The translations under genes and the position numbers were made by a program. A stretch of 64,000 nucleotides of DNA from a virus. Location: positions 1 to 64,000 of the IMG/VR virus record IMGVR_UViG_3300012920_000026; one strand, written 5' to 3'. Each line of letters opens with the position of its first letter. Positions within the stretch are counted from its first letter, which is position 1. The notes below the pieces were generated by a model. It ran no database searches. It was not told the DNA's origin and was given only the letters and a program-made list of their open reading frames with translations. Shown in pieces: positions 1 to 64,000 of the stretch.

Positions 1-1575
1 AAAGATGGTGATTTTGCTTCTATAGAAGAAGTAGTTGTACCACAAATGAAAGAGTATCAAATTAAATTTTATCAAAACGTAAATTCTTGGAGAGAAATCA
101 AAAATACTGTCGTGTCAGATGATAGTGATACTGCCCTAGACGCAATGGATTGGGAATATGATTATGGTGATGTGGTGAATCCAGAATTAACAACTCACAT
201 AGATGATGAAATACATCAAGGAGATTATGATGAGGTTTTTGATACAGATGCAGATGTATTACGAACTTTAAATGAAAGTATTAAAAAAATATTAAAAGAG
301 GAACTAAATACTGAAAAAGAACCGGTAATTTTTATTGCAGGTTGTTCTTCTGCAGGTGAATGTGGTAAAAAATATAAGTATTCACACCAACAACAAGGTG
401 AAATGTTACAGTCTGCTTTAGGTGATAATTTTAATGTAATAACCCTATCACATGTACCCTCACCTTTATCAGAAATAAAAAAACATAATAATCCTTATGT
501 AGTTATGTTTAGTGCTGGTGGTAGACACTCAGATAGGGTGGCAAACGAAATCAACAATAGTGAAAAAGACTTAAATAAAATTTATATTGTTGAGCCTTAT
601 ACTTGTGGTTCAAACACTCTAAAAAAAGTTAACTCCGCAATAACTACGATAGGGAGCAATGATAATGTCTATGGTGGAACATCAAATTGTACAGGTAAAA
701 ATGTCGCAGGTAAAATAGATAGTGAAAGTAATCACTGGAGTGCCTTAACTACTGTAGGTAATGATATTAAAAGGACATATATGCCTTCTGTTTCCTTAGA
801 TGAATCTAAAAAAAGAAAAATAAAAATTAGTGAAAGCCAATTATCTAAAATAGAAGAGGATTTAAAATACTGGAGTGTAAGCGATGCAAACCCAAACAAA
901 AACAAATATGAAATGGGTATGGAGTTAGAAGAAGAGGTAACTAGTATTCCAATATATAAAGATAATAATCCCCACAAAAGAGTGTATGAAAAAATGAGAA
1001 GAGAATTTCCTGATACACCAGAATATGTTTTACAAGATTATTACAGAAATATCATACTAATGAGAGCACCAGGTCATCGTCCAGCAATGAAAGATATTTT
1101 AAACACTTATAATGGTGATCCAATACCTTATATTAAGGGTGATGGAAATGGGTGGTGGTATAACTATTTAAAAGGTCCGTGGAAGTTACAAGTTTTAAAT
1201 GTAAACCCAATGGACTTTGATAAACGTACAGTTAGGGCGTTTGAACAAAGGGATTTTGGTAATATAAATGCATATAACGTACCAAAAGATGAAGAACGAA
1301 TGGACACTCAAATGAGTATGAGAAGAGATGATGGAATGAACGAACCAGTTATTATTCTACAAAATCCTGATGGTACTTATCAACTAGTAGAAGGGTGGCA
1401 TAGAACAATGTCTATATTAAAAATGGGTGATAAACCTACTGAAGATTATTATGATGAAGATGATTATAATGATGAATTGTGGGATGAAGAAACACCTACT
1501 GAGTTAAAAGATTGGGATAAAGTTAAACTCAGAGCATTTGTTGCACCAAATCCAGACTTTAAAGAAAAAAAGTGA
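1..1575 (+). CDS. Two-domain phage protein with ParB/sulfiredoxin-like C-terminal domain, 5' end outside window
   Basis: The frame is open to the left edge, so the ATG at 46 is probably not the true start. Residues below count from that ATG. Residues about 93-200 look like an alpha/beta fold (IFIAGCSSAGECG, then a strand with VVMFSAGG); I do not recognise the family. A short stretch KIKISESQLSKIEE near residue 259 resembles the N-terminal tag of other proteins in this window. Residues about 430-460 read EPVIILQNPDGTYQLVEGWHRT; the G-x-H-R core after a strand resembles ParB/sulfiredoxin-type nuclease domains (family knowledge), but this is a weak match. It is the only gene on the plus strand and its TGA overlaps the 3' end of tRNA-Arg on the other strand. 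The function is unknown. Confidence 0.75.
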   Translation, partial: KDGDFASIEEVVVPQMKEYQIKFYQNVNSWREIKNTVVSDDSDTALDAMDWEYDYGDVVNPELTTHIDDEIHQGDYDEVFDTDADVLRTLNESIKKILKEELNTEKEPVIFIAGCSSAGECGKKYKYSHQQQGEMLQSALGDNFNVITLSHVPSPLSEIKKHNNPYVVMFSAGGRHSDRVANEINNSEKDLNKIYIVEPYTCGSNTLKKVNSAITTIGSNDNVYGGTSNCTGKNVAGKIDSESNHWSALTTVGNDIKRTYMPSVSLDESKKRKIKISESQLSKIEEDLKYWSVSDANPNKNKYEMGMELEEEVTSIPIYKDNNPHKRVYEKMRREFPDTPEYVLQDYYRNIILMRAPGHRPAMKDILNTYNGDPIPYIKGDGNGWWYNYLKGPWKLQVLNVNPMDFDKRTVRAFEQRDFGNINAYNVPKDEERMDTQMSMRRDDGMNEPVIILQNPDGTYQLVEGWHRTMSILKMGDKPTEDYYDEDDYNDELWDEETPTELKDWDKVKLRAFVAPNPDFKEKK

Positions 1576-1646
1576 ACCGGGGAGGATTCGAACCTCCGAC
1601 CGTCTGCTTAGAAGGCAGATGCTCTATCCAGCTGAGCTACCGGTCC
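1573..1646 (-). tRNA. tRNA-Arg (anticodon TCT)
   Basis: A complete cloverleaf can be drawn: acceptor GGACCGG with CCGGTTC, D arm GCTC/GAGC, anticodon stem TCTGC/GCAGA with loop CTTCTAA, and T arm GGAGG-TTCGAAT-CCTCC. The anticodon TCT reads AGA, which the genes of this window use heavily for Arg. The discriminator is A and CCA is not encoded. It lies 6 bases downstream of tRNA-Leu on the same strand, and its last three bases overlap the stop codon of the convergent plus-strand gene. Confidence 0.97.
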
Positions 1647-1652
1647 AATATG

Positions 1653-1736
1653 TACTCGAAGCGGGAATCGAACCCGCACTCCCAAATGGGAACAAGATTT
1701 TAAGTCTTGCGTGTCTACCTATTCCACCACTCGAGC
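1653..1736 (-). tRNA. tRNA-Leu (anticodon TAA)
   Basis: Class II cloverleaf with a long variable arm: acceptor GCTCGAG with TTCGAGT, anticodon stem CAAGA/TCTTG with loop CTTAAAA, variable stem around TTCCCATTTGGGA, T arm GCGGG-TTCGATT-CCCGC. Anticodon TAA reads UUA, the dominant Leu codon here. CCA is not encoded. The 5' end overlaps the last 18 bases of the small gene at 1719-1883 on the same strand, so the tRNA must be cut from a shared transcript. Confidence 0.96.
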
Positions 1737-1883
1737 ATCGAGTATGTTATTAAAATATTCAATAACATATTTAGCATATGAAGTTAGAACATCTCTACCT
1801 TCAAATACAAACATTTCTTTACCTTTAATTACTGCATCTTTATACTGTAATTTAAACTTATCTATATTTTCTAAACTAATCAT
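1719..1883 (-). CDS. Small conserved-looking protein (54 aa), paralog of the next gene
   Basis: The reading frame runs from ATG at 1883 to a TAG inside the tRNA-Leu gene. The protein (starts MISLENIDKFKLQYKDAV) aligns without gaps to the 56-residue product of 1886-2056: both have Y-x-x-A-V-x-x-G-K, then F-x-(F/Y)-E-G-R, then a (I/V)-(I/L)-x-S-x-A-K stretch. A pair of gap-free paralogs side by side supports both as real genes. The ATG lies 2 bases after the stop of the neighbour, so they are translated from one mRNA. Function unknown; the size and predicted helix-strand-helix pattern would suit a small binding protein, but this is only a guess. Confidence 0.72.
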   Translation of the reverse strand: MISLENIDKFKLQYKDAVIKGKEMFVFEGRDVLTSYAKYVIEYFNNILDARVVE

Positions 1884-1885
1884 AA

Positions 1886-2056
1886 TTATATTTTAAACCA
1901 CTCAATCATTTTTAACTCTTTATTCAAATGTTCAATATCATCTTTGGCTACTGAAAGTATAATACTTCTTCCTTCATAGTGAAATGCGCTTTTACCTTCT
2001 TTTACTGCCTTATTGTATAGTGAAGTGAGTGTTTTTATATTTTTTATTTTAACCAT
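1886..2056 (-). CDS. Small conserved-looking protein (56 aa), paralog of the downstream gene
   Basis: ATG at 2056 to TAA at 1886. Starts MVKIKNIKTLTSLYNKAV and shares the pattern A-V-x-x-G-K-x-x-F-x-(Y/F)-E-G-R with the 54-residue neighbour at 1719-1883, which fixes the start by alignment. It is the first gene after a class 1 promoter at 2061-2092, with only four bases between the -7 box and the ATG. The likely operon is this gene, its paralog, tRNA-Leu, tRNA-Arg. Function unknown. Confidence 0.75.
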   Translation of the reverse strand: MVKIKNIKTLTSLYNKAVKEGKSAFHYEGRSIILSVAKDDIEHLNKELKMIEWFKI

Positions 2057-2060
2057 ACCT

Positions 2061-2092
2061 CAAATATAGTAATAATTTTTTACTAAAACAAA
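2061..2092 (-). promoter_or_regulatory. Class 1 promoter (TTTG-N20-TATATTTG), leaderless type
   Basis: On the minus strand TTTG (2089-2092), exactly 20 bases, TATATTTG (2061-2068), then AGGT and the ATG at 2056. This matches the Bacteroidota housekeeping promoter pattern (-33 TTTG, -7 TAnnTTTG). The TTTG directly follows the TAA of the gene at 2093-2281, so the 36-base gap is only promoter. With the usual distance from the -7 box, transcription would start at or beside the A of the ATG. Confidence 0.82.
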
Positions 2093-2281
2093 TTAATTGT
2101 AAGTTTTTGATATTACATCTAAAAATAAATCCGTATAAGAATCTACTTTATTAGGGTAATTACGTTTCATACGTTTAGCCCAATTTTGTGCCCACTCATA
2201 TGCGTGTTCTTTTTGTTTTTCAGTTTTACAACTACTAACAACTTTATTAACATAATTAAACTGTTCTCTTAAATTTAACAT
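2093..2281 (-). CDS. Small hypothetical protein (62 aa)
   Basis: Lysine- and aromatic-rich, probably all helical, starting MLNLREQFNYVNKVVSSCKT, with a central EWAQNWAKRMKRNY stretch. I do not recognise the family. It lies in line with neighbouring small genes on the same strand; the next promoter begins right after its stop codon. No transmembrane segment or catalytic motif is visible. Confidence 0.65.
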   Translation of the reverse strand: MLNLREQFNYVNKVVSSCKTEKQKEHAYEWAQNWAKRMKRNYPNKVDSYTDLFLDVISKTYN

Positions 2282-2287
2282 ATTTTA

Positions 2288-2440
2288 TTATTTAAAAATT
2301 ATAGTATATAATATTGAATGTATCCCTTTTAAATGAACGGGATCTATTAACAATCTAATTTTCTTCATTAGTCTATACCTTTTTATTAATCTAAACTTAT
2401 TAGTTGTGTGATATTCCTCTATTATGTTTTGTAATTCCAT
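2288..2440 (-). CDS. Small basic hypothetical protein (50 aa)
   Basis: ATG at 2440 to TAA at 2288. The product starts MELQNIIEEYHTTNKFRLIK and is rich in Lys/Arg with a hydrophobic C-terminal half. It fills the space between the cREC gene and the 62-residue gene on the same strand, and the spacing to the next ATG is only 6 bases. I see no homologous motif, so it is supported mainly by position and by an intact frame. Confidence 0.45.
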   Translation of the reverse strand: MELQNIIEEYHTTNKFRLIKRYRLMKKIRLLIDPVHLKGIHSILYTIIFK

Positions 2441-2463
2441 ATTGTAAAAATAAAAAAAATATT

Positions 2464-2859
2464 TTAATTTACCAAATGTTTTTTAAAATTTTCTAAATAT
2501 TTTTTTATATTTTCTGCACCCACAGGATTTGCAGAATGTACCAAATAAAATGGTATATCTTTACCTTCATCTAAACAATATTCACACAACCATCTACAAG
2601 CATCATATCCCGTTTTTTCTTTCAGACTACCATAATTAATATCACCCTTTTGATTTTCTGGTAAATATGCATCATACGAGAGATCATGATCGAAAGATAT
2701 GTGAGTTGGTAAACCAAATTTATTAATCGCAGAAATAAATTGATAGTAGTCTCTAACTATAACCCAATCGTTATCACTTTCATATAATGGATTAACTGTT
2801 AATTTAAATACACAATAAGGGGTCCTGATATCATCGAGAAATAGTTTATAATTTTTCAT
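2464..2859 (-). CDS. Cyclic-phosphate-processing receiver (cREC) domain protein
   Basis: The 131-residue protein has the marks of the phage/bacterial cREC family, receiver-like domains predicted to handle cyclic phosphate ends: KLFLDDIRTPY at the N terminus, a central HISFDHDLSYDAY, TGYDACRWLCEYC, and a C-terminal YLVHSANPVGAENI. The family is described as single-domain, and the length fits. Biochemical activity of the family is predicted from structure and context rather than well proven. It has its own class 1 promoter four bases upstream of the ATG. The position close to two tRNA genes is suggestive of a link to RNA ends, but that is inference. Confidence 0.85.
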   Translation of the reverse strand: MKNYKLFLDDIRTPYCVFKLTVNPLYESDNDWVIVRDYYQFISAINKFGLPTHISFDHDLSYDAYLPENQKGDINYGSLKEKTGYDACRWLCEYCLDEGKDIPFYLVHSANPVGAENIKKYLENFKKHLVN

Positions 2860-2863
2860 ATCA

Positions 2864-2895
2864 TAAATGTACGAAAAAATTTTAACTATAACAAA
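2864..2895 (-). promoter_or_regulatory. Class 1 promoter (TTTG-N20-TACATTTA), leaderless type
   Basis: TTTG (2892-2895), exactly 20 bases, TACATTTA (2864-2871), TGAT, then the ATG of the cREC gene at 2859. The -7 box differs from TATATTTG at two bases, but both spacings are the same as at 2061, 4856 and 42174. Confidence 0.68.
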
Positions 2896-2922
2896 AAAAA
2901 ATAAGAAATAATAAGGTTAATT

Positions 2923-3867
2923 TTAGGACATAGGTGAAAATATTTTATTTAAAAAAAGACCCGCTGGTTTGGTCCTACGGTATGCCCTCCAATAAGCTTT
3001 TTTATCTTCTTCATCCTCAGAATTTTTCCAATCGTCAATTGTATTATATTTTTTAGATATATTTATTAGATCTTCCTCAGTATCCAAATAGTTTTTATGA
3101 TGTTTCATATGAGAAGTTACATCTTCCCAAAATTCTTTACCTCTTTTAAATGCCTGCCAGTAAGTAAGTCTATCATCATTTTTCCACTCTGTCTTAGTTT
3201 TATATTTTAAAGCAATTTTTCTTAGAGTGTCGTCTGAGTTTAAATACTTCATACCTAAAGCACCTGTTTTAGCAATATTTAAAATTTGCCAACCATTATT
3301 CATATACTCAGTCTCATAAAAAGACTCTAATTCTTTAGCCTCTTTAAACCCAACTTTTTCTGGTGTAAGTTTTTTAAGTTTAAGACGTAGTTGTGGGTTA
3401 CTTTCTAAAAACTTACCTACTGCGGTTTTTTCTTGTTTTTTGCTATAAGAACAACTATCTGTTGTGTGTTCCAAATGTCTTCTATCAATATCACAAGACA
3501 ACCCTATATATGCTGCTATTGGTTTATCACCATCCGCATCAGTAAATTCATAAACATATATATCTTTTTCACCAAACCAACCAGCAGGTTCCATATCAGA
3601 AGTTAATTCTCGCCAAAATTTATTTCCCTCACCCTCATTATCTGTGTTCATAACCTTTACCCTATTCTTTGCTACATAATAACTATTTTTATCTACACTA
3701 TTTAACCATTCTTTTATAGTTCGATATTTTTTTGCTATCTTAATTAATTCGTCATTGGTGTACTTAACCTTTCTTCCAATTTTGTGAAATCTTGAACTTA
3801 ATCTCCTATCATAAGACTCTCTTTCTTTAATTTTTTTAAATTGGTTTTCAGTTATAATAATCTTCAT
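2923..3867 (-). CDS. GIY-YIG endonuclease with flanking DNA-binding-like repeats
   Basis: A 314-residue protein. The central part, about residues 100-200, is a GIY-YIG nuclease: YVYEF strand, AAYIGLSCDIDRRHLEH (the YIG half plus R and H), an ESFYETEY helix with the catalytic Glu, and GWQILNIAKTG at its end. Around it lie repeats of about 30-40 residues with the core A-x-K-Y-x-T-x-x-(E/D)-W followed by a Y-W-x-A-x-(K/R)-R stretch, near residues 45-70, 215-245 and 268-302; such repeats flank phage homing nucleases. The N terminus MKIIITENQFKKIKE resembles that of the 942-residue protein at 59461-62289. Probable role is a free-standing homing nuclease or a DNA-processing enzyme. Confidence 0.85.
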   Translation of the reverse strand: MKIIITENQFKKIKERESYDRRLSSRFHKIGRKVKYTNDELIKIAKKYRTIKEWLNSVDKNSYYVAKNRVKVMNTDNEGEGNKFWRELTSDMEPAGWFGEKDIYVYEFTDADGDKPIAAYIGLSCDIDRRHLEHTTDSCSYSKKQEKTAVGKFLESNPQLRLKLKKLTPEKVGFKEAKELESFYETEYMNNGWQILNIAKTGALGMKYLNSDDTLRKIALKYKTKTEWKNDDRLTYWQAFKRGKEFWEDVTSHMKHHKNYLDTEEDLINISKKYNTIDDWKNSEDEEDKKAYWRAYRRTKPAGLFLNKIFSPMS

Positions 3868-3871
3868 AATT

Positions 3872-3879
3872 ATAAATAT
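3872..3879 (-). promoter_or_regulatory. Class 2 motif ATATTTAT before GIY-YIG gene
   Basis: ATATTTAT followed by AATT and the ATG at 3867. One of fourteen similar sites listed in this annotation; the site is 4 bases from the start codon. Confidence 0.4.
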
Positions 3880-3903
3880 TTTGTCAAACCAAAAAAAAAC
3901 ATA

Positions 3904-4851
3904 TTATAATAAACTTTCTTTTATACGTTTTGCGGTAGTAATTAATTTAATTACACCCTTACTACCTAATTTTTGGTGTACGTCTGATAAATCAAATCGT
4001 TTAGGCATATATACCATTAGTACCCTTCCATTCAATTTAGTACTATCTAATTTTTTATATAGGTTAATTGCGTCTTTTTCTGCATCGTTGTCTAAAACTA
4101 TTATGACTTTGGCGGAAGCATTATCTATTAATTTTTTAAATAACAAATCATTTAGTACTTTACCCAACATAGGAATACTATTTGGTAGGGTGATATGATC
4201 GAATACACCTTCTACTAAATAAATGTTAGAATCCCAATTAATTTTTCCTTCATTAAATATAATATCCATTTTAGATACTTCAGGATTTTTATACTTTAGT
4301 TTTGTGTATTTTTCAAAACTCCTACCTAAAAAATAATTTATCTTACCTTCACTGTCATATGATGGAAATATAATTCTATTTCTGTAATCTCCTACGTTAG
4401 CGTAACCTAAATTATATTTTTTAATTAAGTCTATCCCTATATTTCTTTTACTAAGATATTGTAGTGCTTGTTGATATCCACTATCATTCCTTTCTATAGT
4501 TAGTGGTGTAAAATTTTTAGGTAATCCCGTTATAACCACCTTTTCTTTGTCTACTACAACCCTTTTATTATCAGGTATTACTAACTGATATTGTTTCATA
4601 TGGTTTTTATTACCATACTTCCTAATAAGTTTATTAAGTGTCCCATGTGTACCATAGGTTTCTGAACAAGCCCAACATTTATAAACATGATGATAGTAAT
4701 TAACTTCTAAATTACCTTTACCATCTCCACAGTCTAGTCCTTTAATTGATGAACATACAGGACAGTCAAAAGATATCTGACTTTTGTTTTCATAATGTTT
4801 TTTAGAATTACCTAATACATCTTCTAAGATTTCTACAACTAATTGTGACAT
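3904..4851 (-). CDS. DnaG-type DNA primase
   Basis: A 315-residue primase that makes RNA primers for lagging-strand synthesis. Zinc-binding residues are C30, C33, C59 and C62 (DCPVC and KCWAC), in the style of CHC2/T4 gp61 zinc fingers. The TOPRIM core is visible as IYLVEGVFD near residue 210 (acidic Glu) and VIIVLDNDAEKDA near residue 248 (D-x-D). It is short, as in T4 gp61, and has no fused helicase; the helicase gene is at 35115-36503. The start is fixed by a class 1 promoter four bases upstream of the ATG. The RuvC-like gene lies immediately upstream. Confidence 0.9.
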   Translation of the reverse strand: MSQLVVEILEDVLGNSKKHYENKSQISFDCPVCSSIKGLDCGDGKGNLEVNYYHHVYKCWACSETYGTHGTLNKLIRKYGNKNHMKQYQLVIPDNKRVVVDKEKVVITGLPKNFTPLTIERNDSGYQQALQYLSKRNIGIDLIKKYNLGYANVGDYRNRIIFPSYDSEGKINYFLGRSFEKYTKLKYKNPEVSKMDIIFNEGKINWDSNIYLVEGVFDHITLPNSIPMLGKVLNDLLFKKLIDNASAKVIIVLDNDAEKDAINLYKKLDSTKLNGRVLMVYMPKRFDLSDVHQKLGSKGVIKLITTAKRIKESLL

Positions 4852-4855
4852 TTCA

Positions 4856-4887
4856 CAAATATATGAATTTTATTTTAAAAATCCAAA
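4856..4887 (-). promoter_or_regulatory. Class 1 promoter (TTTG-N20-TATATTTG), leaderless type
   Basis: TTTG (4884-4887), exactly 20 bases, TATATTTG (4856-4863), TGAA, then the primase ATG at 4851. The TTTG directly follows the TAA of the RuvC-like gene, so the gap between the two genes is 36 bases of promoter. Predicts a leaderless primase mRNA. Confidence 0.83.
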
Positions 4888-5520
4888 TTAATTCCAGTCT
4901 CCACATTTTCTCATACCACCTAATACACACGCATATGCATCAGTCATATCATAATTTTCTTTAGTTAATTTGTTGTGTTTATCGTATATCCATACTACTT
5001 GTGGTTCTATCTCACTTACTTTTTGATGTATTATCACTTTTTTATCAATATCATATGGTAAACCCCCAAATAAAACTGGATTTTTCTTTTCTATTTCTTT
5101 GTCTGTATATCTTTCACCTGATTTTTTAAATAACCTAACTTGCATTAAATCTGGGAAAGCAAATTTTCTAGCATCGTAAGATGAAACAAATTCAGGTACT
5201 ATGTTTAAAACCTCATACACTGACCTACATATCATACCATTAAATCGTAATAACGTTGCGACAGTATTTACATTATTAGATCTTAATAAAGGTTCTTCAA
5301 TAAAAACCCTATCAATTTCAATATCACTATATTTTTCTAAGAAATCCTCTTCAAATATTTGAACCTTTTTTATTAAAGTTTCTATATTATTTTTAGGTTT
5401 AGGTTTAACTTTAGGTGTTATATGTGTTAACAATTGTAATTTACCATTATCACCTTTATCTTCAAAAAGTGCTATACCTATAGTTTTTGTGGACACATCT
5501 AGCCCTAGAATTCTACTCAT
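4888..5520 (-). CDS. RuvC-like Holliday junction resolvase
   Basis: A 210-residue protein with an RNase H fold. D8 lies in ILGLDVSTKTIGIAL (first catalytic strand), E75/E76 in VFIEEPLL (second), and the acidic pair in NYDMTDAYACVLGG (D191/D194) closes the site near the C terminus. RuvC-type enzymes of phages resolve branched DNA before packaging or during recombination, the role endonuclease VII has in T4. It sits with primase in a DNA-metabolism block. It ends one promoter length before the primase gene. Confidence 0.82.
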   Translation of the reverse strand: MSRILGLDVSTKTIGIALFEDKGDNGKLQLLTHITPKVKPKPKNNIETLIKKVQIFEEDFLEKYSDIEIDRVFIEEPLLRSNNVNTVATLLRFNGMICRSVYEVLNIVPEFVSSYDARKFAFPDLMQVRLFKKSGERYTDKEIEKKNPVLFGGLPYDIDKKVIIHQKVSEIEPQVVWIYDKHNKLTKENYDMTDAYACVLGGMRKCGDWN

Positions 5521-5558
5521 TATAAAACATTTTTTTAATTAAAGTTTTTACACTTTAT

Positions 5559-6857
5559 TTATAAAACAACTTGTACATCAAATATTACAAAATCGTTTTT
5601 CTTTTTAATAATTTGTCTATCTACTTTTCCGATAGCCAATACTTCTCCCGTTACATCAGTTATACCAATTTCTGTTATTCTAACATCATCATTTAAATCA
5701 ATTGTACCATTATTAGATCTAAAAAATTCTCCTCTTCCTGCAATACAAATAACATTCTGTACTAAGTTATTAACAACACTATCTACAGTAGTATTAAAAG
5801 TACCACCTGAATAATAATATAAACCTAAATCATTAGTTATTATACCAGTTTCTGTATCACCACTAAAATCAGTTGCAATATTATTTACAATTGTTGGATC
5901 GGTGAATGCTAAAATTCCTTTATCTAAATATGCCACACCAATAACGTTATCTTTATTAATTCCTGTAGGTCCAACGGTTTTAGTATTTATAAGTTGTTTA
6001 TTATTTACACTAAAAGGTTTTACTTGATCGTATCCTGTAGACCAACTCTTAGTTAAATCGTCATTAGGTCTTTGTACATTATCAGAAACCATATAACTTA
6101 CAGGAAAATCTTTCCCAAAAATACCTTCAGTAAATACTGAACCATCTTTATATCTACCATCTAACTGTACTAAACTAAATTGTGCACTATTAACAAAAGT
6201 TGAATAACAATCATAGGTTGTGATACCTGTTGCTTCACCACCAGATGTATAACCGGTAACTATTGGTAAAGTTGTTTTTATAGTTTTACCATCAATCAAT
6301 TCACCATAACTATCGTTATCTATTATCGCCATTAAAACTTTATCTGTAGCTAATCCACTAAATGCAGTGTCTGACCAACCACCGTTGGTTGATGTAGTTC
6401 CTGTAAATATTTTCTTTTTAGATTCTAAAATCGGTAACCTTAAACTTTCAAAATAATTGGTAAAAGGAGAAGTATTATCTGTCTTATCAATTAAAATATA
6501 AGTTAAATTACTTCCACTTACTACTGTTTCCCCCAATGGTACTGTAGTATTAACAATAACATTGGACCCTGACTCAACCGATTTAATATTTATCTGTGTA
6601 TTGTTTAAATAAAGTTTATTTTTAATTCCTACACCTACATCTATATTATCATTTGTTCCACCATTTTCACCTAAATCACCACTATTTGAAGGTACTAACC
6701 CAGATGTTAATAACCCACTAGTCCTATAATTTGCATCAGAATCTCCTAAAACAAAGTGTGTTAGTATCTGATTACTTTGAGTTAATAATCTTTCTCTACC
6801 AGCTAATGTTAGTTTTGCCGTTATTGATACCGTATTCGCTGAACTGATTAATCCCAT
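5559..6857 (-). CDS. Virion structural protein, tail/baseplate appendage (paralog of next gene)
   Basis: 432 residues. The N terminus (A-K-L-T-L-A-G-R-E-R-L, then FVLGDSDANY) and the C terminus (VRITEIGITDVTGEVLAIGK) align with the 734-residue neighbour at 6869-9073, so the two share a pair of end domains around unrelated middles. The GDS-x-x-x-Y signature and the beta-rich, Gly/Thr/Asn-rich middle are typical of tail appendage subunits. It lies at the end of the long structural gene run and 11 bases after its paralog. The exact place in the virion cannot be told. Confidence 0.7.
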   Translation of the reverse strand: MGLISSANTVSITAKLTLAGRERLLTQSNQILTHFVLGDSDANYRTSGLLTSGLVPSNSGDLGENGGTNDNIDVGVGIKNKLYLNNTQINIKSVESGSNVIVNTTVPLGETVVSGSNLTYILIDKTDNTSPFTNYFESLRLPILESKKKIFTGTTSTNGGWSDTAFSGLATDKVLMAIIDNDSYGELIDGKTIKTTLPIVTGYTSGGEATGITTYDCYSTFVNSAQFSLVQLDGRYKDGSVFTEGIFGKDFPVSYMVSDNVQRPNDDLTKSWSTGYDQVKPFSVNNKQLINTKTVGPTGINKDNVIGVAYLDKGILAFTDPTIVNNIATDFSGDTETGIITNDLGLYYYSGGTFNTTVDSVVNNLVQNVICIAGRGEFFRSNNGTIDLNDDVRITEIGITDVTGEVLAIGKVDRQIIKKKNDFVIFDVQVVL

Positions 6858-6868
6858 TTCTTTATAAT

Positions 6869-9073
6869 TTAAAAATCAATTGTTAGTTCAATAGAGGCAG
6901 TACTACTATCCGCTATTCTTATTGGTCTAGATAATTTACCTACCATTACTAAATTACCATCACTATCTAAAATACCTACTTCAGAAATAAATCTATCCTC
7001 ACCTAAAGTATATGAAGTGTTACAACTAGTTGGTAATTGTGCCCCATCTACATTAATTGTAAATAAAGTTTTATAGATAGTCGCACCTATAAAAGTTCTT
7101 AAGTTACCATAAAATAATCTCTCATCCCCAAAATTTAATTTACCATAATTTTCCCCTTTTGGTAAATCTAATTCAACACCTAAATTAAATGTATTCCCAC
7201 TAGCATTATTATATTGACTACCTTTAAGGATGAATCCAGTGTTAGCACTATTTTGGTTTTCTAATAAAACTGGATTAATTGTTTCTCCTGAATTACCGGT
7301 AATATTATTACTAGTATAATTAATTTCTCTCCATTCTGATGGATTAGGTCTTGTTTGTGTCGACTTATTTATTTTTTGACTTAAAAGAACGAATTTATTA
7401 GCGTAAAAACCATAACCGTCATAAGATGGAGATTCTAATTTTCTCATATAAGGTAACTGATTAATATTATTAATTCTAAATTGTAAATCTTTATCCGTAG
7501 ATGTATTATTATCTAAAATAGTGTACCTTTGACAAGGTAATACTGAAGTAAACCCACTGTTTCCACTAAATTGTAAACCGTATGTTAAAAACATAGTTTC
7601 ACCCGCTTCTAAACAACCGCTACAGTCCCCATCGACTGATGGTATAAGGCTGGCAGATAGATCGGGTAACGTATAATTTCTATTAGACTTATAAGACATT
7701 GCTGCCAATAATTCTTCATTATCTATTACAACTATTTTTAATTGTGGAAATACCTTACCTACCGCTAATGGTGCATCAGGTGTAACACTCATAGTAGGAT
7801 CTTCGATTAAATCATAATATTGTATATCTGTTTGATTTAATTCTTTTTCTATTGTATCAGTAACAAATGTCATACCTAATGTTGTACCACTTCCTGTTAC
7901 TTCGTTTCTTCTATGCCAAAGGATAGGAATATCTAAATTTAACAATTTACCACTATTTCCATCTATATTAAACATTTCTCCATAAAAGTTAGAAATACAA
8001 CTATTAGTATAATGAATAACTGAAATACCTTTTATAAAAGGATCCATATAACTTACGGATAACATATCACTACTCAAATTTATTTGTGGTGTTTCGTTAT
8101 AGAGTAAATATTGTTTTGTTCCTGCGTATTGTTCCGAGCCGAATAAATCATGACTATGATAATTTTCACTATCATCTCTAAATTGTCCTGCCATATTTTC
8201 AGTCCACACATTATTCATATTCCACACAGGTATATTTTCTACACAAATATCACAACTACTATCAAAAGAAAGTGTTCCTGTATTCCAATATGATGATAAT
8301 GATGGTAATCCATAATATGTATCTTCGGGGTCATCTCCACCAGGTAAAGTATAATATGTAATAACTGTTCCCGCAAATCCACTAAAAGTTGGTAGTTCTC
8401 TATCCACTTTAATTGTGGATCCACTTATACTAGTTATATTATAAACTTGATTTACTGTTGCTGCAGTCATTGTTGGTGTAGTAATATCACCTAATGTAGG
8501 ATTACTAAATCTGAACATTATAAAATCGTCTTCACTTGTGGCAGTTAACGTAATACCGCTTAAAACTCCTTGTATAAATGGTGTAGTATCAATTTCACCC
8601 GTAAAATTACTTAAATCAATAGTACCACTCTCTTTGATAAATATTTCTGAAGTTTGTGCAGTTAAACCCTCACTAACAGTTGATCCAGAAAAGAATCCTC
8701 TATCCGCAGCTTCATTACTTACCACACCTTTAATTAATTGTAGACTACTACTACTATCAATGGGTTGTATAAAATTGTTATTATTATCTAATAAAAAAGA
8801 TGTTAAAAATGGTTGTTTATCTTTAGGTCGTAATACTTTAGAATAAATATTTTTAGTTACAGAACCATCACCACCATAAAAATAAAATTCTCCTGTGGAG
8901 GCGTTACTTTTGGGGACAAACTCTTTCCACCCTTTTACGTAGTTATAATCTACTTCTGAATCACCCGCAATCCAAGAATTATAAGTTAATTTTCCTTGTG
9001 CTAGTTGTTCTCTACCAATGTCGGTTAACTTAACTCTTACTAATGCAGTATTTTGTTTATTTATATAACTCAT
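6869..9073 (-). CDS. Virion structural protein, tail/baseplate appendage (734 aa)
   Basis: Begins with V-K-L-T-D-I-G-R-E-Q-L followed by WIAGDSEVDYNYV, and ends with RFISEVGILDSDGNLVMVGK plus a last beta strand, both shared with the 432-residue neighbour. The middle is beta-rich with many Thr, Ser and Asn and no catalytic motif I recognise. The shared ends suggest attachment by the same interface, while the variable centre could contact the host or neighbouring subunits (inference). A class 2 motif lies at 9093-9100. Confidence 0.7.
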   Translation of the reverse strand: MSYINKQNTALVRVKLTDIGREQLAQGKLTYNSWIAGDSEVDYNYVKGWKEFVPKSNASTGEFYFYGGDGSVTKNIYSKVLRPKDKQPFLTSFLLDNNNNFIQPIDSSSSLQLIKGVVSNEAADRGFFSGSTVSEGLTAQTSEIFIKESGTIDLSNFTGEIDTTPFIQGVLSGITLTATSEDDFIMFRFSNPTLGDITTPTMTAATVNQVYNITSISGSTIKVDRELPTFSGFAGTVITYYTLPGGDDPEDTYYGLPSLSSYWNTGTLSFDSSCDICVENIPVWNMNNVWTENMAGQFRDDSENYHSHDLFGSEQYAGTKQYLLYNETPQINLSSDMLSVSYMDPFIKGISVIHYTNSCISNFYGEMFNIDGNSGKLLNLDIPILWHRRNEVTGSGTTLGMTFVTDTIEKELNQTDIQYYDLIEDPTMSVTPDAPLAVGKVFPQLKIVVIDNEELLAAMSYKSNRNYTLPDLSASLIPSVDGDCSGCLEAGETMFLTYGLQFSGNSGFTSVLPCQRYTILDNNTSTDKDLQFRINNINQLPYMRKLESPSYDGYGFYANKFVLLSQKINKSTQTRPNPSEWREINYTSNNITGNSGETINPVLLENQNSANTGFILKGSQYNNASGNTFNLGVELDLPKGENYGKLNFGDERLFYGNLRTFIGATIYKTLFTINVDGAQLPTSCNTSYTLGEDRFISEVGILDSDGNLVMVGKLSRPIRIADSSTASIELTIDF

Positions 9074-9092
9074 TACTAATTCTTATTTTAAT

Positions 9093-9100
9093 ATAAATAT
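9093..9100 (-). promoter_or_regulatory. Class 2 motif ATATTTAT
   Basis: ATATTTAT about 20 bases upstream of the ATG of the 734-residue structural gene. Confidence 0.42.
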
Positions 9101-9117
9101 GCTCAATGTAAATATTA

Positions 9118-12042
9118 TTAATAAATATTTCCTCTATTTGTAACAATTTCTATAGGAATTGTCGTACTATAGGTAACACTTGTTATTATTTCCCCAACAA
9201 TAGGTGTATATAATTTTTGGTTTTTAACTCTATAAATTAATTTATCACCAGCAACCGCTTCACTTAAATCAATAATCAAAGAATAATTATTTTGTCCTAA
9301 TACATAAGGTGTAGATGCAATATATTTTACGTCCTTAAAATCTTCGTCACTTACATCTGTAACTTCTATAGTAAATAATCCTTCTTGACATATTGTAGGT
9401 GCATTAGGTATTACCCAAGATAACTCAGGTTTATTTGTTTCCACACTTCCAAATACACCACTAACAGGGTTAAAAAACACTTGAATTAAATCACCTTTTT
9501 TAATTTCTACTAAAATTATTAGTCTTCTAGGGTCTGTATCTGATCTCATATACTCTATATTATATGAAAGTTGATTACCATTTAAAGTTAACCCTACATC
9601 ACCTATTGCATCAACCGGTAAATAATACTCATATGTTTGTTGAGTAGTATTATAGTATAATTTATCTTCTTTCCCTTGTTGTCCTGTAGGTCCTGAAGAA
9701 ATAGGTTCAGTTACAGTATAATTATCAATTGATAATTCATTTGGATTACCGTCCTCCACAAATGCTAACGTAACCATTCTATCTGCTAATGTTGGTGTAA
9801 AAAAGTCTATATAAAATGCATTAGGTGTGTCTGTATTAGCACTATATTCAACCCCTTTTGATTGAATTACCCCATTATAAGACACTAAGGGATCTGATAA
9901 AGAGTTATAAAAAAATCTAGTGTCACCAGATTCAGTTTTAAATGAAGTTACTCTTAAATTACTGATGGTATTAGGTTCTCCTGGCTCATTAATGAAGGTT
10001 GGTTCGTCCGCTTCAAAAAGATTTAAAAAGTACCAATCTGTTTCGGGATTATATAAATTATATTCCGTACCTCTTTTATAGTTATTAACACTATTTCTTC
10101 TTCTACCTAATTCTTTTTGTATTAATGTTTTAATAGGATAATCAAAATATCCTTTTATTATAAATTCCCCCTCATCTATTTCATTTAAAGGTATTGTTAA
10201 TGTAGTACCACTTTCTCCACTAAATAAAGTATAATCAAAATCCTCTACTAAAACGGGATTATCATTAAATACACCTCTCTCACAATCAAAAGAATAAATT
10301 TCTGCAGTGAAATTCAATTTATTTGGTTGTATGACATTTGAAACGTCATTTAATATTAAGTCAAACTCAAAAGGAGTTCTATCACGATCACTTATATAAA
10401 CATATCTATCACAAGATAATGTCTTACTAGTTATAACATTTGGTAATCCCCATGTGGACGTAATACCTGTACTGATACCTGTTAATGAAAACCCTTCTTC
10501 TTCAAAATTACATTGTACCCCTAATCCGTTAGGTCTATGTATAATGTGTAAAAAATCTTTTAGATAATCAGCAACATATATTTTTTCATCAGGACCCATT
10601 TGTAACGCACCTAAACTAGCAGTAATAGGTAAGTCAGCCACAATAATACTATTATCTACCATTTCAGTAGAAGAAGTGTAAGTTAAATCATATTGTATTA
10701 TTTTATTGGATGCACCATCACTTACATAGAATTTAGAAGAATCGGATGAAAATTCTAAACCATAAGGTCCGTTTATAAAAAATGTGTCACCACTTATTAA
10801 TAACTCATTAGACAATGTACCACCTGTATTATTAAAATCTAATATTTGGATTAGGTTCTCATCATAAAATAGTGAAACTAATTTACTACTATCTGGTGAC
10901 GTTTTCATGTACCCCCTATTAGTATTATATGTAGTACCTGTATCACTTATTACTGCAGATGCTATACCACCACTCTTTACCCTAAACGAATAAAATTTAG
11001 AATCTCCACTAGTGTGTGTTATAACCCAATAATCAGTTTCATTAAAATGAGAACAAGCGGTAACTTTTTCACAAATAGGGGTACTAATTAAAGGCATATT
11101 TTTAAAAATAATTTTACCATCTCCACCTGCCCTATTCATATCCACTAAACTATATTCAAAACCATTAGGGTTACCTTCAAAGTCAGTAGTAAATATATAA
11201 TACTCATTACTATTTGGTCGAGGTACGATTATACTAGATTGAGTAGAAGTACCTGAACTTCTCAAATTAGCCCCTTGTTGCATAATAGTATTAGCACTAG
11301 TAAAAACTGTTTCACCATCAGTATAAAATAATAAATTACCTTCTTGATTAGATATACTACTACATCCTTCTTGTGATACTACTGCACCACTTATCACAAC
11401 AGGAGTTGCCCCACTTTTTATGGGATCGAAACTTATACCAGCTCTCTGCCCAAACAACCAATTATAATTTAATCTATCATAAGTATATTCATTATTGTCA
11501 AAAGTTACTGGACCACATAGTGTGTCATTACTACCGGAAATAGGTATTTTTCGTGTTCCTCTAGGTGTAAATTGTGGATAATCAAAACCATAAACATCTG
11601 ATCTTTCTTCATGTGAATACTTATCTTCATTACTTACAGGCTCCCAACCTAAATAAATCTTTTTTTCACTTATCGCACCATAGTGTTCATAAGTTTTACC
11701 ACCATCTATATATTGCATAGGGATATTTGCAAAAATTTCTTTATCAATTAAATTTTCATTTTCATCTAATTCATAATTAAATAAACATAGTTTGTTAATA
11801 GGTGCATCAGTTAAGGCGGTATTACCCATACTTTGTGGTACGGGTTTAAATATTAAATTTTTAACCTGTGAAAGATCATCCATAAAATATGCCCTATTAA
11901 CTGTAAATAATGAAGGGGATAAAGAACTAGCTAGATAGTTAATATTTAAATTAATATCTACTTCAGTTCTAATCTCGTTTTCGGTTACTACTTTACCATT
12001 AACACTAATTGGGTTTATTATATTTCCCTTTATATTCGCCAT
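9118..12042 (-). CDS. Tail adhesin/fiber protein with Bacteroidota-type beta-propeller
   Basis: 974 residues. About residues 200-545 read as a beta-propeller of the type found in secreted, PKD or gliding-associated Bacteroidota proteins: GNLLFYTDGETVF, TQSSIIVPRPNSNEYYIFT, DYWVITHTSGDSKFYSF, then repeated blades PYGLEFSSDSSKFYVSDG and LGALQMGPDEKIYVAD, closing with WGLPNVI. The stretch before it is a baseplate-facing domain, the stretch after it is beta-sandwich-like with Pro and Thr. No signal peptide is present, which fits a virion protein and not a secreted one. Likely acts in host binding; acquisition of the propeller from a host is inference. The class 2 motif lies 5 bases upstream of the start codon. 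Confidence 0.75.
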   Translation of the reverse strand: MANIKGNIINPISVNGKVVTENEIRTEVDINLNINYLASSLSPSLFTVNRAYFMDDLSQVKNLIFKPVPQSMGNTALTDAPINKLCLFNYELDENENLIDKEIFANIPMQYIDGGKTYEHYGAISEKKIYLGWEPVSNEDKYSHEERSDVYGFDYPQFTPRGTRKIPISGSNDTLCGPVTFDNNEYTYDRLNYNWLFGQRAGISFDPIKSGATPVVISGAVVSQEGCSSISNQEGNLLFYTDGETVFTSANTIMQQGANLRSSGTSTQSSIIVPRPNSNEYYIFTTDFEGNPNGFEYSLVDMNRAGGDGKIIFKNMPLISTPICEKVTACSHFNETDYWVITHTSGDSKFYSFRVKSGGIASAVISDTGTTYNTNRGYMKTSPDSSKLVSLFYDENLIQILDFNNTGGTLSNELLISGDTFFINGPYGLEFSSDSSKFYVSDGASNKIIQYDLTYTSSTEMVDNSIIVADLPITASLGALQMGPDEKIYVADYLKDFLHIIHRPNGLGVQCNFEEEGFSLTGISTGITSTWGLPNVITSKTLSCDRYVYISDRDRTPFEFDLILNDVSNVIQPNKLNFTAEIYSFDCERGVFNDNPVLVEDFDYTLFSGESGTTLTIPLNEIDEGEFIIKGYFDYPIKTLIQKELGRRRNSVNNYKRGTEYNLYNPETDWYFLNLFEADEPTFINEPGEPNTISNLRVTSFKTESGDTRFFYNSLSDPLVSYNGVIQSKGVEYSANTDTPNAFYIDFFTPTLADRMVTLAFVEDGNPNELSIDNYTVTEPISSGPTGQQGKEDKLYYNTTQQTYEYYLPVDAIGDVGLTLNGNQLSYNIEYMRSDTDPRRLIILVEIKKGDLIQVFFNPVSGVFGSVETNKPELSWVIPNAPTICQEGLFTIEVTDVSDEDFKDVKYIASTPYVLGQNNYSLIIDLSEAVAGDKLIYRVKNQKLYTPIVGEIITSVTYSTTIPIEIVTNRGNIY

Positions 12043-12047
12043 TATTT

Positions 12048-12055
12048 ATAAATAT
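12048..12055 (-). promoter_or_regulatory. Class 2 motif ATATTTAT
   Basis: ATATTTAT, then AAATA running into the ATG at 12042 of the propeller adhesin. Confidence 0.42.
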
Positions 12056-12078
12056 ATTTTATTTTATAGTTTTTTATT

Positions 12079-12891
12079 TTATTCTAAACAATCAATTATT
12101 AGTTGATCATCTTGATCCCATTCATTATCTCCCACTACCGTAACATTACCTTCATATTCATTAGTTTCATATATTTGTGTTATAAACGCAGTATTATAAG
12201 TTGTTATATTTGTTGCAGTTGCATTTTCTCTACATTTTTTATACTTTTCTTTTAAAACATCTAAATATTGTAATAAACTATTATATTCAGAGTTTGACGT
12301 ACAACCACTACTAACACTATTATTTTCTAAATTAATTAACTGTTGTTGTATCATTTCTATTTCAACACTTAAAGAATAACAATCATTTTTAGAATCTATA
12401 AAATTCTGTTGTGATAATTTTTCTTTTTCTGCTAACTCAATACACTCACTATTTTTTACTACTAATTCTTCTTTTAATTTATTAATTTGATTATTTAAAT
12501 CTTTTTCACTTTTATTTATTACACTTAGTTGTGTTTGTAAATTATTTAACTGGTTTGTTAAATTATTTATAATTGTACTATTTCCTGTATTAGGATTGTC
12601 GTTAACATTGTCACCTACATTTGGTGTCTTTCCGTCACCTGACGAAGGTAATCTATATTCATCGTTTGGTGTTTTACCTTCGGGTGTCATAGGATTTTTA
12701 CCTATATTAGGATTCTTACTAGTATTAGGATTCTTACTAGTATTAGGATTCTTACTAGTATTAGGATTCTTACTAGTGGGGGGATTCTTACTAGTAGAAG
12801 GATTAAAAGGGTTAGTAGACAAAGGTGGACTAACACTTTTGTTACTATTACTTTTACTACTAATTACTTTTATTTTAGATGATTTTCCCAT
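12079..12891 (-). CDS. Structural protein with NTSKNP repeats and coiled coil
   Basis: 270 residues. After a basic, Ser-rich start, residues about 30-65 hold tandem copies of N-x-x-T-S-K-N-P, encoded by an 18-base direct repeat. Residues about 105-220 form a long coiled coil with regular Leu/Ile spacing and many Asn, Gln, Lys and Glu. The C terminus ends in an acidic patch with DNEWDQDDQL. It lies between the giant 2765-residue protein and the propeller adhesin with gaps of 11 and 36 bases, so it may be a connector or a trimeric fiber segment (inference). Confidence 0.65.
   Translation of the reverse strand: MGKSSKIKVISSKSNSNKSVSPPLSTNPFNPSTSKNPPTSKNPNTSKNPNTSKNPNTSKNPNIGKNPMTPEGKTPNDEYRLPSSGDGKTPNVGDNVNDNPNTGNSTIINNLTNQLNNLQTQLSVINKSEKDLNNQINKLKEELVVKNSECIELAEKEKLSQQNFIDSKNDCYSLSVEIEMIQQQLINLENNSVSSGCTSNSEYNSLLQYLDVLKEKYKKCRENATATNITTYNTAFITQIYETNEYEGNVTVVGDNEWDQDDQLIIDCLE
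12703..12802. repeat. 18-base tandem repeat, about four to five copies, coding
   Basis: On the plus strand the unit reads attcttactagtattagg, with a diverged copy at each end. It stays in frame and encodes the Asn-Thr-Ser-Lys-Asn-Pro repeats of the gene at 12079-12891. There are no spacers, so this is not a CRISPR array. Confidence 0.85.
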
Positions 12892-12902
12892 TTTTATTTT
12901 TT

Positions 12903-15900
12903 TTAACTTCTACTACTTCTACTATTTTTTTTATTACTACTTTGTTTATTTCTTTTTTGTCTTGCTTGTGTTGCTTTTTGTTTTTGTTCCTGATTAAGTT
13001 TATTTTTTATACTTTCAGTTTGTTTTTCTTTTTTATTTATTTGTTCTTCTTTTCTTTTATTTTCTTTCTGTTCTTTCTTTTGTTTTGTAGGAATATTTTT
13101 TGCTTTTTGGTTATTTAAATCATTTTTTACTGTACTTATTGCTAATTCTGTAGAATTTTTTTGTTGTTTTAATATATTTAATTGTTCCTCTAAGTTTGTT
13201 ATTTGATTCTGAATTAATATTTTTTCTTCTTCACATAATTTACTAGATTCTGGTAAACACCCACCACCTAAACAAATATCCTCTACAGATATTTCTACAC
13301 TTTGTTGTCCTATAGAATCTTGTGTTACACCACTTACTTTACAATTATCATTAACATCCATATAATTTAAGACATATTTTTTATATACAAATTTATTGTT
13401 ATCAAAAATCGTATTTCTATAAACTTTACCAGAATTATCACAACCTTCCATAATTGTTGTTGATGGTATCACTTGTTCTATTAATTCTAACCAGTAATCA
13501 CCTATTAGATCCATAAATTGGAAAAGATTATTATATGTTAGTTTTCCACTGTGTTGTTCACCACAACCATTAGCTCGTAAATAAAGTTCGTAAAATAATT
13601 TCAATGTAGGGTAACCACTAATTGTTTGTCTGTTTTGTGCGTTAATCAAATTACTTTGTACCATTTCGTCAAACACCTCTTTTACTTTAATTTTAGATGG
13701 GGGTTGTTCTAAGAAATCCAATGGGTTAACACATATTGTTTTGTCTACTACTTCACAGGTTACCCCACTACTATTTGCACTAAATGAAGAATGAGTAGTA
13801 TTACCACAATGTGTACAATCTCCTTCATCATTTAAATCTATCCAAGTACATCCGCTGATTGAATTATTCCATATATAATTTTTATCTAAGTTAAGTCCGT
13901 TTTTACCACTACTTGTTAGTATAGTGTTTAGATTTGTACAACACTCAGAAGTCATACCAGAAGTTTGGTTGAATGTTTGTGCAGACACACCATTAATAAT
14001 TTCTGTTATTTCTCCACCACTATAAGGTGTTGTACCGCTATATACATACAAACCAAATAACGAAATAGTTCCATCCCCTTCTTCTACAATTAATCTCTGA
14101 TCACTATTTAAAGTTTTTCTATCCCCAATAACTAATGTTTGTGTGTTACAATCATTATCCACTATATAAAGTTCTTCGATACTACCACCCTTTTCAATTA
14201 AATCCCAATATCCTGCACTTAGTGATGAAGGATAATCTGCAGTTAATATATAATAATTTTCTTTTATGTCTTCTACAATATTTTCTAATAACCCATTATA
14301 AATCTCACAATCACTTAACATACTACCTACTGAAGTAGCAGATAATGTTAATTCATAATTTTGTGTTGATTCACCAGTGTATGTAAATACACCCTCATAG
14401 GTAACACTCTCACCACTACTACAAGACGATGGACACTCATCACAATTAATATTTTTCCAAAAATTGTAAACATCACATTCAATAGATTTAGATGGATCTA
14501 TCTGAAATGCTGCAGACTTAGAATTTATAATTAAGTCAGAGTGATTGAAATCGTATTCCGTATATCTATATTCTAAATTTTGCCATAACCTATTTTGTGT
14601 TGTTATTTCTAATGGTGTTGCACATGTAACTTCATTTTCTACACACTTACCGTCAGGTAAATTTTTAACTGGTTTTATACTATCCCCAACATATACCCAA
14701 GACTTTCTATTATCTATAGTACAATTTAATTTAGGTAAACCATCACCCTGTGTATTATAAAATGGGAATATATCGTAAGTTTTATAATTTATTTGTATAT
14801 TATCAATTAATAAACATACATCACACTCGTAGTTTTCTAACATTAACGATAAAAAGAATTGTTTATCTGGATATGCACCATTTAAATTATTTAATACGTC
14901 TTGTGGTATTTTTAATTCAAAGTTTTGCCATTTAGGCTCAAATATAGCATTTAACCCACTATAACCTTGTTCTGACAATGCCACAGTTATTGAATCTTCC
15001 AATAAATTACTATTATAATCTGAACCACCTATTACAACACCACTATAATTTTGTGGATTAAACCTCCATATTGGATTAGTATTTGACATAATTGGTAATG
15101 TTGTCAAATTACTTACTACCTCGTTTTCTGGTATAGAACCTATAGTATTATTATCTACTTCTAAATTAAAACTTAATGTAAGTTCATCCATATACTCAAA
15201 CGAAGTTGCCATTTTATCTTTAACAAATTCTAAATATTGATTGTATCTTGTTGTATACCAATCTTGATATAATACCTCCGTATCATAATATATGTCATTT
15301 CTAGTTTTAGTTAAACTTCTAAGTAGTTCTTGAACCTCTTCTAAAGTTTCTTTACAACATTTGTTTTGAGTGGTATTACGTAATTGATTTTCTAAATTAT
15401 TTTTTACAGTTTTAATATCTTTTATAATCTCTTCTTTTTCTTTTTGTTCTTTTTTGTACTCTTCATTTATCTTTAACCTGTTTTTTTGTATTGTACCTAA
15501 TTCTTCTTCAAGTTCTTGTTTTTTAATTTTTAATTTGTTTGAGACGGCTTTTTGTGTACTTAATACTCTATTAACTTCTACTTTTTGTGGTGCAGTTAAA
15601 TCAGTAGTATTACCCTTTCTTATCGTTGTACTATCAACATTTAATATTTTTGAAACTATATCAACATTTTTCTTAATATCGTTTTCTTGTTCTTTAGTTG
15701 ATCTTAAAATATCATTTTCTTCATTTATATCTTCACAGAAAATAGTACTTTGTAATTCATTTAATTTATCTAAGGTTATATCATATTCACTATTAAGTCT
15801 ATTTTTTGTTACTATATCGTTATTAGCTTCAGCCTTACTTAATTCATCACTAATTACATTACTTTTAACACAGTTTTGGAATAATTCTTGATATTTTTTC

Positions 15901-18900
15901 AACTCTTTACCTAATTCCATTTTTTTATTAGATAAACAAGTGTTGTATGCAGTAAATACAACATCTGGATTGTCAGATACGTTGTTGGTTTGATTTCTAC
16001 AAAATTCTTCTATATTAAAATTTTCTATAATTTTAATTTGGTCTTGGTAAAGATTACAATCTATCTTCGGTAAATTTTCTTCTTTTACTGAATCTATTGC
16101 CGTAGTTACTTCTACAATATCATTTATTTGTTTATCAAGGTCTCTTACTTCTCTCTTTTTTAGTGAATGTTTAGTTTCTAAATCTACAATACTTTTCTTA
16201 AACTCTTTTTCTTTTTTATTTTTTTCTACTTCTTCAGATATTTGTTCTTTATCTATTTCTACAATAAGATTACTCATTCTTAGGTTAGCATCGTTACATA
16301 TTGTTAATTCCGCCTCCATCAATTTTAATTGGTTGATTAATTTCCAATATTGTTTTAATACTTCACTATATGAACCTATTAATTGAGGGGTTAGTAACGC
16401 ACATACATTAGGGGTAGTTATAATTTGTTCGAAATCATCACAATAATTTTCACCTCTAAATGTTACATAATTAACACAAGATTCATCCATAATATTACTT
16501 ACTAATTGATTGTCATCTAGAAGGTTTTTAATAATATTTTTAAAATCATCGTCTACCCAACTTGAAACATTACCATTTACATTAATTGCATTAACATTAC
16601 TTGCAAATTCTTCTTTAATTCTTGCCACATTTACTTTATTCACTTCATCCCAATTAGAAATAGGAACTAATGTACCACCATACGCACTACAACATTCATC
16701 TGATTCAGTAACAGTTTTTTGAAGTCCTGGTGTTTGCCATACTTGTATATTATTACTATCCCAATACGGTATTAAATTAGGTATTCCATCTTTATCTGGC
16801 TTAGTTAAATCTAATGTTTCACCTTCCAACGGTACAATATCGGTATCGATATGAAGAATATTATCTTTTAATGTGTTTTTAATTTGTTCACCTTCAGTAA
16901 ACACTATAAAGTTTTTACAATCTAAATTATATATACTGTTAGTATATAAATCTAATGGTATCGGACATGAATCTATACCCGCACACGCAATTAAGGATTC
17001 CGCATTATATTTAATCATATAATCAAATTTAATGGTTACTTCATTGCTTTCATTATTGGTGGGTAAAAAGAACCCATCACTACCATTACTACCTAAAATT
17101 AGTTTAACATCTTGTGTGTCTTCACAAGATATATGAGATTTGTCTACACAAGAATCTATAATAGAACCATTTGTGAAGTTGTTTGGTTCACCGTTATAAG
17201 GTACTAACTGATTAGTTTCAGGATTTATCTGAAATTGCCCAAAACCATAACCTTTACCTAAACAACATTCTTTATATAAATCTGCCCCACTATCTTTAGT
17301 GGCGTTCCAATCCAATGTAGTCTTACTATTTTCAACAGATACAAATGTTACTCTACCATATTGATCAATATTATCAAGTTTCCATTTAGTAATATCTTGA
17401 AAGTCTGGATTACCAAAAGGAGAACCAAAGTCAGTATTTACTTCACCATCTTTACCTCCTATGTTACCTTTACTATAAACTCCTTTAGTATTAGACATTA
17501 CAGTAATAGTGTCTCCTTTACTTTTTACTGCATTTAAATTAGTTCCTTCTTCATACTTAGTATAACCTTTACTAGTGGCTGGTTTAATTGTTCTAGTATT
17601 CTTTAACTCATTTTTTTGTTTTTGAGTATTTAATTCAATCTTTCTTTGTTCTAAATTTATTCTTTCTAAACGTAATTTAGATTTTTCTTTACCAGTTATA
17701 GTCCTACTATTATCAATCTTTTTAGTAACTTCTCTTTGTTGTTTTTCAACCTTTTTTATTTCTTTTTCAATACTTTTTTGAGGGTTATTTAATTCACTTT
17801 TACCTCCCTTTGAGGGTTTAGTAATTGTTGGTGAAGTATTAGGTCTTCTACCATCAGTGTCATATATTGGTTCTGTTGGTTGTGGATCTGGCATATCATA
17901 ATCATCTTGATCTATAAAATCACCATTTTTATCTCTACAATAAACTACGGTTGTAATAGTGCCATCTTCATTTCTTTTATTTACATAATAATGATCAAAA
18001 CCATAATATGCACAACATTCTACCGTAGAATCATAAGTAGTATTAGTACCATCACAATCCACAGGAGTAAAATATTTTTCAAAGTTAGTAACTGGTTGTG
18101 CGTTTCTTACGGCTTCCACATATTTTTCTAATGATAATTGAGGATTATTTACTACCTCACTACTATAAAGTTTTTCATAATTAGGGAAAACAGTACCATT
18201 AAGTTTTTTTATGTAATTAATTGCACTTAAACCCTTAAATGATAAAGTAATGCCTGCAACATTTGAAATATATCCCACAGGATTAGTGTCTTTATCATAA
18301 ATAACAAATTCTGCAATCTTATCTCCTATCTTAGTCGAAAATCCGTCTAATTCGGACTCGTCTTCAATAAAACCAAAAAACTTTTCTCCCTCTTCAGTTA
18401 ACTGAAAACAACCCGATATTTCAAATTCATTACAACCAGTATTAGTACTAATTTGTGTTAAAATTTCTTTCCTAACTTTAGTAGTACAATCGGTTAAAAA
18501 TTTAATTCTTTCTTCTTCACTTCTAAAAGTTTTGTTTTTGGCTTCATTCAAACACTTTTCTTCATATTGTGGAAGTGATGTGTTATCAGGTTTAATTCGT
18601 ATTATATTATCAGGAACAACATTTAATCCTTCTAATTGCCATAAAATTGCTTCTCCCGTATTTTCTATTGGTATACCGGGACAAGGAGGTTCTGTTGCAC
18701 AAAAGAATGATTCTTCATTTTGTTGATTAGTGTATGTAAAATATTGTCCTCCTGCTGCTACACAACACTGAGGAAACTCATCGAAATTAACTTGTGTACC
18801 TTTTTCATCAGTAAAATAAATAATACCATTATCTTCTACCATAGTGTAAAGATCACAAGGATTTTCAATTACTTTAATACCATCACAATCCGTATTTATA

Positions 18901-21200
18901 CAAATTTCTAACGCCTCATTATTATTACCATTCCTACTATTTATCTCTCTATTTAAATTATTTTTAGCAATAATATAATTTTGTTGTACTCTAAACCATT
19001 CAGGTGAATATATTAATTCACATTTTTCTTTTATATCCTCAACCCATTTATCATATTCTAGTTTTGCATTGTTACATAAATCTTGAAATAATGTTGTACC
19101 ACCCGAAACAGGTGGGGAAGTGACTACTGAAAATTCTATGTTTAATCCTTCAGTAATAATTTGATTGTTTAGTGGGTTAATTGGTGTAATATATAAAATG
19201 TCCCCATCAGATGTTCCATTTATAAAACCATCGTTATAATTTAAAAATTGATTTTGATATATAGTATTTCCAGTTAAAGTTATAAAATCACTTTTTATTT
19301 GATTAGGATAAATAGATGTGATAAATTGATTCATATAAAATGAACCTCCATCATATTTACCTTGATGTGGGTTATTACCTTCACGAATATCTATAGGTGG
19401 GTTTAATCCACCTGTTTCTCTATACCATCCACCTGCTTTTTGAAACCAAGTTGTATCAAATATAGGATTATTTTCACTATCAAAACCTATTATAACATCT
19501 TCCCCATTTGGTATTGGAAGTGGATAACCATCACTATCAAAAGGTAAATCTTTTATGTCTGAACTTCCCGTATAAATGTATAACATACTTTTAAGTTGTG
19601 GAATATTAACAGGTTTATCTGCCACTACAATATATTCATTAAAATTAACTAATGACTCTGGTGCCCCTATAAATCTAAATAAAAATTCTATAGCTTTTCT
19701 AGCACCTTTACTTTTCCATAACCAAGCCACATTCAAAATTAATCTTCTATATAATTCAATATCTATTTCTTCTAAACTCATATTAGTAGAAGTACCACTC
19801 ATTAAACCTTTACCATTACTAGGTAAAATATTTTTTAAAATATTTACATCGGTTAAAAAATTAAAATCACCAAAACCTAACATATTAGCTAAATCTTTAA
19901 CTAAACTATCAGGTGTATTATTATTTTTATTATAGGTAATAACATGTGAAAATTTTATCCCATCGATATATTTCTTTACCTCATCAAACTCAACACCATA
20001 TATCCTTAATAATTTATTTGCTTTTGCCCCATCTAATTCTAAATCTTCACTACCATCACCAGAAGGTAAAGTATCAAAACCAGTTATTACTTCAGCAGTA
20101 TATTTTCTTTTTATTATATCAGTTTTAAACTTGTCTAAATTCTCACCAATATCTATTATTGTATTAAGATAAGTTATATATAAACCGTCAAATAAATTTA
20201 GATTATATCCATCATTTAGTACTGGAAATGTAACTTTTTCTTCGCTAAATACTATTACCCCTTGTTCTGTTTCTTTAGGTGTCTTAAATGTGGCAGTATA
20301 AATGGGATATACATTTCTATTAAGTAAATTTTTTTCTAAGTCGTTTAATTGAGTAAAAAAATTTTCGCTTTTTATTTCATTAGGTTTTATAAAAAATGGT
20401 ATAGAACCTTCTCCAATACTATTTAAAAAACTAAACTGAGAAAAGTTTAAACCAGTTATTTCAGGAAATGGATTACCTTCCACCACAAATTTAACTAAGC
20501 TATTAGTAACGGTTGTAGCAGGAGTGAAATTTATTATATTTTTACTAATACCATTGTGTTCTATAACATAATCTTTATAATTAATTGTAATATTTCTTAA
20601 TGGATTTGATGTATCATCATCACTAACTCTCTTACTATCCGAAGTATATACTAAACCAAAAGGATTATTAAAATAATTTGTATTAACTGTAAATGTAGAT
20701 TCGTCCGCTAAACTATCATAAACGTATTCCGTTATATTGTTTCCACTAACCGAACCTATAACGTCTTCAACATATATTGCCGCAGGAAAATATTCTTTTA
20801 TATGTTCTAAAGAAACACGTATTTTTTCTTCTACAGAACCATATAAAACATAGGTTAAAGGATTACTATCATCTAAATTTAAACCCGCTTTTTGATTTTT
20901 TTGTATTAATAAACTATCACTTTGTCCATCGTCTAAATCATCTAAACTAAAAAAATCAGAATAACTACCTTGATTGTAAGTCTTATTTAACTTAGGACTT
21001 AAATTAGTTGTAACTTTAAAATTACCCAACGTAAATAGGGGTGTTCCACCATCATTAACAATTTGATTACCCACTAAATCATCCGCAAAATTTCTATATT
21101 CTATATTGTCTATAAAAAATTTTCTTTTAGCGTAACCAGGAACCTTAATAGTTCTATTAAAGTTATTGTTTTGATTATTATTTTGGTTGGTTGTTGGCAT
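12903..21200 (-). CDS. Giant virion protein (2765 aa), modular and cysteine-rich
   Basis: The largest gene of the window. The N-terminal part is beta-rich; near residue 490-530 lies LWKSKGARKAIEFLFRFIGA, a helix seen in baseplate-linked proteins of marine phages (my recollection, unverified). From about residue 800 there are repeated modules each starting with an acidic residue or Gln, Cys-Cys and then often Gly (near 811, 1060, 1311, 1503 and a weaker one near 2419). Long coiled coils occupy about 1180-1260 and 1700-1960. The last 110 residues are almost only Lys, Gln, Glu, Asn and Arg. It is flanked by structural genes with gaps of 11 bases on both sides, so it is a tail-fiber or baseplate-rim candidate. 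The start ATG overlaps no other gene. Confidence 0.72.
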   Translation of the reverse strand: MPTTNQNNNQNNNFNRTIKVPGYAKRKFFIDNIEYRNFADDLVGNQIVNDGGTPLFTLGNFKVTTNLSPKLNKTYNQGSYSDFFSLDDLDDGQSDSLLIQKNQKAGLNLDDSNPLTYVLYGSVEEKIRVSLEHIKEYFPAAIYVEDVIGSVSGNNITEYVYDSLADESTFTVNTNYFNNPFGLVYTSDSKRVSDDDTSNPLRNITINYKDYVIEHNGISKNIINFTPATTVTNSLVKFVVEGNPFPEITGLNFSQFSFLNSIGEGSIPFFIKPNEIKSENFFTQLNDLEKNLLNRNVYPIYTATFKTPKETEQGVIVFSEEKVTFPVLNDGYNLNLFDGLYITYLNTIIDIGENLDKFKTDIIKRKYTAEVITGFDTLPSGDGSEDLELDGAKANKLLRIYGVEFDEVKKYIDGIKFSHVITYNKNNNTPDSLVKDLANMLGFGDFNFLTDVNILKNILPSNGKGLMSGTSTNMSLEEIDIELYRRLILNVAWLWKSKGARKAIEFLFRFIGAPESLVNFNEYIVVADKPVNIPQLKSMLYIYTGSSDIKDLPFDSDGYPLPIPNGEDVIIGFDSENNPIFDTTWFQKAGGWYRETGGLNPPIDIREGNNPHQGKYDGGSFYMNQFITSIYPNQIKSDFITLTGNTIYQNQFLNYNDGFINGTSDGDILYITPINPLNNQIITEGLNIEFSVVTSPPVSGGTTLFQDLCNNAKLEYDKWVEDIKEKCELIYSPEWFRVQQNYIIAKNNLNREINSRNGNNNEALEICINTDCDGIKVIENPCDLYTMVEDNGIIYFTDEKGTQVNFDEFPQCCVAAGGQYFTYTNQQNEESFFCATEPPCPGIPIENTGEAILWQLEGLNVVPDNIIRIKPDNTSLPQYEEKCLNEAKNKTFRSEEERIKFLTDCTTKVRKEILTQISTNTGCNEFEISGCFQLTEEGEKFFGFIEDESELDGFSTKIGDKIAEFVIYDKDTNPVGYISNVAGITLSFKGLSAINYIKKLNGTVFPNYEKLYSSEVVNNPQLSLEKYVEAVRNAQPVTNFEKYFTPVDCDGTNTTYDSTVECCAYYGFDHYYVNKRNEDGTITTVVYCRDKNGDFIDQDDYDMPDPQPTEPIYDTDGRRPNTSPTITKPSKGGKSELNNPQKSIEKEIKKVEKQQREVTKKIDNSRTITGKEKSKLRLERINLEQRKIELNTQKQKNELKNTRTIKPATSKGYTKYEEGTNLNAVKSKGDTITVMSNTKGVYSKGNIGGKDGEVNTDFGSPFGNPDFQDITKWKLDNIDQYGRVTFVSVENSKTTLDWNATKDSGADLYKECCLGKGYGFGQFQINPETNQLVPYNGEPNNFTNGSIIDSCVDKSHISCEDTQDVKLILGSNGSDGFFLPTNNESNEVTIKFDYMIKYNAESLIACAGIDSCPIPLDLYTNSIYNLDCKNFIVFTEGEQIKNTLKDNILHIDTDIVPLEGETLDLTKPDKDGIPNLIPYWDSNNIQVWQTPGLQKTVTESDECCSAYGGTLVPISNWDEVNKVNVARIKEEFASNVNAINVNGNVSSWVDDDFKNIIKNLLDDNQLVSNIMDESCVNYVTFRGENYCDDFEQIITTPNVCALLTPQLIGSYSEVLKQYWKLINQLKLMEAELTICNDANLRMSNLIVEIDKEQISEEVEKNKKEKEFKKSIVDLETKHSLKKREVRDLDKQINDIVEVTTAIDSVKEENLPKIDCNLYQDQIKIIENFNIEEFCRNQTNNVSDNPDVVFTAYNTCLSNKKMELGKELKKYQELFQNCVKSNVISDELSKAEANNDIVTKNRLNSEYDITLDKLNELQSTIFCEDINEENDILRSTKEQENDIKKNVDIVSKILNVDSTTIRKGNTTDLTAPQKVEVNRVLSTQKAVSNKLKIKKQELEEELGTIQKNRLKINEEYKKEQKEKEEIIKDIKTVKNNLENQLRNTTQNKCCKETLEEVQELLRSLTKTRNDIYYDTEVLYQDWYTTRYNQYLEFVKDKMATSFEYMDELTLSFNLEVDNNTIGSIPENEVVSNLTTLPIMSNTNPIWRFNPQNYSGVVIGGSDYNSNLLEDSITVALSEQGYSGLNAIFEPKWQNFELKIPQDVLNNLNGAYPDKQFFLSLMLENYECDVCLLIDNIQINYKTYDIFPFYNTQGDGLPKLNCTIDNRKSWVYVGDSIKPVKNLPDGKCVENEVTCATPLEITTQNRLWQNLEYRYTEYDFNHSDLIINSKSAAFQIDPSKSIECDVYNFWKNINCDECPSSCSSGESVTYEGVFTYTGESTQNYELTLSATSVGSMLSDCEIYNGLLENIVEDIKENYYILTADYPSSLSAGYWDLIEKGGSIEELYIVDNDCNTQTLVIGDRKTLNSDQRLIVEEGDGTISLFGLYVYSGTTPYSGGEITEIINGVSAQTFNQTSGMTSECCTNLNTILTSSGKNGLNLDKNYIWNNSISGCTWIDLNDEGDCTHCGNTTHSSFSANSSGVTCEVVDKTICVNPLDFLEQPPSKIKVKEVFDEMVQSNLINAQNRQTISGYPTLKLFYELYLRANGCGEQHSGKLTYNNLFQFMDLIGDYWLELIEQVIPSTTIMEGCDNSGKVYRNTIFDNNKFVYKKYVLNYMDVNDNCKVSGVTQDSIGQQSVEISVEDICLGGGCLPESSKLCEEEKILIQNQITNLEEQLNILKQQKNSTELAISTVKNDLNNQKAKNIPTKQKKEQKENKRKEEQINKKEKQTESIKNKLNQEQKQKATQARQKRNKQSSNKKNSRSSRS

Positions 21201-21211
21201 TCATTTTATTA

Positions 21212-22126
21212 CTACACATCTGTTATTTCATCAAATTCCTTAGTGAAATCTGGTTTTTCCAATTCTTCCCTAACTTCATACAATGGTTTACCTGTGAACT
21301 GATCTTTTATTTCAAATAATACATACTGTTTGTAAATTTCGTTATCATAGTTATATATTGTATAAATACCATCGTCTATAGATTTTGTTTGGTTACCATA
21401 TAAGGCATATGATAAAGTTTCATCATCATGTTCTACCATTTCTACTTCCACCATAATTGGGTTAAAAAAAGTATTAGTTATTATTATTGGTTGACCTGGC
21501 TCACCAATATATGGTAATATATTTGGTTTAATGGATGGTGCGGAAGAAGGAGTTAAAGTGCAAAATACTAAATCAGAACTATCATCAAAAGAGTATGACG
21601 CTACTTGTGCCGATGCATTACTCACATTTTCAGCAACACTTAATACTCTATTATTTGATGTGACTACTCTATACAAATTTTGCATTTTTTTCTGTTCACT
21701 ATTAGTATTAGTTGATAGGTATTCCACTCTATATCCTACTAAATTTCCATTTTCGAATTTAACCTTATCTTCTCCGCTAATATTTGGATCGTTTAGTTGT
21801 AAAACAATTCCTATAATATCAGGACTACTTGATAAAACACCACATGCTTGTATTGTAGTTCTTATTTGTTTTGGTCTTATTATTATATTGTAAATACCTT
21901 TAGCTGCAAATTCATTTGTAGGTAATTTTAGAGTATACATACCACCTAAAATCTCTCCACTATCATTAGGGTTATTCGCAGGTATTAATACTTGTGTTGG
22001 ATCTAAATTAATCAGTATACTTTCACTGCTATTTTCACCTCTATTGGGACTGTAAGAATATAAAATTTCTACGTCCTCTACCGATACATCTGCCGGTCTT
22101 ATTGTTCCATAATTTCCTGTTGCCAT
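21212..22126 (-). CDS. Virion structural protein (304 aa), tail/baseplate
   Basis: Beta-rich protein starting MATGNYGTIRPADVSVEDVE. Residues about 70-125 (LKLPTNEFAAKGIYNIIIRP) and the stretch around VLQLNDP suggest a sandwich domain, and the C terminus is acidic. I do not recognise a family with certainty. It lies in a tight same-strand run of structural genes (11 and 12 base gaps) that begins at the gp25/gp6 pair, so a baseplate-peripheral role is likely. Confidence 0.62.
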   Translation of the reverse strand: MATGNYGTIRPADVSVEDVEILYSYSPNRGENSSESILINLDPTQVLIPANNPNDSGEILGGMYTLKLPTNEFAAKGIYNIIIRPKQIRTTIQACGVLSSSPDIIGIVLQLNDPNISGEDKVKFENGNLVGYRVEYLSTNTNSEQKKMQNLYRVVTSNNRVLSVAENVSNASAQVASYSFDDSSDLVFCTLTPSSAPSIKPNILPYIGEPGQPIIITNTFFNPIMVEVEMVEHDDETLSYALYGNQTKSIDDGIYTIYNYDNEIYKQYVLFEIKDQFTGKPLYEVREELEKPDFTKEFDEITDV

Positions 22127-22138
22127 AATTTATTTTTT

Positions 22139-22909
22139 TTACGTTCTTATAAATCCTCCCCTATTAGTATCAATATCATTAGTTGTTTTTATTTCACCTA
22201 ACAAAGCGTGTCTCTCAAAAATATCTGCCACACCTCTATTAATAAATACTTCACTATCAACTTCTGGTTTGAAAACCAACCCTAAATATTCTTCTTGTTT
22301 AGTTATTGCAGATAATGTTACTATATTGTCATTTATACTATTTAAATCTGTATAAAAATCTGTTTTCCTATATCTCTCTCTATTACCTTCCGAATTTATT
22401 TTATCAACATACTCATTAAAAAAAGTAATATAATGTATCCCACTACTATTAATATTGTTAGATTCTGCATTTATAACATAGTGTATTTTTTCACTATCTT
22501 GATTAATTACCCCCGTAAAAATCAAATCAGAATTACCTGTCATATCTAAATCATTGACATAAATTGGTTTTCCTGTATTTACATCTACTCTATATGAGGA
22601 AACATTTGCTATTTTACCGTCATCAGTTGTACCATTTATTCTTATAGATTCATTAATATAAAAACTAAGAGGTGCCGCAGGAAATCTACCATAAGTAAAC
22701 GAATTAAATTCACCTAAATTAGTAGGTCTTTCAGTTAAATATGGTAAAAGTGGGTTAAAAGAAAAATCAGTAAAAATTCCTTGATCTTCCATTTTTTGAG
22801 TTAAGTATACATTTACACATATATTATCATTTAATAATTTACCATAATTATCATTAGACTCTTTACTAACATAATTACTAATACATCTTTTTATTTTTAT
22901 TATTTCCAT
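22139..22909 (-). CDS. Virion structural protein (256 aa)
   Basis: Starts MEIIKIKRCISNYVSKESND and is beta-rich with a Pro-containing central segment (YGRFPAAPLSFYI). It overlaps the stop of the gene at 22909-23808 by one base, so the two are probably translationally coupled. No known motif is visible; the assignment to the virion rests on the run of neighbours. Confidence 0.6.
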   Translation of the reverse strand: MEIIKIKRCISNYVSKESNDNYGKLLNDNICVNVYLTQKMEDQGIFTDFSFNPLLPYLTERPTNLGEFNSFTYGRFPAAPLSFYINESIRINGTTDDGKIANVSSYRVDVNTGKPIYVNDLDMTGNSDLIFTGVINQDSEKIHYVINAESNNINSSGIHYITFFNEYVDKINSEGNRERYRKTDFYTDLNSINDNIVTLSAITKQEEYLGLVFKPEVDSEVFINRGVADIFERHALLGEIKTTNDIDTNRGGFIRT

Positions 22910-23808
22910 TAGTTTTTAATGTTTGGTTCTACTTGCCAAAATGTTAAATATGGTAAGTCAGATAATCCACTTTGTGGATTTAAATTTATTCCTCCCGGAC
23001 CACCATTAAATGCATTTTGCTCATTATTAGGTTCAAATCTGTATTTATATATACCATTATCATTTTTTAAAACTACTTTTAAAAATCTATTATCGTTTAT
23101 CTGATTGAAATTTAGATTATTAAAATCTGTAGTTTTTCTAGAATAATGTAAGGTAGATTCTCCTGTTTTAGCGTTTTGATATGTTACTTCTAGATATATG
23201 ACATACTCTTTATTTGGGGCGTTATCTACTAAATCTTGAAACCAATATATATAGTATCCTTCATGAACTGTTTCTGGTTCTAAAGTTGAATCACCCAAAA
23301 CAAAACTTACCGGACATTCATCTTTAGTTAAAACAAATCCATACTCATTTTTCTGATCATTTAGTATTTGTGTAAATATATTAGTAGATGCAATTAAATT
23401 ATTAGGTAATACATTTGTGTCATAATAACTAAATCTAATAAAACTATTCATAACACTATCGGTTCTACAAAACAAATCATCAAATCTAAAACCTATTTCA
23501 CCATAATAAGAAGAACCATTATAACTTGGACTGTTACTATAAAAATAACCGTTATTTGTTTTTCTAAAGAAATTTATATTGATTTTGAACTTTCTTATAA
23601 TATTCCAATTATTATCACAAGGGAAAAATCTAACTTTTTTATAGTCGTCTATTGGATTTATTGCCTTTTCTATTTCGTCATCAATTAATTTAGTCTTTAT
23701 TAATTCTGCATTATCCACAGGTGAAAAATCTAAATTAACATTTAAATTAATTGTAGTTCCTGATATATTTATATCTCTAATAGGTATTTTAAATTTATTA
23801 ACAGACAT
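22909..23808 (-). CDS. Virion structural protein (299 aa)
   Basis: Starts MSVNKFKIPIRDINISGTTI. Beta-rich with many aromatic and Asn residues, no catalytic motif. It overlaps the upstream 661-residue gene by 11 bases and the downstream 256-residue gene by one base, typical for co-translated subunits of one complex. Its place in the baseplate or fiber is unknown. Confidence 0.6.
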   Translation of the reverse strand: MSVNKFKIPIRDINISGTTINLNVNLDFSPVDNAELIKTKLIDDEIEKAINPIDDYKKVRFFPCDNNWNIIRKFKININFFRKTNNGYFYSNSPSYNGSSYYGEIGFRFDDLFCRTDSVMNSFIRFSYYDTNVLPNNLIASTNIFTQILNDQKNEYGFVLTKDECPVSFVLGDSTLEPETVHEGYYIYWFQDLVDNAPNKEYVIYLEVTYQNAKTGESTLHYSRKTTDFNNLNFNQINDNRFLKVVLKNDNGIYKYRFEPNNEQNAFNGGPGGINLNPQSGLSDLPYLTFWQVEPNIKN

Positions 23809-25783
23809 CAGTAATTGTTTTTTGATTTAATGACGAATAATCTGCACAACCACCAGGAGTATCCCTCTCACCTAATTCATAATTGCCAGAATAAGTAATA
23901 AATTTGATATCAACATCGGTAGGTTGCAACTGAGGATCTAATAAATCTACTGGTATATTACTACCTAATAAATTTATTAAATCATCCGGTGTAAATTCAA
24001 AAAAAGTAGGTTCTGAGCACAAAGCAGTGAATTTATCTTTCTCAGATGGTAATGTTACTTGTTGAGTTGTGAAGTCCACAACACATGGTGGATCTTGTCT
24101 ATAAAGATAAAAATTCTTATCAAAATATATATAATGTGCACCACTTTCAAACGGATATTCAACCCCTCTACCATTACCATCAATAAATCCAATTTCTAAT
24201 AAATCTCTCCATCTATAAATTATAGAATCTGTGGTTAATGGTTTTGTTTTTAGTGGTCCTGTTGGTAAACTTTCTGTGTTAGCAGAGTATTTTAGATGTG
24301 CATAATCAGGTATATTTAGTGTGTTTTGTGAATCACCTTCCTCAACATATTCAGAATATTCTCTTATAGTAATTGGAGTATGAGGATTATAAATATATCC
24401 TTCTCTTTTATCTACTTTTTCTGAATCAATAATACTTAAATTATCTCTATAAACAGTATTAATTCTATGAAAAACTTCTTCTAATACAATTTCACTTAAG
24501 TTTTTTTCATTATATTCTACAATATCATTATCAAACTCAAGATTGCTCTCATCTATATTTTCAAAATAATTTTGTGGGTAATTTGGTTTTCCTCCAGGAT
24601 AATTAGAACCAACTGCCCTTATATTATAATTTACTTTAACATCTTGTTCTGTTTCATAACCACCAATAATTGGCATCCAAAATCTATTTTTTATTTTATC
24701 TGGTAGATTTTTTTGTTTGTCTCTAAAAAAAACATTTTTAATGTCACTATAATCTGTATCATTATCATTTTTTACAATAGTAAAAAATAATGTACTTAGT
24801 GGTCTACCTAAGTTATCTCTTAATCCTTCTACATCAACATCTTTTTTAAAATAAAATCCCGCTTCCATATCATCAAAATAATTTACACCATATGCAGAAG
24901 GATAAATGTCATAGTCTTTTTCTTCTGTAGTTAAACATTTTAATCTTCTTACGTAATATTCAGAAACTACGTTATCTATTGACCTTTTTATTGTAGATAT
25001 TCCTTTACTGAAATCTATGTCTTGTGGATTTATATCTATAACAAATATTCTATTTAGATTATTATTTTCTTCGTCACCTAACTTAACAATATTAAAAGTT
25101 CTTTCATTAAGATATAAACCATTATTAGTATTATCTATAAAATTATAAAGTCTAATTTCATCGTCTTCTTCTAATGCATGATTTATAGGTGTTTTGAAAT
25201 AAACATACTCTCTATTATTTATGGTAACTGATCCCTTATCTATTATTTGTAAACCGTCTTTTAAACTTATGTTTCCGTTATTTTCTACTAAATTAATATC
25301 TCTACTTTCAAATGGGTAAGTAATTTTCAAAAGATAGTTCTCTTTACCATCATAATCAATCATAGACAATCTATCAAAACCAGGGTCAAAAGTTTTAAAT
25401 TGACATCTAGATGACTCATTATCATTTTGTATTTGAGCAACATCAGTATCGGGCGGTTCAAAATAACCATACCAACCATCAGTAACAAAAATACTATTAG
25501 ATCTAATAAGTTCACTAGTTACAACACCATTATCCTCAAAAATCCTTATATTTTCATTATATAAACAATTACTAACAACACTATTTAATACACCATAAAA
25601 TCTATATATGTGTGATTCTTTTCTTTCTTTCTCAAATTGTTCATAACTATTAACAACCGCCTGTTCATCACTTAATGGTAATAGTTTATTACTATTTTCT
25701 AAATTTAAAGGTATGTGTTCAGTCCTATTAACTGATCTAACTGATTTTTCTTTATTTAATAATATTTTAAATTTATCTTTCAC
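23798..25783 (-). CDS. Virion structural protein (661 aa), GTG start
   Basis: No ATG fits the N terminus: the frame starts with GTG at 25783, right after the class 2 motif, and the next Met is far inside. The product begins with a basic helix (KDKFKILLNKEKSVRSVNR) and continues with a beta-rich body. GWYGYFEPPDTDVAQ near residue 100 and the acidic C-terminal half resemble large baseplate proteins, without a definite family match. It overlaps the next gene by 11 bases and follows the 1547-residue gene by 16 bases. Confidence 0.65.
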   Translation of the reverse strand: MKDKFKILLNKEKSVRSVNRTEHIPLNLENSNKLLPLSDEQAVVNSYEQFEKERKESHIYRFYGVLNSVVSNCLYNENIRIFEDNGVVTSELIRSNSIFVTDGWYGYFEPPDTDVAQIQNDNESSRCQFKTFDPGFDRLSMIDYDGKENYLLKITYPFESRDINLVENNGNISLKDGLQIIDKGSVTINNREYVYFKTPINHALEEDDEIRLYNFIDNTNNGLYLNERTFNIVKLGDEENNNLNRIFVIDINPQDIDFSKGISTIKRSIDNVVSEYYVRRLKCLTTEEKDYDIYPSAYGVNYFDDMEAGFYFKKDVDVEGLRDNLGRPLSTLFFTIVKNDNDTDYSDIKNVFFRDKQKNLPDKIKNRFWMPIIGGYETEQDVKVNYNIRAVGSNYPGGKPNYPQNYFENIDESNLEFDNDIVEYNEKNLSEIVLEEVFHRINTVYRDNLSIIDSEKVDKREGYIYNPHTPITIREYSEYVEEGDSQNTLNIPDYAHLKYSANTESLPTGPLKTKPLTTDSIIYRWRDLLEIGFIDGNGRGVEYPFESGAHYIYFDKNFYLYRQDPPCVVDFTTQQVTLPSEKDKFTALCSEPTFFEFTPDDLINLLGSNIPVDLLDPQLQPTDVDIKFITYSGNYELGERDTPGGCADYSSLNQKTITDVC

Positions 25784-25788
25784 TATAT

Positions 25789-25796
25789 ATAAATAT
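25789..25796 (-). promoter_or_regulatory. Class 2 motif ATATTTAT within a 16-base gap
   Basis: ATATTTAT, then ATATA and the GTG start at 25783. The gap to the upstream gene is only 16 bases, so if this is a promoter, transcription would begin at or past the start codon; this argues for some other role at this site, or for a non-standard start. Confidence 0.35.
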
Positions 25797-25799
25797 TTT

Positions 25800-28700
25800 C
25801 TAAGTTATTTTTATATAACCGTTAGTATTATTACTACCCGCAACATATTCTAAATAAACATTATATGTACCAGTTTGTTTTATTGTAAAGTTAATTACTT
25901 CTGTAACTGTACTAGTAAACGCAAATAAAGGTCTACTAATAAGAGTTTCTGTATTTGGTTGTGAACCATAAGTTGATATTACGTTTGTATTTACAGGAGT
26001 TGTAGTATTATCATTATAAATTATAAATTTTCCTGTACCCGTTGTTAGGAGTGGCATACCAAATAAGCCTGATCCTACTGATCCACTACTAATCTCTATT
26101 TTTAATTCTGCATTAGGTGAAGTAACAATTATCTTAGTAGGACTAGCCTGACCAAAATTATTTGTTTTATCAGTGGAAAACGTATTAGTATTACCTACCT
26201 CATTAACTCCCGTTATTTGATATTTAAGATTGTTTGGTATTGAGGACGCACCTCCACTATTTTTACCAACTGCTGCATTTCCATTTGGTAATGATATTAC
26301 ACCACTATTACTTAAATCTGATATTGCAGCACTTTCTGAAGCACTTGTAATAACTGCCTCACCTAAACAACTTCTAAGTGCAGTAAATTTATTTTGTCCA
26401 ATATCTCTAAATCCTGGTTGGTTATAAGTATTAGAACCGGCTTTTTCATTGTTACCTAATCCTTGTAACGTAACTTCATCAATCTTATCTGCAAAATATT
26501 TAGAAACTAATCTATGTAATGCACTTTTACCTGGCACTAAACCAAAATAATGATAATATGGTGTCTGTGAGGTTGAATATTTTACCCCAAAATTTTGTGG
26601 GTTTGTTTTATCATTAATATTAGACATATTAGGAAAATCTAAAAATTCACTAGGAAATGGGTTATTCCCTCCTTTCCAACCTGTACCATAGAAAAATTTA
26701 CCATTACTTTTTAAACCACATCTATCTCCTGTCACAAATTCATCACCATCATTAATACTATTAGGTATTAAAACACCATCTATAGAGTAATTTACTGATG
26801 GTATTCCTGATGTAAACTGTGCAGAAGGATAAACATCATAAAGATTATCAAATTCGTTCGATCCTGGTCTCATATAGTTTACTTCTAAATCGTCATTCTT
26901 AAAAGTACTAAACCTCCTACAGAAATAATCTCTAGTTTCTGAGTCATGTTCATAATATGTAAAACACTGTCCAACTTCCATACCTAAATCGTTACTATCA
27001 ATTAAATCTATACCTACTTGTGATTGTACCACACCTGCAGTAGTATTTAAACAATTTACCCTTGTACAACCAAAAGAAACATAAGCTCTAAGATTTACTA
27101 TTCCATCTTTCTCTTCCACAGAATTAACTACTATAGGATTAGCATTTTGATTTTCAAAATCATATTTTAAACCTTCCTCACTTAATCTAGAAGTTGTGGG
27201 TTCTAAATCATTAATTACAAATGGTACATCATCTATATCGCAGTATACTGAACTACCCATTTCGACTAAATCTGTAGGATATAATAAATTTGCTTTATAA
27301 TTTCTAGGTAAAGTATTATATGCCGCATCAGGTTTTTTCATAACTGATGCGTAATATATTTTACCGTCTTCCCACGCAATAATACCGTGTTTTATATTTT
27401 TATCGTTATAACTATTATGTTGTGTACAAGGACATCTATTAGTACACCCTTGAACCGCACTTTGGCAAGGATCTATACATCCAGTAGGGGGACAACTTTG
27501 TGGTTGAAGGTTGTTAGGTATGTCTTCACCTGGTTGTGTCTCAGGATCGGGTGGGGATGTAATAAAATCTGCATCTATTGAACCTGCATTATTGTTACCT
27601 AAATCTGTTTGGCAACCAACAGAGGATCTAAAATATTCTTCTTTCTCTACTCGATAAACAGTATTACATTTATTTTTATGATGTGAGTGTCCACCTCTAT
27701 TTTCCCACACACTCAATCCAGTTACGGGATCTTCAACCTCAACATAATTAGGTCTACCATGTGGACCAGGAAACGTTTTAATAGTTTTAGAATCATTTAT
27801 TCTAATCTCTATATTTGCATTATCATCAAAAGCTTGAAACACAAGTGGATCGTCGAATCGTAAAGTACAAGGGTTGGATGCCGTATCCACACCTGTAAAT
27901 TTTAAAGATTCTTTAGCATTTAGTATTGCAATATCTTCTAATACTTGCGCATTACCATTAGGTACGTATTTACCAAACCATGGGGTAACATACCTTTTTG
28001 ATCCTCTAATTCTCACTCTACATCCATTTACATCAATAATTTCTTCTTGATTTGCAGTAGTATTTTCAACTATAACCCTATATTTGTTATACGTATTTGG
28101 TGTCTGGTAGTCAGGTGCACAATCAAAATCACAGAATTTATCTTTCTTTAATTGTCCTCTTTTCTTTTTTCTCTTTTTAAGTTTATATTTTCTTTTTATT
28201 AATGGAAAGTATAACGTACCACTAACCCAATCATTATAAAATTCAAACCTTATCATATTTAACCAATTAGCGACACCCTCTAATTTACACTTAACCCACT
28301 CTTTGATTTGAGGTGTGCTACTTCCAGAACACTCTTTACAACTATTTATTTTAACAAATGTTTCATTACATACATTTCTCGCCAATGGTGTAAATATTAG
28401 AGAAGGTCTAATTGTGGGAAATGCATTATCTTCAGGACAATTTAACGCAATTAAATTAATTTTTGTACAACAAGAACGACAACAACCTCTATCCTTATTA
28501 TCTGATGGTGTACCATCAATACACAATGCACAATCATTTGTTGGGCAACCATATTTTCTATCATTACCACCACTAGTACAATTTTCGTTATCATTAGCAG
28601 TTTGACCTCCTGGCCCACTTATATCTCTACAACAACTATGTCCAGGATTGGTATCTGGAAAACATGTGTCATTACAACGTTTACATAACCACCCACCAAA

Positions 28701-30443
28701 GACACATTTTTTCCTAAAACATAATTTTAACTTTAAACAAACAGTGAACCCAATCTTTTTTGTTAATCCTATGTAAGTCTGAAAATTAAATATATTAATG
28801 GAACTGCTACATGAAACATTACTACAACCGTGATTACCATATCTTATGCGTATATCACTAACTACTTTTAACCCACATATAATAGGTATTTGGCATATGG
28901 ATGTTATTAAACTATTAATATAATTTAATATTCCATTTATGAAAGCAATAACAATTCCGACTGCAGTTAATACAAAACAAAATATAGAATATATTGCATT
29001 TATTTTTGTAAATAACCTATTTATTGGGAATTTATTTGTTCCTGCACCATCTTCAATTCTCTTTATTCCAATAAAATTTCTATTTCTGTCTTTTTTATTT
29101 GATTGGTATCTCGAAATGAATTGTTTAACAGTATAAACTTTTTTCCATCTTAAAGTGTAAAAATCCTCTAAATAGTTATATTGATTATTAGTTTGTCCAG
29201 AATATGGTGTATTTTCAGTAAACGTAGATAACTGTCTATTTATTTTATATGGTTTTTCTTCTTGTAACTCTTTTAAATCATAGTTATCGAATTTATAATT
29301 TCCTGTTAAATTAGGTACTAAAAAACTTGCCCTTCTCCTAAGTCTTTTATCATTACCTGTGGCATCCATACTGATTCTAAATCTAAAATCAGCCTCAGTA
29401 GCGATACCTTTAATACCATCTGGACTAGGAACTAAGTTACCAAATTCATCTGTCACTACTTTTCTTAAATTCATTGGTAATTGTAATGCAAATGTACCAT
29501 TTTCATCTATTGCATCTTCATCAATATCGTATTTTTCTATATCTCCATCTATAGTACGATATATAGCCTCAACTTGTCCTTTACCGGTAATCATTTCCTC
29601 CATACGACCCATTTTCTTTCTAGGTCTACAATTTTTATTAACAGAGTCTTTTTCATCATCTGATAATACACTACCAAAAAACATTGCCGTAGGTGTTAAT
29701 TCTATAGAATCTATACTAATATCTTCTCTGGTAATTCCAATAACTCTACCCGTACTTAAACTGTCACACCAAAATGGTTGGACTAAAACATTTATGTTTT
29801 GACTAACTATTTGAGTTAAACTATCCAAGTTTCTACTACTTTTAAATTTAAATGGTGACGCAAATAACTCTTCTGCATAACCTTGTTCTATTAATTCATA
29901 AGGTCTAGCAGATATAAAACCTATGTCACTAATATCCATATCATAATGTAGTGTTTGATTACCTGTAGGAACACCAAATAAAATAAAATCTCCTGATTCG
30001 TTGGTTGTTGTAGTATATTTATAATATCTTTCGTATATTTCTAAGTTTATTTTATCATCTAAAATACCTATTTTATCAGGAAATGTACCAACCGGTGTGT
30101 GATCTAAAGTTTGTTGACTATCGGGTAATAAATTATATCGTATACCGTTAACATTTTTCTTCTCAGGTGAAGGACTGTCAAAAGGGTATAATTGTTCAAC
30201 TATAGGATTATTAGAATTTTTTGGTATAAATATAGATACTTTTACATTTGGTACACCAAAACCGTTATTTATTATAACTCTACCTGCTACTACACCATGA
30301 TCGGAACAAAAATTTCCATAAACATCTTCCTGTTTAATTTTTAAACTTAAAATTTCTAGTAAGTCAAAATCTTGTTTAAGTTCGACCTTAACATACTTAT
30401 CTTTTCCGTTTGGTGTTGTTCTTATTCGAACTGATTTTGACAT
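25800..30443 (-). CDS. Large virion protein (1547 aa) with regulatory-like beta domain, membrane segments and Cys-rich region
   Basis: Residues about 48-180 look like a carboxypeptidase-regulatory-like beta-sandwich: VVAGRVIINNGFGVPNVKVSI, then a later strand NESGDFILFGVPTGNQTLHY. Residues about 475-525 hold two hydrophobic segments (IFCFVLTAVGIVIAFINGIL and a second near ICQIPIICGLKVV). They are followed by a very Cys-rich stretch to about residue 690 with many CC and CxxC pairs. The rest is beta-rich, with a short basic KRKYKLKKRKKKRG region. Membrane segments in a large tail protein are unusual and could point to a part that enters the host envelope (inference). It is adjacent to a 139-residue membrane protein. 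Confidence 0.68.
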   Translation of the reverse strand: MSKSVRIRTTPNGKDKYVKVELKQDFDLLEILSLKIKQEDVYGNFCSDHGVVAGRVIINNGFGVPNVKVSIFIPKNSNNPIVEQLYPFDSPSPEKKNVNGIRYNLLPDSQQTLDHTPVGTFPDKIGILDDKINLEIYERYYKYTTTTNESGDFILFGVPTGNQTLHYDMDISDIGFISARPYELIEQGYAEELFASPFKFKSSRNLDSLTQIVSQNINVLVQPFWCDSLSTGRVIGITREDISIDSIELTPTAMFFGSVLSDDEKDSVNKNCRPRKKMGRMEEMITGKGQVEAIYRTIDGDIEKYDIDEDAIDENGTFALQLPMNLRKVVTDEFGNLVPSPDGIKGIATEADFRFRISMDATGNDKRLRRRASFLVPNLTGNYKFDNYDLKELQEEKPYKINRQLSTFTENTPYSGQTNNQYNYLEDFYTLRWKKVYTVKQFISRYQSNKKDRNRNFIGIKRIEDGAGTNKFPINRLFTKINAIYSIFCFVLTAVGIVIAFINGILNYINSLITSICQIPIICGLKVVSDIRIRYGNHGCSNVSCSSSINIFNFQTYIGLTKKIGFTVCLKLKLCFRKKCVFGGWLCKRCNDTCFPDTNPGHSCCRDISGPGGQTANDNENCTSGGNDRKYGCPTNDCALCIDGTPSDNKDRGCCRSCCTKINLIALNCPEDNAFPTIRPSLIFTPLARNVCNETFVKINSCKECSGSSTPQIKEWVKCKLEGVANWLNMIRFEFYNDWVSGTLYFPLIKRKYKLKKRKKKRGQLKKDKFCDFDCAPDYQTPNTYNKYRVIVENTTANQEEIIDVNGCRVRIRGSKRYVTPWFGKYVPNGNAQVLEDIAILNAKESLKFTGVDTASNPCTLRFDDPLVFQAFDDNANIEIRINDSKTIKTFPGPHGRPNYVEVEDPVTGLSVWENRGGHSHHKNKCNTVYRVEKEEYFRSSVGCQTDLGNNNAGSIDADFITSPPDPETQPGEDIPNNLQPQSCPPTGCIDPCQSAVQGCTNRCPCTQHNSYNDKNIKHGIIAWEDGKIYYASVMKKPDAAYNTLPRNYKANLLYPTDLVEMGSSVYCDIDDVPFVINDLEPTTSRLSEEGLKYDFENQNANPIVVNSVEEKDGIVNLRAYVSFGCTRVNCLNTTAGVVQSQVGIDLIDSNDLGMEVGQCFTYYEHDSETRDYFCRRFSTFKNDDLEVNYMRPGSNEFDNLYDVYPSAQFTSGIPSVNYSIDGVLIPNSINDGDEFVTGDRCGLKSNGKFFYGTGWKGGNNPFPSEFLDFPNMSNINDKTNPQNFGVKYSTSQTPYYHYFGLVPGKSALHRLVSKYFADKIDEVTLQGLGNNEKAGSNTYNQPGFRDIGQNKFTALRSCLGEAVITSASESAAISDLSNSGVISLPNGNAAVGKNSGGASSIPNNLKYQITGVNEVGNTNTFSTDKTNNFGQASPTKIIVTSPNAELKIEISSGSVGSGLFGMPLLTTGTGKFIIYNDNTTTPVNTNVISTYGSQPNTETLISRPLFAFTSTVTEVINFTIKQTGTYNVYLEYVAGSNNTNGYIKIT

Positions 30444-30448
30444 ATCTA

Positions 30449-30868
30449 CTATTCTTCATTTTCTTCGTTATCTTCTACTATTTCTAAATTACTAAAAGTT
30501 TCTGCACTATATGTTGGTGTGTCAGAAAACTGTTTTTCTCTTTTTTCTCTAGTTGCAGTGTTTTTTCTTACTTTATTTTTTTCTGTTCTTTCTCTAATTT
30601 TATTTTTCCAATATAGTGACCATTTTACTTGTATTTTTTGTAACCACTTAGGGGTAAACATATGTAAAATAAATTGAATGGTAATTGCCACTAATACTAA
30701 TGGTATTGCCATTAAAATTACTACTGTCGTCACTAATTTTAATATTATATTCATTTCGTTAAAATTACCATCTGCAATTGCAGATGGGATTAAATTAATT
30801 TCTTTTCCAGGAATATCATCATATGACATTTCACCTTGTTTTTTTCCGTTACATGTATTACATCCCAT
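30449..30868 (-). CDS. Small membrane protein (139 aa) with N-terminal Cys pair
   Basis: N terminus MGCNTCNGKKQG has a CxxC motif. Residues about 45-72 form one long hydrophobic segment (VTTVVILMAIPLVLVAITIQ). After it comes a Lys/Arg-rich stretch (KNKIRERTEKNKVRK) and an acidic tail. The gene is 5 bases before the 1547-residue gene, which also has membrane segments, so the two may work together. Function unknown. Confidence 0.65.
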   Translation of the reverse strand: MGCNTCNGKKQGEMSYDDIPGKEINLIPSAIADGNFNEMNIILKLVTTVVILMAIPLVLVAITIQFILHMFTPKWLQKIQVKWSLYWKNKIRERTEKNKVRKNTATREKREKQFSDTPTYSAETFSNLEIVEDNEENEE

Positions 30869-30913
30869 AATTTCTATTTTTTTTAAAACTAATTCATAAA
30901 CTACGAAAAGTAA

Positions 30914-32737
30914 CTATTTAAACCTAACTTTTATATCTTTATTTGGGAATTTAACTTCAAACATTGCATCTGGTTCACCAAATAAAGTATAATCATCAGA
31001 AATATCTATTTCTTTACTATCATCATCTATATATGGTTGAGATATTTCATTTAATGAATATTTTCCACCAACTTTATTAAATATCTTCAAATCAGTAACA
31101 TTTAATACTCCACCTACATTATTTATATTTTCAACTAACTGAGCTAAATAAACATTTTCTCCCATACCCCAACTATCTATATCAAAATACTCTTCTACTG
31201 TTTCAATAACTGAAGACATAATTTCACCTTTAGATGTAGTTTTATCTGTAAATACGGAAACTTCAAATGAAAGGTTAATAATTCTACCATCTTTTATCGT
31301 TACATAATCGTTTAACATTCTATAATTAGATAGGTACTCTGCTATATTTTCTTTTAATGTATCAGTAGAAGTATTTGTTAAATTTTCATTTTCATCTAAA
31401 GCCAAAATTGTTACGTTAACTTTATTTCTTTCTTCCCAAACCCCACTTCTAAAAGGAATACCAAACTTTCCAGGCATTAAACTTATTCTAGACATATAAT
31501 CTTTTATAGTTACACATCTGTCTTGTGCAGAAAAATTATATTTAACTAATTGTCTAATTTCGTTAAGGGACGGTTGATCTTTACCCCCAATAGCAGGTAT
31601 TGGGTTATTTGCGGTTAAACTATTTTTTACATTTAAATTTATTGTTGCGTCTTCACCTGTAGTAACCATAAATACTTCGCCTAAACCTTTTAACACATTA
31701 GGTCCAATATTACTGTCACCGCCTCCACCAACTCTATATTTAATAAACATAGTTCTTCCAGGTGTAGGTATAGTTCCTAATGAATCATTATTAACAAAAT
31801 TACCAATTTGTGTTATTTGTCCTCTACACCCAATAAAATCGTTTAATTCTGAAACATCTATTTCACCACCACCAAATGTAATTTTACAAAAACCATTGTC
31901 CGTATATTCACTTATAAATCTTTGAGGTATGTTTTTCCATTTACCGGCTAAAATACCTTGTGTTGTCGTAGGTACATTAGGATCTTCAATAAACTTTTCT
32001 GCCTCAGCTAATGCACTAACTTCATAAAAATTATTTTCAAAGGTGGAATAATCAACTAAAGTAGGGGGTGTGGTTAAATTTGTTCCTTCCAATGTAATTA
32101 TATTGTCAATAGAAATTACATTATCTTCAGGTAAAATAACTTCTAAAAAAGGTTTATAATCTTCTCTACTTATAACTCTTTTATATTCTTTAGTAATACC
32201 ATTGACTACTAAAGCTTGTTTAATTAAATTATAATTGTCTATACCACCAGAGGAATTTTTATTAGGTAAAACTTTTCTATTAGGTATACCACTACTACTA
32301 AAAGGGGAGGAAAAATCTAAATCATCTACTAACTCAAACACTTTGCCCGCACCTGTAACTTGTGTACCCTTTAATAATATTGGTGCATAACTTTCATCTG
32401 CCTTAGTACCATCATTTTCATCTACTGGAACAGTAACAGATAATTCCACAATTGTAATACTAGGTCTTTTACCTGGAACTTTTAAACCAAAAGTTTTAGC
32501 CAATTCTAATAGTGATGATCTCTCTTGTGCATAATTTATTTGTGTTTCATTAAACATTCTGTCTGTATGAAATGATAACATATCACCTACTGCAGCATTT
32601 AACTCTAATAACATCATACCTACAGAAGCGTCATTGAAATCTGATAATACTTCAGGATAATATTGTTGTACAAAACCAATTAATTCTGCTCTTACTTCGG
32701 CAAAATTTCTACTATTATAATTTACTTTCTTTTTCAT
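30914..32737 (-). CDS. Baseplate wedge protein, T4 gp6-like (baseplate J family)
   Basis: 607 residues, close to the T4 gp6 length. The N terminus is the family hallmark: a Phe-Ala-Glu helix, then YYPEVLSDFNDASVGMMLLE and the SFHTDRMFNETQ helix and SLLELAKTFGLKVPG. A later DRCVTIKDYMSRISLMPGKFG stretch is typical of gp6/baseplate J-like proteins. gp6 forms the ring of wedges around the hub. It follows the gp25-like gene with a 2-base gap, which is the usual order in contractile tails. Confidence 0.9.
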   Translation of the reverse strand: MKKKVNYNSRNFAEVRAELIGFVQQYYPEVLSDFNDASVGMMLLELNAAVGDMLSFHTDRMFNETQINYAQERSSLLELAKTFGLKVPGKRPSITIVELSVTVPVDENDGTKADESYAPILLKGTQVTGAGKVFELVDDLDFSSPFSSSGIPNRKVLPNKNSSGGIDNYNLIKQALVVNGITKEYKRVISREDYKPFLEVILPEDNVISIDNIITLEGTNLTTPPTLVDYSTFENNFYEVSALAEAEKFIEDPNVPTTTQGILAGKWKNIPQRFISEYTDNGFCKITFGGGEIDVSELNDFIGCRGQITQIGNFVNNDSLGTIPTPGRTMFIKYRVGGGGDSNIGPNVLKGLGEVFMVTTGEDATINLNVKNSLTANNPIPAIGGKDQPSLNEIRQLVKYNFSAQDRCVTIKDYMSRISLMPGKFGIPFRSGVWEERNKVNVTILALDENENLTNTSTDTLKENIAEYLSNYRMLNDYVTIKDGRIINLSFEVSVFTDKTTSKGEIMSSVIETVEEYFDIDSWGMGENVYLAQLVENINNVGGVLNVTDLKIFNKVGGKYSLNEISQPYIDDDSKEIDISDDYTLFGEPDAMFEVKFPNKDIKVRFK

Positions 32738-32739
32738 AT

Positions 32740-33123
32740 TTAAAGTGTTATTTCTAAAATATCAGAAGATGCGAAAGTACCATCTACTACTGTATATTTT
32801 AATTCAACTATTATTAATTCTTCAATGTCATTTTTTTTAAAATCTATACTATCGACAACTAAATTTGGTATATATTTTTTTATTGTCTCATTTAAATTGT
32901 CTTTAATTTCACTATGTGTTATGTTATCATTAGGTTCAAAAATAAACTTTTTTAAATCACTACCAAAATCTGGCATATACAATCTTTCTCCTTTAGTAGT
33001 CAATAAAAGATGAAGTAAATCAGCCTTAATTGCATCTTTATCAGTTTGATTTAATTTAAAGTAAAAACCACTCTCACTGTTCTTAAAAGGAAAATCAATA
33101 TTTATAAATCTTTCTTCTGCCAT
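32740..33123 (-). CDS. Baseplate wedge protein, gp25/GPW family
   Basis: 127 residues. The core LLTTKGERLYMPDFGSDLKK followed by FIFEPND is the gp25/GPW signature; the GERLYMPDFGS loop is diagnostic. gp25 nucleates the sheath on the baseplate and binds the gp6/gp53 wedge core. The start is just after a class 2 motif, with the gp6 gene directly downstream. Confidence 0.92.
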   Translation of the reverse strand: MAEERFINIDFPFKNSESGFYFKLNQTDKDAIKADLLHLLLTTKGERLYMPDFGSDLKKFIFEPNDNITHSEIKDNLNETIKKYIPNLVVDSIDFKKNDIEELIIVELKYTVVDGTFASSDILEITL

Positions 33124-33129
33124 ATGTAT

Positions 33130-33137
33130 ATAAATAT
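33130..33137 (-). promoter_or_regulatory. Class 2 motif ATATTTAT before gp25
   Basis: ATATTTAT, then ATACAT and the ATG at 33123. First gene of the structural run 33123 to 5559, so this is a good candidate for the promoter of that run. Confidence 0.48.
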
Positions 33138-33171
33138 TCTACAATAAATTTTTTAAAAGAAAAGGTTATAT

Positions 33172-33205
33172 AAAAAAAAAAGGTATCGTTTGATACCTTT
33201 TTTTT
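33172..33205. terminator. Intrinsic terminator, works on both strands
   Basis: Perfect stem AAAGGTATC/GATACCTTT with a GTTT loop, flanked by A-run and T-run. It lies after the reductase gene (33226-35085) and before the gp25 gene, separating metabolism from structural genes. Confidence 0.88.
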
Positions 33206-33225
33206 ATTTAATAATAATCATTATT

Positions 33226-35085
33226 TTAAGTAATTTCACAAGCTCCTCCAGCACAAGCTAATTCACCACTTAAATTTGTTTCATCATTTTCTTCTACTAC
33301 TTTAGATAAGTCTATTTCTGATAGTGTTTTCATCATTTTTTCATACTCATCTTTAGTACAATCCTCAAATGGTGCTTGTACATAAGTACCACCATTATAT
33401 GGTAAAACGGATAATCCATTATAATGTTCCCTATTATTCCACATCCATTCACCAGCTAACTCCCAATCTTCTTCTTTTAAAGATATTGTTGCGGAGACAT
33501 TATGTGAATTAGAACCACTATTATGCCCACTTTTAACCCATTTAGTTGCAACTGTTTTAACTCTTTCTAATAAATCAAATGGTGACTCAGTTCTTAATAT
33601 TGAACCTTTGGGTGCTTTTTGTGGTATAGATATAACTGCGGTATCATGTCCCCTAAAATAATCGTCTTCTATTAATTCTGGGTGATTGTTTTGAAGGTAT
33701 CCATACATTGATTCATTTTTACCTACTCTAACTCTTCTAATATAATAATCGTTATGCCAAGCATGTATTCCAGATGAAGTACCTAATGTAAGTGAAGTAG
33801 TTCCAGCAGGTTTAACTGTAGTAGTTCTAGCTGATTTATTAATACCAATTAATTTAGCAACCCTACTATTTTCTCTTTTAACAACTTTAGCAGCTTCTTC
33901 CATATCGTAACCTAAAACTCTACCTGAACCAATACCTGTCATACTAACACCTATTAATGCTTCTTTTTCAGTAGTTTCCTGCCATATATCTCTTAAATAA
34001 TGAAAATGTGTATATCCGGCTTGTAGTGTACCTATAAAAGCTGCGGCTTTAACTCTTTCATTTAAATCTTCTTGTGACTCAATGTTTGATACGTTGACTT
34101 CACATAAATTACAAAACTGATAAGGTCTCAAAGCTATTTCACAACAAGGATTTGTACCCCAGTCTTTATCATTATTAAAATAAATACCTGGCTCACCAGA
34201 TCCACTTAATTCAACTCTTTTCCATAAATCTAAAAAGAATTCCTTAGTTATCTTATGTCTCATTAAACACGCTGAGTTATTAGATCTACCTCTTTGTGGA
34301 TTTGTTTCCCACCAATTACCTGATTTACAACCAATCATTTCTTGATCGTCTGCAGAAAATAAACTAATTAATGCAGCTCTACGAATACCTCCCGCTAATA
34401 CCGCATCTGCAATATGACATACAATATCATGTACCTCTAAAGTAGTTAGTTGTTCACCATCTTCTTTTTCACTTAATATACCAGTTATTTTAACGATACA
34501 TTCTTTTAATGGTTGAGGTCCTGGTGCCTTACCTCCTGAAGTAACTAATCTAGCCCCTTTAGGTCTAATATCAGAATAATCAAATACTATTCTAGAACTC
34601 TTACCATTAAGATAGGATTTCATTAATAATTTAATTGCATCTGCCCAACCTTCTATTGAGTCACTAATTAAAAATCTTTTTGTTCTTTTCTCATAAGGTT
34701 TATTTACGGGCGGTAATTTCTCAACATGATGTTTTTGTACTGAGTAACCTACACCAGTTCCACCTAACAATAAAAACATACACTCACTAAAAGAGTCTAT
34801 ATGATCGATAGGCATATATGCACAATTATAAATTCTATTAGGTGATATTTCAATTGGTTTTCCACCAAATTGCATACTTCTCATTGAGGGTAATACTTTT
34901 TTGTCGTACACAAATTGGTACGCTTCGTCTATTTTATCCGCAATGTTAGGGTATCTTTTTTGATGCATTTCTTTATTACGGGTAACTAATTCATCCCATG
35001 TTTCTCTTCTGTCTAATTCTGGTAGATATTTTGCATACTTCATATATACAGTAATATCCGATAAAATTTTGCTTGATAACTCCAT
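33226..35085 (-). CDS. nrdJ: Ribonucleoside reductase, adenosylcobalamin-dependent (class II, NrdJ-like)
   Basis: 619 residues. Reduces ribonucleotides to deoxyribonucleotides for phage DNA synthesis. Visible motifs: LPSMRSMQFGG, NCAYMPID (first Cys of the redox pair), LGGTGVGYSVQ, NPCCEIAL near residue 307 with the radical Cys and Glu, then FCNLCEVNVS, and KPAGTTSLTLGTSSGIH. The C terminus ECACAGG-like C-A-G-G-A-C supplies the re-reducing Cys pair. No separate small radical subunit gene is present here, in keeping with class II. Cobalamin dependence means the host must supply B12. Follows the helicase gene by 29 bases and ends at a terminator. Confidence 0.9.
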   Translation of the reverse strand: MELSSKILSDITVYMKYAKYLPELDRRETWDELVTRNKEMHQKRYPNIADKIDEAYQFVYDKKVLPSMRSMQFGGKPIEISPNRIYNCAYMPIDHIDSFSECMFLLLGGTGVGYSVQKHHVEKLPPVNKPYEKRTKRFLISDSIEGWADAIKLLMKSYLNGKSSRIVFDYSDIRPKGARLVTSGGKAPGPQPLKECIVKITGILSEKEDGEQLTTLEVHDIVCHIADAVLAGGIRRAALISLFSADDQEMIGCKSGNWWETNPQRGRSNNSACLMRHKITKEFFLDLWKRVELSGSGEPGIYFNNDKDWGTNPCCEIALRPYQFCNLCEVNVSNIESQEDLNERVKAAAFIGTLQAGYTHFHYLRDIWQETTEKEALIGVSMTGIGSGRVLGYDMEEAAKVVKRENSRVAKLIGINKSARTTTVKPAGTTSLTLGTSSGIHAWHNDYYIRRVRVGKNESMYGYLQNNHPELIEDDYFRGHDTAVISIPQKAPKGSILRTESPFDLLERVKTVATKWVKSGHNSGSNSHNVSATISLKEEDWELAGEWMWNNREHYNGLSVLPYNGGTYVQAPFEDCTKDEYEKMMKTLSEIDLSKVVEENDETNLSGELACAGGACEIT

Positions 35086-35114
35086 TTTTTAACTACTTAT
35101 TTTATTTATTATTA

Positions 35115-36503
35115 TTAATTTTCCCCTAATGTCTCTCTTTTCTTTTTCATGGCATCTATAACCAATTGAGACTTTCTCTTCTCCTCACCATTTTGGTGTT
35201 CTAAGAATGAAACGTCACTAGAAATACTAGTGTCTATTTTTAATGATCCGTTATCAAATAATATATCTTCGAATATAATACCATCTTTACCAAATCTAGA
35301 CTTAAGTATTGCCATAGTAGCAGTACCTTCTTCTTTTTGTTCTAAAGTCTTAGCTACTGATATAATAAAGTGTCCAATTTGTCCTTTTTTAATCGAACCA
35401 CCAATCATATCTGCTTTCACTACATCCGCACCTATAGAACTTCTATTACCTTGTACTGCAGTCCACCCAACAACGTCTAATTCAGATATCATAGTTTCAA
35501 ACTGTCTCATAACGTTTCCTTCACCAGCATATTCATCTTTAAACTGTTTAGTGGGTACAACACAATCCATATAATCTATAAAAACAACATCAGGTTTTGT
35601 ACCATTAGATGTTAGTTTTCTTAAATATTGTTTTATATGATTAATTGTTGTGCCATCACTCGGCATCTTTTTTAATATTAAATTTCCTTCTTTTTCTTTA
35701 AACTGAGGTAATAATGCTTTAACTTCTTCTTTTCTATCAGTTAATTCATTTAGTGGTATTTCACTCCAACATGTCATATGTTTTCTTTGAATGACTTTTG
35801 GGTTATCTTCAAAGAAGATTTGCACTACATTGTAACCCAAATTATAAGCAGTATTTGCCATACGAGTTATTAAAGTAGTTTTACCAACACCAAAAGGTGC
35901 TAAAATCACACCTAATTCTCCTTTAGATAATCCACCATCCATTAAATTGTCTATACCAACTAATCCTGTGGGTACAGGACTCCTAAAATCATCACTTAAT
36001 ACCTCATCTATTGCGTGAAAGACATCTATACCATTATCTTTTTCTCCTCCAACAGATAAAGCTTCTTTTAATATGTCTTCGCATTCATCATACCTATCAA
36101 AATCTCCCGAATCTAATATTCCTTGTATCTTATTTGTTGCTTTTTTAAGTTCTTGTTGTTTACAAAACTTAGTTGCAACTTCTTGTGTGTGTAAACAATC
36201 TTTATTATCTGAATTTTTTACCTCTTTAACCATTTCAATCGCAGAATCTCTAGCGATATCTCTTTTTATTTCTACTCTTATAAGTTGAAAAATAGTGTCA
36301 TAAGTAGGAATTGTTTCATAACTTTCATAATAATTTTTAATACTAGCAACAATTATTCTAAGATATTCGTTATCAAAATATTTTGGATCGATTATATCAA
36401 TAATCTCCTCACAAAATTTATTATCTTCAATTAATTGTTTGACTAACTTAATTTGAAAACTCCACCCTAAATAACCTAAATTTTTATCTTTTTCTTTAGT
36501 CAT
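35115..36503 (-). CDS. Replicative DNA helicase, DnaB/T4 gp41-like
   Basis: 462 residues. Residues 1-150 are the helical N-terminal domain, the rest a RecA-like motor: Walker A GVILAPFGVGKTTLI near residue 198, Walker B PDVVFIDYMDCV near 303, and a QGNRSSIGADVVKADMIGGS loop with the arginine region near 345-370. This is the fork motor that works with the separate primase. It sits directly after the small 153-residue gene and before the reductase. Confidence 0.9.
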   Translation of the reverse strand: MTKEKDKNLGYLGWSFQIKLVKQLIEDNKFCEEIIDIIDPKYFDNEYLRIIVASIKNYYESYETIPTYDTIFQLIRVEIKRDIARDSAIEMVKEVKNSDNKDCLHTQEVATKFCKQQELKKATNKIQGILDSGDFDRYDECEDILKEALSVGGEKDNGIDVFHAIDEVLSDDFRSPVPTGLVGIDNLMDGGLSKGELGVILAPFGVGKTTLITRMANTAYNLGYNVVQIFFEDNPKVIQRKHMTCWSEIPLNELTDRKEEVKALLPQFKEKEGNLILKKMPSDGTTINHIKQYLRKLTSNGTKPDVVFIDYMDCVVPTKQFKDEYAGEGNVMRQFETMISELDVVGWTAVQGNRSSIGADVVKADMIGGSIKKGQIGHFIISVAKTLEQKEEGTATMAILKSRFGKDGIIFEDILFDNGSLKIDTSISSDVSFLEHQNGEEKRKSQLVIDAMKKKRETLGEN

Positions 36504-36527
36504 TATTTAATCCTTTTTGATTTATTA

Positions 36528-36535
36528 ATAAATAT
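36528..36535 (-). promoter_or_regulatory. Class 2 motif ATATTTAT
   Basis: ATATTTAT followed by TAATAAA, about 24 bases upstream of the helicase ATG. Together with 3872 and 41161 it is a case where this motif precedes a non-structural gene. Confidence 0.35.
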
Positions 36536-36538
36536 ACA

Positions 36539-37000
36539 CTAAAGCGTGTAACCACAATATTCTTGACTATATTTTTTTAAACTCATCCCATTCTGTATAA
36601 TAGAGATGATTTCAGGAATAATTGATCTGATATCAACATCATATCTTACCTTTGGGGGGTAGTCATTACCACTAAAAATCTTTTGTGCTACAACCCTTCC
36701 TTTAACTTTAATTTGTAAAGTGAATAAATCTTCATTTTCATATACATCATGTCTTAATTCCTCTAATTCTTCTGTAGTTTGAATAGCATAAGGATTATAA
36801 TACTTCCACAAATAAAAATTACTTTTTAATTTAAATTGGTTCTTTATGACTTCAGTTGCATCATCAATAACATTTTTAATTTCTGTGGATCTTAAACTTT
36901 TTTCATTATATCCATTTATTTGAAAGTTTCTACCGACTATAGGTTTACCGTTAATCAATAATAAAAATTCATAAGGAAGATTATCATATCTTTTTTTCAT
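36539..37000 (-). CDS. Hypothetical protein (153 aa) in the replication block
   Basis: Starts MKKRYDNLPYEFLLLINGKP. An alpha/beta pattern with two strand-rich parts (FLLLINGKPIVGRNF; FTLQIKVKGRVVAQKIF) and a helical C terminus. No motif that I recognise. It lies 5 bases after the 5' nuclease gene and 35 bases before the helicase gene, so a replication accessory role is likely by context only. Confidence 0.6.
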   Translation of the reverse strand: MKKRYDNLPYEFLLLINGKPIVGRNFQINGYNEKSLRSTEIKNVIDDATEVIKNQFKLKSNFYLWKYYNPYAIQTTEELEELRHDVYENEDLFTLQIKVKGRVVAQKIFSGNDYPPKVRYDVDIRSIIPEIISIIQNGMSLKKYSQEYCGYTL

Positions 37001-37005
37001 AATTT

Positions 37006-38049
37006 TTAATTTTTAATTTTATTAAAATAACTTTTTTCTTTTTTTATTATTCGTAAAAACGGTTGTAAAAAGTTAATATAACCGTCTCTACCCCCAGGTA
37101 TTGCCATTGTTAATCCGTCTTCTAACATCATCTTAATTACATTTTTAGTTGTCCTATTTTCGGGATCAATAGGAGAACTAAATAAATTATTTAAAGTGGT
37201 TTTAGATTGTTCAGTTAACAAAGGTTTTTTTAGATTAATAATTTTTTCATTTACCTCAAAAATACTTTCACCTTGTACTCCCACAGTAACTTTATTAATT
37301 ATGTTATCTAATGTTTTCAATCTACTTTTTCTTTGACTTTGAATTTCTTCAATTTTACTAAAAATTTCTTTCAATGTCAAAGTTTTGGAAGAAAATTCAG
37401 GAAAATATTTTATTAATGTTTTTTCACTAACACCTTTTATACCTTTTATATTGTCACTAGCATCACCAGAAATCATTTTTAATAACTTAACATTACTATA
37501 ATGATGTGTAAAATATTCGTTATAATTTGATATTGTAATTATGTTTCTAAGATTAAGAACATATACTCCAACTCTATCATTAAGTAGTTGTAACATATCT
37601 CTATCATTAGTCATTATAACAACTTTCTCATTATCTTTAATCTGATTACAATAATAACCTATTCCATCATCTGCTTCTACAACCTCATCTATAAATTGAC
37701 GAATAAAAAGTTCTTCACAGTAATCAATTACTCTCTCTTTTTGAATATATAATTCAGGTTCTGATGGTGGTTGTTCACAATAAAAATCTTTATCCCTATT
37801 ACCTTTATAATCTTTATAGATATCATATCTTAACCTACCACTAAAAACACCATCCCAAAATACATAAACTCTATCGTATCTGTACTCATTAATATTTTTT
37901 CTTAACATAGTTAAGAATTGAAAAATCCCACCTATATGGTTTTCTTTATAATAAAGATTTTTTGCACCATGATAGGCGGTTTTTAACAATGAATCACCAT
38001 CTACTAATAAAGTGTGGGTATATTTAGGTTTTTTAGTTGGTCTCGACAC
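37006..38049 (-). CDS. 5'-3' exonuclease, T4 RNase H/FEN-like, GTG start
   Basis: 347 residues, GTG start at 38049. FEN/PIN-type core: LLVDGDSLLKTAYHGAKN (first Asp), YVFWDGVFSGRLRYDIYKDY (Asp plus basic helix), VVIMTNDRDMLQLL (acidic pair), and the helix-hairpin-helix SGDASDNIKGIKGVSEKT near residue 195. This nuclease removes RNA primers and flaps behind the fork. It follows the UvsX-like gene and precedes the unknown 153-residue gene. Confidence 0.9.
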   Translation of the reverse strand: MSRPTKKPKYTHTLLVDGDSLLKTAYHGAKNLYYKENHIGGIFQFLTMLRKNINEYRYDRVYVFWDGVFSGRLRYDIYKDYKGNRDKDFYCEQPPSEPELYIQKERVIDYCEELFIRQFIDEVVEADDGIGYYCNQIKDNEKVVIMTNDRDMLQLLNDRVGVYVLNLRNIITISNYNEYFTHHYSNVKLLKMISGDASDNIKGIKGVSEKTLIKYFPEFSSKTLTLKEIFSKIEEIQSQRKSRLKTLDNIINKVTVGVQGESIFEVNEKIINLKKPLLTEQSKTTLNNLFSSPIDPENRTTKNVIKMMLEDGLTMAIPGGRDGYINFLQPFLRIIKKEKSYFNKIKN

Positions 38050-38080
38050 TTAACATATTGATTACAAAATTAATAAAAAA

Positions 38081-39130
38081 TTATTGATCCGCATATTCTA
38101 CGGGTGCATCAATATGTTCTCCTTCTTCTATTGTAAAATCTACTTCTTCACCGACACTATCAAATACTGTAGACCAATATTCTTTGTAGTCAGATTTATA
38201 AGAATCAATAGCTTTCTTATCGTCTTCAATAAATCCGTGTGTTGTCGCCAGTATTCTACAATCAGCATAACCTAAACCATTCATATGGTTTTTGTGTATA
38301 CCCACTTTAGTTCTAACTGCGAAGTTTACTTTACGTCCTTTATTTGTTGCATTTAATTTAGATACTCCTGCACTTTTTTGATTCCCAAAAAGGAATACTA
38401 ACGCACAAGATAAATAAATTGATTGCCCTCCTTTAGGTTGAATTCTGGGTTGACTGAATGGATTATCGGGTAACTCTACCCAAGGTTGGTTAACAAATAC
38501 CATTGTATTAGTATAAGGAGAACTCTCTTTACGAGAAGAGGTTATCCTTTGAGCCATTCCCATACCCCATTTTTCTGATATTACTCTAGCAGTATGTTGG
38601 TTACCACCTTTACCTTCAAAACTCATTTTACAAGGTATTGTTCCTATAGAGTCCCACAAAAATACAATATCATGTGGTATATCTCCTTTTGATTGTGCAT
38701 CTAAAATTTCAGTCACATATTCGAAAGCTTGTTCAATGTATTCAAATCCTAACTTATATAATAAGAATCCATCCCAATAAGCTTCTATTTCACCAGTACT
38801 TTCATCTACCTCTTCAATATATTCAGTCTCTAAACCCATTTGTTTTGCGTGTTCAAAACTAAATTTTTGTTCAGTTATAATGAATATTGGTAATATACCT
38901 TTTTTCTGCGCATCTACTGCAGTTTGTATTAGTGCAGTTGTTTTTCCAGTATCTGAATGTCCTAATAACATATTAATTTGACCCATAGCAGGACCAGGAA
39001 TTCCTGTCGCTTTTTGAAATGATTCTCCTAAATCAAAGTATTTCTGTTCTTTATACTTATCACTAGAAGAAAACTTTTTACGTATACTAGAAAAATCGCT
39101 TGTTTTTTTCTTAATTGGTTTCTTAGCCAT
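38081..39130 (-). CDS. uvsX: RecA-like recombinase (T4 UvsX-like)
   Basis: ATPase for strand exchange. Walker A LLGHSDTGKTTALI near residue 56, a Glu-rich segment (FIITEQKFSF), Walker B HDIVFLWDSIG near 152, and loop MSFEGKGGNQHTARVISEKW with L1/L2 elements, then FVNQPWVELPDNPFSQPRIQ. The frame opens further upstream to a Met at 39157, but that start lies inside the terminator hairpin at 39143-39171; the Met at 39130 (MAKKPIKKK) is the more likely start, giving 349 residues. It is flanked by the gp32-like and 5' nuclease genes. Confidence 0.88.
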   Translation of the reverse strand: MAKKPIKKKTSDFSSIRKKFSSSDKYKEQKYFDLGESFQKATGIPGPAMGQINMLLGHSDTGKTTALIQTAVDAQKKGILPIFIITEQKFSFEHAKQMGLETEYIEEVDESTGEIEAYWDGFLLYKLGFEYIEQAFEYVTEILDAQSKGDIPHDIVFLWDSIGTIPCKMSFEGKGGNQHTARVISEKWGMGMAQRITSSRKESSPYTNTMVFVNQPWVELPDNPFSQPRIQPKGGQSIYLSCALVFLFGNQKSAGVSKLNATNKGRKVNFAVRTKVGIHKNHMNGLGYADCRILATTHGFIEDDKKAIDSYKSDYKEYWSTVFDSVGEEVDFTIEEGEHIDAPVEYADQ

Positions 39131-39142
39131 ATATTTTTTTTT

Positions 39143-39171
39143 AAAAAAATAGGTCACCTAAAAAGATGACC
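39143..39171 (-). terminator. Terminator after the gp32-like gene
   Basis: On the minus strand GGTCA and TGACC form a stem around a T-rich loop, followed by TATTTTTTT. It lies between the single-strand binding protein gene and uvsX and would allow higher expression of the former. Confidence 0.65.
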
Positions 39172-39193
39172 CACTTTTAACATTTATATTAAA

Positions 39194-40090
39194 TTAAAAT
39201 GGTAAATCATCACTACCACCGGTTTCTAAATTAGTCACTGTAACTTCATCATCATCTTCAAATGAAGATTCAGAGTTCTGAGTCTTAGTTTCCTCTCTTA
39301 AGTAAGTTATTTCTTCTTCTAATGAAGCAGTTTCTGATTCTTCTCTTTCTTCTTCTGCAACATATTTACTTTGTTCTGAATCCCAAACTGGAGTCATATT
39401 TTTTGCTACAATCTCTAAATATTCTGTAGATTTTTTAGCGTAAACATCTCTAAATGTTTCTTCGTTGTTAAACCAATCGTTAGCCTTAGTAGTATCTTCA
39501 GTTAACATACTTACATCATCACACATAATAGATGTTACTACACTCCACCCTTTTTCATTACGGTTAGTAGTTATAATAATATCTCTACCTTCTCTAGCAT
39601 CTGTAATATCACCTTTTAATTTAAAAAGTGGCATTAACTTATCCATAACACCATTACCTGTGTAATTGTGTTTAAATCTCCAAAATTTAACACCGTGATC
39701 TTCGTTATCTCTATCAATACCTTTTACCACATAAAATTTACGAGGAGTATACTCTCTAGCCATTTCTTTAGCTTTTTTACTACCCTCCATTAATAAAGCT
39801 TCTTTTGCTTCATACATTGGGCAATGTTCGCCATCATTTAATTTATTACAGTAAATTTTTTCATATTTACCATTCACTTGTCTTTCGTAAAAATATACTT
39901 CTTCGAATGGAGACTTACCATCTTTTGCAGGTAAAATTCTAAATCTTCGAGTTGCATTTTTTACACCTTGTTGAAGTTTTTCAGTGAAATACTTCTTAAG
40001 TCTATCTTCATTAGATAACTTAGGTTTTTTTGAACTGTTTTCAGTATTACTTTCATACTGAGACAAAATTGCGTCTAAACTGTTACTCAT
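39194..40090 (-). CDS. Single-stranded DNA-binding protein, T4 gp32-like
   Basis: 298 residues. The N-terminal part has a basic helix (RLKKYFTEKLQQGVKNATRR) and the OB-fold core with the zinc region (C81, H89, C90 in YCNKLNDGEHC); T4 gp32 uses one His and three Cys, so at least one ligand differs here. The C-terminal third is acidic and ends in DDLPF, like the tip of bacterial SSB proteins (DDDIPF in E. coli). It has a class 1 promoter at 40123-40154 and a terminator on each side, so it is a stand-alone transcription unit. Confidence 0.88.
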   Translation of the reverse strand: MSNSLDAILSQYESNTENSSKKPKLSNEDRLKKYFTEKLQQGVKNATRRFRILPAKDGKSPFEEVYFYERQVNGKYEKIYCNKLNDGEHCPMYEAKEALLMEGSKKAKEMAREYTPRKFYVVKGIDRDNEDHGVKFWRFKHNYTGNGVMDKLMPLFKLKGDITDAREGRDIIITTNRNEKGWSVVTSIMCDDVSMLTEDTTKANDWFNNEETFRDVYAKKSTEYLEIVAKNMTPVWDSEQSKYVAEEEREESETASLEEEITYLREETKTQNSESSFEDDDEVTVTNLETGGSDDLPF

Positions 40091-40122
40091 TTCTATTTTT
40101 TTTAAATGTTAATAATTATTTC

Positions 40123-40154
40123 TAAATATAATAAGTTTTTTCTTAAAAGTCAAT
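40123..40154 (-). promoter_or_regulatory. Class 1 promoter (ATTG-N20-TATATTTA) with 32-base leader
   Basis: ATTG (40151-40154), exactly 20 bases, TATATTTA (40123-40130). The surrounding GTATTGACTTTT is also found at the promoter at 51873. Here the start codon of the gp32-like gene lies 32 bases further on, so this mRNA has a leader, unlike the four genes with only four bases. Confidence 0.7.
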
Positions 40155-40159
40155 ACATG

Positions 40160-40197
40160 AAAAAACCAATAATGAACAAATATAGTCATTATTGGTT
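40160..40197 (-). terminator. Terminator after the acidic protein gene
   Basis: On the minus strand AACCAATAATGA and TCATTATTGGTT form a perfect 12-base stem with a 10-base loop, followed by TTTTTT-rich sequence. It ends transcription of 40225-40956 just before the gp32 promoter. Confidence 0.85.
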
Positions 40198-40224
40198 AAT
40201 ATGTCAAATAATTTTTTTAATTAT

Positions 40225-40956
40225 TTAATAATCTTCGTCATCCTTATCATAGTCAAAAGAATTTTTTATTTCTGTTGCACTATAATCATCTACGTCTTTT
40301 TGAGTTATGGTGTATTCTTCCTCTTCTTTACCCCCAACATCATATCCTTCTTTATCTGACCAATAATCAGTTAAAGAAACACTATATGGAAAAGAATCCA
40401 TCGATCTCATTTCTAATCTTTCTACCGGTGTTGGGTTTCTATCTGCGATTTCTTTTTCTAATCCATCTATTTTATTAATAACTTGATCCATATCACCTAC
40501 CTTACCTTCTAAATCACCTAATTTACCTAATAATTCATCCATTTTTGCAGTCATCCCCTCTATTTCTGTTCTTGTTTGTTCTGCTTTATCTACTATATCT
40601 GTAACATCTACTTCGACAGTTTCTTCACCACCTTCCTCAGTTGCGAATTCATCTTCCACTTCCATACCTTCTTCACCTGCAAATGGATCTGTTTCACCTG
40701 ATCCTTCTTCAGTATCTAAATCTACAGTTTCTTCTTCACCACCTTCTTCTGCAAATGGGTCTTCAGTAGTCTCTTCTTCAGTGTCTACTTCTACTGTATC
40801 TTCAGCGGGTACAGGATCTTGTTCATAAAGTTGTTTAGCACCTAATAAAAGTTCGTCAGTATCATCACCGCCAACTTTATCTTCCATATAAAACGTATAT
40901 TCCAATAGTTCCATATGTCTTTTTAACTCTTCCGATATTAATTTTTTCTTATCCAT
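40225..40956 (-). CDS. Acidic virion-associated protein with leader-like N terminus
   Basis: 243 residues. The N terminus MDKKKLISEELKRHMELLEY resembles the tagged starts of other proteins in the window, and LYEQ near residue 43-46 gives a possible L-x-E cleavage site. Residues about 50-125 are repeated acidic blocks such as EETTEDPFAEEGGEEETV, followed by a coiled-coil stretch (about 130-170) and a Tyr/Asp-rich C terminus. A scaffold, capsid-internal or chaperone-like role would fit, but none is proven. Confidence 0.65.
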   Translation of the reverse strand: MDKKKLISEELKRHMELLEYTFYMEDKVGGDDTDELLLGAKQLYEQDPVPAEDTVEVDTEEETTEDPFAEEGGEEETVDLDTEEGSGETDPFAGEEGMEVEDEFATEEGGEETVEVDVTDIVDKAEQTRTEIEGMTAKMDELLGKLGDLEGKVGDMDQVINKIDGLEKEIADRNPTPVERLEMRSMDSFPYSVSLTDYWSDKEGYDVGGKEEEEYTITQKDVDDYSATEIKNSFDYDKDDEDY

Positions 40957-40961
40957 TTTTT

Positions 40962-41144
40962 TTATATTAATAATTGTCTTCCGTCAGTAGTTTTATAAAC
41001 TTTATTAACTCTTTCCACAATTTCTTTACCATCATTAATTAAACATTCTTCCCCTTCACACTCTTTTTCTTCATTAACTTTAAGAAATTCATTAAGTGAG
41101 TCTTCTAAATCTTTAGTTCTTTGTATGTCTTTTTTATTATCCAT
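40962..41144 (-). CDS. Small acidic hypothetical protein (60 aa)
   Basis: Starts MDNKKDIQRTKDLEDSLNEF. Helical and acidic with a Cys pair (CEGEEC) near the middle. It lies 5 bases before the acidic 243-residue gene and 31 bases after the 137-residue gene. A class 2 motif is at 41161-41168. I do not recognise it. Confidence 0.6.
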   Translation of the reverse strand: MDNKKDIQRTKDLEDSLNEFLKVNEEKECEGEECLINDGKEIVERVNKVYKTTDGRQLLI

Positions 41145-41160
41145 ATTAAGGTCTTTTATT

Positions 41161-41168
41161 ATAAATAT
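41161..41168 (-). promoter_or_regulatory. Class 2 motif ATATTTAT
   Basis: ATATTTAT followed by AATAAAAG, 16 bases upstream of the ATG of the 60-residue gene. Confidence 0.38.
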
Positions 41169-41175
41169 AAGAATT

Positions 41176-41589
41176 TTAAGAAAAATTACGTTTAATATCT
41201 ATAATAGTTAATTCATTTTTTTTAGTTATCAACATTTTATTTTGGTATTTATCCCATTCTATCTTATGTTCTTTATGATTTAAATTACCTGTTTCTCCAT
41301 TACTTTCACTTTCAATCAATTTATTAAGTGCATTAATAGTATAAAAACACTCTCCCTTTTTGTGTGTTATGATAGTGGTAGGGAAAAATGATTTAGTATT
41401 TATTTTTTTTCCATCCCTTAAATATAATCTAAATGTTAAAATTTTTTTACCTATTTCTTGCGGGGAAGTATAAATAAATAATTTTTCTTTAGGTATTTTA
41501 AACCTTTTTTCTATATAATCACTGAAACCATCTATTCTATCCTCATCAACAAATGATGCTAGTGTGATTATTTTTGTCTGTTGTTCCAT
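41176..41589 (-). CDS. Hypothetical protein (137 aa), overlaps upstream gene
   Basis: Starts MEQQTKIITLASFVDEDRID. Two parts: an alpha/beta N-terminal half, and a central FYTINALNKLIE followed by a WDKYQNKMLI strand that I recall from T4-like phages, without a known function. It overlaps the 207-residue gene by 44 bases in another frame; the start ATG is well supported because MEQQTKIITLASF begins a regular domain. Function unknown. Confidence 0.62.
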   Translation of the reverse strand: MEQQTKIITLASFVDEDRIDGFSDYIEKRFKIPKEKLFIYTSPQEIGKKILTFRLYLRDGKKINTKSFFPTTIITHKKGECFYTINALNKLIESESNGETGNLNHKEHKIEWDKYQNKMLITKKNELTIIDIKRNFS

Positions 41590-42169
41590 ATCTATAAATG
41601 TATGGTATGATTTTTTTATTGTTATAATCTACACACCCTATACATTTATTAAATATTTCATTTTCAGATAAAGTTACCTTAGAAAGTTGATTTATTTTAT
41701 GTTTAATTTTATCTATATCTAAACCTAAAAATAATAATATTTTTAAGTCTAATCCAAAAACTAAATTTTTATCGTATAAATATACCATATCATCATTAAT
41801 AATTGTAATAATATTATTTAATGAATATATTTTTCTTATTATTTTTCTTATTTTTTTAGGATTATCATGTATTAAATCAACAAAAACATAACTATTTTTA
41901 TTATCTATAAAATCCAAACATCTGTGTTGAAATTTTTTTAAGTCTATTTCTAAATCTACTTTTCTTTCATTATTATTAAAAGTCCAAAAAGTTTTATCGT
42001 CAATTTTCTTATTTAGTATTGAAACATTTTCTTCACCATAAATTTCTTTAGTTGTATCCCAACCAATAATTAATGTTATAAAATTATCGTTTATTTGTGA
42101 AATATTTTCACAAACATTATATTTTTTATCTGAAAATTTATCTTTAGTTACTATATTTCCAATATACAT
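41546..42169 (-). CDS. Hypothetical protein (207 aa) with its own promoter
   Basis: Starts MYIGNIVTKDKFSDKKYNVC. A central FITLIIGWDTTKE strand and KTFWTFNNNERKVDLEIDL region resemble an unknown family seen in T4-like phages (recollection only). The last 20 residues are coded in the 44-base overlap with the next gene. A class 1 promoter lies four bases upstream of the ATG, which suggests early expression. No catalytic motif is visible. Confidence 0.66.
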   Translation of the reverse strand: MYIGNIVTKDKFSDKKYNVCENISQINDNFITLIIGWDTTKEIYGEENVSILNKKIDDKTFWTFNNNERKVDLEIDLKKFQHRCLDFIDNKNSYVFVDLIHDNPKKIRKIIRKIYSLNNIITIINDDMVYLYDKNLVFGLDLKILLFLGLDIDKIKHKINQLSKVTLSENEIFNKCIGCVDYNNKKIIPYIYRYGTTDKNNHTSIIC

Positions 42170-42173
42170 ATTA

Positions 42174-42205
42174 CAAATATACTATTTTTTTATGTTAAAA
42201 ACAAA
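42174..42205 (-). promoter_or_regulatory. Class 1 promoter (TTTG-N20-TATATTTG), leaderless type
   Basis: TTTG (42202-42205), exactly 20 bases, TATATTTG (42174-42181), TAAT, then the ATG at 42169. The TTTG directly follows the TAG of the hub gene, giving the third 36-base gap that is only promoter. Confidence 0.83.
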
Positions 42206-45200
42206 CTATACAGTGGATGGTTCAATAGTTAAATCAGAATTTTTATTTTTTTTATATAAATTTACTCCTTTATTTTTAAATTTAGTACCACCAACTGTTT
42301 GACCTATTAATTTATCTCCACCACCTTTTACCGGTAAAGTGTTTAAAACTATTGCAAAGTTTTCAAACGAATCTTCTATATCTTTTCCATCTTTAAAATT
42401 TAAACTATTTACAGTATGATTAAAATTCTCAGCTTGTCCACCATTTGCCCAACCACCAGGTGGGTAGTTTTCTTCACTTTTTAATCTCGTATCTTTTTGT
42501 GTAGATAATTCTTCAATTTTTTTGTTAATGTCGTTTATTTCTTTTTCTAACTTATCATTTTCTGTCACCCTACTATTTCTTTCTTCGGGAGAAATTTCCT
42601 TTAGTGAAAGGTTGATTTTTTCTTGATTTACTTTCATTCTTGCTTCTTTTATCGCTTTGGCTTTTTGTTGTTCATCTATTTTGCCTTTGTTCTGGTAACT
42701 ACCACTATAAGGATAATTAGTCCATCTCCATGCAGATATTTCACATGATGTTTTAATATCTATGGTATCACCAGTTAATTTAGTCATAGGTGTTTTTGTA
42801 TCTTCACTAAACCTCATATATTGATCCCTACCTATGATAGGAATAAAACCTCTAGGTCTAAAAACATAAGCGTCTTTAGTAGTATCAAAATCTCGATTAC
42901 CAAATCGGTTATCGATTTGACTATATAATTCAAACCCTTTATCGCTATCTGAATTATTCCATGTTAAAACATCTATACTAAAATTATTTGATTTTGTCAT
43001 AGCATTTGCTAAGAACATAGTAACTTGTGAATTACTTTTAATACGAAATCCTTTTAAAGTATTTTTTAAATTAGTAGCTAAATTTGTGGATGCATTACTT
43101 ATCCCCATAGTTATTAAATTACTTTCAGTTATAGAATCAAAATTAAAATTTTCATCAGGACCTTTATCTGCAGGAATACCAGTATTAAAATTAATTTCTT
43201 GTCTTATAGAACTTTGAAGTAAAATAGGTTCTGTTTCTAATGTATCGTCTAAACCTATATTTAAAAAAGTAGTCATTTTATCTACAACTGGTGTTATATA
43301 TTTACTTTGTCTTACACCAGTAAAAGATGTAGTCATATGGTTAGGGGTGATATTATGTGTAACATTTAAAATCATATATGCACCATCGAAAAAAGGTACA
43401 TTGTCTAATTGAAAATACATCATAGGTTGAATATTCATACAACCTAAAGCTTCAACACTACAAGTATAAGAACGAGATCTAAACATCTTATATAAATCTG
43501 TACCTTGATAAGTTCTACTAGTACCACCTCTTTTATCAATTAAGTCAGTTAATGTTTTATGGTATTCCGCAGTATCTTTGTGTTCTTGTTGATTCAATGA
43601 TACACTTTTAAAAACTGTTTGGTTTTCTGTACCAAATGATACTCTAAAACCAACTAAATTAACGTTATCTTCAGAAGCATTAGATACTGATTTACCTTTA
43701 GCTTCTCTTCTAAGTCTCCTTTTTTCTTTTCTACTTTGTTGTCTTGCTTGTCTTTTTTCTGACTTCTTTGGTGCTAAAATATCAGAAGGTGGAAAATCCA
43801 AATTAAACCCATCGTTTTTAAATGTATATCTATTTTGTTCTTCTATATTTAATACTTGTGACGCACCTCCTGCGTAAATGCAAAGATATGTTGGACCACT
43901 ACTACTATTTCTATCCGAAATATTAGTTATGGGTTTAAACATAGTAGAAACTTCTTCCGGGTCTCTATAGTTAACATAATTAGGTAGTATTTGAAAAAGA
44001 AAATTACTGTCTCTAAGTAATTTAGACATATAAAAATACATATTAGTAGTTAAATTTTGACTTATACTAATAACACTTTCTAAATTTATTATAGCTTTAT
44101 CACCAATATCGTTAAACCCCCTATCGACAAACCTAAAATACTTAAATAAGTCTTTATTGTCTTTGGCACAAGCGTTAAAAGCTAATTCCCTTTTGGATGT
44201 GTTACCTGCCACCCATCTATCGTATACATTTTTTATACTATTATATGCAGCTTGTTTAATATCCTCCATATTATTAGTCTTATCAGTTGATTCTGTTGTA
44301 TTTGTTTTACTATCACTACTTTTAATTTCTTTATTAAAACTTTGTTTAAAATTATTTAAATAAGTGTCAAAATTGACTGAATCAAAATCTGAAGATCTAT
44401 TTTCATTAGTTACAACAATTAATTTTTCTGTTTCTTTCAAAAAGGTTGTTAAATTTATACCTTTTTTAAACTTTTCATCAATAGATAAATCATCGTTAGA
44501 ATATTCTATTACCGCTTTACTAAATTTAGAAAAACTTCCATCATTTACCCATTTAGTAAAATAATCTATTAAATTATTTTTTGTCTGTACCGGCAAATCT
44601 AACAAACTACTACTTAAACTTGTCTCTGAGCCATACCATAAAGGTTTAATATATGTTGTTTGTGTGGGTATAGATGAACCACTATATATTGAGTTATCCC
44701 ATACTATGGGATCAATTTCTAAACTATTTCTCCATAAAGTACCACCAATATAGTATAAAAAATATTTAGGTAATGTATAAATAATTGGTGGGGTTATAAA
44801 ATTTAACTTACCAGTTTCAGGTATTTCTTGTTCTACTGTTTTAGTCCAAGTTTTAAATGGTAATGTAGATAATAATAAAAGTGCTTTAGATAAATCTGAA
44901 GTGTTATTACTATATAAATTTGAATCTGTTAAATACTTTGGTTTTTCTGTATCGCTTTCGCCTTCTACAGGTTCAGATTTTTTAACATAAAGGTTAATCC
45001 AATCGGTAACTATAGGTGTATTTGGTGCTGGATTGTCTGCAGGGTTGATTCCTCCATCAATTAATGTAATATCACTTTTTAGTGAAAAAGTTAAACTACC
45101 TTTTTCACCTGCTTTTTTTAATAATAATTTACTTTGTTTTTCTAACCAACATGTATAAGATAAATTACGATTAGCAATATAATCCCTCCATTCCGTATAT

Positions 45201-47917
45201 TTACTTACACTATCATCAATTACTGACTTATCAAAAACTTCTTTAACATTTTCAATATTTTGTTCTTCCGTTAAATTTACCTTATTTCTAATTATTTTTT
45301 TACCTTTAATACTATTACCTAAAATAAGTTTACTCATTTTTGGATTATCTATCTTATAAATGGTGTCCTCATCATTACTTTGTTGGTATTCGACACTATT
45401 TAATTCTTTTATTCTTTCGTTAACAATTTTAGTTATTTTATTAGTATTATCTTTTAAATCTTTTTTCGTTAATGGATTGTCTTTTAAAAATTGATTTAAA
45501 ATTTGGTAAATAGTATCTTTACTTTCTTTATCAATAAAGGATATTTTAGCCCAAAGTCCATCCCAAGTAGCATATTTACTCATAGTACCAAAATCTCCTG
45601 TTGCGGTTGAATAATATTTTAATATTACAAATCTATCTACTAAAGCTTTTATAAATTTTTCATATAAAACATCTTTTCCTTCTGCGGTTTTTGTTTGTGC
45701 AACATTTAACAAATAAAACGGATTTTTTTCACAGTCTATTGGATTTATTGGTATCCAATTATCTGTATCATTACCACTACTACTACCCTTAGCTTTATTA
45801 ACTTGTTTAGTAATACCTAATAAACTTTTTTCTTCTTTTAATAAAGCTTCAATTAAATTTTCAATAAATTTAATTTCAGGAAAAGCAGTTCTAGCATCCG
45901 TATCTTCAGGTCTAAATATTTCTTTTGATCCTATAAATTTTTCTACAAAACCTCCATCTTGTTTAACAAACAAAGAAGGGAACGCATATATTGTTTGACT
46001 TTTAAAATCAAATTCTTCTTTTAATTGTAAATCACTGGTGACACCGGCAGACTCTAATGCTTTTTGTCTTTTTTTGTTCTTCCTTTCTGCAGAATAACCA
46101 ATATCAAATATCGTCATTAAAAAAGCTTGTGCATTATTACATAGTATCTGAAATACTGTACCTATTGTAGGTTTATACCCTAATCTTTCCGATAAAGAAT
46201 TATTTAATTCTTCTACTAATTTTTCCTCTTTTTTCTTTTTTGATTTACGAATATTAATTAACATATCATTCACCATCATTCTGATTGCCCTAAAGTCTAA
46301 TACTATTCCAGGTGTAGCGTTACCAAAACCACTATTTAAATTACCAGGCTCATTATTATTAGTGTCTTTAGAATAGTCATTTATAACAATTTGAGATACA
46401 TCAAAGTTATTATTAGCTTCATCATATTCGCTTGGATTATTTTTAGTTAATATACTACCTTCACGACTTAATTCATCGATAAATTCAAGTAAAGTTATTT
46501 GTCCTTTTTTGGTAACATCTATATCTATAAAAAAATCAATTTGATTGCTAATGTTATTTAATTGTGTAGGAGAAAATAAACCACTTTGTCCAGCAACACC
46601 CCCAAAATTTAATGTAAACTCATCGTAATTTACGTTTTTACCATCTATATTTTCGGAAAATCTCCAGTACTCTGTGTTTTTTGTTGCTGATCCGCCTAAT
46701 ATTCCTTTAGCGATATTATCATTATTACTAAGACTACTTTTATTTTCACCATAAAAATTAACATAGTCTGTAATAAGATCATTTAAATCATTCATATATA
46801 AGTTTAATGATGGAATCATTGTAGACTTAACAAATAATAAATCTCTTATAGATAAATAATTTTCACCTAAAGTTAAATTTACTGATTTAATTCCATTTGT
46901 ATTTGTTGTATTTGGTGAATTTAATTGTGATAAGTAAGGTGGTGCACTAGTTTTGTCCTTATAAGTATCGATGTTTGCTTTTGGTATTGGGCTACCAATA
47001 AAGCTTAATATTTCTTCTACTTTTTTCTCCTGTGTATTTAATATTTGTAGTTCTTTATATTTAGTATTTTCTATTTTTAATTCTTCTAAGTCTATCTGTA
47101 ATTTACTTAATTGTTTTACAAAATCATCTAATGAAGGTGTAGCTATTGTTTGAGTTCCATCACTTGTTCCATTTTTAATTGTCCCAACTGTGAGTGGTAA
47201 CTCATTTAAATTTTTAATTCCTATTTCTGTATTAAGTGTACCAATTACATCTCCTATTGTAATATCTGCAAGAAATGCTTGTTGAAACCCTAAAAAATTT
47301 GCGGAAATATTAAAATTACCAGTTCCAGCATCGAATTTTGATGTCCAGTTAACCAAATTTAAACAATATGATACAGGTTTACCAAAATATCCCTTTACAG
47401 TCAAAGTAAAAATAGGATAAGGCATTTTAAAAAATATACTATATGGTGATTTTCTATTATCTTGTTCTATAACATCAAATAGCCCACTACCCCTTACATC
47501 TGTAAAATCAATGTCTACTTGTGGTATTAAACTAGTATTGTATTTTATGTTAATAGATGTTATACCGAAACCTTCTAGTAATCCACTACCTAAACTGTTT
47601 TGAATACCCCCAATATTAGTATAACTTGTAGTTGCATAAGATTTGACATCTCCCATTATATTTTTTTGTGGTTCACCAGCTTGATTGTATTTTACTTCTG
47701 TTGATACAAATTCAATAATACCAAATCTACTCTCTTCAAACTCATTTTCATTTTCACCAATAGTTGCCACCCCCCTATTACGTTCTTCCGCAGTCAAACT
47801 AATATAAATAAACATGTCTTCTGCAGGTAAAACATTTCTACCTGAAGGGTTAGGATCTACTAACATTAAACCCGCACCAACTTGTTTAACCTCAACATCT
47901 TTTTCTTCTTCTCCCAT
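42206..47917 (-). CDS. Baseplate hub protein (1903 aa)
   Basis: The N-terminal part (AEDMFIYISLTAEERNRG; residues about 110-230 with MPYPIFTLTVKGYFGKPVSY) has a baseplate/tail-tube-like beta fold. Near residues 1510-1570 MNIQPMMYFQLDNVPFFDGA followed by ILNVTHNITPNHM and a GVRQSKY stretch matches hub proteins of contractile phages. The last 200 residues include a coiled coil (EEISPEERNSR region) and a Gly-rich tail with PPGGWANGG. It is much longer than T4 gp27 and could join several hub functions. It follows the gp53-like gene by 10 bases. Confidence 0.72.
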   Translation of the reverse strand: MGEEEKDVEVKQVGAGLMLVDPNPSGRNVLPAEDMFIYISLTAEERNRGVATIGENENEFEESRFGIIEFVSTEVKYNQAGEPQKNIMGDVKSYATTSYTNIGGIQNSLGSGLLEGFGITSINIKYNTSLIPQVDIDFTDVRGSGLFDVIEQDNRKSPYSIFFKMPYPIFTLTVKGYFGKPVSYCLNLVNWTSKFDAGTGNFNISANFLGFQQAFLADITIGDVIGTLNTEIGIKNLNELPLTVGTIKNGTSDGTQTIATPSLDDFVKQLSKLQIDLEELKIENTKYKELQILNTQEKKVEEILSFIGSPIPKANIDTYKDKTSAPPYLSQLNSPNTTNTNGIKSVNLTLGENYLSIRDLLFVKSTMIPSLNLYMNDLNDLITDYVNFYGENKSSLSNNDNIAKGILGGSATKNTEYWRFSENIDGKNVNYDEFTLNFGGVAGQSGLFSPTQLNNISNQIDFFIDIDVTKKGQITLLEFIDELSREGSILTKNNPSEYDEANNNFDVSQIVINDYSKDTNNNEPGNLNSGFGNATPGIVLDFRAIRMMVNDMLINIRKSKKKKEEKLVEELNNSLSERLGYKPTIGTVFQILCNNAQAFLMTIFDIGYSAERKNKKRQKALESAGVTSDLQLKEEFDFKSQTIYAFPSLFVKQDGGFVEKFIGSKEIFRPEDTDARTAFPEIKFIENLIEALLKEEKSLLGITKQVNKAKGSSSGNDTDNWIPINPIDCEKNPFYLLNVAQTKTAEGKDVLYEKFIKALVDRFVILKYYSTATGDFGTMSKYATWDGLWAKISFIDKESKDTIYQILNQFLKDNPLTKKDLKDNTNKITKIVNERIKELNSVEYQQSNDEDTIYKIDNPKMSKLILGNSIKGKKIIRNKVNLTEEQNIENVKEVFDKSVIDDSVSKYTEWRDYIANRNLSYTCWLEKQSKLLLKKAGEKGSLTFSLKSDITLIDGGINPADNPAPNTPIVTDWINLYVKKSEPVEGESDTEKPKYLTDSNLYSNNTSDLSKALLLLSTLPFKTWTKTVEQEIPETGKLNFITPPIIYTLPKYFLYYIGGTLWRNSLEIDPIVWDNSIYSGSSIPTQTTYIKPLWYGSETSLSSSLLDLPVQTKNNLIDYFTKWVNDGSFSKFSKAVIEYSNDDLSIDEKFKKGINLTTFLKETEKLIVVTNENRSSDFDSVNFDTYLNNFKQSFNKEIKSSDSKTNTTESTDKTNNMEDIKQAAYNSIKNVYDRWVAGNTSKRELAFNACAKDNKDLFKYFRFVDRGFNDIGDKAIINLESVISISQNLTTNMYFYMSKLLRDSNFLFQILPNYVNYRDPEEVSTMFKPITNISDRNSSSGPTYLCIYAGGASQVLNIEEQNRYTFKNDGFNLDFPPSDILAPKKSEKRQARQQSRKEKRRLRREAKGKSVSNASEDNVNLVGFRVSFGTENQTVFKSVSLNQQEHKDTAEYHKTLTDLIDKRGGTSRTYQGTDLYKMFRSRSYTCSVEALGCMNIQPMMYFQLDNVPFFDGAYMILNVTHNITPNHMTTSFTGVRQSKYITPVVDKMTTFLNIGLDDTLETEPILLQSSIRQEINFNTGIPADKGPDENFNFDSITESNLITMGISNASTNLATNLKNTLKGFRIKSNSQVTMFLANAMTKSNNFSIDVLTWNNSDSDKGFELYSQIDNRFGNRDFDTTKDAYVFRPRGFIPIIGRDQYMRFSEDTKTPMTKLTGDTIDIKTSCEISAWRWTNYPYSGSYQNKGKIDEQQKAKAIKEARMKVNQEKINLSLKEISPEERNSRVTENDKLEKEINDINKKIEELSTQKDTRLKSEENYPPGGWANGGQAENFNHTVNSLNFKDGKDIEDSFENFAIVLNTLPVKGGGDKLIGQTVGGTKFKNKGVNLYKKNKNSDLTIEPSTV

Positions 47918-47927
47918 AACTTAAAAT

Positions 47928-48254
47928 TTAACCCGTTCCGTTTAATTTCTGATATTTTTGTACTTCAGAAATATATTGTTGTAAACTGTCTTTAAACGGA
48001 AAAGGTATTCTTATTATTTCATTATTTGGTATTGACTCTTCTACCCCCCCATACTGTGGATTAGCTAACATAATTAACCAACCGTGATAAGGGTTTCCAT
48101 AATATTCTTGACTTAATTTGTCCATTCTACTTTGAGTTTGTCTATATAAAACTGATTTATCACTAGATTTAGGCTCTATTTTGATAAATGGTAACGGTGT
48201 GTATTTACCATTAAAGTTGAATTTTTGATATCGGTTATAATATTCTGTACTCAT
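47928..48254 (-). CDS. Baseplate wedge protein, gp53-like
   Basis: 108 residues. The core YRQTQSRMDKLSQEYYGNPY with HGWLIMLANPQYGG and the IRIPFP strand is typical of gp53/LysM-like wedge proteins: a Y-x-G-x-x-x-x-W pattern followed by AN. gp53 joins the wedges in the baseplate. It lies 5 bases after the 1154-residue gene and 10 bases before the hub gene. T4 gp53 is longer, so this is a short version. Confidence 0.82.
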   Translation of the reverse strand: MSTEYYNRYQKFNFNGKYTPLPFIKIEPKSSDKSVLYRQTQSRMDKLSQEYYGNPYHGWLIMLANPQYGGVEESIPNNEIIRIPFPFKDSLQQYISEVQKYQKLNGTG

Positions 48255-48259
48255 AATAC

Positions 48260-51200
48260 TTATAATAATTTATTATCTGAAATAGTAAATGTTTGATTAC
48301 GTTGAAGTTCTTCTCCCTCGTTTTCATATGATACACTTATACTAACACTAATTATAGATTCTTTTAATTGATCTATACTGTTTTCTATATTTTGTATCTC
48401 TGTTTGTATTTGACTTTTTCTATTTATGTTATATGCACTTGTGTTTGATAATGAATCATATTCTGCTTGTAAATCTAATATATCGCCATTAAAGTCTACA
48501 ATATCTTGAGATTGACTAAAAGCAATACTAAATATTGGTATGTTACTTAGTTCTATAGTATTACTTTTACTAGTGAATACTTCATCTATATGTACTATAT
48601 CACTACCACTATCAGTTATAACTACATTTATGGGGTTTGGTAATGGTGTTAATATTGAATTTACAAGTGTTTCCACTATTACATTTTGTCCATTAGGATT
48701 AATATTTATTTCAATACTATTAGATGGTATTGTAGGTTGTGACTCACCAGTATTCTGTGATGCCTGATTTAGAGGTACTTCTTGTTTAAGACTAGCATTA
48801 GGTGAGTCTCCTATTAATTTTATTTTTTGACCTATATTTGCAATACCCGGTAATAATTCACTAAATAGACTATTTCTACCATCAATTATTCTAGCACCTA
48901 TAAATGATTCAACTTCTAATTTATCACTTCTTCTTTCATACATTTCTGTATTTGCATAGTAATTAAATGATAATGCGTTTTGTAATCTACTAATAGGTCC
49001 TTGTAAGGATTGCCCACCTATAATATCAATAGATAATGTAACATCTGCCATCATTGGTTGTACACCTATACCTTCTGGATTTAAATCCCACTGAGGTGAA
49101 TTACCAGTAGCATAAGTAATACTTAAACTATTAATTGTGATTTTAGTGTTAATGTAATCACCTATTCTTAAAATACATATAGGTGGTCTACCAAAAGCTA
49201 AGTTTTGCGCTTTTATACCAGTAGAGTTAGCTTTATCATATATACTAGGTCCCTGTCTTAAACATTGTTGTAAAAATGTTAATCTTGTGTTTAAACCTTC
49301 TGGCGTAGTTGAGTGAAATCCTGGATGAAAATATTTAATTTTTTCTGAAATAGTTTCAAAATACTCAGGATATTCCTCCCCTATGAAATCAAAATATCTT
49401 GTTTCATCAATTCTTAAATTATCTACTATTTGTGAATCTAAAGGTAGAGAAACTAAATTACTATTCATATCAGTTTGTTGGTGTTGTGCAGTATTATCAT
49501 TAACCGCATCATAACTTATTTTAATGTCTACTCTCCTACTATTCTCATCACCACTTATGTCAATAACACTAGATTTTACAACAGTAGTAGAATTTACATT
49601 ACTTATTGAGTTTACTACCGATTCTACTTGTGCTTTGATGTCAGTAGCCCTTTTACTAGCCAACGTAGTTGCATTAGTTTCATCTTTAGATGCAAAACCA
49701 TTAATATTAATTTTTACTGTTTTATCACTATTTTTTTGGACATTTAAAAATTCTGTTATAGATGCCGCATCGATACTTACACCTGTGTCACTATTTTTAT
49801 CAAATTTTAATATGTATTTTTCACTAGCACTATAGTTAGACGCAGTAGATTGTTGTTTTTGTATATTTAATTTTTTTTCTATTTCGTTTTTAGTATTTTG
49901 ACTAACACCTTGACTATTATCTAATAAATCTAAAAACTCTTGTGGTGATATACAACCAGCAAAAAATCTTTCTATTTCATTTGTTCTTCTACCTCTATAT
50001 GCATTTATTACTTTAGGGTGATCAACCAATACCTTAAATTTTAACTGTCCGCTACGAGTAGAATTATTATATGTATATACAGGTTCACCTCTACCTATAA
50101 AATCTGTTTTAGTCCAATTGGCACTCATATTCTCATCAAATCCTAAATCATATGGAGGAAACCACATAATTCTACCTTTATTTCTACTTAATGGATCGCC
50201 AGGTCCAATTTCATCTAATGTTAAATCTGCTAAATTATCTGCCCACGCTAAATTTTCAATAGACAACATATATTTTTTAAAAGATGTTGTTCTATCTATT
50301 TCTGTAGAATGTGTTTTTACAAAACCGTTGCTTTGTAATACACTTAAAGATGCATTATCAGATGTAACAGAAAAACCTGGTTTACTTTTACTATCTGAAC
50401 TAAATAAACCACTTTTTCTAATTGCATTACTATATTTATAAGGATTATTTGGTGTCCATACCCTACAAAATTTACCGTTTTTAATTGCAGATTCAAAAGA
50501 TTCACTACTTATAGCATTACCTCTACTAATTAATCTACCTTTTACTCTATCTTTAAAAAACTTTTTAGTTTGATCTATGTACACATCATCAGAAAAGTTA
50601 TTTACTAAATTTTGTGTCTCCGATAATAAAGTTTTATTATTAAAATTATTAGTATCTTTAAATTCCCAATAATAATTCCTACCAACTGTAGTCTGTCCTA
50701 CTTGTTCTGAATTAATACCATCTGCACCATTAAAATCTTCAGAAGTAAAAGTAGTCATTATTTTACTACCTCTATTAGTAGTTCTTTCACTACCTATATA
50801 ATATCTACTAGATGTACCACCATCAGATGTTGATGATAATCTTCTGTCTTTATAATTTGGTACATATAAATTTAAACCTAAAGCATTAAATAAAAACGTG
50901 GTTTGATTGATACCTGTATTACTAATTAAAGAATTACTTCTTTGTTCTGTAGATATAACAGGAGAACTCTGATTTTTATCATTACTCTTACCCCCTTTAT
51001 TACTTTTTAATTGTCTATTATATTCTTGCCAACCTATCGATTCATCGGGTAGTATTCCTCCGTTTGAAGGTTCTCCTCTCATTCTATCTTCAAAATCAAT
51101 AGCTTCATCTTCAGGTGGTTGAAAATATGTTATAGCAAATTTAATTAAATCACTAGACATTTTATTTTGTATTTGAGAAACTTTACTAATAACATTAGTT

Positions 51201-51724
51201 TTTAATTCTCCAGCACCTATAATACCTAAAGATGATTCATTGTTATAATTTAGTGTTGACATTTTGTCTATAACATCAAATGGAAAAGTAACATAAGGAG
51301 AATCTCCTCTACTTAATAAAGTAAAACTTTCAGTATTAGAATATGCGGGGTAAGGAATTCTATCTTTTACTGAAGAATCAGGATAAGGTTCAGAAGGTAT
51401 AACAACACCAAACTCTTCATATCCGTCCAATGGTGGAATATATCTATTATTATTAACATTTTGGGTATCCCTAAATGTTTCACCTTCAGTAATAATATTT
51501 CCATCTTCATCATATGATACGACAGTATTTTCACTTTGAGTGCCATTAATTGGTACTTTTATGATATTACCAATATCATTAAGTTTAGATGTTAATCCAC
51601 CCTCAGTTAATGTTCTATTAGTTGGTGGTGGTAAATTCCTACTTAATAATTCAGTTCTTAAGTCTTCAGTACTTAGTACACCAAAATTAGTTGTATACAA
51701 TGTTTGATTTAAAATGCCTGACAT
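48260..51724 (-). CDS. Baseplate/tail protein (1154 aa) with embedded OmpA-like domain
   Basis: Most of the protein is a beta-rich baseplate or tail protein; residues about 500-600 (MWFPPYDLGFDENMSANWTK, then GQLKFKVLVDHPKV) and 830-920 (PPICILRIGDYINTKITINS) look like the core fold of hub-linked proteins. Residues about 630-745 are an OmpA-like domain: YILKFDKNSDTGVSIDAASI, then VKININGFASKDETNA, LASKRATDIKAQVE, and a NSRRVDIKISYD end strand, i.e. the peptidoglycan-binding fold with its N-x-x-(L)-x-x-x-R-A helix and R-R-V end. An OmpA domain inside a baseplate protein could hold or sense peptidoglycan during penetration (inference). C-terminal coiled coil near 1090-1120. A class 2 motif is 15 bases upstream. 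Confidence 0.78.
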   Translation of the reverse strand: MSGILNQTLYTTNFGVLSTEDLRTELLSRNLPPPTNRTLTEGGLTSKLNDIGNIIKVPINGTQSENTVVSYDEDGNIITEGETFRDTQNVNNNRYIPPLDGYEEFGVVIPSEPYPDSSVKDRIPYPAYSNTESFTLLSRGDSPYVTFPFDVIDKMSTLNYNNESSLGIIGAGELKTNVISKVSQIQNKMSSDLIKFAITYFQPPEDEAIDFEDRMRGEPSNGGILPDESIGWQEYNRQLKSNKGGKSNDKNQSSPVISTEQRSNSLISNTGINQTTFLFNALGLNLYVPNYKDRRLSSTSDGGTSSRYYIGSERTTNRGSKIMTTFTSEDFNGADGINSEQVGQTTVGRNYYWEFKDTNNFNNKTLLSETQNLVNNFSDDVYIDQTKKFFKDRVKGRLISRGNAISSESFESAIKNGKFCRVWTPNNPYKYSNAIRKSGLFSSDSKSKPGFSVTSDNASLSVLQSNGFVKTHSTEIDRTTSFKKYMLSIENLAWADNLADLTLDEIGPGDPLSRNKGRIMWFPPYDLGFDENMSANWTKTDFIGRGEPVYTYNNSTRSGQLKFKVLVDHPKVINAYRGRRTNEIERFFAGCISPQEFLDLLDNSQGVSQNTKNEIEKKLNIQKQQSTASNYSASEKYILKFDKNSDTGVSIDAASITEFLNVQKNSDKTVKININGFASKDETNATTLASKRATDIKAQVESVVNSISNVNSTTVVKSSVIDISGDENSRRVDIKISYDAVNDNTAQHQQTDMNSNLVSLPLDSQIVDNLRIDETRYFDFIGEEYPEYFETISEKIKYFHPGFHSTTPEGLNTRLTFLQQCLRQGPSIYDKANSTGIKAQNLAFGRPPICILRIGDYINTKITINSLSITYATGNSPQWDLNPEGIGVQPMMADVTLSIDIIGGQSLQGPISRLQNALSFNYYANTEMYERRSDKLEVESFIGARIIDGRNSLFSELLPGIANIGQKIKLIGDSPNASLKQEVPLNQASQNTGESQPTIPSNSIEININPNGQNVIVETLVNSILTPLPNPINVVITDSGSDIVHIDEVFTSKSNTIELSNIPIFSIAFSQSQDIVDFNGDILDLQAEYDSLSNTSAYNINRKSQIQTEIQNIENSIDQLKESIISVSISVSYENEGEELQRNQTFTISDNKLL

Positions 51725-51739
51725 AAATATTCTTTATAT

Positions 51740-51747
51740 ATAAATAT
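51740..51747 (-). promoter_or_regulatory. Class 2 motif ATATTTAT
   Basis: ATATTTAT followed by ATATAAAG, 15 bases upstream of the ATG of the OmpA-containing baseplate gene. Confidence 0.48.
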
Positions 51748-51872
51748 TTAAAGGCTAAATTTCAGGAGATAAAATTATATATTAGATATTATTAATAGAT
51801 TATTACTAGTTTTTTTATTATATTTATTCTAGTTTTAATAATTATTTATAATTTTTAAGGTCTAGTTCTGGT

Positions 51873-51903
51873 CAAATATAAAAAATATTTTTCAAAAAGT
51901 CAA
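51873..51903 (-). promoter_or_regulatory. Class 1 promoter (TTG-N20-TATATTTG)
   Basis: On the minus strand TTG (51901-51903) in GTATTGACTTTTTG, exactly 20 bases, TATATTTG (51873-51880). The GTATTGACTTTT part and the spacing are the same as upstream of the gp32-like gene. The next ATG is about 150 bases downstream. Confidence 0.7.
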
Positions 51904-51935
51904 TACTTTAATAGGTTTTTTTTAACATATTAAAA

Positions 51936-53816
51936 TTAAGTAAAATCAATTTCCCAATTACCACCTGAATTTTTAATTTCTGCAGAGTCTACTACCCAAC
52001 TTTTTACATTATTTTGAATTTTAGTTTGGAATGCTGCCATTAACGAAGGATCTAAATCCCCAGTAATACTAATTGTATAATCGAATTTTTTAGTAGTCAT
52101 CGCCAATGGTCCACCATCACCACCAGGACCCTCATCATTATTAACAGGACCGCCATCATTATTACTCGATTTAGGAATTTTAGGTAAATTTTTTATAAAG
52201 TCATTGATATCATCACCCATTTCACCTAATTGCTTTCCAAATTCTTCGGTACTATTTTTCCACCCCTCAGTTTGAAATAATGATTCTGGTTTAAAATTTT
52301 CTTGAAACGATTTAACTGCCGCATCCATACTAGCTTTCATAGGTGTAGTTAACTGTTTCATATTTTCTGCACCTATTTCATATAGATCTGTCGTTCCTGC
52401 GATTGCTGCTTTAGATGACTCTAACGCACTTTGCATCTGTTCACTCATTGTTTGAGTGTTAATTGCGATATTTTTAAATAAGTCACTATCTGATTTACCC
52501 TCGTTAGCATTTGCTTCCATTATTTCGTCAACCATAGACTCATTAACTTCATCTAAACCTAACTCTTCACCATTGTGTTGTATTACGAATTCACCTTTTT
52601 CTTCTGAAAATTTAGCTAATGAAGCTAAGTTCTCTTTAATATCGTTGTCACCTATAGAAGTAAATTTCATTTTTAAGTCTTTGATTTTACTAGATTGTCT
52701 AGCCATCTCAACCATTTTTTCGGTATTAATACCTAACTGATCACCAGCAGCTTTAAGTTGCATTCTGGCTTCTGCAGGTAATTCATATCTACCACTTTCT
52801 TCATTAAATTGTAACATATTTTCAGTCATGTCACCTAACTTTTTAGCTAACTCTTCTGGTTTGTTACGTGCCATATACATAGTTTCAAAAGGATCACCAA
52901 AAGCCTGTGCAATATCACCACCCAACATCTGTAAATTAGCGGCAGCTTCAATAGCAGCTTCGGGTTGATAGAATTTATCTGCCATTTGTAAAACATCTGA
53001 AACGTCTAATCTCATTCTAACTGCTTGTTTAGCCATCTCTGTCATACCTCTAACTCCACTACTAAAAGAATAAGATTGTATTGACTTCATATTACTTGAT
53101 AATTGTTTTACTACTTTAGCTGCATTTAAACCTAGTTTTTGTGACTCTTTATATACATTTTCTAAACCTTCAGTCATACTATTTGTAGATACCCCCATTA
53201 AGTCAAACATTTCCGCCATTTTTGCAGTTTCACTAGCACTTAAATTTATACCTTTAGAAATTTTTTCAATATTAACTATGTCTTCTTGATCTAATATTCT
53301 CATTCTTCCTGATTCATCAGCGAATGTTTCCATCATACTGGTAATATCTTCCATACTACCACCCATATTTTCAATTTCAGGTAAAGTGTCTTTAAAGTTT
53401 CTTGTTAGTCTTTCTTGATGTGCACCACTAGCACCAATATTTCTTGATACCATTAAGTACTCTTTAGCTATTTTTTGTGCATAATTATATTGATCGGCAC
53501 TGGTTGTTAAAAAATTCTGAAATGAACGGTAAGTAGTATTTACTTCCTGTGTAATTCTACCCGTAACCTCATACATAGATAAATAAGCTCTCTTTTGTTT
53601 TTCAGCAATTGCTACTAGTTCTTTACCATTTTCTTCAGTAATTTTTTTTTGTTCTACTAATAATTTAATTTTTTCTATTTCACGATTTACCGACTCAACC
53701 TGATCTTTTTTAGCTTGCCTACTTATACCATCCATTTCTTTGCGATAGTCAGTAGCTTCTGCTCTCAATTTTTTGAGGGTTTCTAACTGTTTCTTAAACG
53801 GATCTTCTTCTGCCAT
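51936..53816 (-). CDS. Tail length tape measure protein
   Basis: 626 residues, nearly all helical. The N-terminal 110 residues are a basic coiled coil, followed by long Met-, Ala- and Glu-rich helices with regular turns such as ANLQMLGGDIAQAFGDPFET and PAEARMQLKAAGDQLGI, and a Gly/Pro/Asp-rich linker near 555-580 before a short beta C terminus. Composition, length and position (after the gp26-like and 402-residue genes, before baseplate genes) fit the tape measure, which sets tail length and occupies the tube. No lytic domain is visible. By the general rule of about 1.5 angstrom per residue the tail would be short for a myovirus, so this could be one of several tail-core parts. Confidence 0.78.
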   Translation of the reverse strand: MAEEDPFKKQLETLKKLRAEATDYRKEMDGISRQAKKDQVESVNREIEKIKLLVEQKKITEENGKELVAIAEKQKRAYLSMYEVTGRITQEVNTTYRSFQNFLTTSADQYNYAQKIAKEYLMVSRNIGASGAHQERLTRNFKDTLPEIENMGGSMEDITSMMETFADESGRMRILDQEDIVNIEKISKGINLSASETAKMAEMFDLMGVSTNSMTEGLENVYKESQKLGLNAAKVVKQLSSNMKSIQSYSFSSGVRGMTEMAKQAVRMRLDVSDVLQMADKFYQPEAAIEAAANLQMLGGDIAQAFGDPFETMYMARNKPEELAKKLGDMTENMLQFNEESGRYELPAEARMQLKAAGDQLGINTEKMVEMARQSSKIKDLKMKFTSIGDNDIKENLASLAKFSEEKGEFVIQHNGEELGLDEVNESMVDEIMEANANEGKSDSDLFKNIAINTQTMSEQMQSALESSKAAIAGTTDLYEIGAENMKQLTTPMKASMDAAVKSFQENFKPESLFQTEGWKNSTEEFGKQLGEMGDDINDFIKNLPKIPKSSNNDGGPVNNDEGPGGDGGPLAMTTKKFDYTISITGDLDPSLMAAFQTKIQNNVKSWVVDSAEIKNSGGNWEIDFT

Positions 53817-53824
53817 TTTTTAAT

Positions 53825-55033
53825 TTAAATCGTTAACTTAGTTATTTTACCATTCCAACCAATACTTGGACACATTTCTTTATTATCACTTAAACTTTTA
53901 ACAAATTTTATAGTACCGTTTTGATCTACTCCTCTTTCCGCACTATTAAATGTCATTAAAAAATATTTTCTTCCACCACTATTTTTAGATAACATAACAG
54001 TCTTACCGCCATTAAACGGACTTGCACTTTCTATATCAAACTCCATTGTGGTATCAGTAATATCGAAAGAATTATCTACACAGTCAGGAAAAGTTGGTGG
54101 GGTATCATTTCTTGAACCACCAGGATGTACAAAATCATTTGGTCTAGTAAATGAAATTTCAATTTTTTTATTTACAACTATTTTATCTGCAACACTTCCT
54201 GTTTCTGCAGATTTCAAAAGGGAATTTTTATTCTTAATTCTAAAGAACTTACTTAAAAGTGTACTTAAACTACTTATTAAACTTTCACCTGCAGGTATAA
54301 TCTCTTTATCCCATTGTGCACAATAAGGTGAACCAGGAACGTTAGGGTCAGCGTATGTATAATCTTTCCTAACATTAATATCAAACATTGCTTTCCTATA
54401 ATCGTCTCTTTCTAAACAATCATCACGATATTCATTAATTAATTTAGCCTCAAATTCATTTGATCTAGATAACTCAGCTTTTACCCCTTGTCTAAAACTT
54501 TTATAACATTTCCTATAAGAAGGGCAAGCTGCTGCATCATCAGCAGGACTTCCAGAAGGTGAACCTGTATATTTTCTAGCAAAGTTAATACAATAACAAA
54601 TAGAAGCGTGTCCCTTTTTCTTTTTTAGTGGGTTTGTTTTAGTTCTTACTGACTTAATACCTCTACTAACCCTTATTGCATCATAAACTCCTGCAGTTAA
54701 GGTCATACCTTTAAATGGACCGTCCTGTATTTCTAAAGAACTTTTATTTTTAAATTCTTTTTCTAATTCATCCGGTGTAGGAAATCCTTCTGGCCACTCA
54801 CCATTTTTTGTTGCATCGAATAACTTTTTAATGTCAATATTTTTTGGGTTACTACTGTATGTCTCATCCTGCATATCAAGTATGGCTTGTACTCTATCTT
54901 CATCACTAATATTTTTGTCAGAAATCTCACTATATTTATCCCTTAAATCATCTGGAGATTGTTCACCAATTAAACTATCAACATAAACTACAACTTCATT
55001 TATAATGTTATTATAATATTTAAAATTTTTCAT
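53825..55033 (-). CDS. Tail/virion protein (402 aa) with leader-like N terminus
   Basis: The N terminus MKNFKYYNNIINEVVVYVDS ends in LIGEQ near residue 21-25, an I-x-E/Q site of the type seen in several neighbours. The middle holds a Cys-containing region (GHASICYCINFARKYTG, AAACPSYRKCYKSFRQG, DDCLERDDY, SPYCAQW) that could bind metal or form disulfides; the rest is alpha/beta with no known motif. It lies between the gp26-like gene and tape measure. Function unknown. Confidence 0.6.
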   Translation of the reverse strand: MKNFKYYNNIINEVVVYVDSLIGEQSPDDLRDKYSEISDKNISDEDRVQAILDMQDETYSSNPKNIDIKKLFDATKNGEWPEGFPTPDELEKEFKNKSSLEIQDGPFKGMTLTAGVYDAIRVSRGIKSVRTKTNPLKKKKGHASICYCINFARKYTGSPSGSPADDAAACPSYRKCYKSFRQGVKAELSRSNEFEAKLINEYRDDCLERDDYRKAMFDINVRKDYTYADPNVPGSPYCAQWDKEIIPAGESLISSLSTLLSKFFRIKNKNSLLKSAETGSVADKIVVNKKIEISFTRPNDFVHPGGSRNDTPPTFPDCVDNSFDITDTTMEFDIESASPFNGGKTVMLSKNSGGRKYFLMTFNSAERGVDQNGTIKFVKSLSDNKEMCPSIGWNGKITKLTI

Positions 55034-55049
55034 TACACCATTTTTTTAT

Positions 55050-55057
55050 ATAAATAT
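55050..55057 (-). promoter_or_regulatory. Class 2 motif ATATTTAT
   Basis: ATATTTAT followed by ATAAAAAAATG, 16 bases upstream of the ATG of the 402-residue gene. Confidence 0.45.
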
Positions 55058-55071
55058 TTAGAAAAAAATAA

Positions 55072-55990
55072 TTATTCACTTTTACCATTAATATTATCTA
55101 TAAAAAGTCTTCTACTATATGTTGGCATAACCATAATATCCTTATAAGAAAAACCACCATTTTTTACTAAATAAGAAAACTCTTTATGTAAGTGTAGTAA
55201 ATAGTCAGAGTTTAGGCCATAGAAAATTCGGTGTGAATCTAAGAAAGCAACTTACGGATTCTCCCCCCTGAATCCGTGCTTTTGTATTAAAATCTATTCC
55301 TGGTTCGTTATCTTCTATATATTTACGTAAACTTCTAGAATCTAACAAAGGTATCTTTTTCAAAATATTTGAAATTATTATTTTATCTCTTTCACCGTCT
55401 ATTTCTGTAACTGATTTTTCTAATCTTAAAGTAATTTTTTGTGATACTTTATCTTTACTCCTTTTCATTTGGTTATTATCTGCGATTTCTACTTCTTGCT
55501 CTTCTTTTGAAGTTAAAAATTTAAATTTAATATTCTTTTTAGAAGTTGGTAAAATATAATCTAGTTCTCCATTGTTATCGGGTTTAATTAATAATTTTTT
55601 TTGTTTTAAATCACCTAAATCAATCTCACCTTCTACAAAATCGTTGTAATCTTCACTATAAACCATTTGTGTATATTTAGTACCAAACGCAGTTGATCTT
55701 AGAAATATAAGTATTGCCATTCTATCACCTTCTAATAAATCACCGACATCCATATTTAAATCTTTTACTTTTCTTTTTATAAGTAAATCTAACATTATAT
55801 CGGGTTTAGAACTTAGGTTTGGTGCACTTAGAATATTTTCATCCATTGCGGTTAAATATTCTACTTTAATTTGTTTTAAATTATTTTTATATAATAACCC
55901 TTGTGATGGTAAATCTAATACATCAAAAGGAGTTTTTAAATCTTCAGGTACGTAATTAGGATCTAATGACGTTTGTATATTTTGTTCCAT
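55072..55990 (-). CDS. T4 gp26-like baseplate hub/tail-assembly protein, needs +1 frameshift
   Basis: The first frame (55205-55990, 261 residues) starts MEQNIQTSLDP. It has LPSQGLLYKNNL, TAMDENILSAPNL, LLEGDRMAILIFLRSTAFGT and a C-terminal FTPNFLWPKL, a pattern I link to T4 gp26-like baseplate hub proteins (moderate confidence). At CTC-TGA-C (55204-55210) this frame stops. The +1 frame carries on without a stop for 44 more residues: DYLLHLHKEFSYLVKNGGFS, then YKDIMVMPTYSRRLFID, ending at TAA 55072. That tail looks like real protein: helical heptads and an M-P-x-x-x-R-R-x-F motif as in the C-terminal parts of related hub proteins. There is no ATG, GTG or TTG start for it after the previous stop in its frame, so it must come from a shift. 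The joined product is 305 residues. A sequencing error cannot be excluded from one sequence. Confidence 0.68.
55204..55210 (-). other. Putative +1 frameshift site CTC-TGA-C
   Basis: The stop context CTC TGA C resembles the bacterial release-factor-2 gene site (CTT TGA C), where a ribosome paused at a weak UGA-C stop slips one base forward. A GGGGGGA run lies about 50 bases upstream in the same frame (CAG GGG GGA), but a -1 shift there quickly reaches a stop, so it is not the site. Two earlier TTT-C positions (in TGC TTT CTT and AAT TTT CTA) also allow a +1 slip. Confidence 0.55.
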
Positions 55991-56029
55991 AAAACTTTTT
56001 TATTTAATATAAATTATTATTCTATTAAA

Positions 56030-56037
56030 TAAATACT
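56030..56037 (-). promoter_or_regulatory. Class 2 motif variant GTATTTAT
   Basis: GTATTTAT followed by TTAATAG, about 39 bases upstream of the ATG of the gp26-like gene. Confidence 0.33.
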
Positions 56038-56051
56038 AAAATTTGGTTTTT

Positions 56052-58565
56052 TTATTCCCCTAAACCGTAAAACGTATTCCAACAATCTAATTTTTTAAAA
56101 GTATTAACTAAATCCTTTCTACAATCTTGTTGATTCTTTTCTTTATTAAATATTATTTCACCTCCCGGCTTTCCCTTACACCAATACTCTTTACCTAACG
56201 CATCTATAATATCCTCACTAATTTTAAATATAGGTGTCTTCCCATCATCAGTCCATTTATAAAGTTCACCTTCTAGTTCTTCATCATCTGTAATTTTCCT
56301 AAACTCTTCATTTCCCTGACCCCATAACATAATTAACATTATATTCTGAGCATCTAAACATAAGTTTGATGAATTTTGCCACATGTAGTCTCTCACACTA
56401 GGATCTACTGTAACTCTTAGTTCTCCTTTAGAAGTTTGAGTTTTTATATCCTCTATTACATCTTTTAATTGTTCTTCTTTTTGTTTTTTACATAGTAAGT
56501 TTACATAACTTTCGAACATCTTCTCTATTTTGAGTTCATCGTAATTCTCGTTTATTTGTTCTTGAAACCACTTTTCCCAATTAGATACTTCAGTTGCATA
56601 TTTCTTTTTATTCTTATCACCTGATCTAGTTATATTATTTAAGTATTTAAATAATATTGCTCCTTTTTCAAGACTACTATTTATATTTTCTGGTTTTAAT
56701 TCTGATGGTGTATTACCAATATAATCATCTTTACAAAAAGGTAATGCCAACTCCTCCAATTTATCTTTTGGATTCTCTATAGTAGCAGGTAAAGCTAAAC
56801 CTAAAATACCTTCTACTTTCTCTATATTAGTTGATTTAAACTTACTTATTTGATTAATTTTTTTACTTATAACTTGTCCTCTAGCTATTTGACAAGCTTT
56901 ATTAAATAGAGAAGTCATACTTACAGTATTAAGGTTGTTTTTAAATTCATCAGGTATACCGCTTACTTCTATATTAATTTGATTTTGCATTTTATCAAGA
57001 TCCTTCTGTACGATATTTATTTTTTCATTTCCTTTAATAATAACATCTGCAACATCATTGATTATAGGTTGAGTGTTAACACCCGCAATTTCCAAAACCC
57101 TTATTATATCTAATTTTGTTGAATCCTTTGTAATATTACCCATAATTGAAGTAGTGTCATCACTTGTATAATCACATTCATATTCTAAGATACTCTTAAG
57201 ACTCATACTTCCTAATTCATCTTTAACTTGTTTTTTTATAAATTGAGTAGCAGTTGATGTAACATCCTCAACAACCCTATTCATATCTGGATCACCAAAA
57301 ATAGATGTGAATGCGACACCAATAGGACCAACTAAAGGAAGTGATTTCCATCCACTAAAAATTGCTTGTGCCTCTGGGTCTAAAGTTACACCACCCCCTA
57401 GAAGATATTCGGATATATATGGTGCATAACAATCCTCAAAATTAATTGGTTCTGTCATCGTCTTCAATTCTCTTAACGCCTCTTTTTCATCCACCGTACC
57501 ATCCACCATTTGATTTCTTAATTCTTTATAATCATCCATCACACCACTTTTAATTCTTTTGAATTCGTCTGATGCATAAACATTAGCACAATAAATAATA
57601 TCAGCAATTTCTTGTGCAGTTAGAGACACCAACAGTGTTCGAGTTAGTGCTCTCAGATTTGGATTTCTTACCATAACCGTTTCGTCACCAAATAACCATC
57701 TTTTTACATATCCTCTTTTAGGATAAAATTTAGCACCATCCTCAACAGTAAACCCTTTTTTCTTTAACTCTACTAAAAGTTCTCCATCAAGTTTGTCTTT
57801 AGAAAATATCATATATTCTCCCGGTTGTTTCTTCATAGATAATACATAATAATCTCCTGCATTACCTGTTAAACTTTTAACATATTTTTTTAAACCTCGT
57901 CTTTTTAGTCTTACATCATTAGCATAAGATTTTAATAGTTTTATCCTTAGTTTTTCATCACTAATACCATAAACATTTTGTAACACTTTATCTTTAATTA
58001 TCTTACGTCTTGTAGCACCCATTTCACCACCTGGAAATAAATCCAATTGATCACCAAATTTAGTTTTAAATGCTTCAGGTGCATCGTCTAATAAATCATC
58101 TATTTTTGCTATAGCGTTATCAACATCCAAGTTTTTATTTTTTGTTAAAAAATCAATTAATTCAGGATATAGAGTTTTAGGGTTTTCATTTTTTCCAACA
58201 ACTACCATCATATCTAAAAAGTCATCTAATGATTTTTCAACTGATTTATTCCACAGTCCGGGATAATATTTTAAAGAATTTCTTACCATTCCTTTAAACT
58301 TTGTAACATTAGTTTCTTTTAAAGCATCTATTAAATCATCAAAACCCTGTCCATTTATTGCTGCACCAATTGCTTTAAGTTCTTTACTTGCTTTATTATA
58401 TACACTAGGATTAGACATAAGTTCTTTCATTGCCTTACCTATTGGAGATTCTATTAATAATTTCTTTTTTAATACAACAGATTCATCATAATTAACTTTA
58501 TGTTCCATTCTTTCTAACATTAAGTTAAATTTTTTAACATCTAAAAATAAACTTTTTCTTTTCAT
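56052..58565 (-). CDS. Large virion protein (837 aa), unknown, leader-like N terminus
   Basis: Starts MKRKSLFLDVKKFNLMLERM and has LLIES at residues 36-40, an L-x-E site. Most of the protein is helical with a long middle region containing LPLVGPIGVAFTSIF (short hydrophobic patch near residue 413-427). A C-terminal domain (about 715-837) with SNLCLDAQNIMLIMLWGQGN and Cys residues ends in DCWNTFYGLGE. I do not recognise it. With the 288- and 942-residue genes it forms a block of three large or medium leader-bearing proteins next to the tail tube gene, which suggests proteins carried in the virion (inference). Confidence 0.6.
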   Translation of the reverse strand: MKRKSLFLDVKKFNLMLERMEHKVNYDESVVLKKKLLIESPIGKAMKELMSNPSVYNKASKELKAIGAAINGQGFDDLIDALKETNVTKFKGMVRNSLKYYPGLWNKSVEKSLDDFLDMMVVVGKNENPKTLYPELIDFLTKNKNLDVDNAIAKIDDLLDDAPEAFKTKFGDQLDLFPGGEMGATRRKIIKDKVLQNVYGISDEKLRIKLLKSYANDVRLKRRGLKKYVKSLTGNAGDYYVLSMKKQPGEYMIFSKDKLDGELLVELKKKGFTVEDGAKFYPKRGYVKRWLFGDETVMVRNPNLRALTRTLLVSLTAQEIADIIYCANVYASDEFKRIKSGVMDDYKELRNQMVDGTVDEKEALRELKTMTEPINFEDCYAPYISEYLLGGGVTLDPEAQAIFSGWKSLPLVGPIGVAFTSIFGDPDMNRVVEDVTSTATQFIKKQVKDELGSMSLKSILEYECDYTSDDTTSIMGNITKDSTKLDIIRVLEIAGVNTQPIINDVADVIIKGNEKINIVQKDLDKMQNQINIEVSGIPDEFKNNLNTVSMTSLFNKACQIARGQVISKKINQISKFKSTNIEKVEGILGLALPATIENPKDKLEELALPFCKDDYIGNTPSELKPENINSSLEKGAILFKYLNNITRSGDKNKKKYATEVSNWEKWFQEQINENYDELKIEKMFESYVNLLCKKQKEEQLKDVIEDIKTQTSKGELRVTVDPSVRDYMWQNSSNLCLDAQNIMLIMLWGQGNEEFRKITDDEELEGELYKWTDDGKTPIFKISEDIIDALGKEYWCKGKPGGEIIFNKEKNQQDCRKDLVNTFKKLDCWNTFYGLGE

Positions 58566-58572
58566 TTTTATA

Positions 58573-59439
58573 TTAATTTATTAATTGACTTATTATTTTA
58601 GATATGTCTCCACCTGAAAAAGTTGATCCGCCACCACCAAGTGCTTCATTACATAAACCTTGTTCGGTTTTAGCTATGGAATATGCCCTACTACCACCAA
58701 TTATTGGATTATAACGTTTAGACATGTTATTTATATATTCTAATACTAAATCTCTTGTACCTTTCCTAATTTTTTCTCCACTATCATCATACATTGACTC
58801 TAAAAATACTTGACCATATTTCATATTATCTACATCAGTTATTGGGGCTTGCCACCTAAACCATTTTATTTTTTGAGTAATACCAGCAAGTTTATTTCCT
58901 AAAACATGTTTTTCAATACATCCAGTACATGTTCTATCCCAATGGGTATTCATAGTTTCTTCAAATACTGTTTTATCACTTAAATCTATAGGTGTACCTA
59001 AAGTAGTATAAAATGTTACATATTTATTTGCCCAAATTGAGACATTACTAATTTTTATTACAGTTGTTGCGGCGACATTGTTAGTGTTTCTAGCCTTTAA
59101 AAAACAAACACCACCATCACTTTTTATCGACCAAGAAGTATTAGGTTTAATATCATCACTAAATTCAGACCATGCTTTAGATATAACGGGTTGTTGCATA
59201 CACAAAGATAATGCAGAATTTAGGTTAGGATTATCCGTTAACTTATTGTTAACAAAAAGTTGTGCTTCATCAAAATCAATTATGTCACCAGATGCAGAAA
59301 ATTCGGTAGCATCTATTTGTCCATCACTATTAGTATCAGGATTAATAACTGATTGTTCATTTATGATGTTACCATAAAGTCTTTCTTCACTAAATAAAGA
59401 CTTTATTCTCTTTATTTGTTTATTTAAATTATTTTCCAT
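58573..59439 (-). CDS. Virion-associated protein (288 aa) with leader-like N terminus
   Basis: Starts MENNLNKQIKRIKSLFSEER and continues to NIINEQ, E28 being the end of I-N-E. The same R-I-K-S-L-F core followed by L-Y-G-N and I-N-E occurs in the 145-residue gene at 62946. After it comes a calcium-loop-like NPDTNSDGQIDATEF (EF-hand or dockerin-like, D-x-N-x-D-G), then a beta-rich region with two Cys (TCTGCIEKH) and a Gly/Ser-rich end. The EF-hand-like loop right after the predicted cut is notable. Function unknown. Confidence 0.62.
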   Translation of the reverse strand: MENNLNKQIKRIKSLFSEERLYGNIINEQSVINPDTNSDGQIDATEFSASGDIIDFDEAQLFVNNKLTDNPNLNSALSLCMQQPVISKAWSEFSDDIKPNTSWSIKSDGGVCFLKARNTNNVAATTVIKISNVSIWANKYVTFYTTLGTPIDLSDKTVFEETMNTHWDRTCTGCIEKHVLGNKLAGITQKIKWFRWQAPITDVDNMKYGQVFLESMYDDSGEKIRKGTRDLVLEYINNMSKRYNPIIGGSRAYSIAKTEQGLCNEALGGGGSTFSGGDISKIISQLIN

Positions 59440-59443
59440 AATA

Positions 59444-59451
59444 ATAAATAT
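59444..59451 (-). promoter_or_regulatory. Class 2 motif ATATTTAT
   Basis: ATATTTAT then TATT and the ATG at 59439. A second copy in variant form (GTATTTAT, 59464-59471) lies just upstream. Confidence 0.48.
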
Positions 59452-59460
59452 CTTTATTTT

Positions 59461-62289
59461 TTAATAAATACTCATAATATCGTTATAGTCAACAAAACTG
59501 TCTATTTTATCTTTTTCTTCATCCGTAACTTGATTCTCAATCTTTTTTGATTCTTTTTCAAGTAGTTCTAATAATTCATTATTTTTACTTTCTTTCTCAG
59601 CAATATTTAAAATATTATTATAACTATCGGTAATATATTTTTTAATTTCTTCTTTGGTGTTACCATTCTTCACCATATTTTTCTCTTGTCTATCAATATC
59701 ATCTATCTCCATTAATAATATTTCTAGTATGTCATTATCAGTAATAGATTTAACACCATTAAAAACAATATCTTTTATATTTTTATCTATATTAATACCA
59801 TATTTTATTAATAGTTTACTTATATAAGGGGCGGATATATTAATTGCATTAGCAAAATAATGGTATTCATCCATATCATCAAAAAGTTCTGCAATTTTTT
59901 TAGAGGATGCATCGTTTGGGTTCGCATCAATTGTTATACCTACCCATTTATCTACCGGTAAACCAGTTAATCTAGTTAAATCTCCCACTGCTTCAGCTAA
60001 CCATTCTGCAATATCCTTACTTTTAGCTTGAAGTGTACCAAAAATAGTTGCTTGTATAAATGCTTGTTTAGTATTATATCTAATTGAGTATTTTCTTAAA
60101 ACTTTATTAACGTTGTAATCTAATTTTTCAATATCTTTTGCAAATTTAGTTAGTTTATTAGGATCTTTCTTTAATTTACTTAATAATTTATCAAATGCTT
60201 CTTTTTCTACTTTATTTAATTTAGACAGTCCATTCGCTATTTTTGCGTAATCATCTACTATTGCTTTATCCATTTTAACAAATGCGTCTAAAACATCATC
60301 TAGTTGTTGTAAATCAGCGGCAGACAAATCATCTAGTGTCTCCCTCATAACTTTCTTCCATTTTTCTGCAGCTTTTGCTTTAGTTAATCCTTTAAATTCA
60401 GCCCCACCTAATTCTTTTACTGATTTTCCTAATGCCTTTGCCCATTTTGCACTTGTGTAACCACCTTTTAAAGCGTTTTTACTATATTTTAATGCTTCTA
60501 CGCCAGTAAATAACGCACCTAATAGTGTTAAAGATGCATCTATTTGCCAACCTTCTTTACCTTCTACCATATAAGATGTTGCGTTTGCTAAATCTATTGC
60601 CGCTGATAATGCCACATTTAATCCTGGAACCGGAATAAATAAAACCGCAATAGAAGCTATATCTGCAACACAGTGGTAATCACCAATACAATCTTCCGCC
60701 CAGTCAGTAAACTTTTCCCATCCACTTCTTATATCATTAGTTTTTACTCCATTTTGTACAATAGCAGACATATTATATTTAAATTCACCTACTTCTAGTG
60801 GTTTTTCAGGGTTATGTACACAACCACAAGACCCTAAATTCTTACCACCAGAGTAAAACCAAGTACCACCTAAATTATAATCGTCACATATTTCAAAAAA
60901 TGTTTCTTCACCCCCATTGTTTAGTTCATCCATTGCACCATATAACCAATCGTGTAAAAAAGGTATTTCCATACCTATACCCTTACTTGCATCTCTAACA
61001 TTTTGTAATTCTGGTGATATGGCTCTTGATGAGGATATGGGTTTACTACAAAATTCTCTATATTTAGTGTCACTTTGACTTTGGAATCTTTTATTATGTT
61101 CTGTTGCTGCCTCAATTATATGTAACCACAAATCTAATATGTTTTCTGCATTACTTTTTTCATCCATAACTCTAGAGGTTAAGTCTTTCATCTTAAACGG
61201 TGTAGGTTTTGGTGGCGGTGGTTTAATCAGACCTTTAATATCATACCAATAAGATGCACCATAAAGACTCCACGCCTTCTTAGTTCGTGGACCAAAATTA
61301 CCATAACCAGGAATTTTTTTATTTAATGGTTCACCGCTACCAGTCCATTTAGGATAATTTTTATCCAACCAATCTTGAAATTTTTTAATATTTTCAATTT
61401 TACTAAGTTTTTGTGGTATTTTAATTTCACCTATTTTATCATTTAAATTTTGTATTGTTTGTACATGATTAATAATATTATTCTCTTCTACATCACTATT
61501 GTATATATCATTACTATTATATTCGGTATAAAGTGGATTTAAATTTAAATAAGAATTATCAACTCTAGTGGTGGAAGCAACATTACTCAAATTATTTCTT
61601 TCCCAATTCAAATATTGTGCATTTGTTTGTGCATCTTTTACATCTTGAATTACACCCATAAGTTCGTCATACTTTTTACCGTATATTTTATACCACTCAT
61701 CCCATTCTTTGTTCCAGTTTCTAACTTTTTTATTGTACTCTTCTTTTAATTCTTTTTGTTTTTTTATAAATAAACTTTGTTTAAGTTGTGTACGAAAATC
61801 ATCTTCAAGTCGGTTTAGTAAGTTAAAATAATCTTTTATTAGTCCCTCAGTATAAAATAAGTTAGTATTTTCTATACCAACACCTTGAGTATCATATGGG
61901 CTATTAAACCATTTAGATATTGTATCTAAACCATAATTATCAATTATTTCTGCATTTAAGTTCAAAACTTTACCCGTCCAATCTCCTAATACTTTTAATT
62001 TATTCCATTCACTAGCCACGCTATTATATGTCCGTATATTTTTATTTATTTTATCGTCATCCCAAAATTTAAATGCTAATTTTAAACGATCACTACTACT
62101 TTTTATATCGTTTTTGGGATTTATACTAAAATTCATAGACTCCGGTGCCTTACTTTTAGAAATCCAAGTATTTGGTTCAGGACTATAAATAGCAGCACCA
62201 CTTATACCATCCACTTTTTGTTCAAAAATATTTAATATATCTTTATTAAAAAGTTGTTGGTATTGGACTTCTGAAATAATTATTTTCAT
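59461..62289 (-). CDS. Large virion/ejection candidate (942 aa) with PG-binding-like and hydrophobic regions
   Basis: Starts MKIIISEVQYQQLFNKDILN and has NIFEQ at residues 20-24, an I-x-E site. Residues about 297-350 (KKFQDWLDKNYPKW, then GYGNFGPRTKKAWSLYG) resemble a peptidoglycan-binding-1-like domain. A Cys/Gly part follows (NLGSCGCVH, near 505). Residues about 541-575 are hydrophobic (ADIASIAVLFIPVPGLNVAL), the only clear membrane-type segment here, followed by Ala/Lys-rich helices (about 600-800) and an acidic coiled-coil C terminus. A binding domain plus a hydrophobic stretch would suit a protein that is ejected into the envelope. No lytic active site is visible. Confidence 0.62.
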   Translation of the reverse strand: MKIIISEVQYQQLFNKDILNIFEQKVDGISGAAIYSPEPNTWISKSKAPESMNFSINPKNDIKSSSDRLKLAFKFWDDDKINKNIRTYNSVASEWNKLKVLGDWTGKVLNLNAEIIDNYGLDTISKWFNSPYDTQGVGIENTNLFYTEGLIKDYFNLLNRLEDDFRTQLKQSLFIKKQKELKEEYNKKVRNWNKEWDEWYKIYGKKYDELMGVIQDVKDAQTNAQYLNWERNNLSNVASTTRVDNSYLNLNPLYTEYNSNDIYNSDVEENNIINHVQTIQNLNDKIGEIKIPQKLSKIENIKKFQDWLDKNYPKWTGSGEPLNKKIPGYGNFGPRTKKAWSLYGASYWYDIKGLIKPPPPKPTPFKMKDLTSRVMDEKSNAENILDLWLHIIEAATEHNKRFQSQSDTKYREFCSKPISSSRAISPELQNVRDASKGIGMEIPFLHDWLYGAMDELNNGGEETFFEICDDYNLGGTWFYSGGKNLGSCGCVHNPEKPLEVGEFKYNMSAIVQNGVKTNDIRSGWEKFTDWAEDCIGDYHCVADIASIAVLFIPVPGLNVALSAAIDLANATSYMVEGKEGWQIDASLTLLGALFTGVEALKYSKNALKGGYTSAKWAKALGKSVKELGGAEFKGLTKAKAAEKWKKVMRETLDDLSAADLQQLDDVLDAFVKMDKAIVDDYAKIANGLSKLNKVEKEAFDKLLSKLKKDPNKLTKFAKDIEKLDYNVNKVLRKYSIRYNTKQAFIQATIFGTLQAKSKDIAEWLAEAVGDLTRLTGLPVDKWVGITIDANPNDASSKKIAELFDDMDEYHYFANAINISAPYISKLLIKYGINIDKNIKDIVFNGVKSITDNDILEILLMEIDDIDRQEKNMVKNGNTKEEIKKYITDSYNNILNIAEKESKNNELLELLEKESKKIENQVTDEEKDKIDSFVDYNDIMSIY

Positions 62290-62305
62290 ATTTATGGATT
62301 TATAT

Positions 62306-62313
62306 ATAAATAG
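62306..62313 (-). promoter_or_regulatory. Class 2 motif variant CTATTTAT
   Basis: CTATTTAT followed by ATATAAATC, 16 bases upstream of the ATG of the 942-residue gene. Confidence 0.38.
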
Positions 62314-62324
62314 TTAATTGCAAT

Positions 62325-62349
62325 AAAAAAGTCGCATAAAGCGACTTTT
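62325..62349 (-). terminator. Intrinsic terminator after the tail tube gene
   Basis: On the minus strand AAAAGTCGC and GCGACTTTT form a stem around TTTAT, followed by a T-run. It sits 24 bases after the tail tube stop codon and isolates that highly expressed gene. Confidence 0.9.
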
Positions 62350-62372
62350 AATATTATATATGTTAGTTTGAT

Positions 62373-62861
62373 TTAGAATACGTTAATCGCTCTATCAAAT
62401 CTTAAAGTACATGTAATGTCTGCTAAGTCAGAAGAACTATAATCTAAACCACCAAAGTCAGCGTCATTTAATTGAGTTCCTTCTAAAATCCATTTTTGTA
62501 CCACTACACCTGTTGGATCTAACATTTCTAATTCTACATTCTTTTTGTATCCTGCTGCGTATCCTTGTCTACCAGTTACAGATTCAGAGTGTAATCTTAC
62601 CCATTCCATTAATGCTTGTGTAGCAGAAGGACCAATAGGGTCTCTAAAAGTTACAGAGATAGTTTCCCATCTAAATCTACCAATAACATAAGTTTCAGTG
62701 TTTAAAAATGGTATTGATACTTCATCACTAGTGTATTTAGGTCTACTTGCAGTAGAAATCCACCATTCTTGAATACCTAAATCATCAGGAAATCTAAGAA
62801 TCCATCTATTCTTTCTTAATGGTTCATAAGGAACCGGCATTCTCATTAATAAATCTGCCAT
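62373..62861 (-). CDS. Tail tube protein, T4 gp19-like
   Basis: 162 residues, the size of T4 gp19. Typical pattern: LRKNRWILRFPDDLGIQEWW, then STASRPKY, a VIGRFRWETISVTFRDPIGP strand pair, LDPTGVVVQKWILEGTQ, and a C-terminal ADITCTLRFDRAINV. The protein stacks in hexameric rings around the tape measure to make the tube. It has its own terminator and a class 2 motif upstream, as expected for a highly expressed structural gene. Confidence 0.9.
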   Translation of the reverse strand: MADLLMRMPVPYEPLRKNRWILRFPDDLGIQEWWISTASRPKYTSDEVSIPFLNTETYVIGRFRWETISVTFRDPIGPSATQALMEWVRLHSESVTGRQGYAAGYKKNVELEMLDPTGVVVQKWILEGTQLNDADFGGLDYSSSDLADITCTLRFDRAINVF

Positions 62862-62899
62862 AATTTCTTTTTTTTATCGTTGTTTTTTATTCTTTATTA

Positions 62900-62907
62900 A
62901 TAAATAT
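62900..62907 (-). promoter_or_regulatory. Class 2 motif ATATTTAT before tail tube gene
   Basis: ATATTTAT followed by TAATAAAG, 38 bases upstream of the ATG. Confidence 0.48.
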
Positions 62908-62945
62908 CTAAAATTTAAAAAAATATAAATCTTTAATGTTTTTTA

Positions 62946-63383
62946 TTATCTTTCTAATTGTGAAGTAGGTTTATCTTGTGCCCTTTCGTCTTCTCTATTA
63001 GAACTAACAGAAAAATCTAAATCTTCTATAATAATCTCATTAGTCTCAATAGTCATTTTATAAGTATCTATCGCATCTCCCACATGAAGAGTTAATCTAT
63101 CATATGCGTCATTACTCATTTTAGATTTATTTGATTTATCTATTATTTTTTCAACTTCTTTAATTGTTTCTTCTAATTCTTCGTTAAGTTCTTTTAATGC
63201 ACCAGATAATTCATAAGCATATTTAGTATAACTATATCCAGTACCCCTAAACATTCCACCAATACCTTTTAATGTAGATTTTAAACCTTCATTAATTGGT
63301 TCGGTAGGTGTATTACCATATAAATTATTATCATTAAATAATGATTTAATTCTTTCTAACTCTTCTCTAATGTTTTTTTTCAT
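62946..63383 (-). CDS. Small virion-associated protein (145 aa) with leader-like N terminus
   Basis: Starts MKKNIREELERIKSLFNDNN; R-I-K-S-L-F and L-Y-G-N followed by I-N-E-G (E32) repeat the leader of the 288-residue protein. The rest is helical with a long acidic coiled coil (ALKELNEELEETIKEVEKII) and a polar C terminus. Function unknown. It lies 10 bases after the 155-residue gene. Confidence 0.62.
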   Translation of the reverse strand: MKKNIREELERIKSLFNDNNLYGNTPTEPINEGLKSTLKGIGGMFRGTGYSYTKYAYELSGALKELNEELEETIKEVEKIIDKSNKSKMSNDAYDRLTLHVGDAIDTYKMTIETNEIIIEDLDFSVSSNREDERAQDKPTSQLER

Positions 63384-63393
63384 ATTTCATATT

Positions 63394-63861
63394 TTACCAA
63401 CCAAAAATTCCATCAACATCTATTTCTGGATCAACAATATAATCAGATGATCTACCATCTTTAGAAGATAATGTTAAAAGACATTCGTGTTGAAAAGTAT
63501 CATCTATCTCATTTACTATTTTATCCAACCAATCTTTTATATCTAAATAATACGTATTATTATCACTTAATGTATTTTTTAGATGTGTAAAAATCATATT
63601 TTTATATGCTTTTGCGGCATTTTTTTCATTATCATCCAAACCATTAAATCTAGAAAAGAAGTCAACATAATTAGTACCTGTGCTATCATTTGTTTTTTCT
63701 GGGTCATCAAAAATATTACTACTACCTTCCCACCATTTTTCTACTTCTTTACAGAATTTAATCGCTTCATCATAGTCTTCATCCGTAGATGTGTTTTCAT
63801 TTAATATTCTTTTATTTGCCTCTAGAATAAAATGTCTTTTCATTTTTTCAATTCTTCCCAT
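63394..63861 (-). CDS. Hypothetical protein (155 aa) with leader-like N terminus
   Basis: Starts MGRIEKMKRHFILEANKRIL and continues N-E-N, so L-N-E (E22) and I-L-E (E14) are both possible cut sites. Asp/Glu- and aromatic-rich with a short WWEGSS turn; no known motif. First of two leader-bearing small genes before the tail tube gene; start supported by a class 2 motif 16 bases upstream. Confidence 0.6.
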   Translation of the reverse strand: MGRIEKMKRHFILEANKRILNENTSTDEDYDEAIKFCKEVEKWWEGSSNIFDDPEKTNDSTGTNYVDFFSRFNGLDDNEKNAAKAYKNMIFTHLKNTLSDNNTYYLDIKDWLDKIVNEIDDTFQHECLLTLSSKDGRSSDYIVDPEIDVDGIFGW

Positions 63862-63877
63862 AACTTCTATTTTTTAT

Positions 63878-63885
63878 ATAAATAT
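63878..63885 (-). promoter_or_regulatory. Class 2 motif ATATTTAT
   Basis: ATATTTAT followed by ATAAAAAA, 16 bases upstream of the ATG at 63861. Confidence 0.45.
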
Positions 63886-63904
63886 TAAAAAAATAAATAA
63901 AACA

Positions 63905-64000
63905 TCATTTTTTAATAATAATTCTTTTTTTCTTTGGGTTATTTGGGTCTGAAGTATCATAAACTAAAAATTTAACATCAGGATATATTTTTTTTAATTT
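63905..64000 (-). CDS. Partial gene, C-terminal end only
   Basis: The frame is open to the right edge and ends at TGA 63905. The last residues read KIYPDVKFLVYDTSDPNN followed by a basic PKKKRIIIKK tail. Too short to identify. Confidence 0.62.
   Translation of the reverse strand, partial: KLKKIYPDVKFLVYDTSDPNNPKKKRIIIKK

Follow-up and report, generated by a model that had tools for sequence, protein, structure and literature searches.

Where does transcription begin when a promoter fills the gap between one gene's stop codon and the next gene's start codon? Several minus-strand genes of a T4-like phage raise this question. The window analyzed here, a stretch of 64,000 nt, comes from a 77-kb fragment of this phage. 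The first-pass annotation had proposed that host RNA polymerase reads these genes early in infection from promoters placed so that the mRNA starts at the ATG.

Host-type promoters in the window

The four TTTG-N20-box-N4-ATG sites reported in that annotation are exact to the letter, and all are on the minus strand; the statement that TTTG lies directly 3' of the upstream stop codon holds for three of the four, and in three window genes the promoter exactly fills the gap between the stop codon and the next ATG. The first site (TTTG-N20-TATATTTG-AGGT-ATG, 2061-2092) precedes a 56-aa ORF (1886-2056) that has a 54-aa paralogue at 1719-1883 (phmmer, 6.8e-7) and homologues with an equal promoter arrangement upstream in the related contigs G003, G005, and G007. 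The second (TTTG-N20-TACATTTA-TGAT-ATG, 2864-2895) precedes the gene for a 131-aa protein with a cyclic-phosphate processing receiver (cREC) domain (PF20274; 2464-2859), the G010 orthologue of which is preceded by TACCTTTG-N4. The third (TTTG-N20-TATATTTG-TGAA-ATG, 4856-4887) precedes the gene for a DnaG-type DNA primase (phrog_47; 3904-4851), its TTTG adjoining the stop codon of a RuvC-like gene (4888-5520), and the fourth (TTTG-N20-TATATTTG-TAAT-ATG, 42174-42205) precedes the gene for a 207-aa conserved protein (41546-42169). Searches of Pfam and PDB with the 207-aa protein gave only chance-level matches, its AlphaFold model (mean pLDDT of 40) is too poor for a fold search, and in the phage collection searched no cultured relatives were found for this protein or for the single-stranded DNA-binding protein (SSB). 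An additional, fifth site that had been overlooked (TTTG-N20-TATTTTTA-CAAT-ATG, minus strand, positions 2476 to 2445) is located upstream of a putative 50-aa ORF (2288-2440).

The spacer between the -33 TTTG and the -7 box is N20 in all five sites; the -7 element TAHHTTTG is exact in three, and the other two carry the one-letter variants TACATTTA and TATTTTTA. When the frequency of the pattern was compared with chance, TTTG-N20-TANNTTTR-N4-ATG was found 5 times in the window as against 0.05 expected from window shuffles (at most 1 in any shuffle), and a stricter pattern with one mismatch allowed 4 times as against 0.09.

An exact TTTG-N20-TATATTTG match on the minus strand at 40177-40208 was not accepted as a promoter, as it falls within a 12-bp stem-loop that has a U run behind it and resembles a terminator; no gene starts nearby, and the match is excluded from the count of leaderless sites. 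This stem-loop is a probable terminator, and the terminator scan gave no call at this position. The gene for the gp32-like SSB has a probable promoter of its own (TTG-N20-TATATTTA, 40123-40153, minus strand), which is conserved across relatives and would yield a leader of about 28 nt.

Distance from box to start codon in related phages

The search of relatives that the first-pass annotation had proposed was run as a scan of 11 related contigs with a promoter matrix trained on leadered sites only; start codons were taken from a simple gene caller combined with conservation. The matches peak at start codons: 32 of the 96, from 19 gene families, lie at N4-5 (0.6 expected from shuffles, the largest of 50 shuffles giving 3), with 2 at N0-3, 4 at N6-14, and a second group at N15-25. 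Counted as independent gene families, there are 19 at N4-5 versus 5 in N0-3 and N6-14 combined. None of eight scrambled motifs shows a comparable N4 peak; the scrambles consist of the same letters, and therefore the exact letter order matters. The -33 TTTG is also present at leadered sites of the relatives. Thus, the fixed four-base spacing claimed originally describes the window sites, whereas across the group the spacing is 4-5.

In Flavobacterium johnsoniae, the mapped transcription start is 4-5 nt past this box (PMC6847099). Given this distance, N4 would place +1 on the A of the ATG, which at N4 sites is the fifth base past the box, as is the mapped F. johnsoniae start; at leadered phage sites, the fifth base past the box is A in 81%. 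Since this distance is 4 nt at some F. johnsoniae starts and 5 nt at others, transcription of some N4 genes could begin at the U of AUG instead.

The primase gene retains the N4-5 spacing in 10 of 11 contigs (the window contig, G003, G005, G007, G008, G009, G010, G016, G018, and G020), at protein identities as low as about 50%, although the spacer sequence diverges and the boxes of G016, G018, and G020 are degenerate; the protein N-terminus aligns from the Met behind the promoter. G019 encodes a primase without the promoter arrangement. For the gene of the 207-aa protein, the leaderless spacing is kept at 40-70% identity in six contigs and additionally in L017 and L018.

A second promoter class with the same distance pattern

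A different box, TATTTAT(A/T), of a late type, shows a two-humped distribution of distances to start codons, with 92 sites at N3-6, 6 at N7-9, and 184 at N10-20; in 80 loci centered on SSB, the respective numbers are 26, 1, and 76 (the last at N10-17). Of the predicted sites located no more than 45 nt from a start, one quarter show leaderless spacing. In the window, where all sites listed here are on the minus strand, TATTTATA is found at 3871-3878 (N3 before the ATG of gene 2923-3867, 314 aa), 12047-12054 (N4, ATG of gene 9118-12042), 25788-25795 (N4, GTG of gene 23798-25783), and 33129-33136 (N5, ATG of gene 32740-33123), and TATTTATT at 59443-59450 (N3, ATG of gene 58573-59439). Leadered late-type boxes are located at 51739-51746 (N14, gene 48260-51724), 55049-55056 (N15, gene 53825-55033), 62305-62312 (N15, gene 59461-62289), and 63877-63884 (N15, gene 63394-63861).

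A candidate for the cognate late sigma factor is a gp55-like protein (phrog_234), detected with E-values of 1e-4 to 9e-4 in the larger contigs G005, G016, G018, and G019 and not found in the 77-kb fragment itself. The comparison with gp55 in PDB (7d7c) gave an E-value of only 0.028, and these proteins are likely, weakly supported homologues of gp55. Another candidate late sigma factor, phrog_12791, was rejected, with no match, and a single phmmer search with T4 gp45 found no clamp protein.

Proposed mechanism and alternative explanations

We propose that the TTTG/TAHHTTTG sites are promoters for the host housekeeping RNA polymerase (sigma-ABfr; -33 TTTG, -7 TAHHTTTG) and that transcription would start on the A of the start codon or one base before it, yielding leaderless mRNAs for the primase, the cREC protein, the 207-aa protein, and the small ORFs. 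Box placement in the phage group takes only two forms: either the start codon follows after 4-5 nt, which would leave no leader, or the distance is at least about 11-15 nt, corresponding to leaders from about 7 nt upward, with leaders of about 2-6 nt nearly absent. The phage-specific TATTTAT(A/T) box follows the same rule and is probably read via the gp55-like late sigma factor. Judged from sequence, host-type promoters giving leaderless mRNAs are the supported and best-supported reading of the first class, and the best reading of the whole is, with high probability, that both promoter classes drive transcription programmed to be leaderless. The leaderless, host-read part of the original claim is thus supported by the distance peak, the A at the predicted +1, and the orthologues, but the rule is not confined to early genes; we infer an early class for these genes from promoter type and gene function. 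The leaderless genes may also be carried on longer transcripts from upstream.

Genome compaction could in principle place leadered promoters close to start codons, making the fixed distance a by-product of a start site elsewhere, and the short gaps, with several TTTG adjoining the previous stop codon, fit this scenario. However, compaction predicts a smooth spread of distances rather than the observed sharp N4-5 peak, near-empty N6-14 interval, and filled N15-25, and it would not yield a matching shape for a second, different box, so that we regard it as very unlikely.

For the second class only, TATTTATA might represent T4 late promoters firing on the opposite strand: TATAAATA, the T4 late box, is its exact reverse complement, and the group encodes a gp55-like protein along with T4-like genes. 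Yet the placement of TATTTATA is tied to the start codon that follows it on its own strand, TATAAATA read in the direction of the gene has no positional peak at start codons, and at leadered late sites an A-rich stretch lies 3-5 nt beyond TATTTATA in that direction, all of which makes this option highly improbable.

It is hardly credible that TATATTTG or TATTTATA near the ATG is a translation signal, namely an AT-rich ribosome-binding element for ribosomes blind to Shine-Dalgarno (SD) sequences, even though the sites are located where such signals occur and translation in F. johnsoniae is tuned by the bases just 5' of the AUG (PMC6847099): the -33 TTTG that accompanies the host-type box at N19-21 is DNA promoter geometry, the spacing is common to two different boxes, the same boxes are also found 10-25 nt upstream, and scrambles of the letters lose the peak. 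Chance occurrence in a genome with an A+T content of 71%, suggested by the A+T-rich motif and by isolated full matches inside genes, is refuted by the counts (5 versus 0.05 in the window, 32 versus 0.6 in the relatives) and by conservation in orthologues, leaving this reading a practically nil probability.

Host, translation, and implications

Bacteroidota ribosomes do not use SD sequences. In these phages, SD motifs are depleted (59 of 1495 genes versus 13 of 25 T4 genes), and accordingly a zero-length leader is probably tolerated; it would also save space. The T9SS sorting domain PF18962 is encoded in G003, G016, and G019, and from this tag, the SD depletion, and the promoter type, we infer that the host most likely belongs to Bacteroidota. 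Some doubt about the host comes from G007 (primase identity of 90%), which is located in a Prochlorococcus single-cell assembly; among the promoter-bearing contigs of this assembly are C4, C9, and C14, which are phage-like in appearance. The longer relatives encode a ribosomal protein bS21, and it is conceivable, although unlikely, that in such SD-blind hosts leaderless and leadered initiation form two distinct programs, used by early and late genes alike, with the phage bS21 shifting host ribosomes toward one of them during infection.

How start codons are chosen in Bacteroidota is still being worked out, and this widespread phage group, with two unrelated boxes at zero-leader distance and avoidance of leaders of about 2-6 nt, supplies many natural test cases. 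The prediction is that a bare 5' AUG and leaders of at least about 7 nt both work, and that short leaders fail. In practical terms, the rule can help to call start codons and to delimit transcription units in these phages, for which TATTTAT(A/T) is the first late-promoter candidate paired with a candidate sigma factor.

Comparison with known systems

The cultured T4-like Flavobacterium phage vB_FspM_immuto encodes a related primase (33%) and a gp55-like protein and has TATTTATA before genes. Unlike the window phage, it lacks an N4 peak, and none of its called starts has a TAHHTTTG box at a distance of 18 nt or less; the sigma-A arrangement is absent from its primase gene, and the rule therefore does not extend to every Flavobacterium phage.

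The phage sites resemble Bacteroidota sigma-ABfr promoters in the TTTG/TAnnTTTG elements, the spacer of 19-21, and the A found 4-5 nt downstream, where the start is expected (PMC6847099, PMC9723704). Among such hosts, 3.7% in Bacteroides thetaiotaomicron have a 5' UTR under 10 nt, i.e., are leaderless or nearly so, as are 5.5% in Flavobacterium psychrophilum, and in F. johnsoniae 13% of leaders are 10 nt or shorter, whereas in the phage group about one third of the predicted promoters within 45 nt of a start lie at N4-5, a comparison that is indicative only given that the measures differ. The late box resembles T4 late promoters (gp55/gp33/gp45; PMC2988020) in being an 8-bp TATA-type element with no conserved -35, A+T-rich just downstream, in phages that encode a gp55-like sigma, but the sequence is TATTTAT(A/T) rather than TATAAATA. 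As in the leaderless genes of Deinococcus-Thermus (PMC12340547) and Actinobacteria, where the -10 box keeps a constant distance to the ORF, the promoter box is set at a fixed spacing before the start codon, leaving no predicted 5' UTR; the differences are the sigma consensus and the setting, here a virus with one rule for two promoter classes and hosts without SD pairing.

Leaderless genes as such are already known. What appears to be new, as far as sequence can tell, is a variant form of this principle in which one rule applies to two promoter classes in a group of phages.

Promoter placement in the window and its relatives

The four sites of the form TTTG-N20-box-N4-ATG described in the first-pass annotation are exact as described, on the minus strand, with a spacer of 20 and a gap of 4 bases in each, and in three of them the promoter indeed begins at the base right after the upstream stop codon. 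A pattern search added a fifth site, TTTG-N20-TATTTTTA-CAAT-ATG (2438-2476), upstream of an ORF at 2288-2440, giving five matches in the window against 0.05 expected from dinucleotide shuffles. An exact promoter string at 40208-40177, which sits in a stem-loop followed by U residues, was left out of this count; the gp32-like SSB gene is more likely served by TTG-N20-TATATTTA at 40153-40123, which is conserved. In the window (40091-40123) and in relatives, the leader of this gene, ~28 nt long and A+T-rich, is conserved and reminiscent of the autoregulated leader of T4 gene 32.

Only sites separated from a start by 11 nt or more went into the promoter matrix, and 1495 non-redundant upstream regions were scanned with it, genes in eleven related contigs having been called by a simple gene caller. 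Matches numbered 24 at N4 and 8 at N5, compared with 2 at N0-3 and 4 at N6-14, the remainder lying mostly at N15-25. These 32 matches before starts stand against 0.6 at N4-5 in shuffled sequences, and scrambled motifs gave no comparable peak. After collapsing to gene families, 19 remain at N4-5, one at N0-3, two at N6-10 and two at N11-14. The N4-5 peak, with its near-empty neighbouring distances, exceeds chance and bears out the earlier claim that the spacing is tighter than promoter function alone would require.

Many of the transcription starts mapped in Flavobacterium johnsoniae are found 4 or 5 nt downstream of the -7 element (PMC6847099), and among leadered promoters of the phages, 81% have A as the fifth base past the box. 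The A of the ATG at N4 sites occupies this same position, and N4 spacing therefore predicts leaderless mRNAs. The start codons are backed by conserved N-termini. For the primase (3904-4851), box and spacing (N4 or N5) are kept in 10 of 11 contigs, the box being degenerate in the three most distant (TACATTTT, TATATTTT, TACATTTA); the primases of contig G019 and of the cultured Flavobacterium phage immuto are without the arrangement. The 207-aa gene (41546-42169), the cREC gene (2464-2859) and the 56-aa ORF (1886-2056) retain it in at least one relative.

The 56-aa ORF neighbours a 54-aa paralogue (1719-1883); the related contig G003 seems to have kept one of the two, with the same promoter in front. 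Genes for tRNA-Arg(TCT) and tRNA-Leu(TAA) lie at 1572-1736.

A second, late-type promoter class

Counting 8-mers without a prior motif revealed TATTTATA and ATATTTAT, which are ~6-7-fold enriched ahead of genes and whose distances from the start form two humps. Of 364 matches to the late-box matrix, 92 fall at N3-6 (~4 in shuffles), 6 at N7-9 and 184 at N10-20. The box was picked and counted in the same contigs; the distance profile, which played no part in the choice, was repeated in 80 SSB-centred loci, mostly from other contigs (26 at N3-6, one at N7-9, 76 at N10-17). Leadered sites have an A-rich stretch 3-5 nt downstream of the box, and in leaderless-spaced sites the ATG takes its position. 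No -33 element accompanies the box, which agrees with described T4 late promoters (PMC2988020) except in its letters. In the window the box precedes several genes of structural size, as would fit a late role. Immuto has a different shared upstream motif, TATATTTAGGTATCAATAAT, ~15-25 nt ahead of starts, which probably combines an early promoter with a leader element.

A candidate reader of the TATTTATA box is a gp55-like late sigma factor family, whose members (232-247 aa) match solved gp55 weakly. They are encoded in four related contigs, G005 (locus L138:15808-16545), G016 (212380-213078), G018 (26642-27346) and G019 (170744-171487), and in immuto (78174-78872, annotated as hypothetical). Mel-JY01, a phage recorded on Microcystis, also encodes a gp55-like protein and has TATATTTG 3 bases upstream of its annotated primase start (L190:32020-33003); its SD usage (69/207) is unlike that of the window group.

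Phage group and host

The window covers the first 64 kb of a 77-kb virus record. Among related contigs in IMG/VR, lengths go up to 198 kb for close relatives and 298 kb for distant ones. The window encodes a T4-like complement of gp32-like SSB, UvsX-like recombinase, DnaB-like helicase, DnaG-type primase and baseplate wedge protein. A Bacteroidota host is most likely, given the type IX secretion sorting domain in relatives (G003, G016, G019), SD motifs below background and promoters of Bacteroidota form. An 84-kb relative (L180, contig QCKH01000004.1) is filed within a Prochlorococcus single-cell genome, probably as a co-sorted free virus, so that the assembly may be mixed. One contig of this assembly carries a 90%-identical primase; contigs C4, C9 and C14, with relative-like promoter matches, look like phage contigs.

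A possible basis in translation

Judged from box distances, both promoter classes are used at two predicted positions, with a leader either of zero length or of ~7 nt or longer. We infer translation as the simplest cause of this rule: a ribosome that does not pair with SD sequences would either accept an AUG at the very 5' end or thread a leader of sufficient length, and leaders of 2-6 nt would suit neither route. Compactness probably adds to this, since a zero-leader promoter can fill the entire gap between two genes. The promoters lie within strings of codirectional genes, and longer transcripts may thus also span the predicted leaderless genes. The ribosomal protein bS21 helps to hide the anti-SD in Bacteroidota ribosomes. 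It is encoded by the related contigs G001 (110191-110349), G003 (69126-69284) and G005 (179275-179433), as well as by G016, G017, G019 and Mel-JY01; bS21-encoding phages of Bacteroidota have already been published (PMC9723584).

Comparison with known systems

Leaderless or near-leaderless genes are few in Bacteroidota hosts, although host and phage fractions were measured differently: 5' UTRs below 10 nt make up 3.7% in B. thetaiotaomicron (PMC7366714), leaderless genes 5.5% in F. psychrophilum (PMC9723704), and leaders of at most 10 nt 13% in F. johnsoniae (PMC6847099). An open-access literature search found no paper that describes promoters of Bacteroidota phages placed for leaderless transcription. 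Leaderless genes whose box keeps a constant distance from the ATG are known and have recently been analysed in Deinococcus-Thermus (PMC12340547), and the predicted sites of the phage group share this placement.
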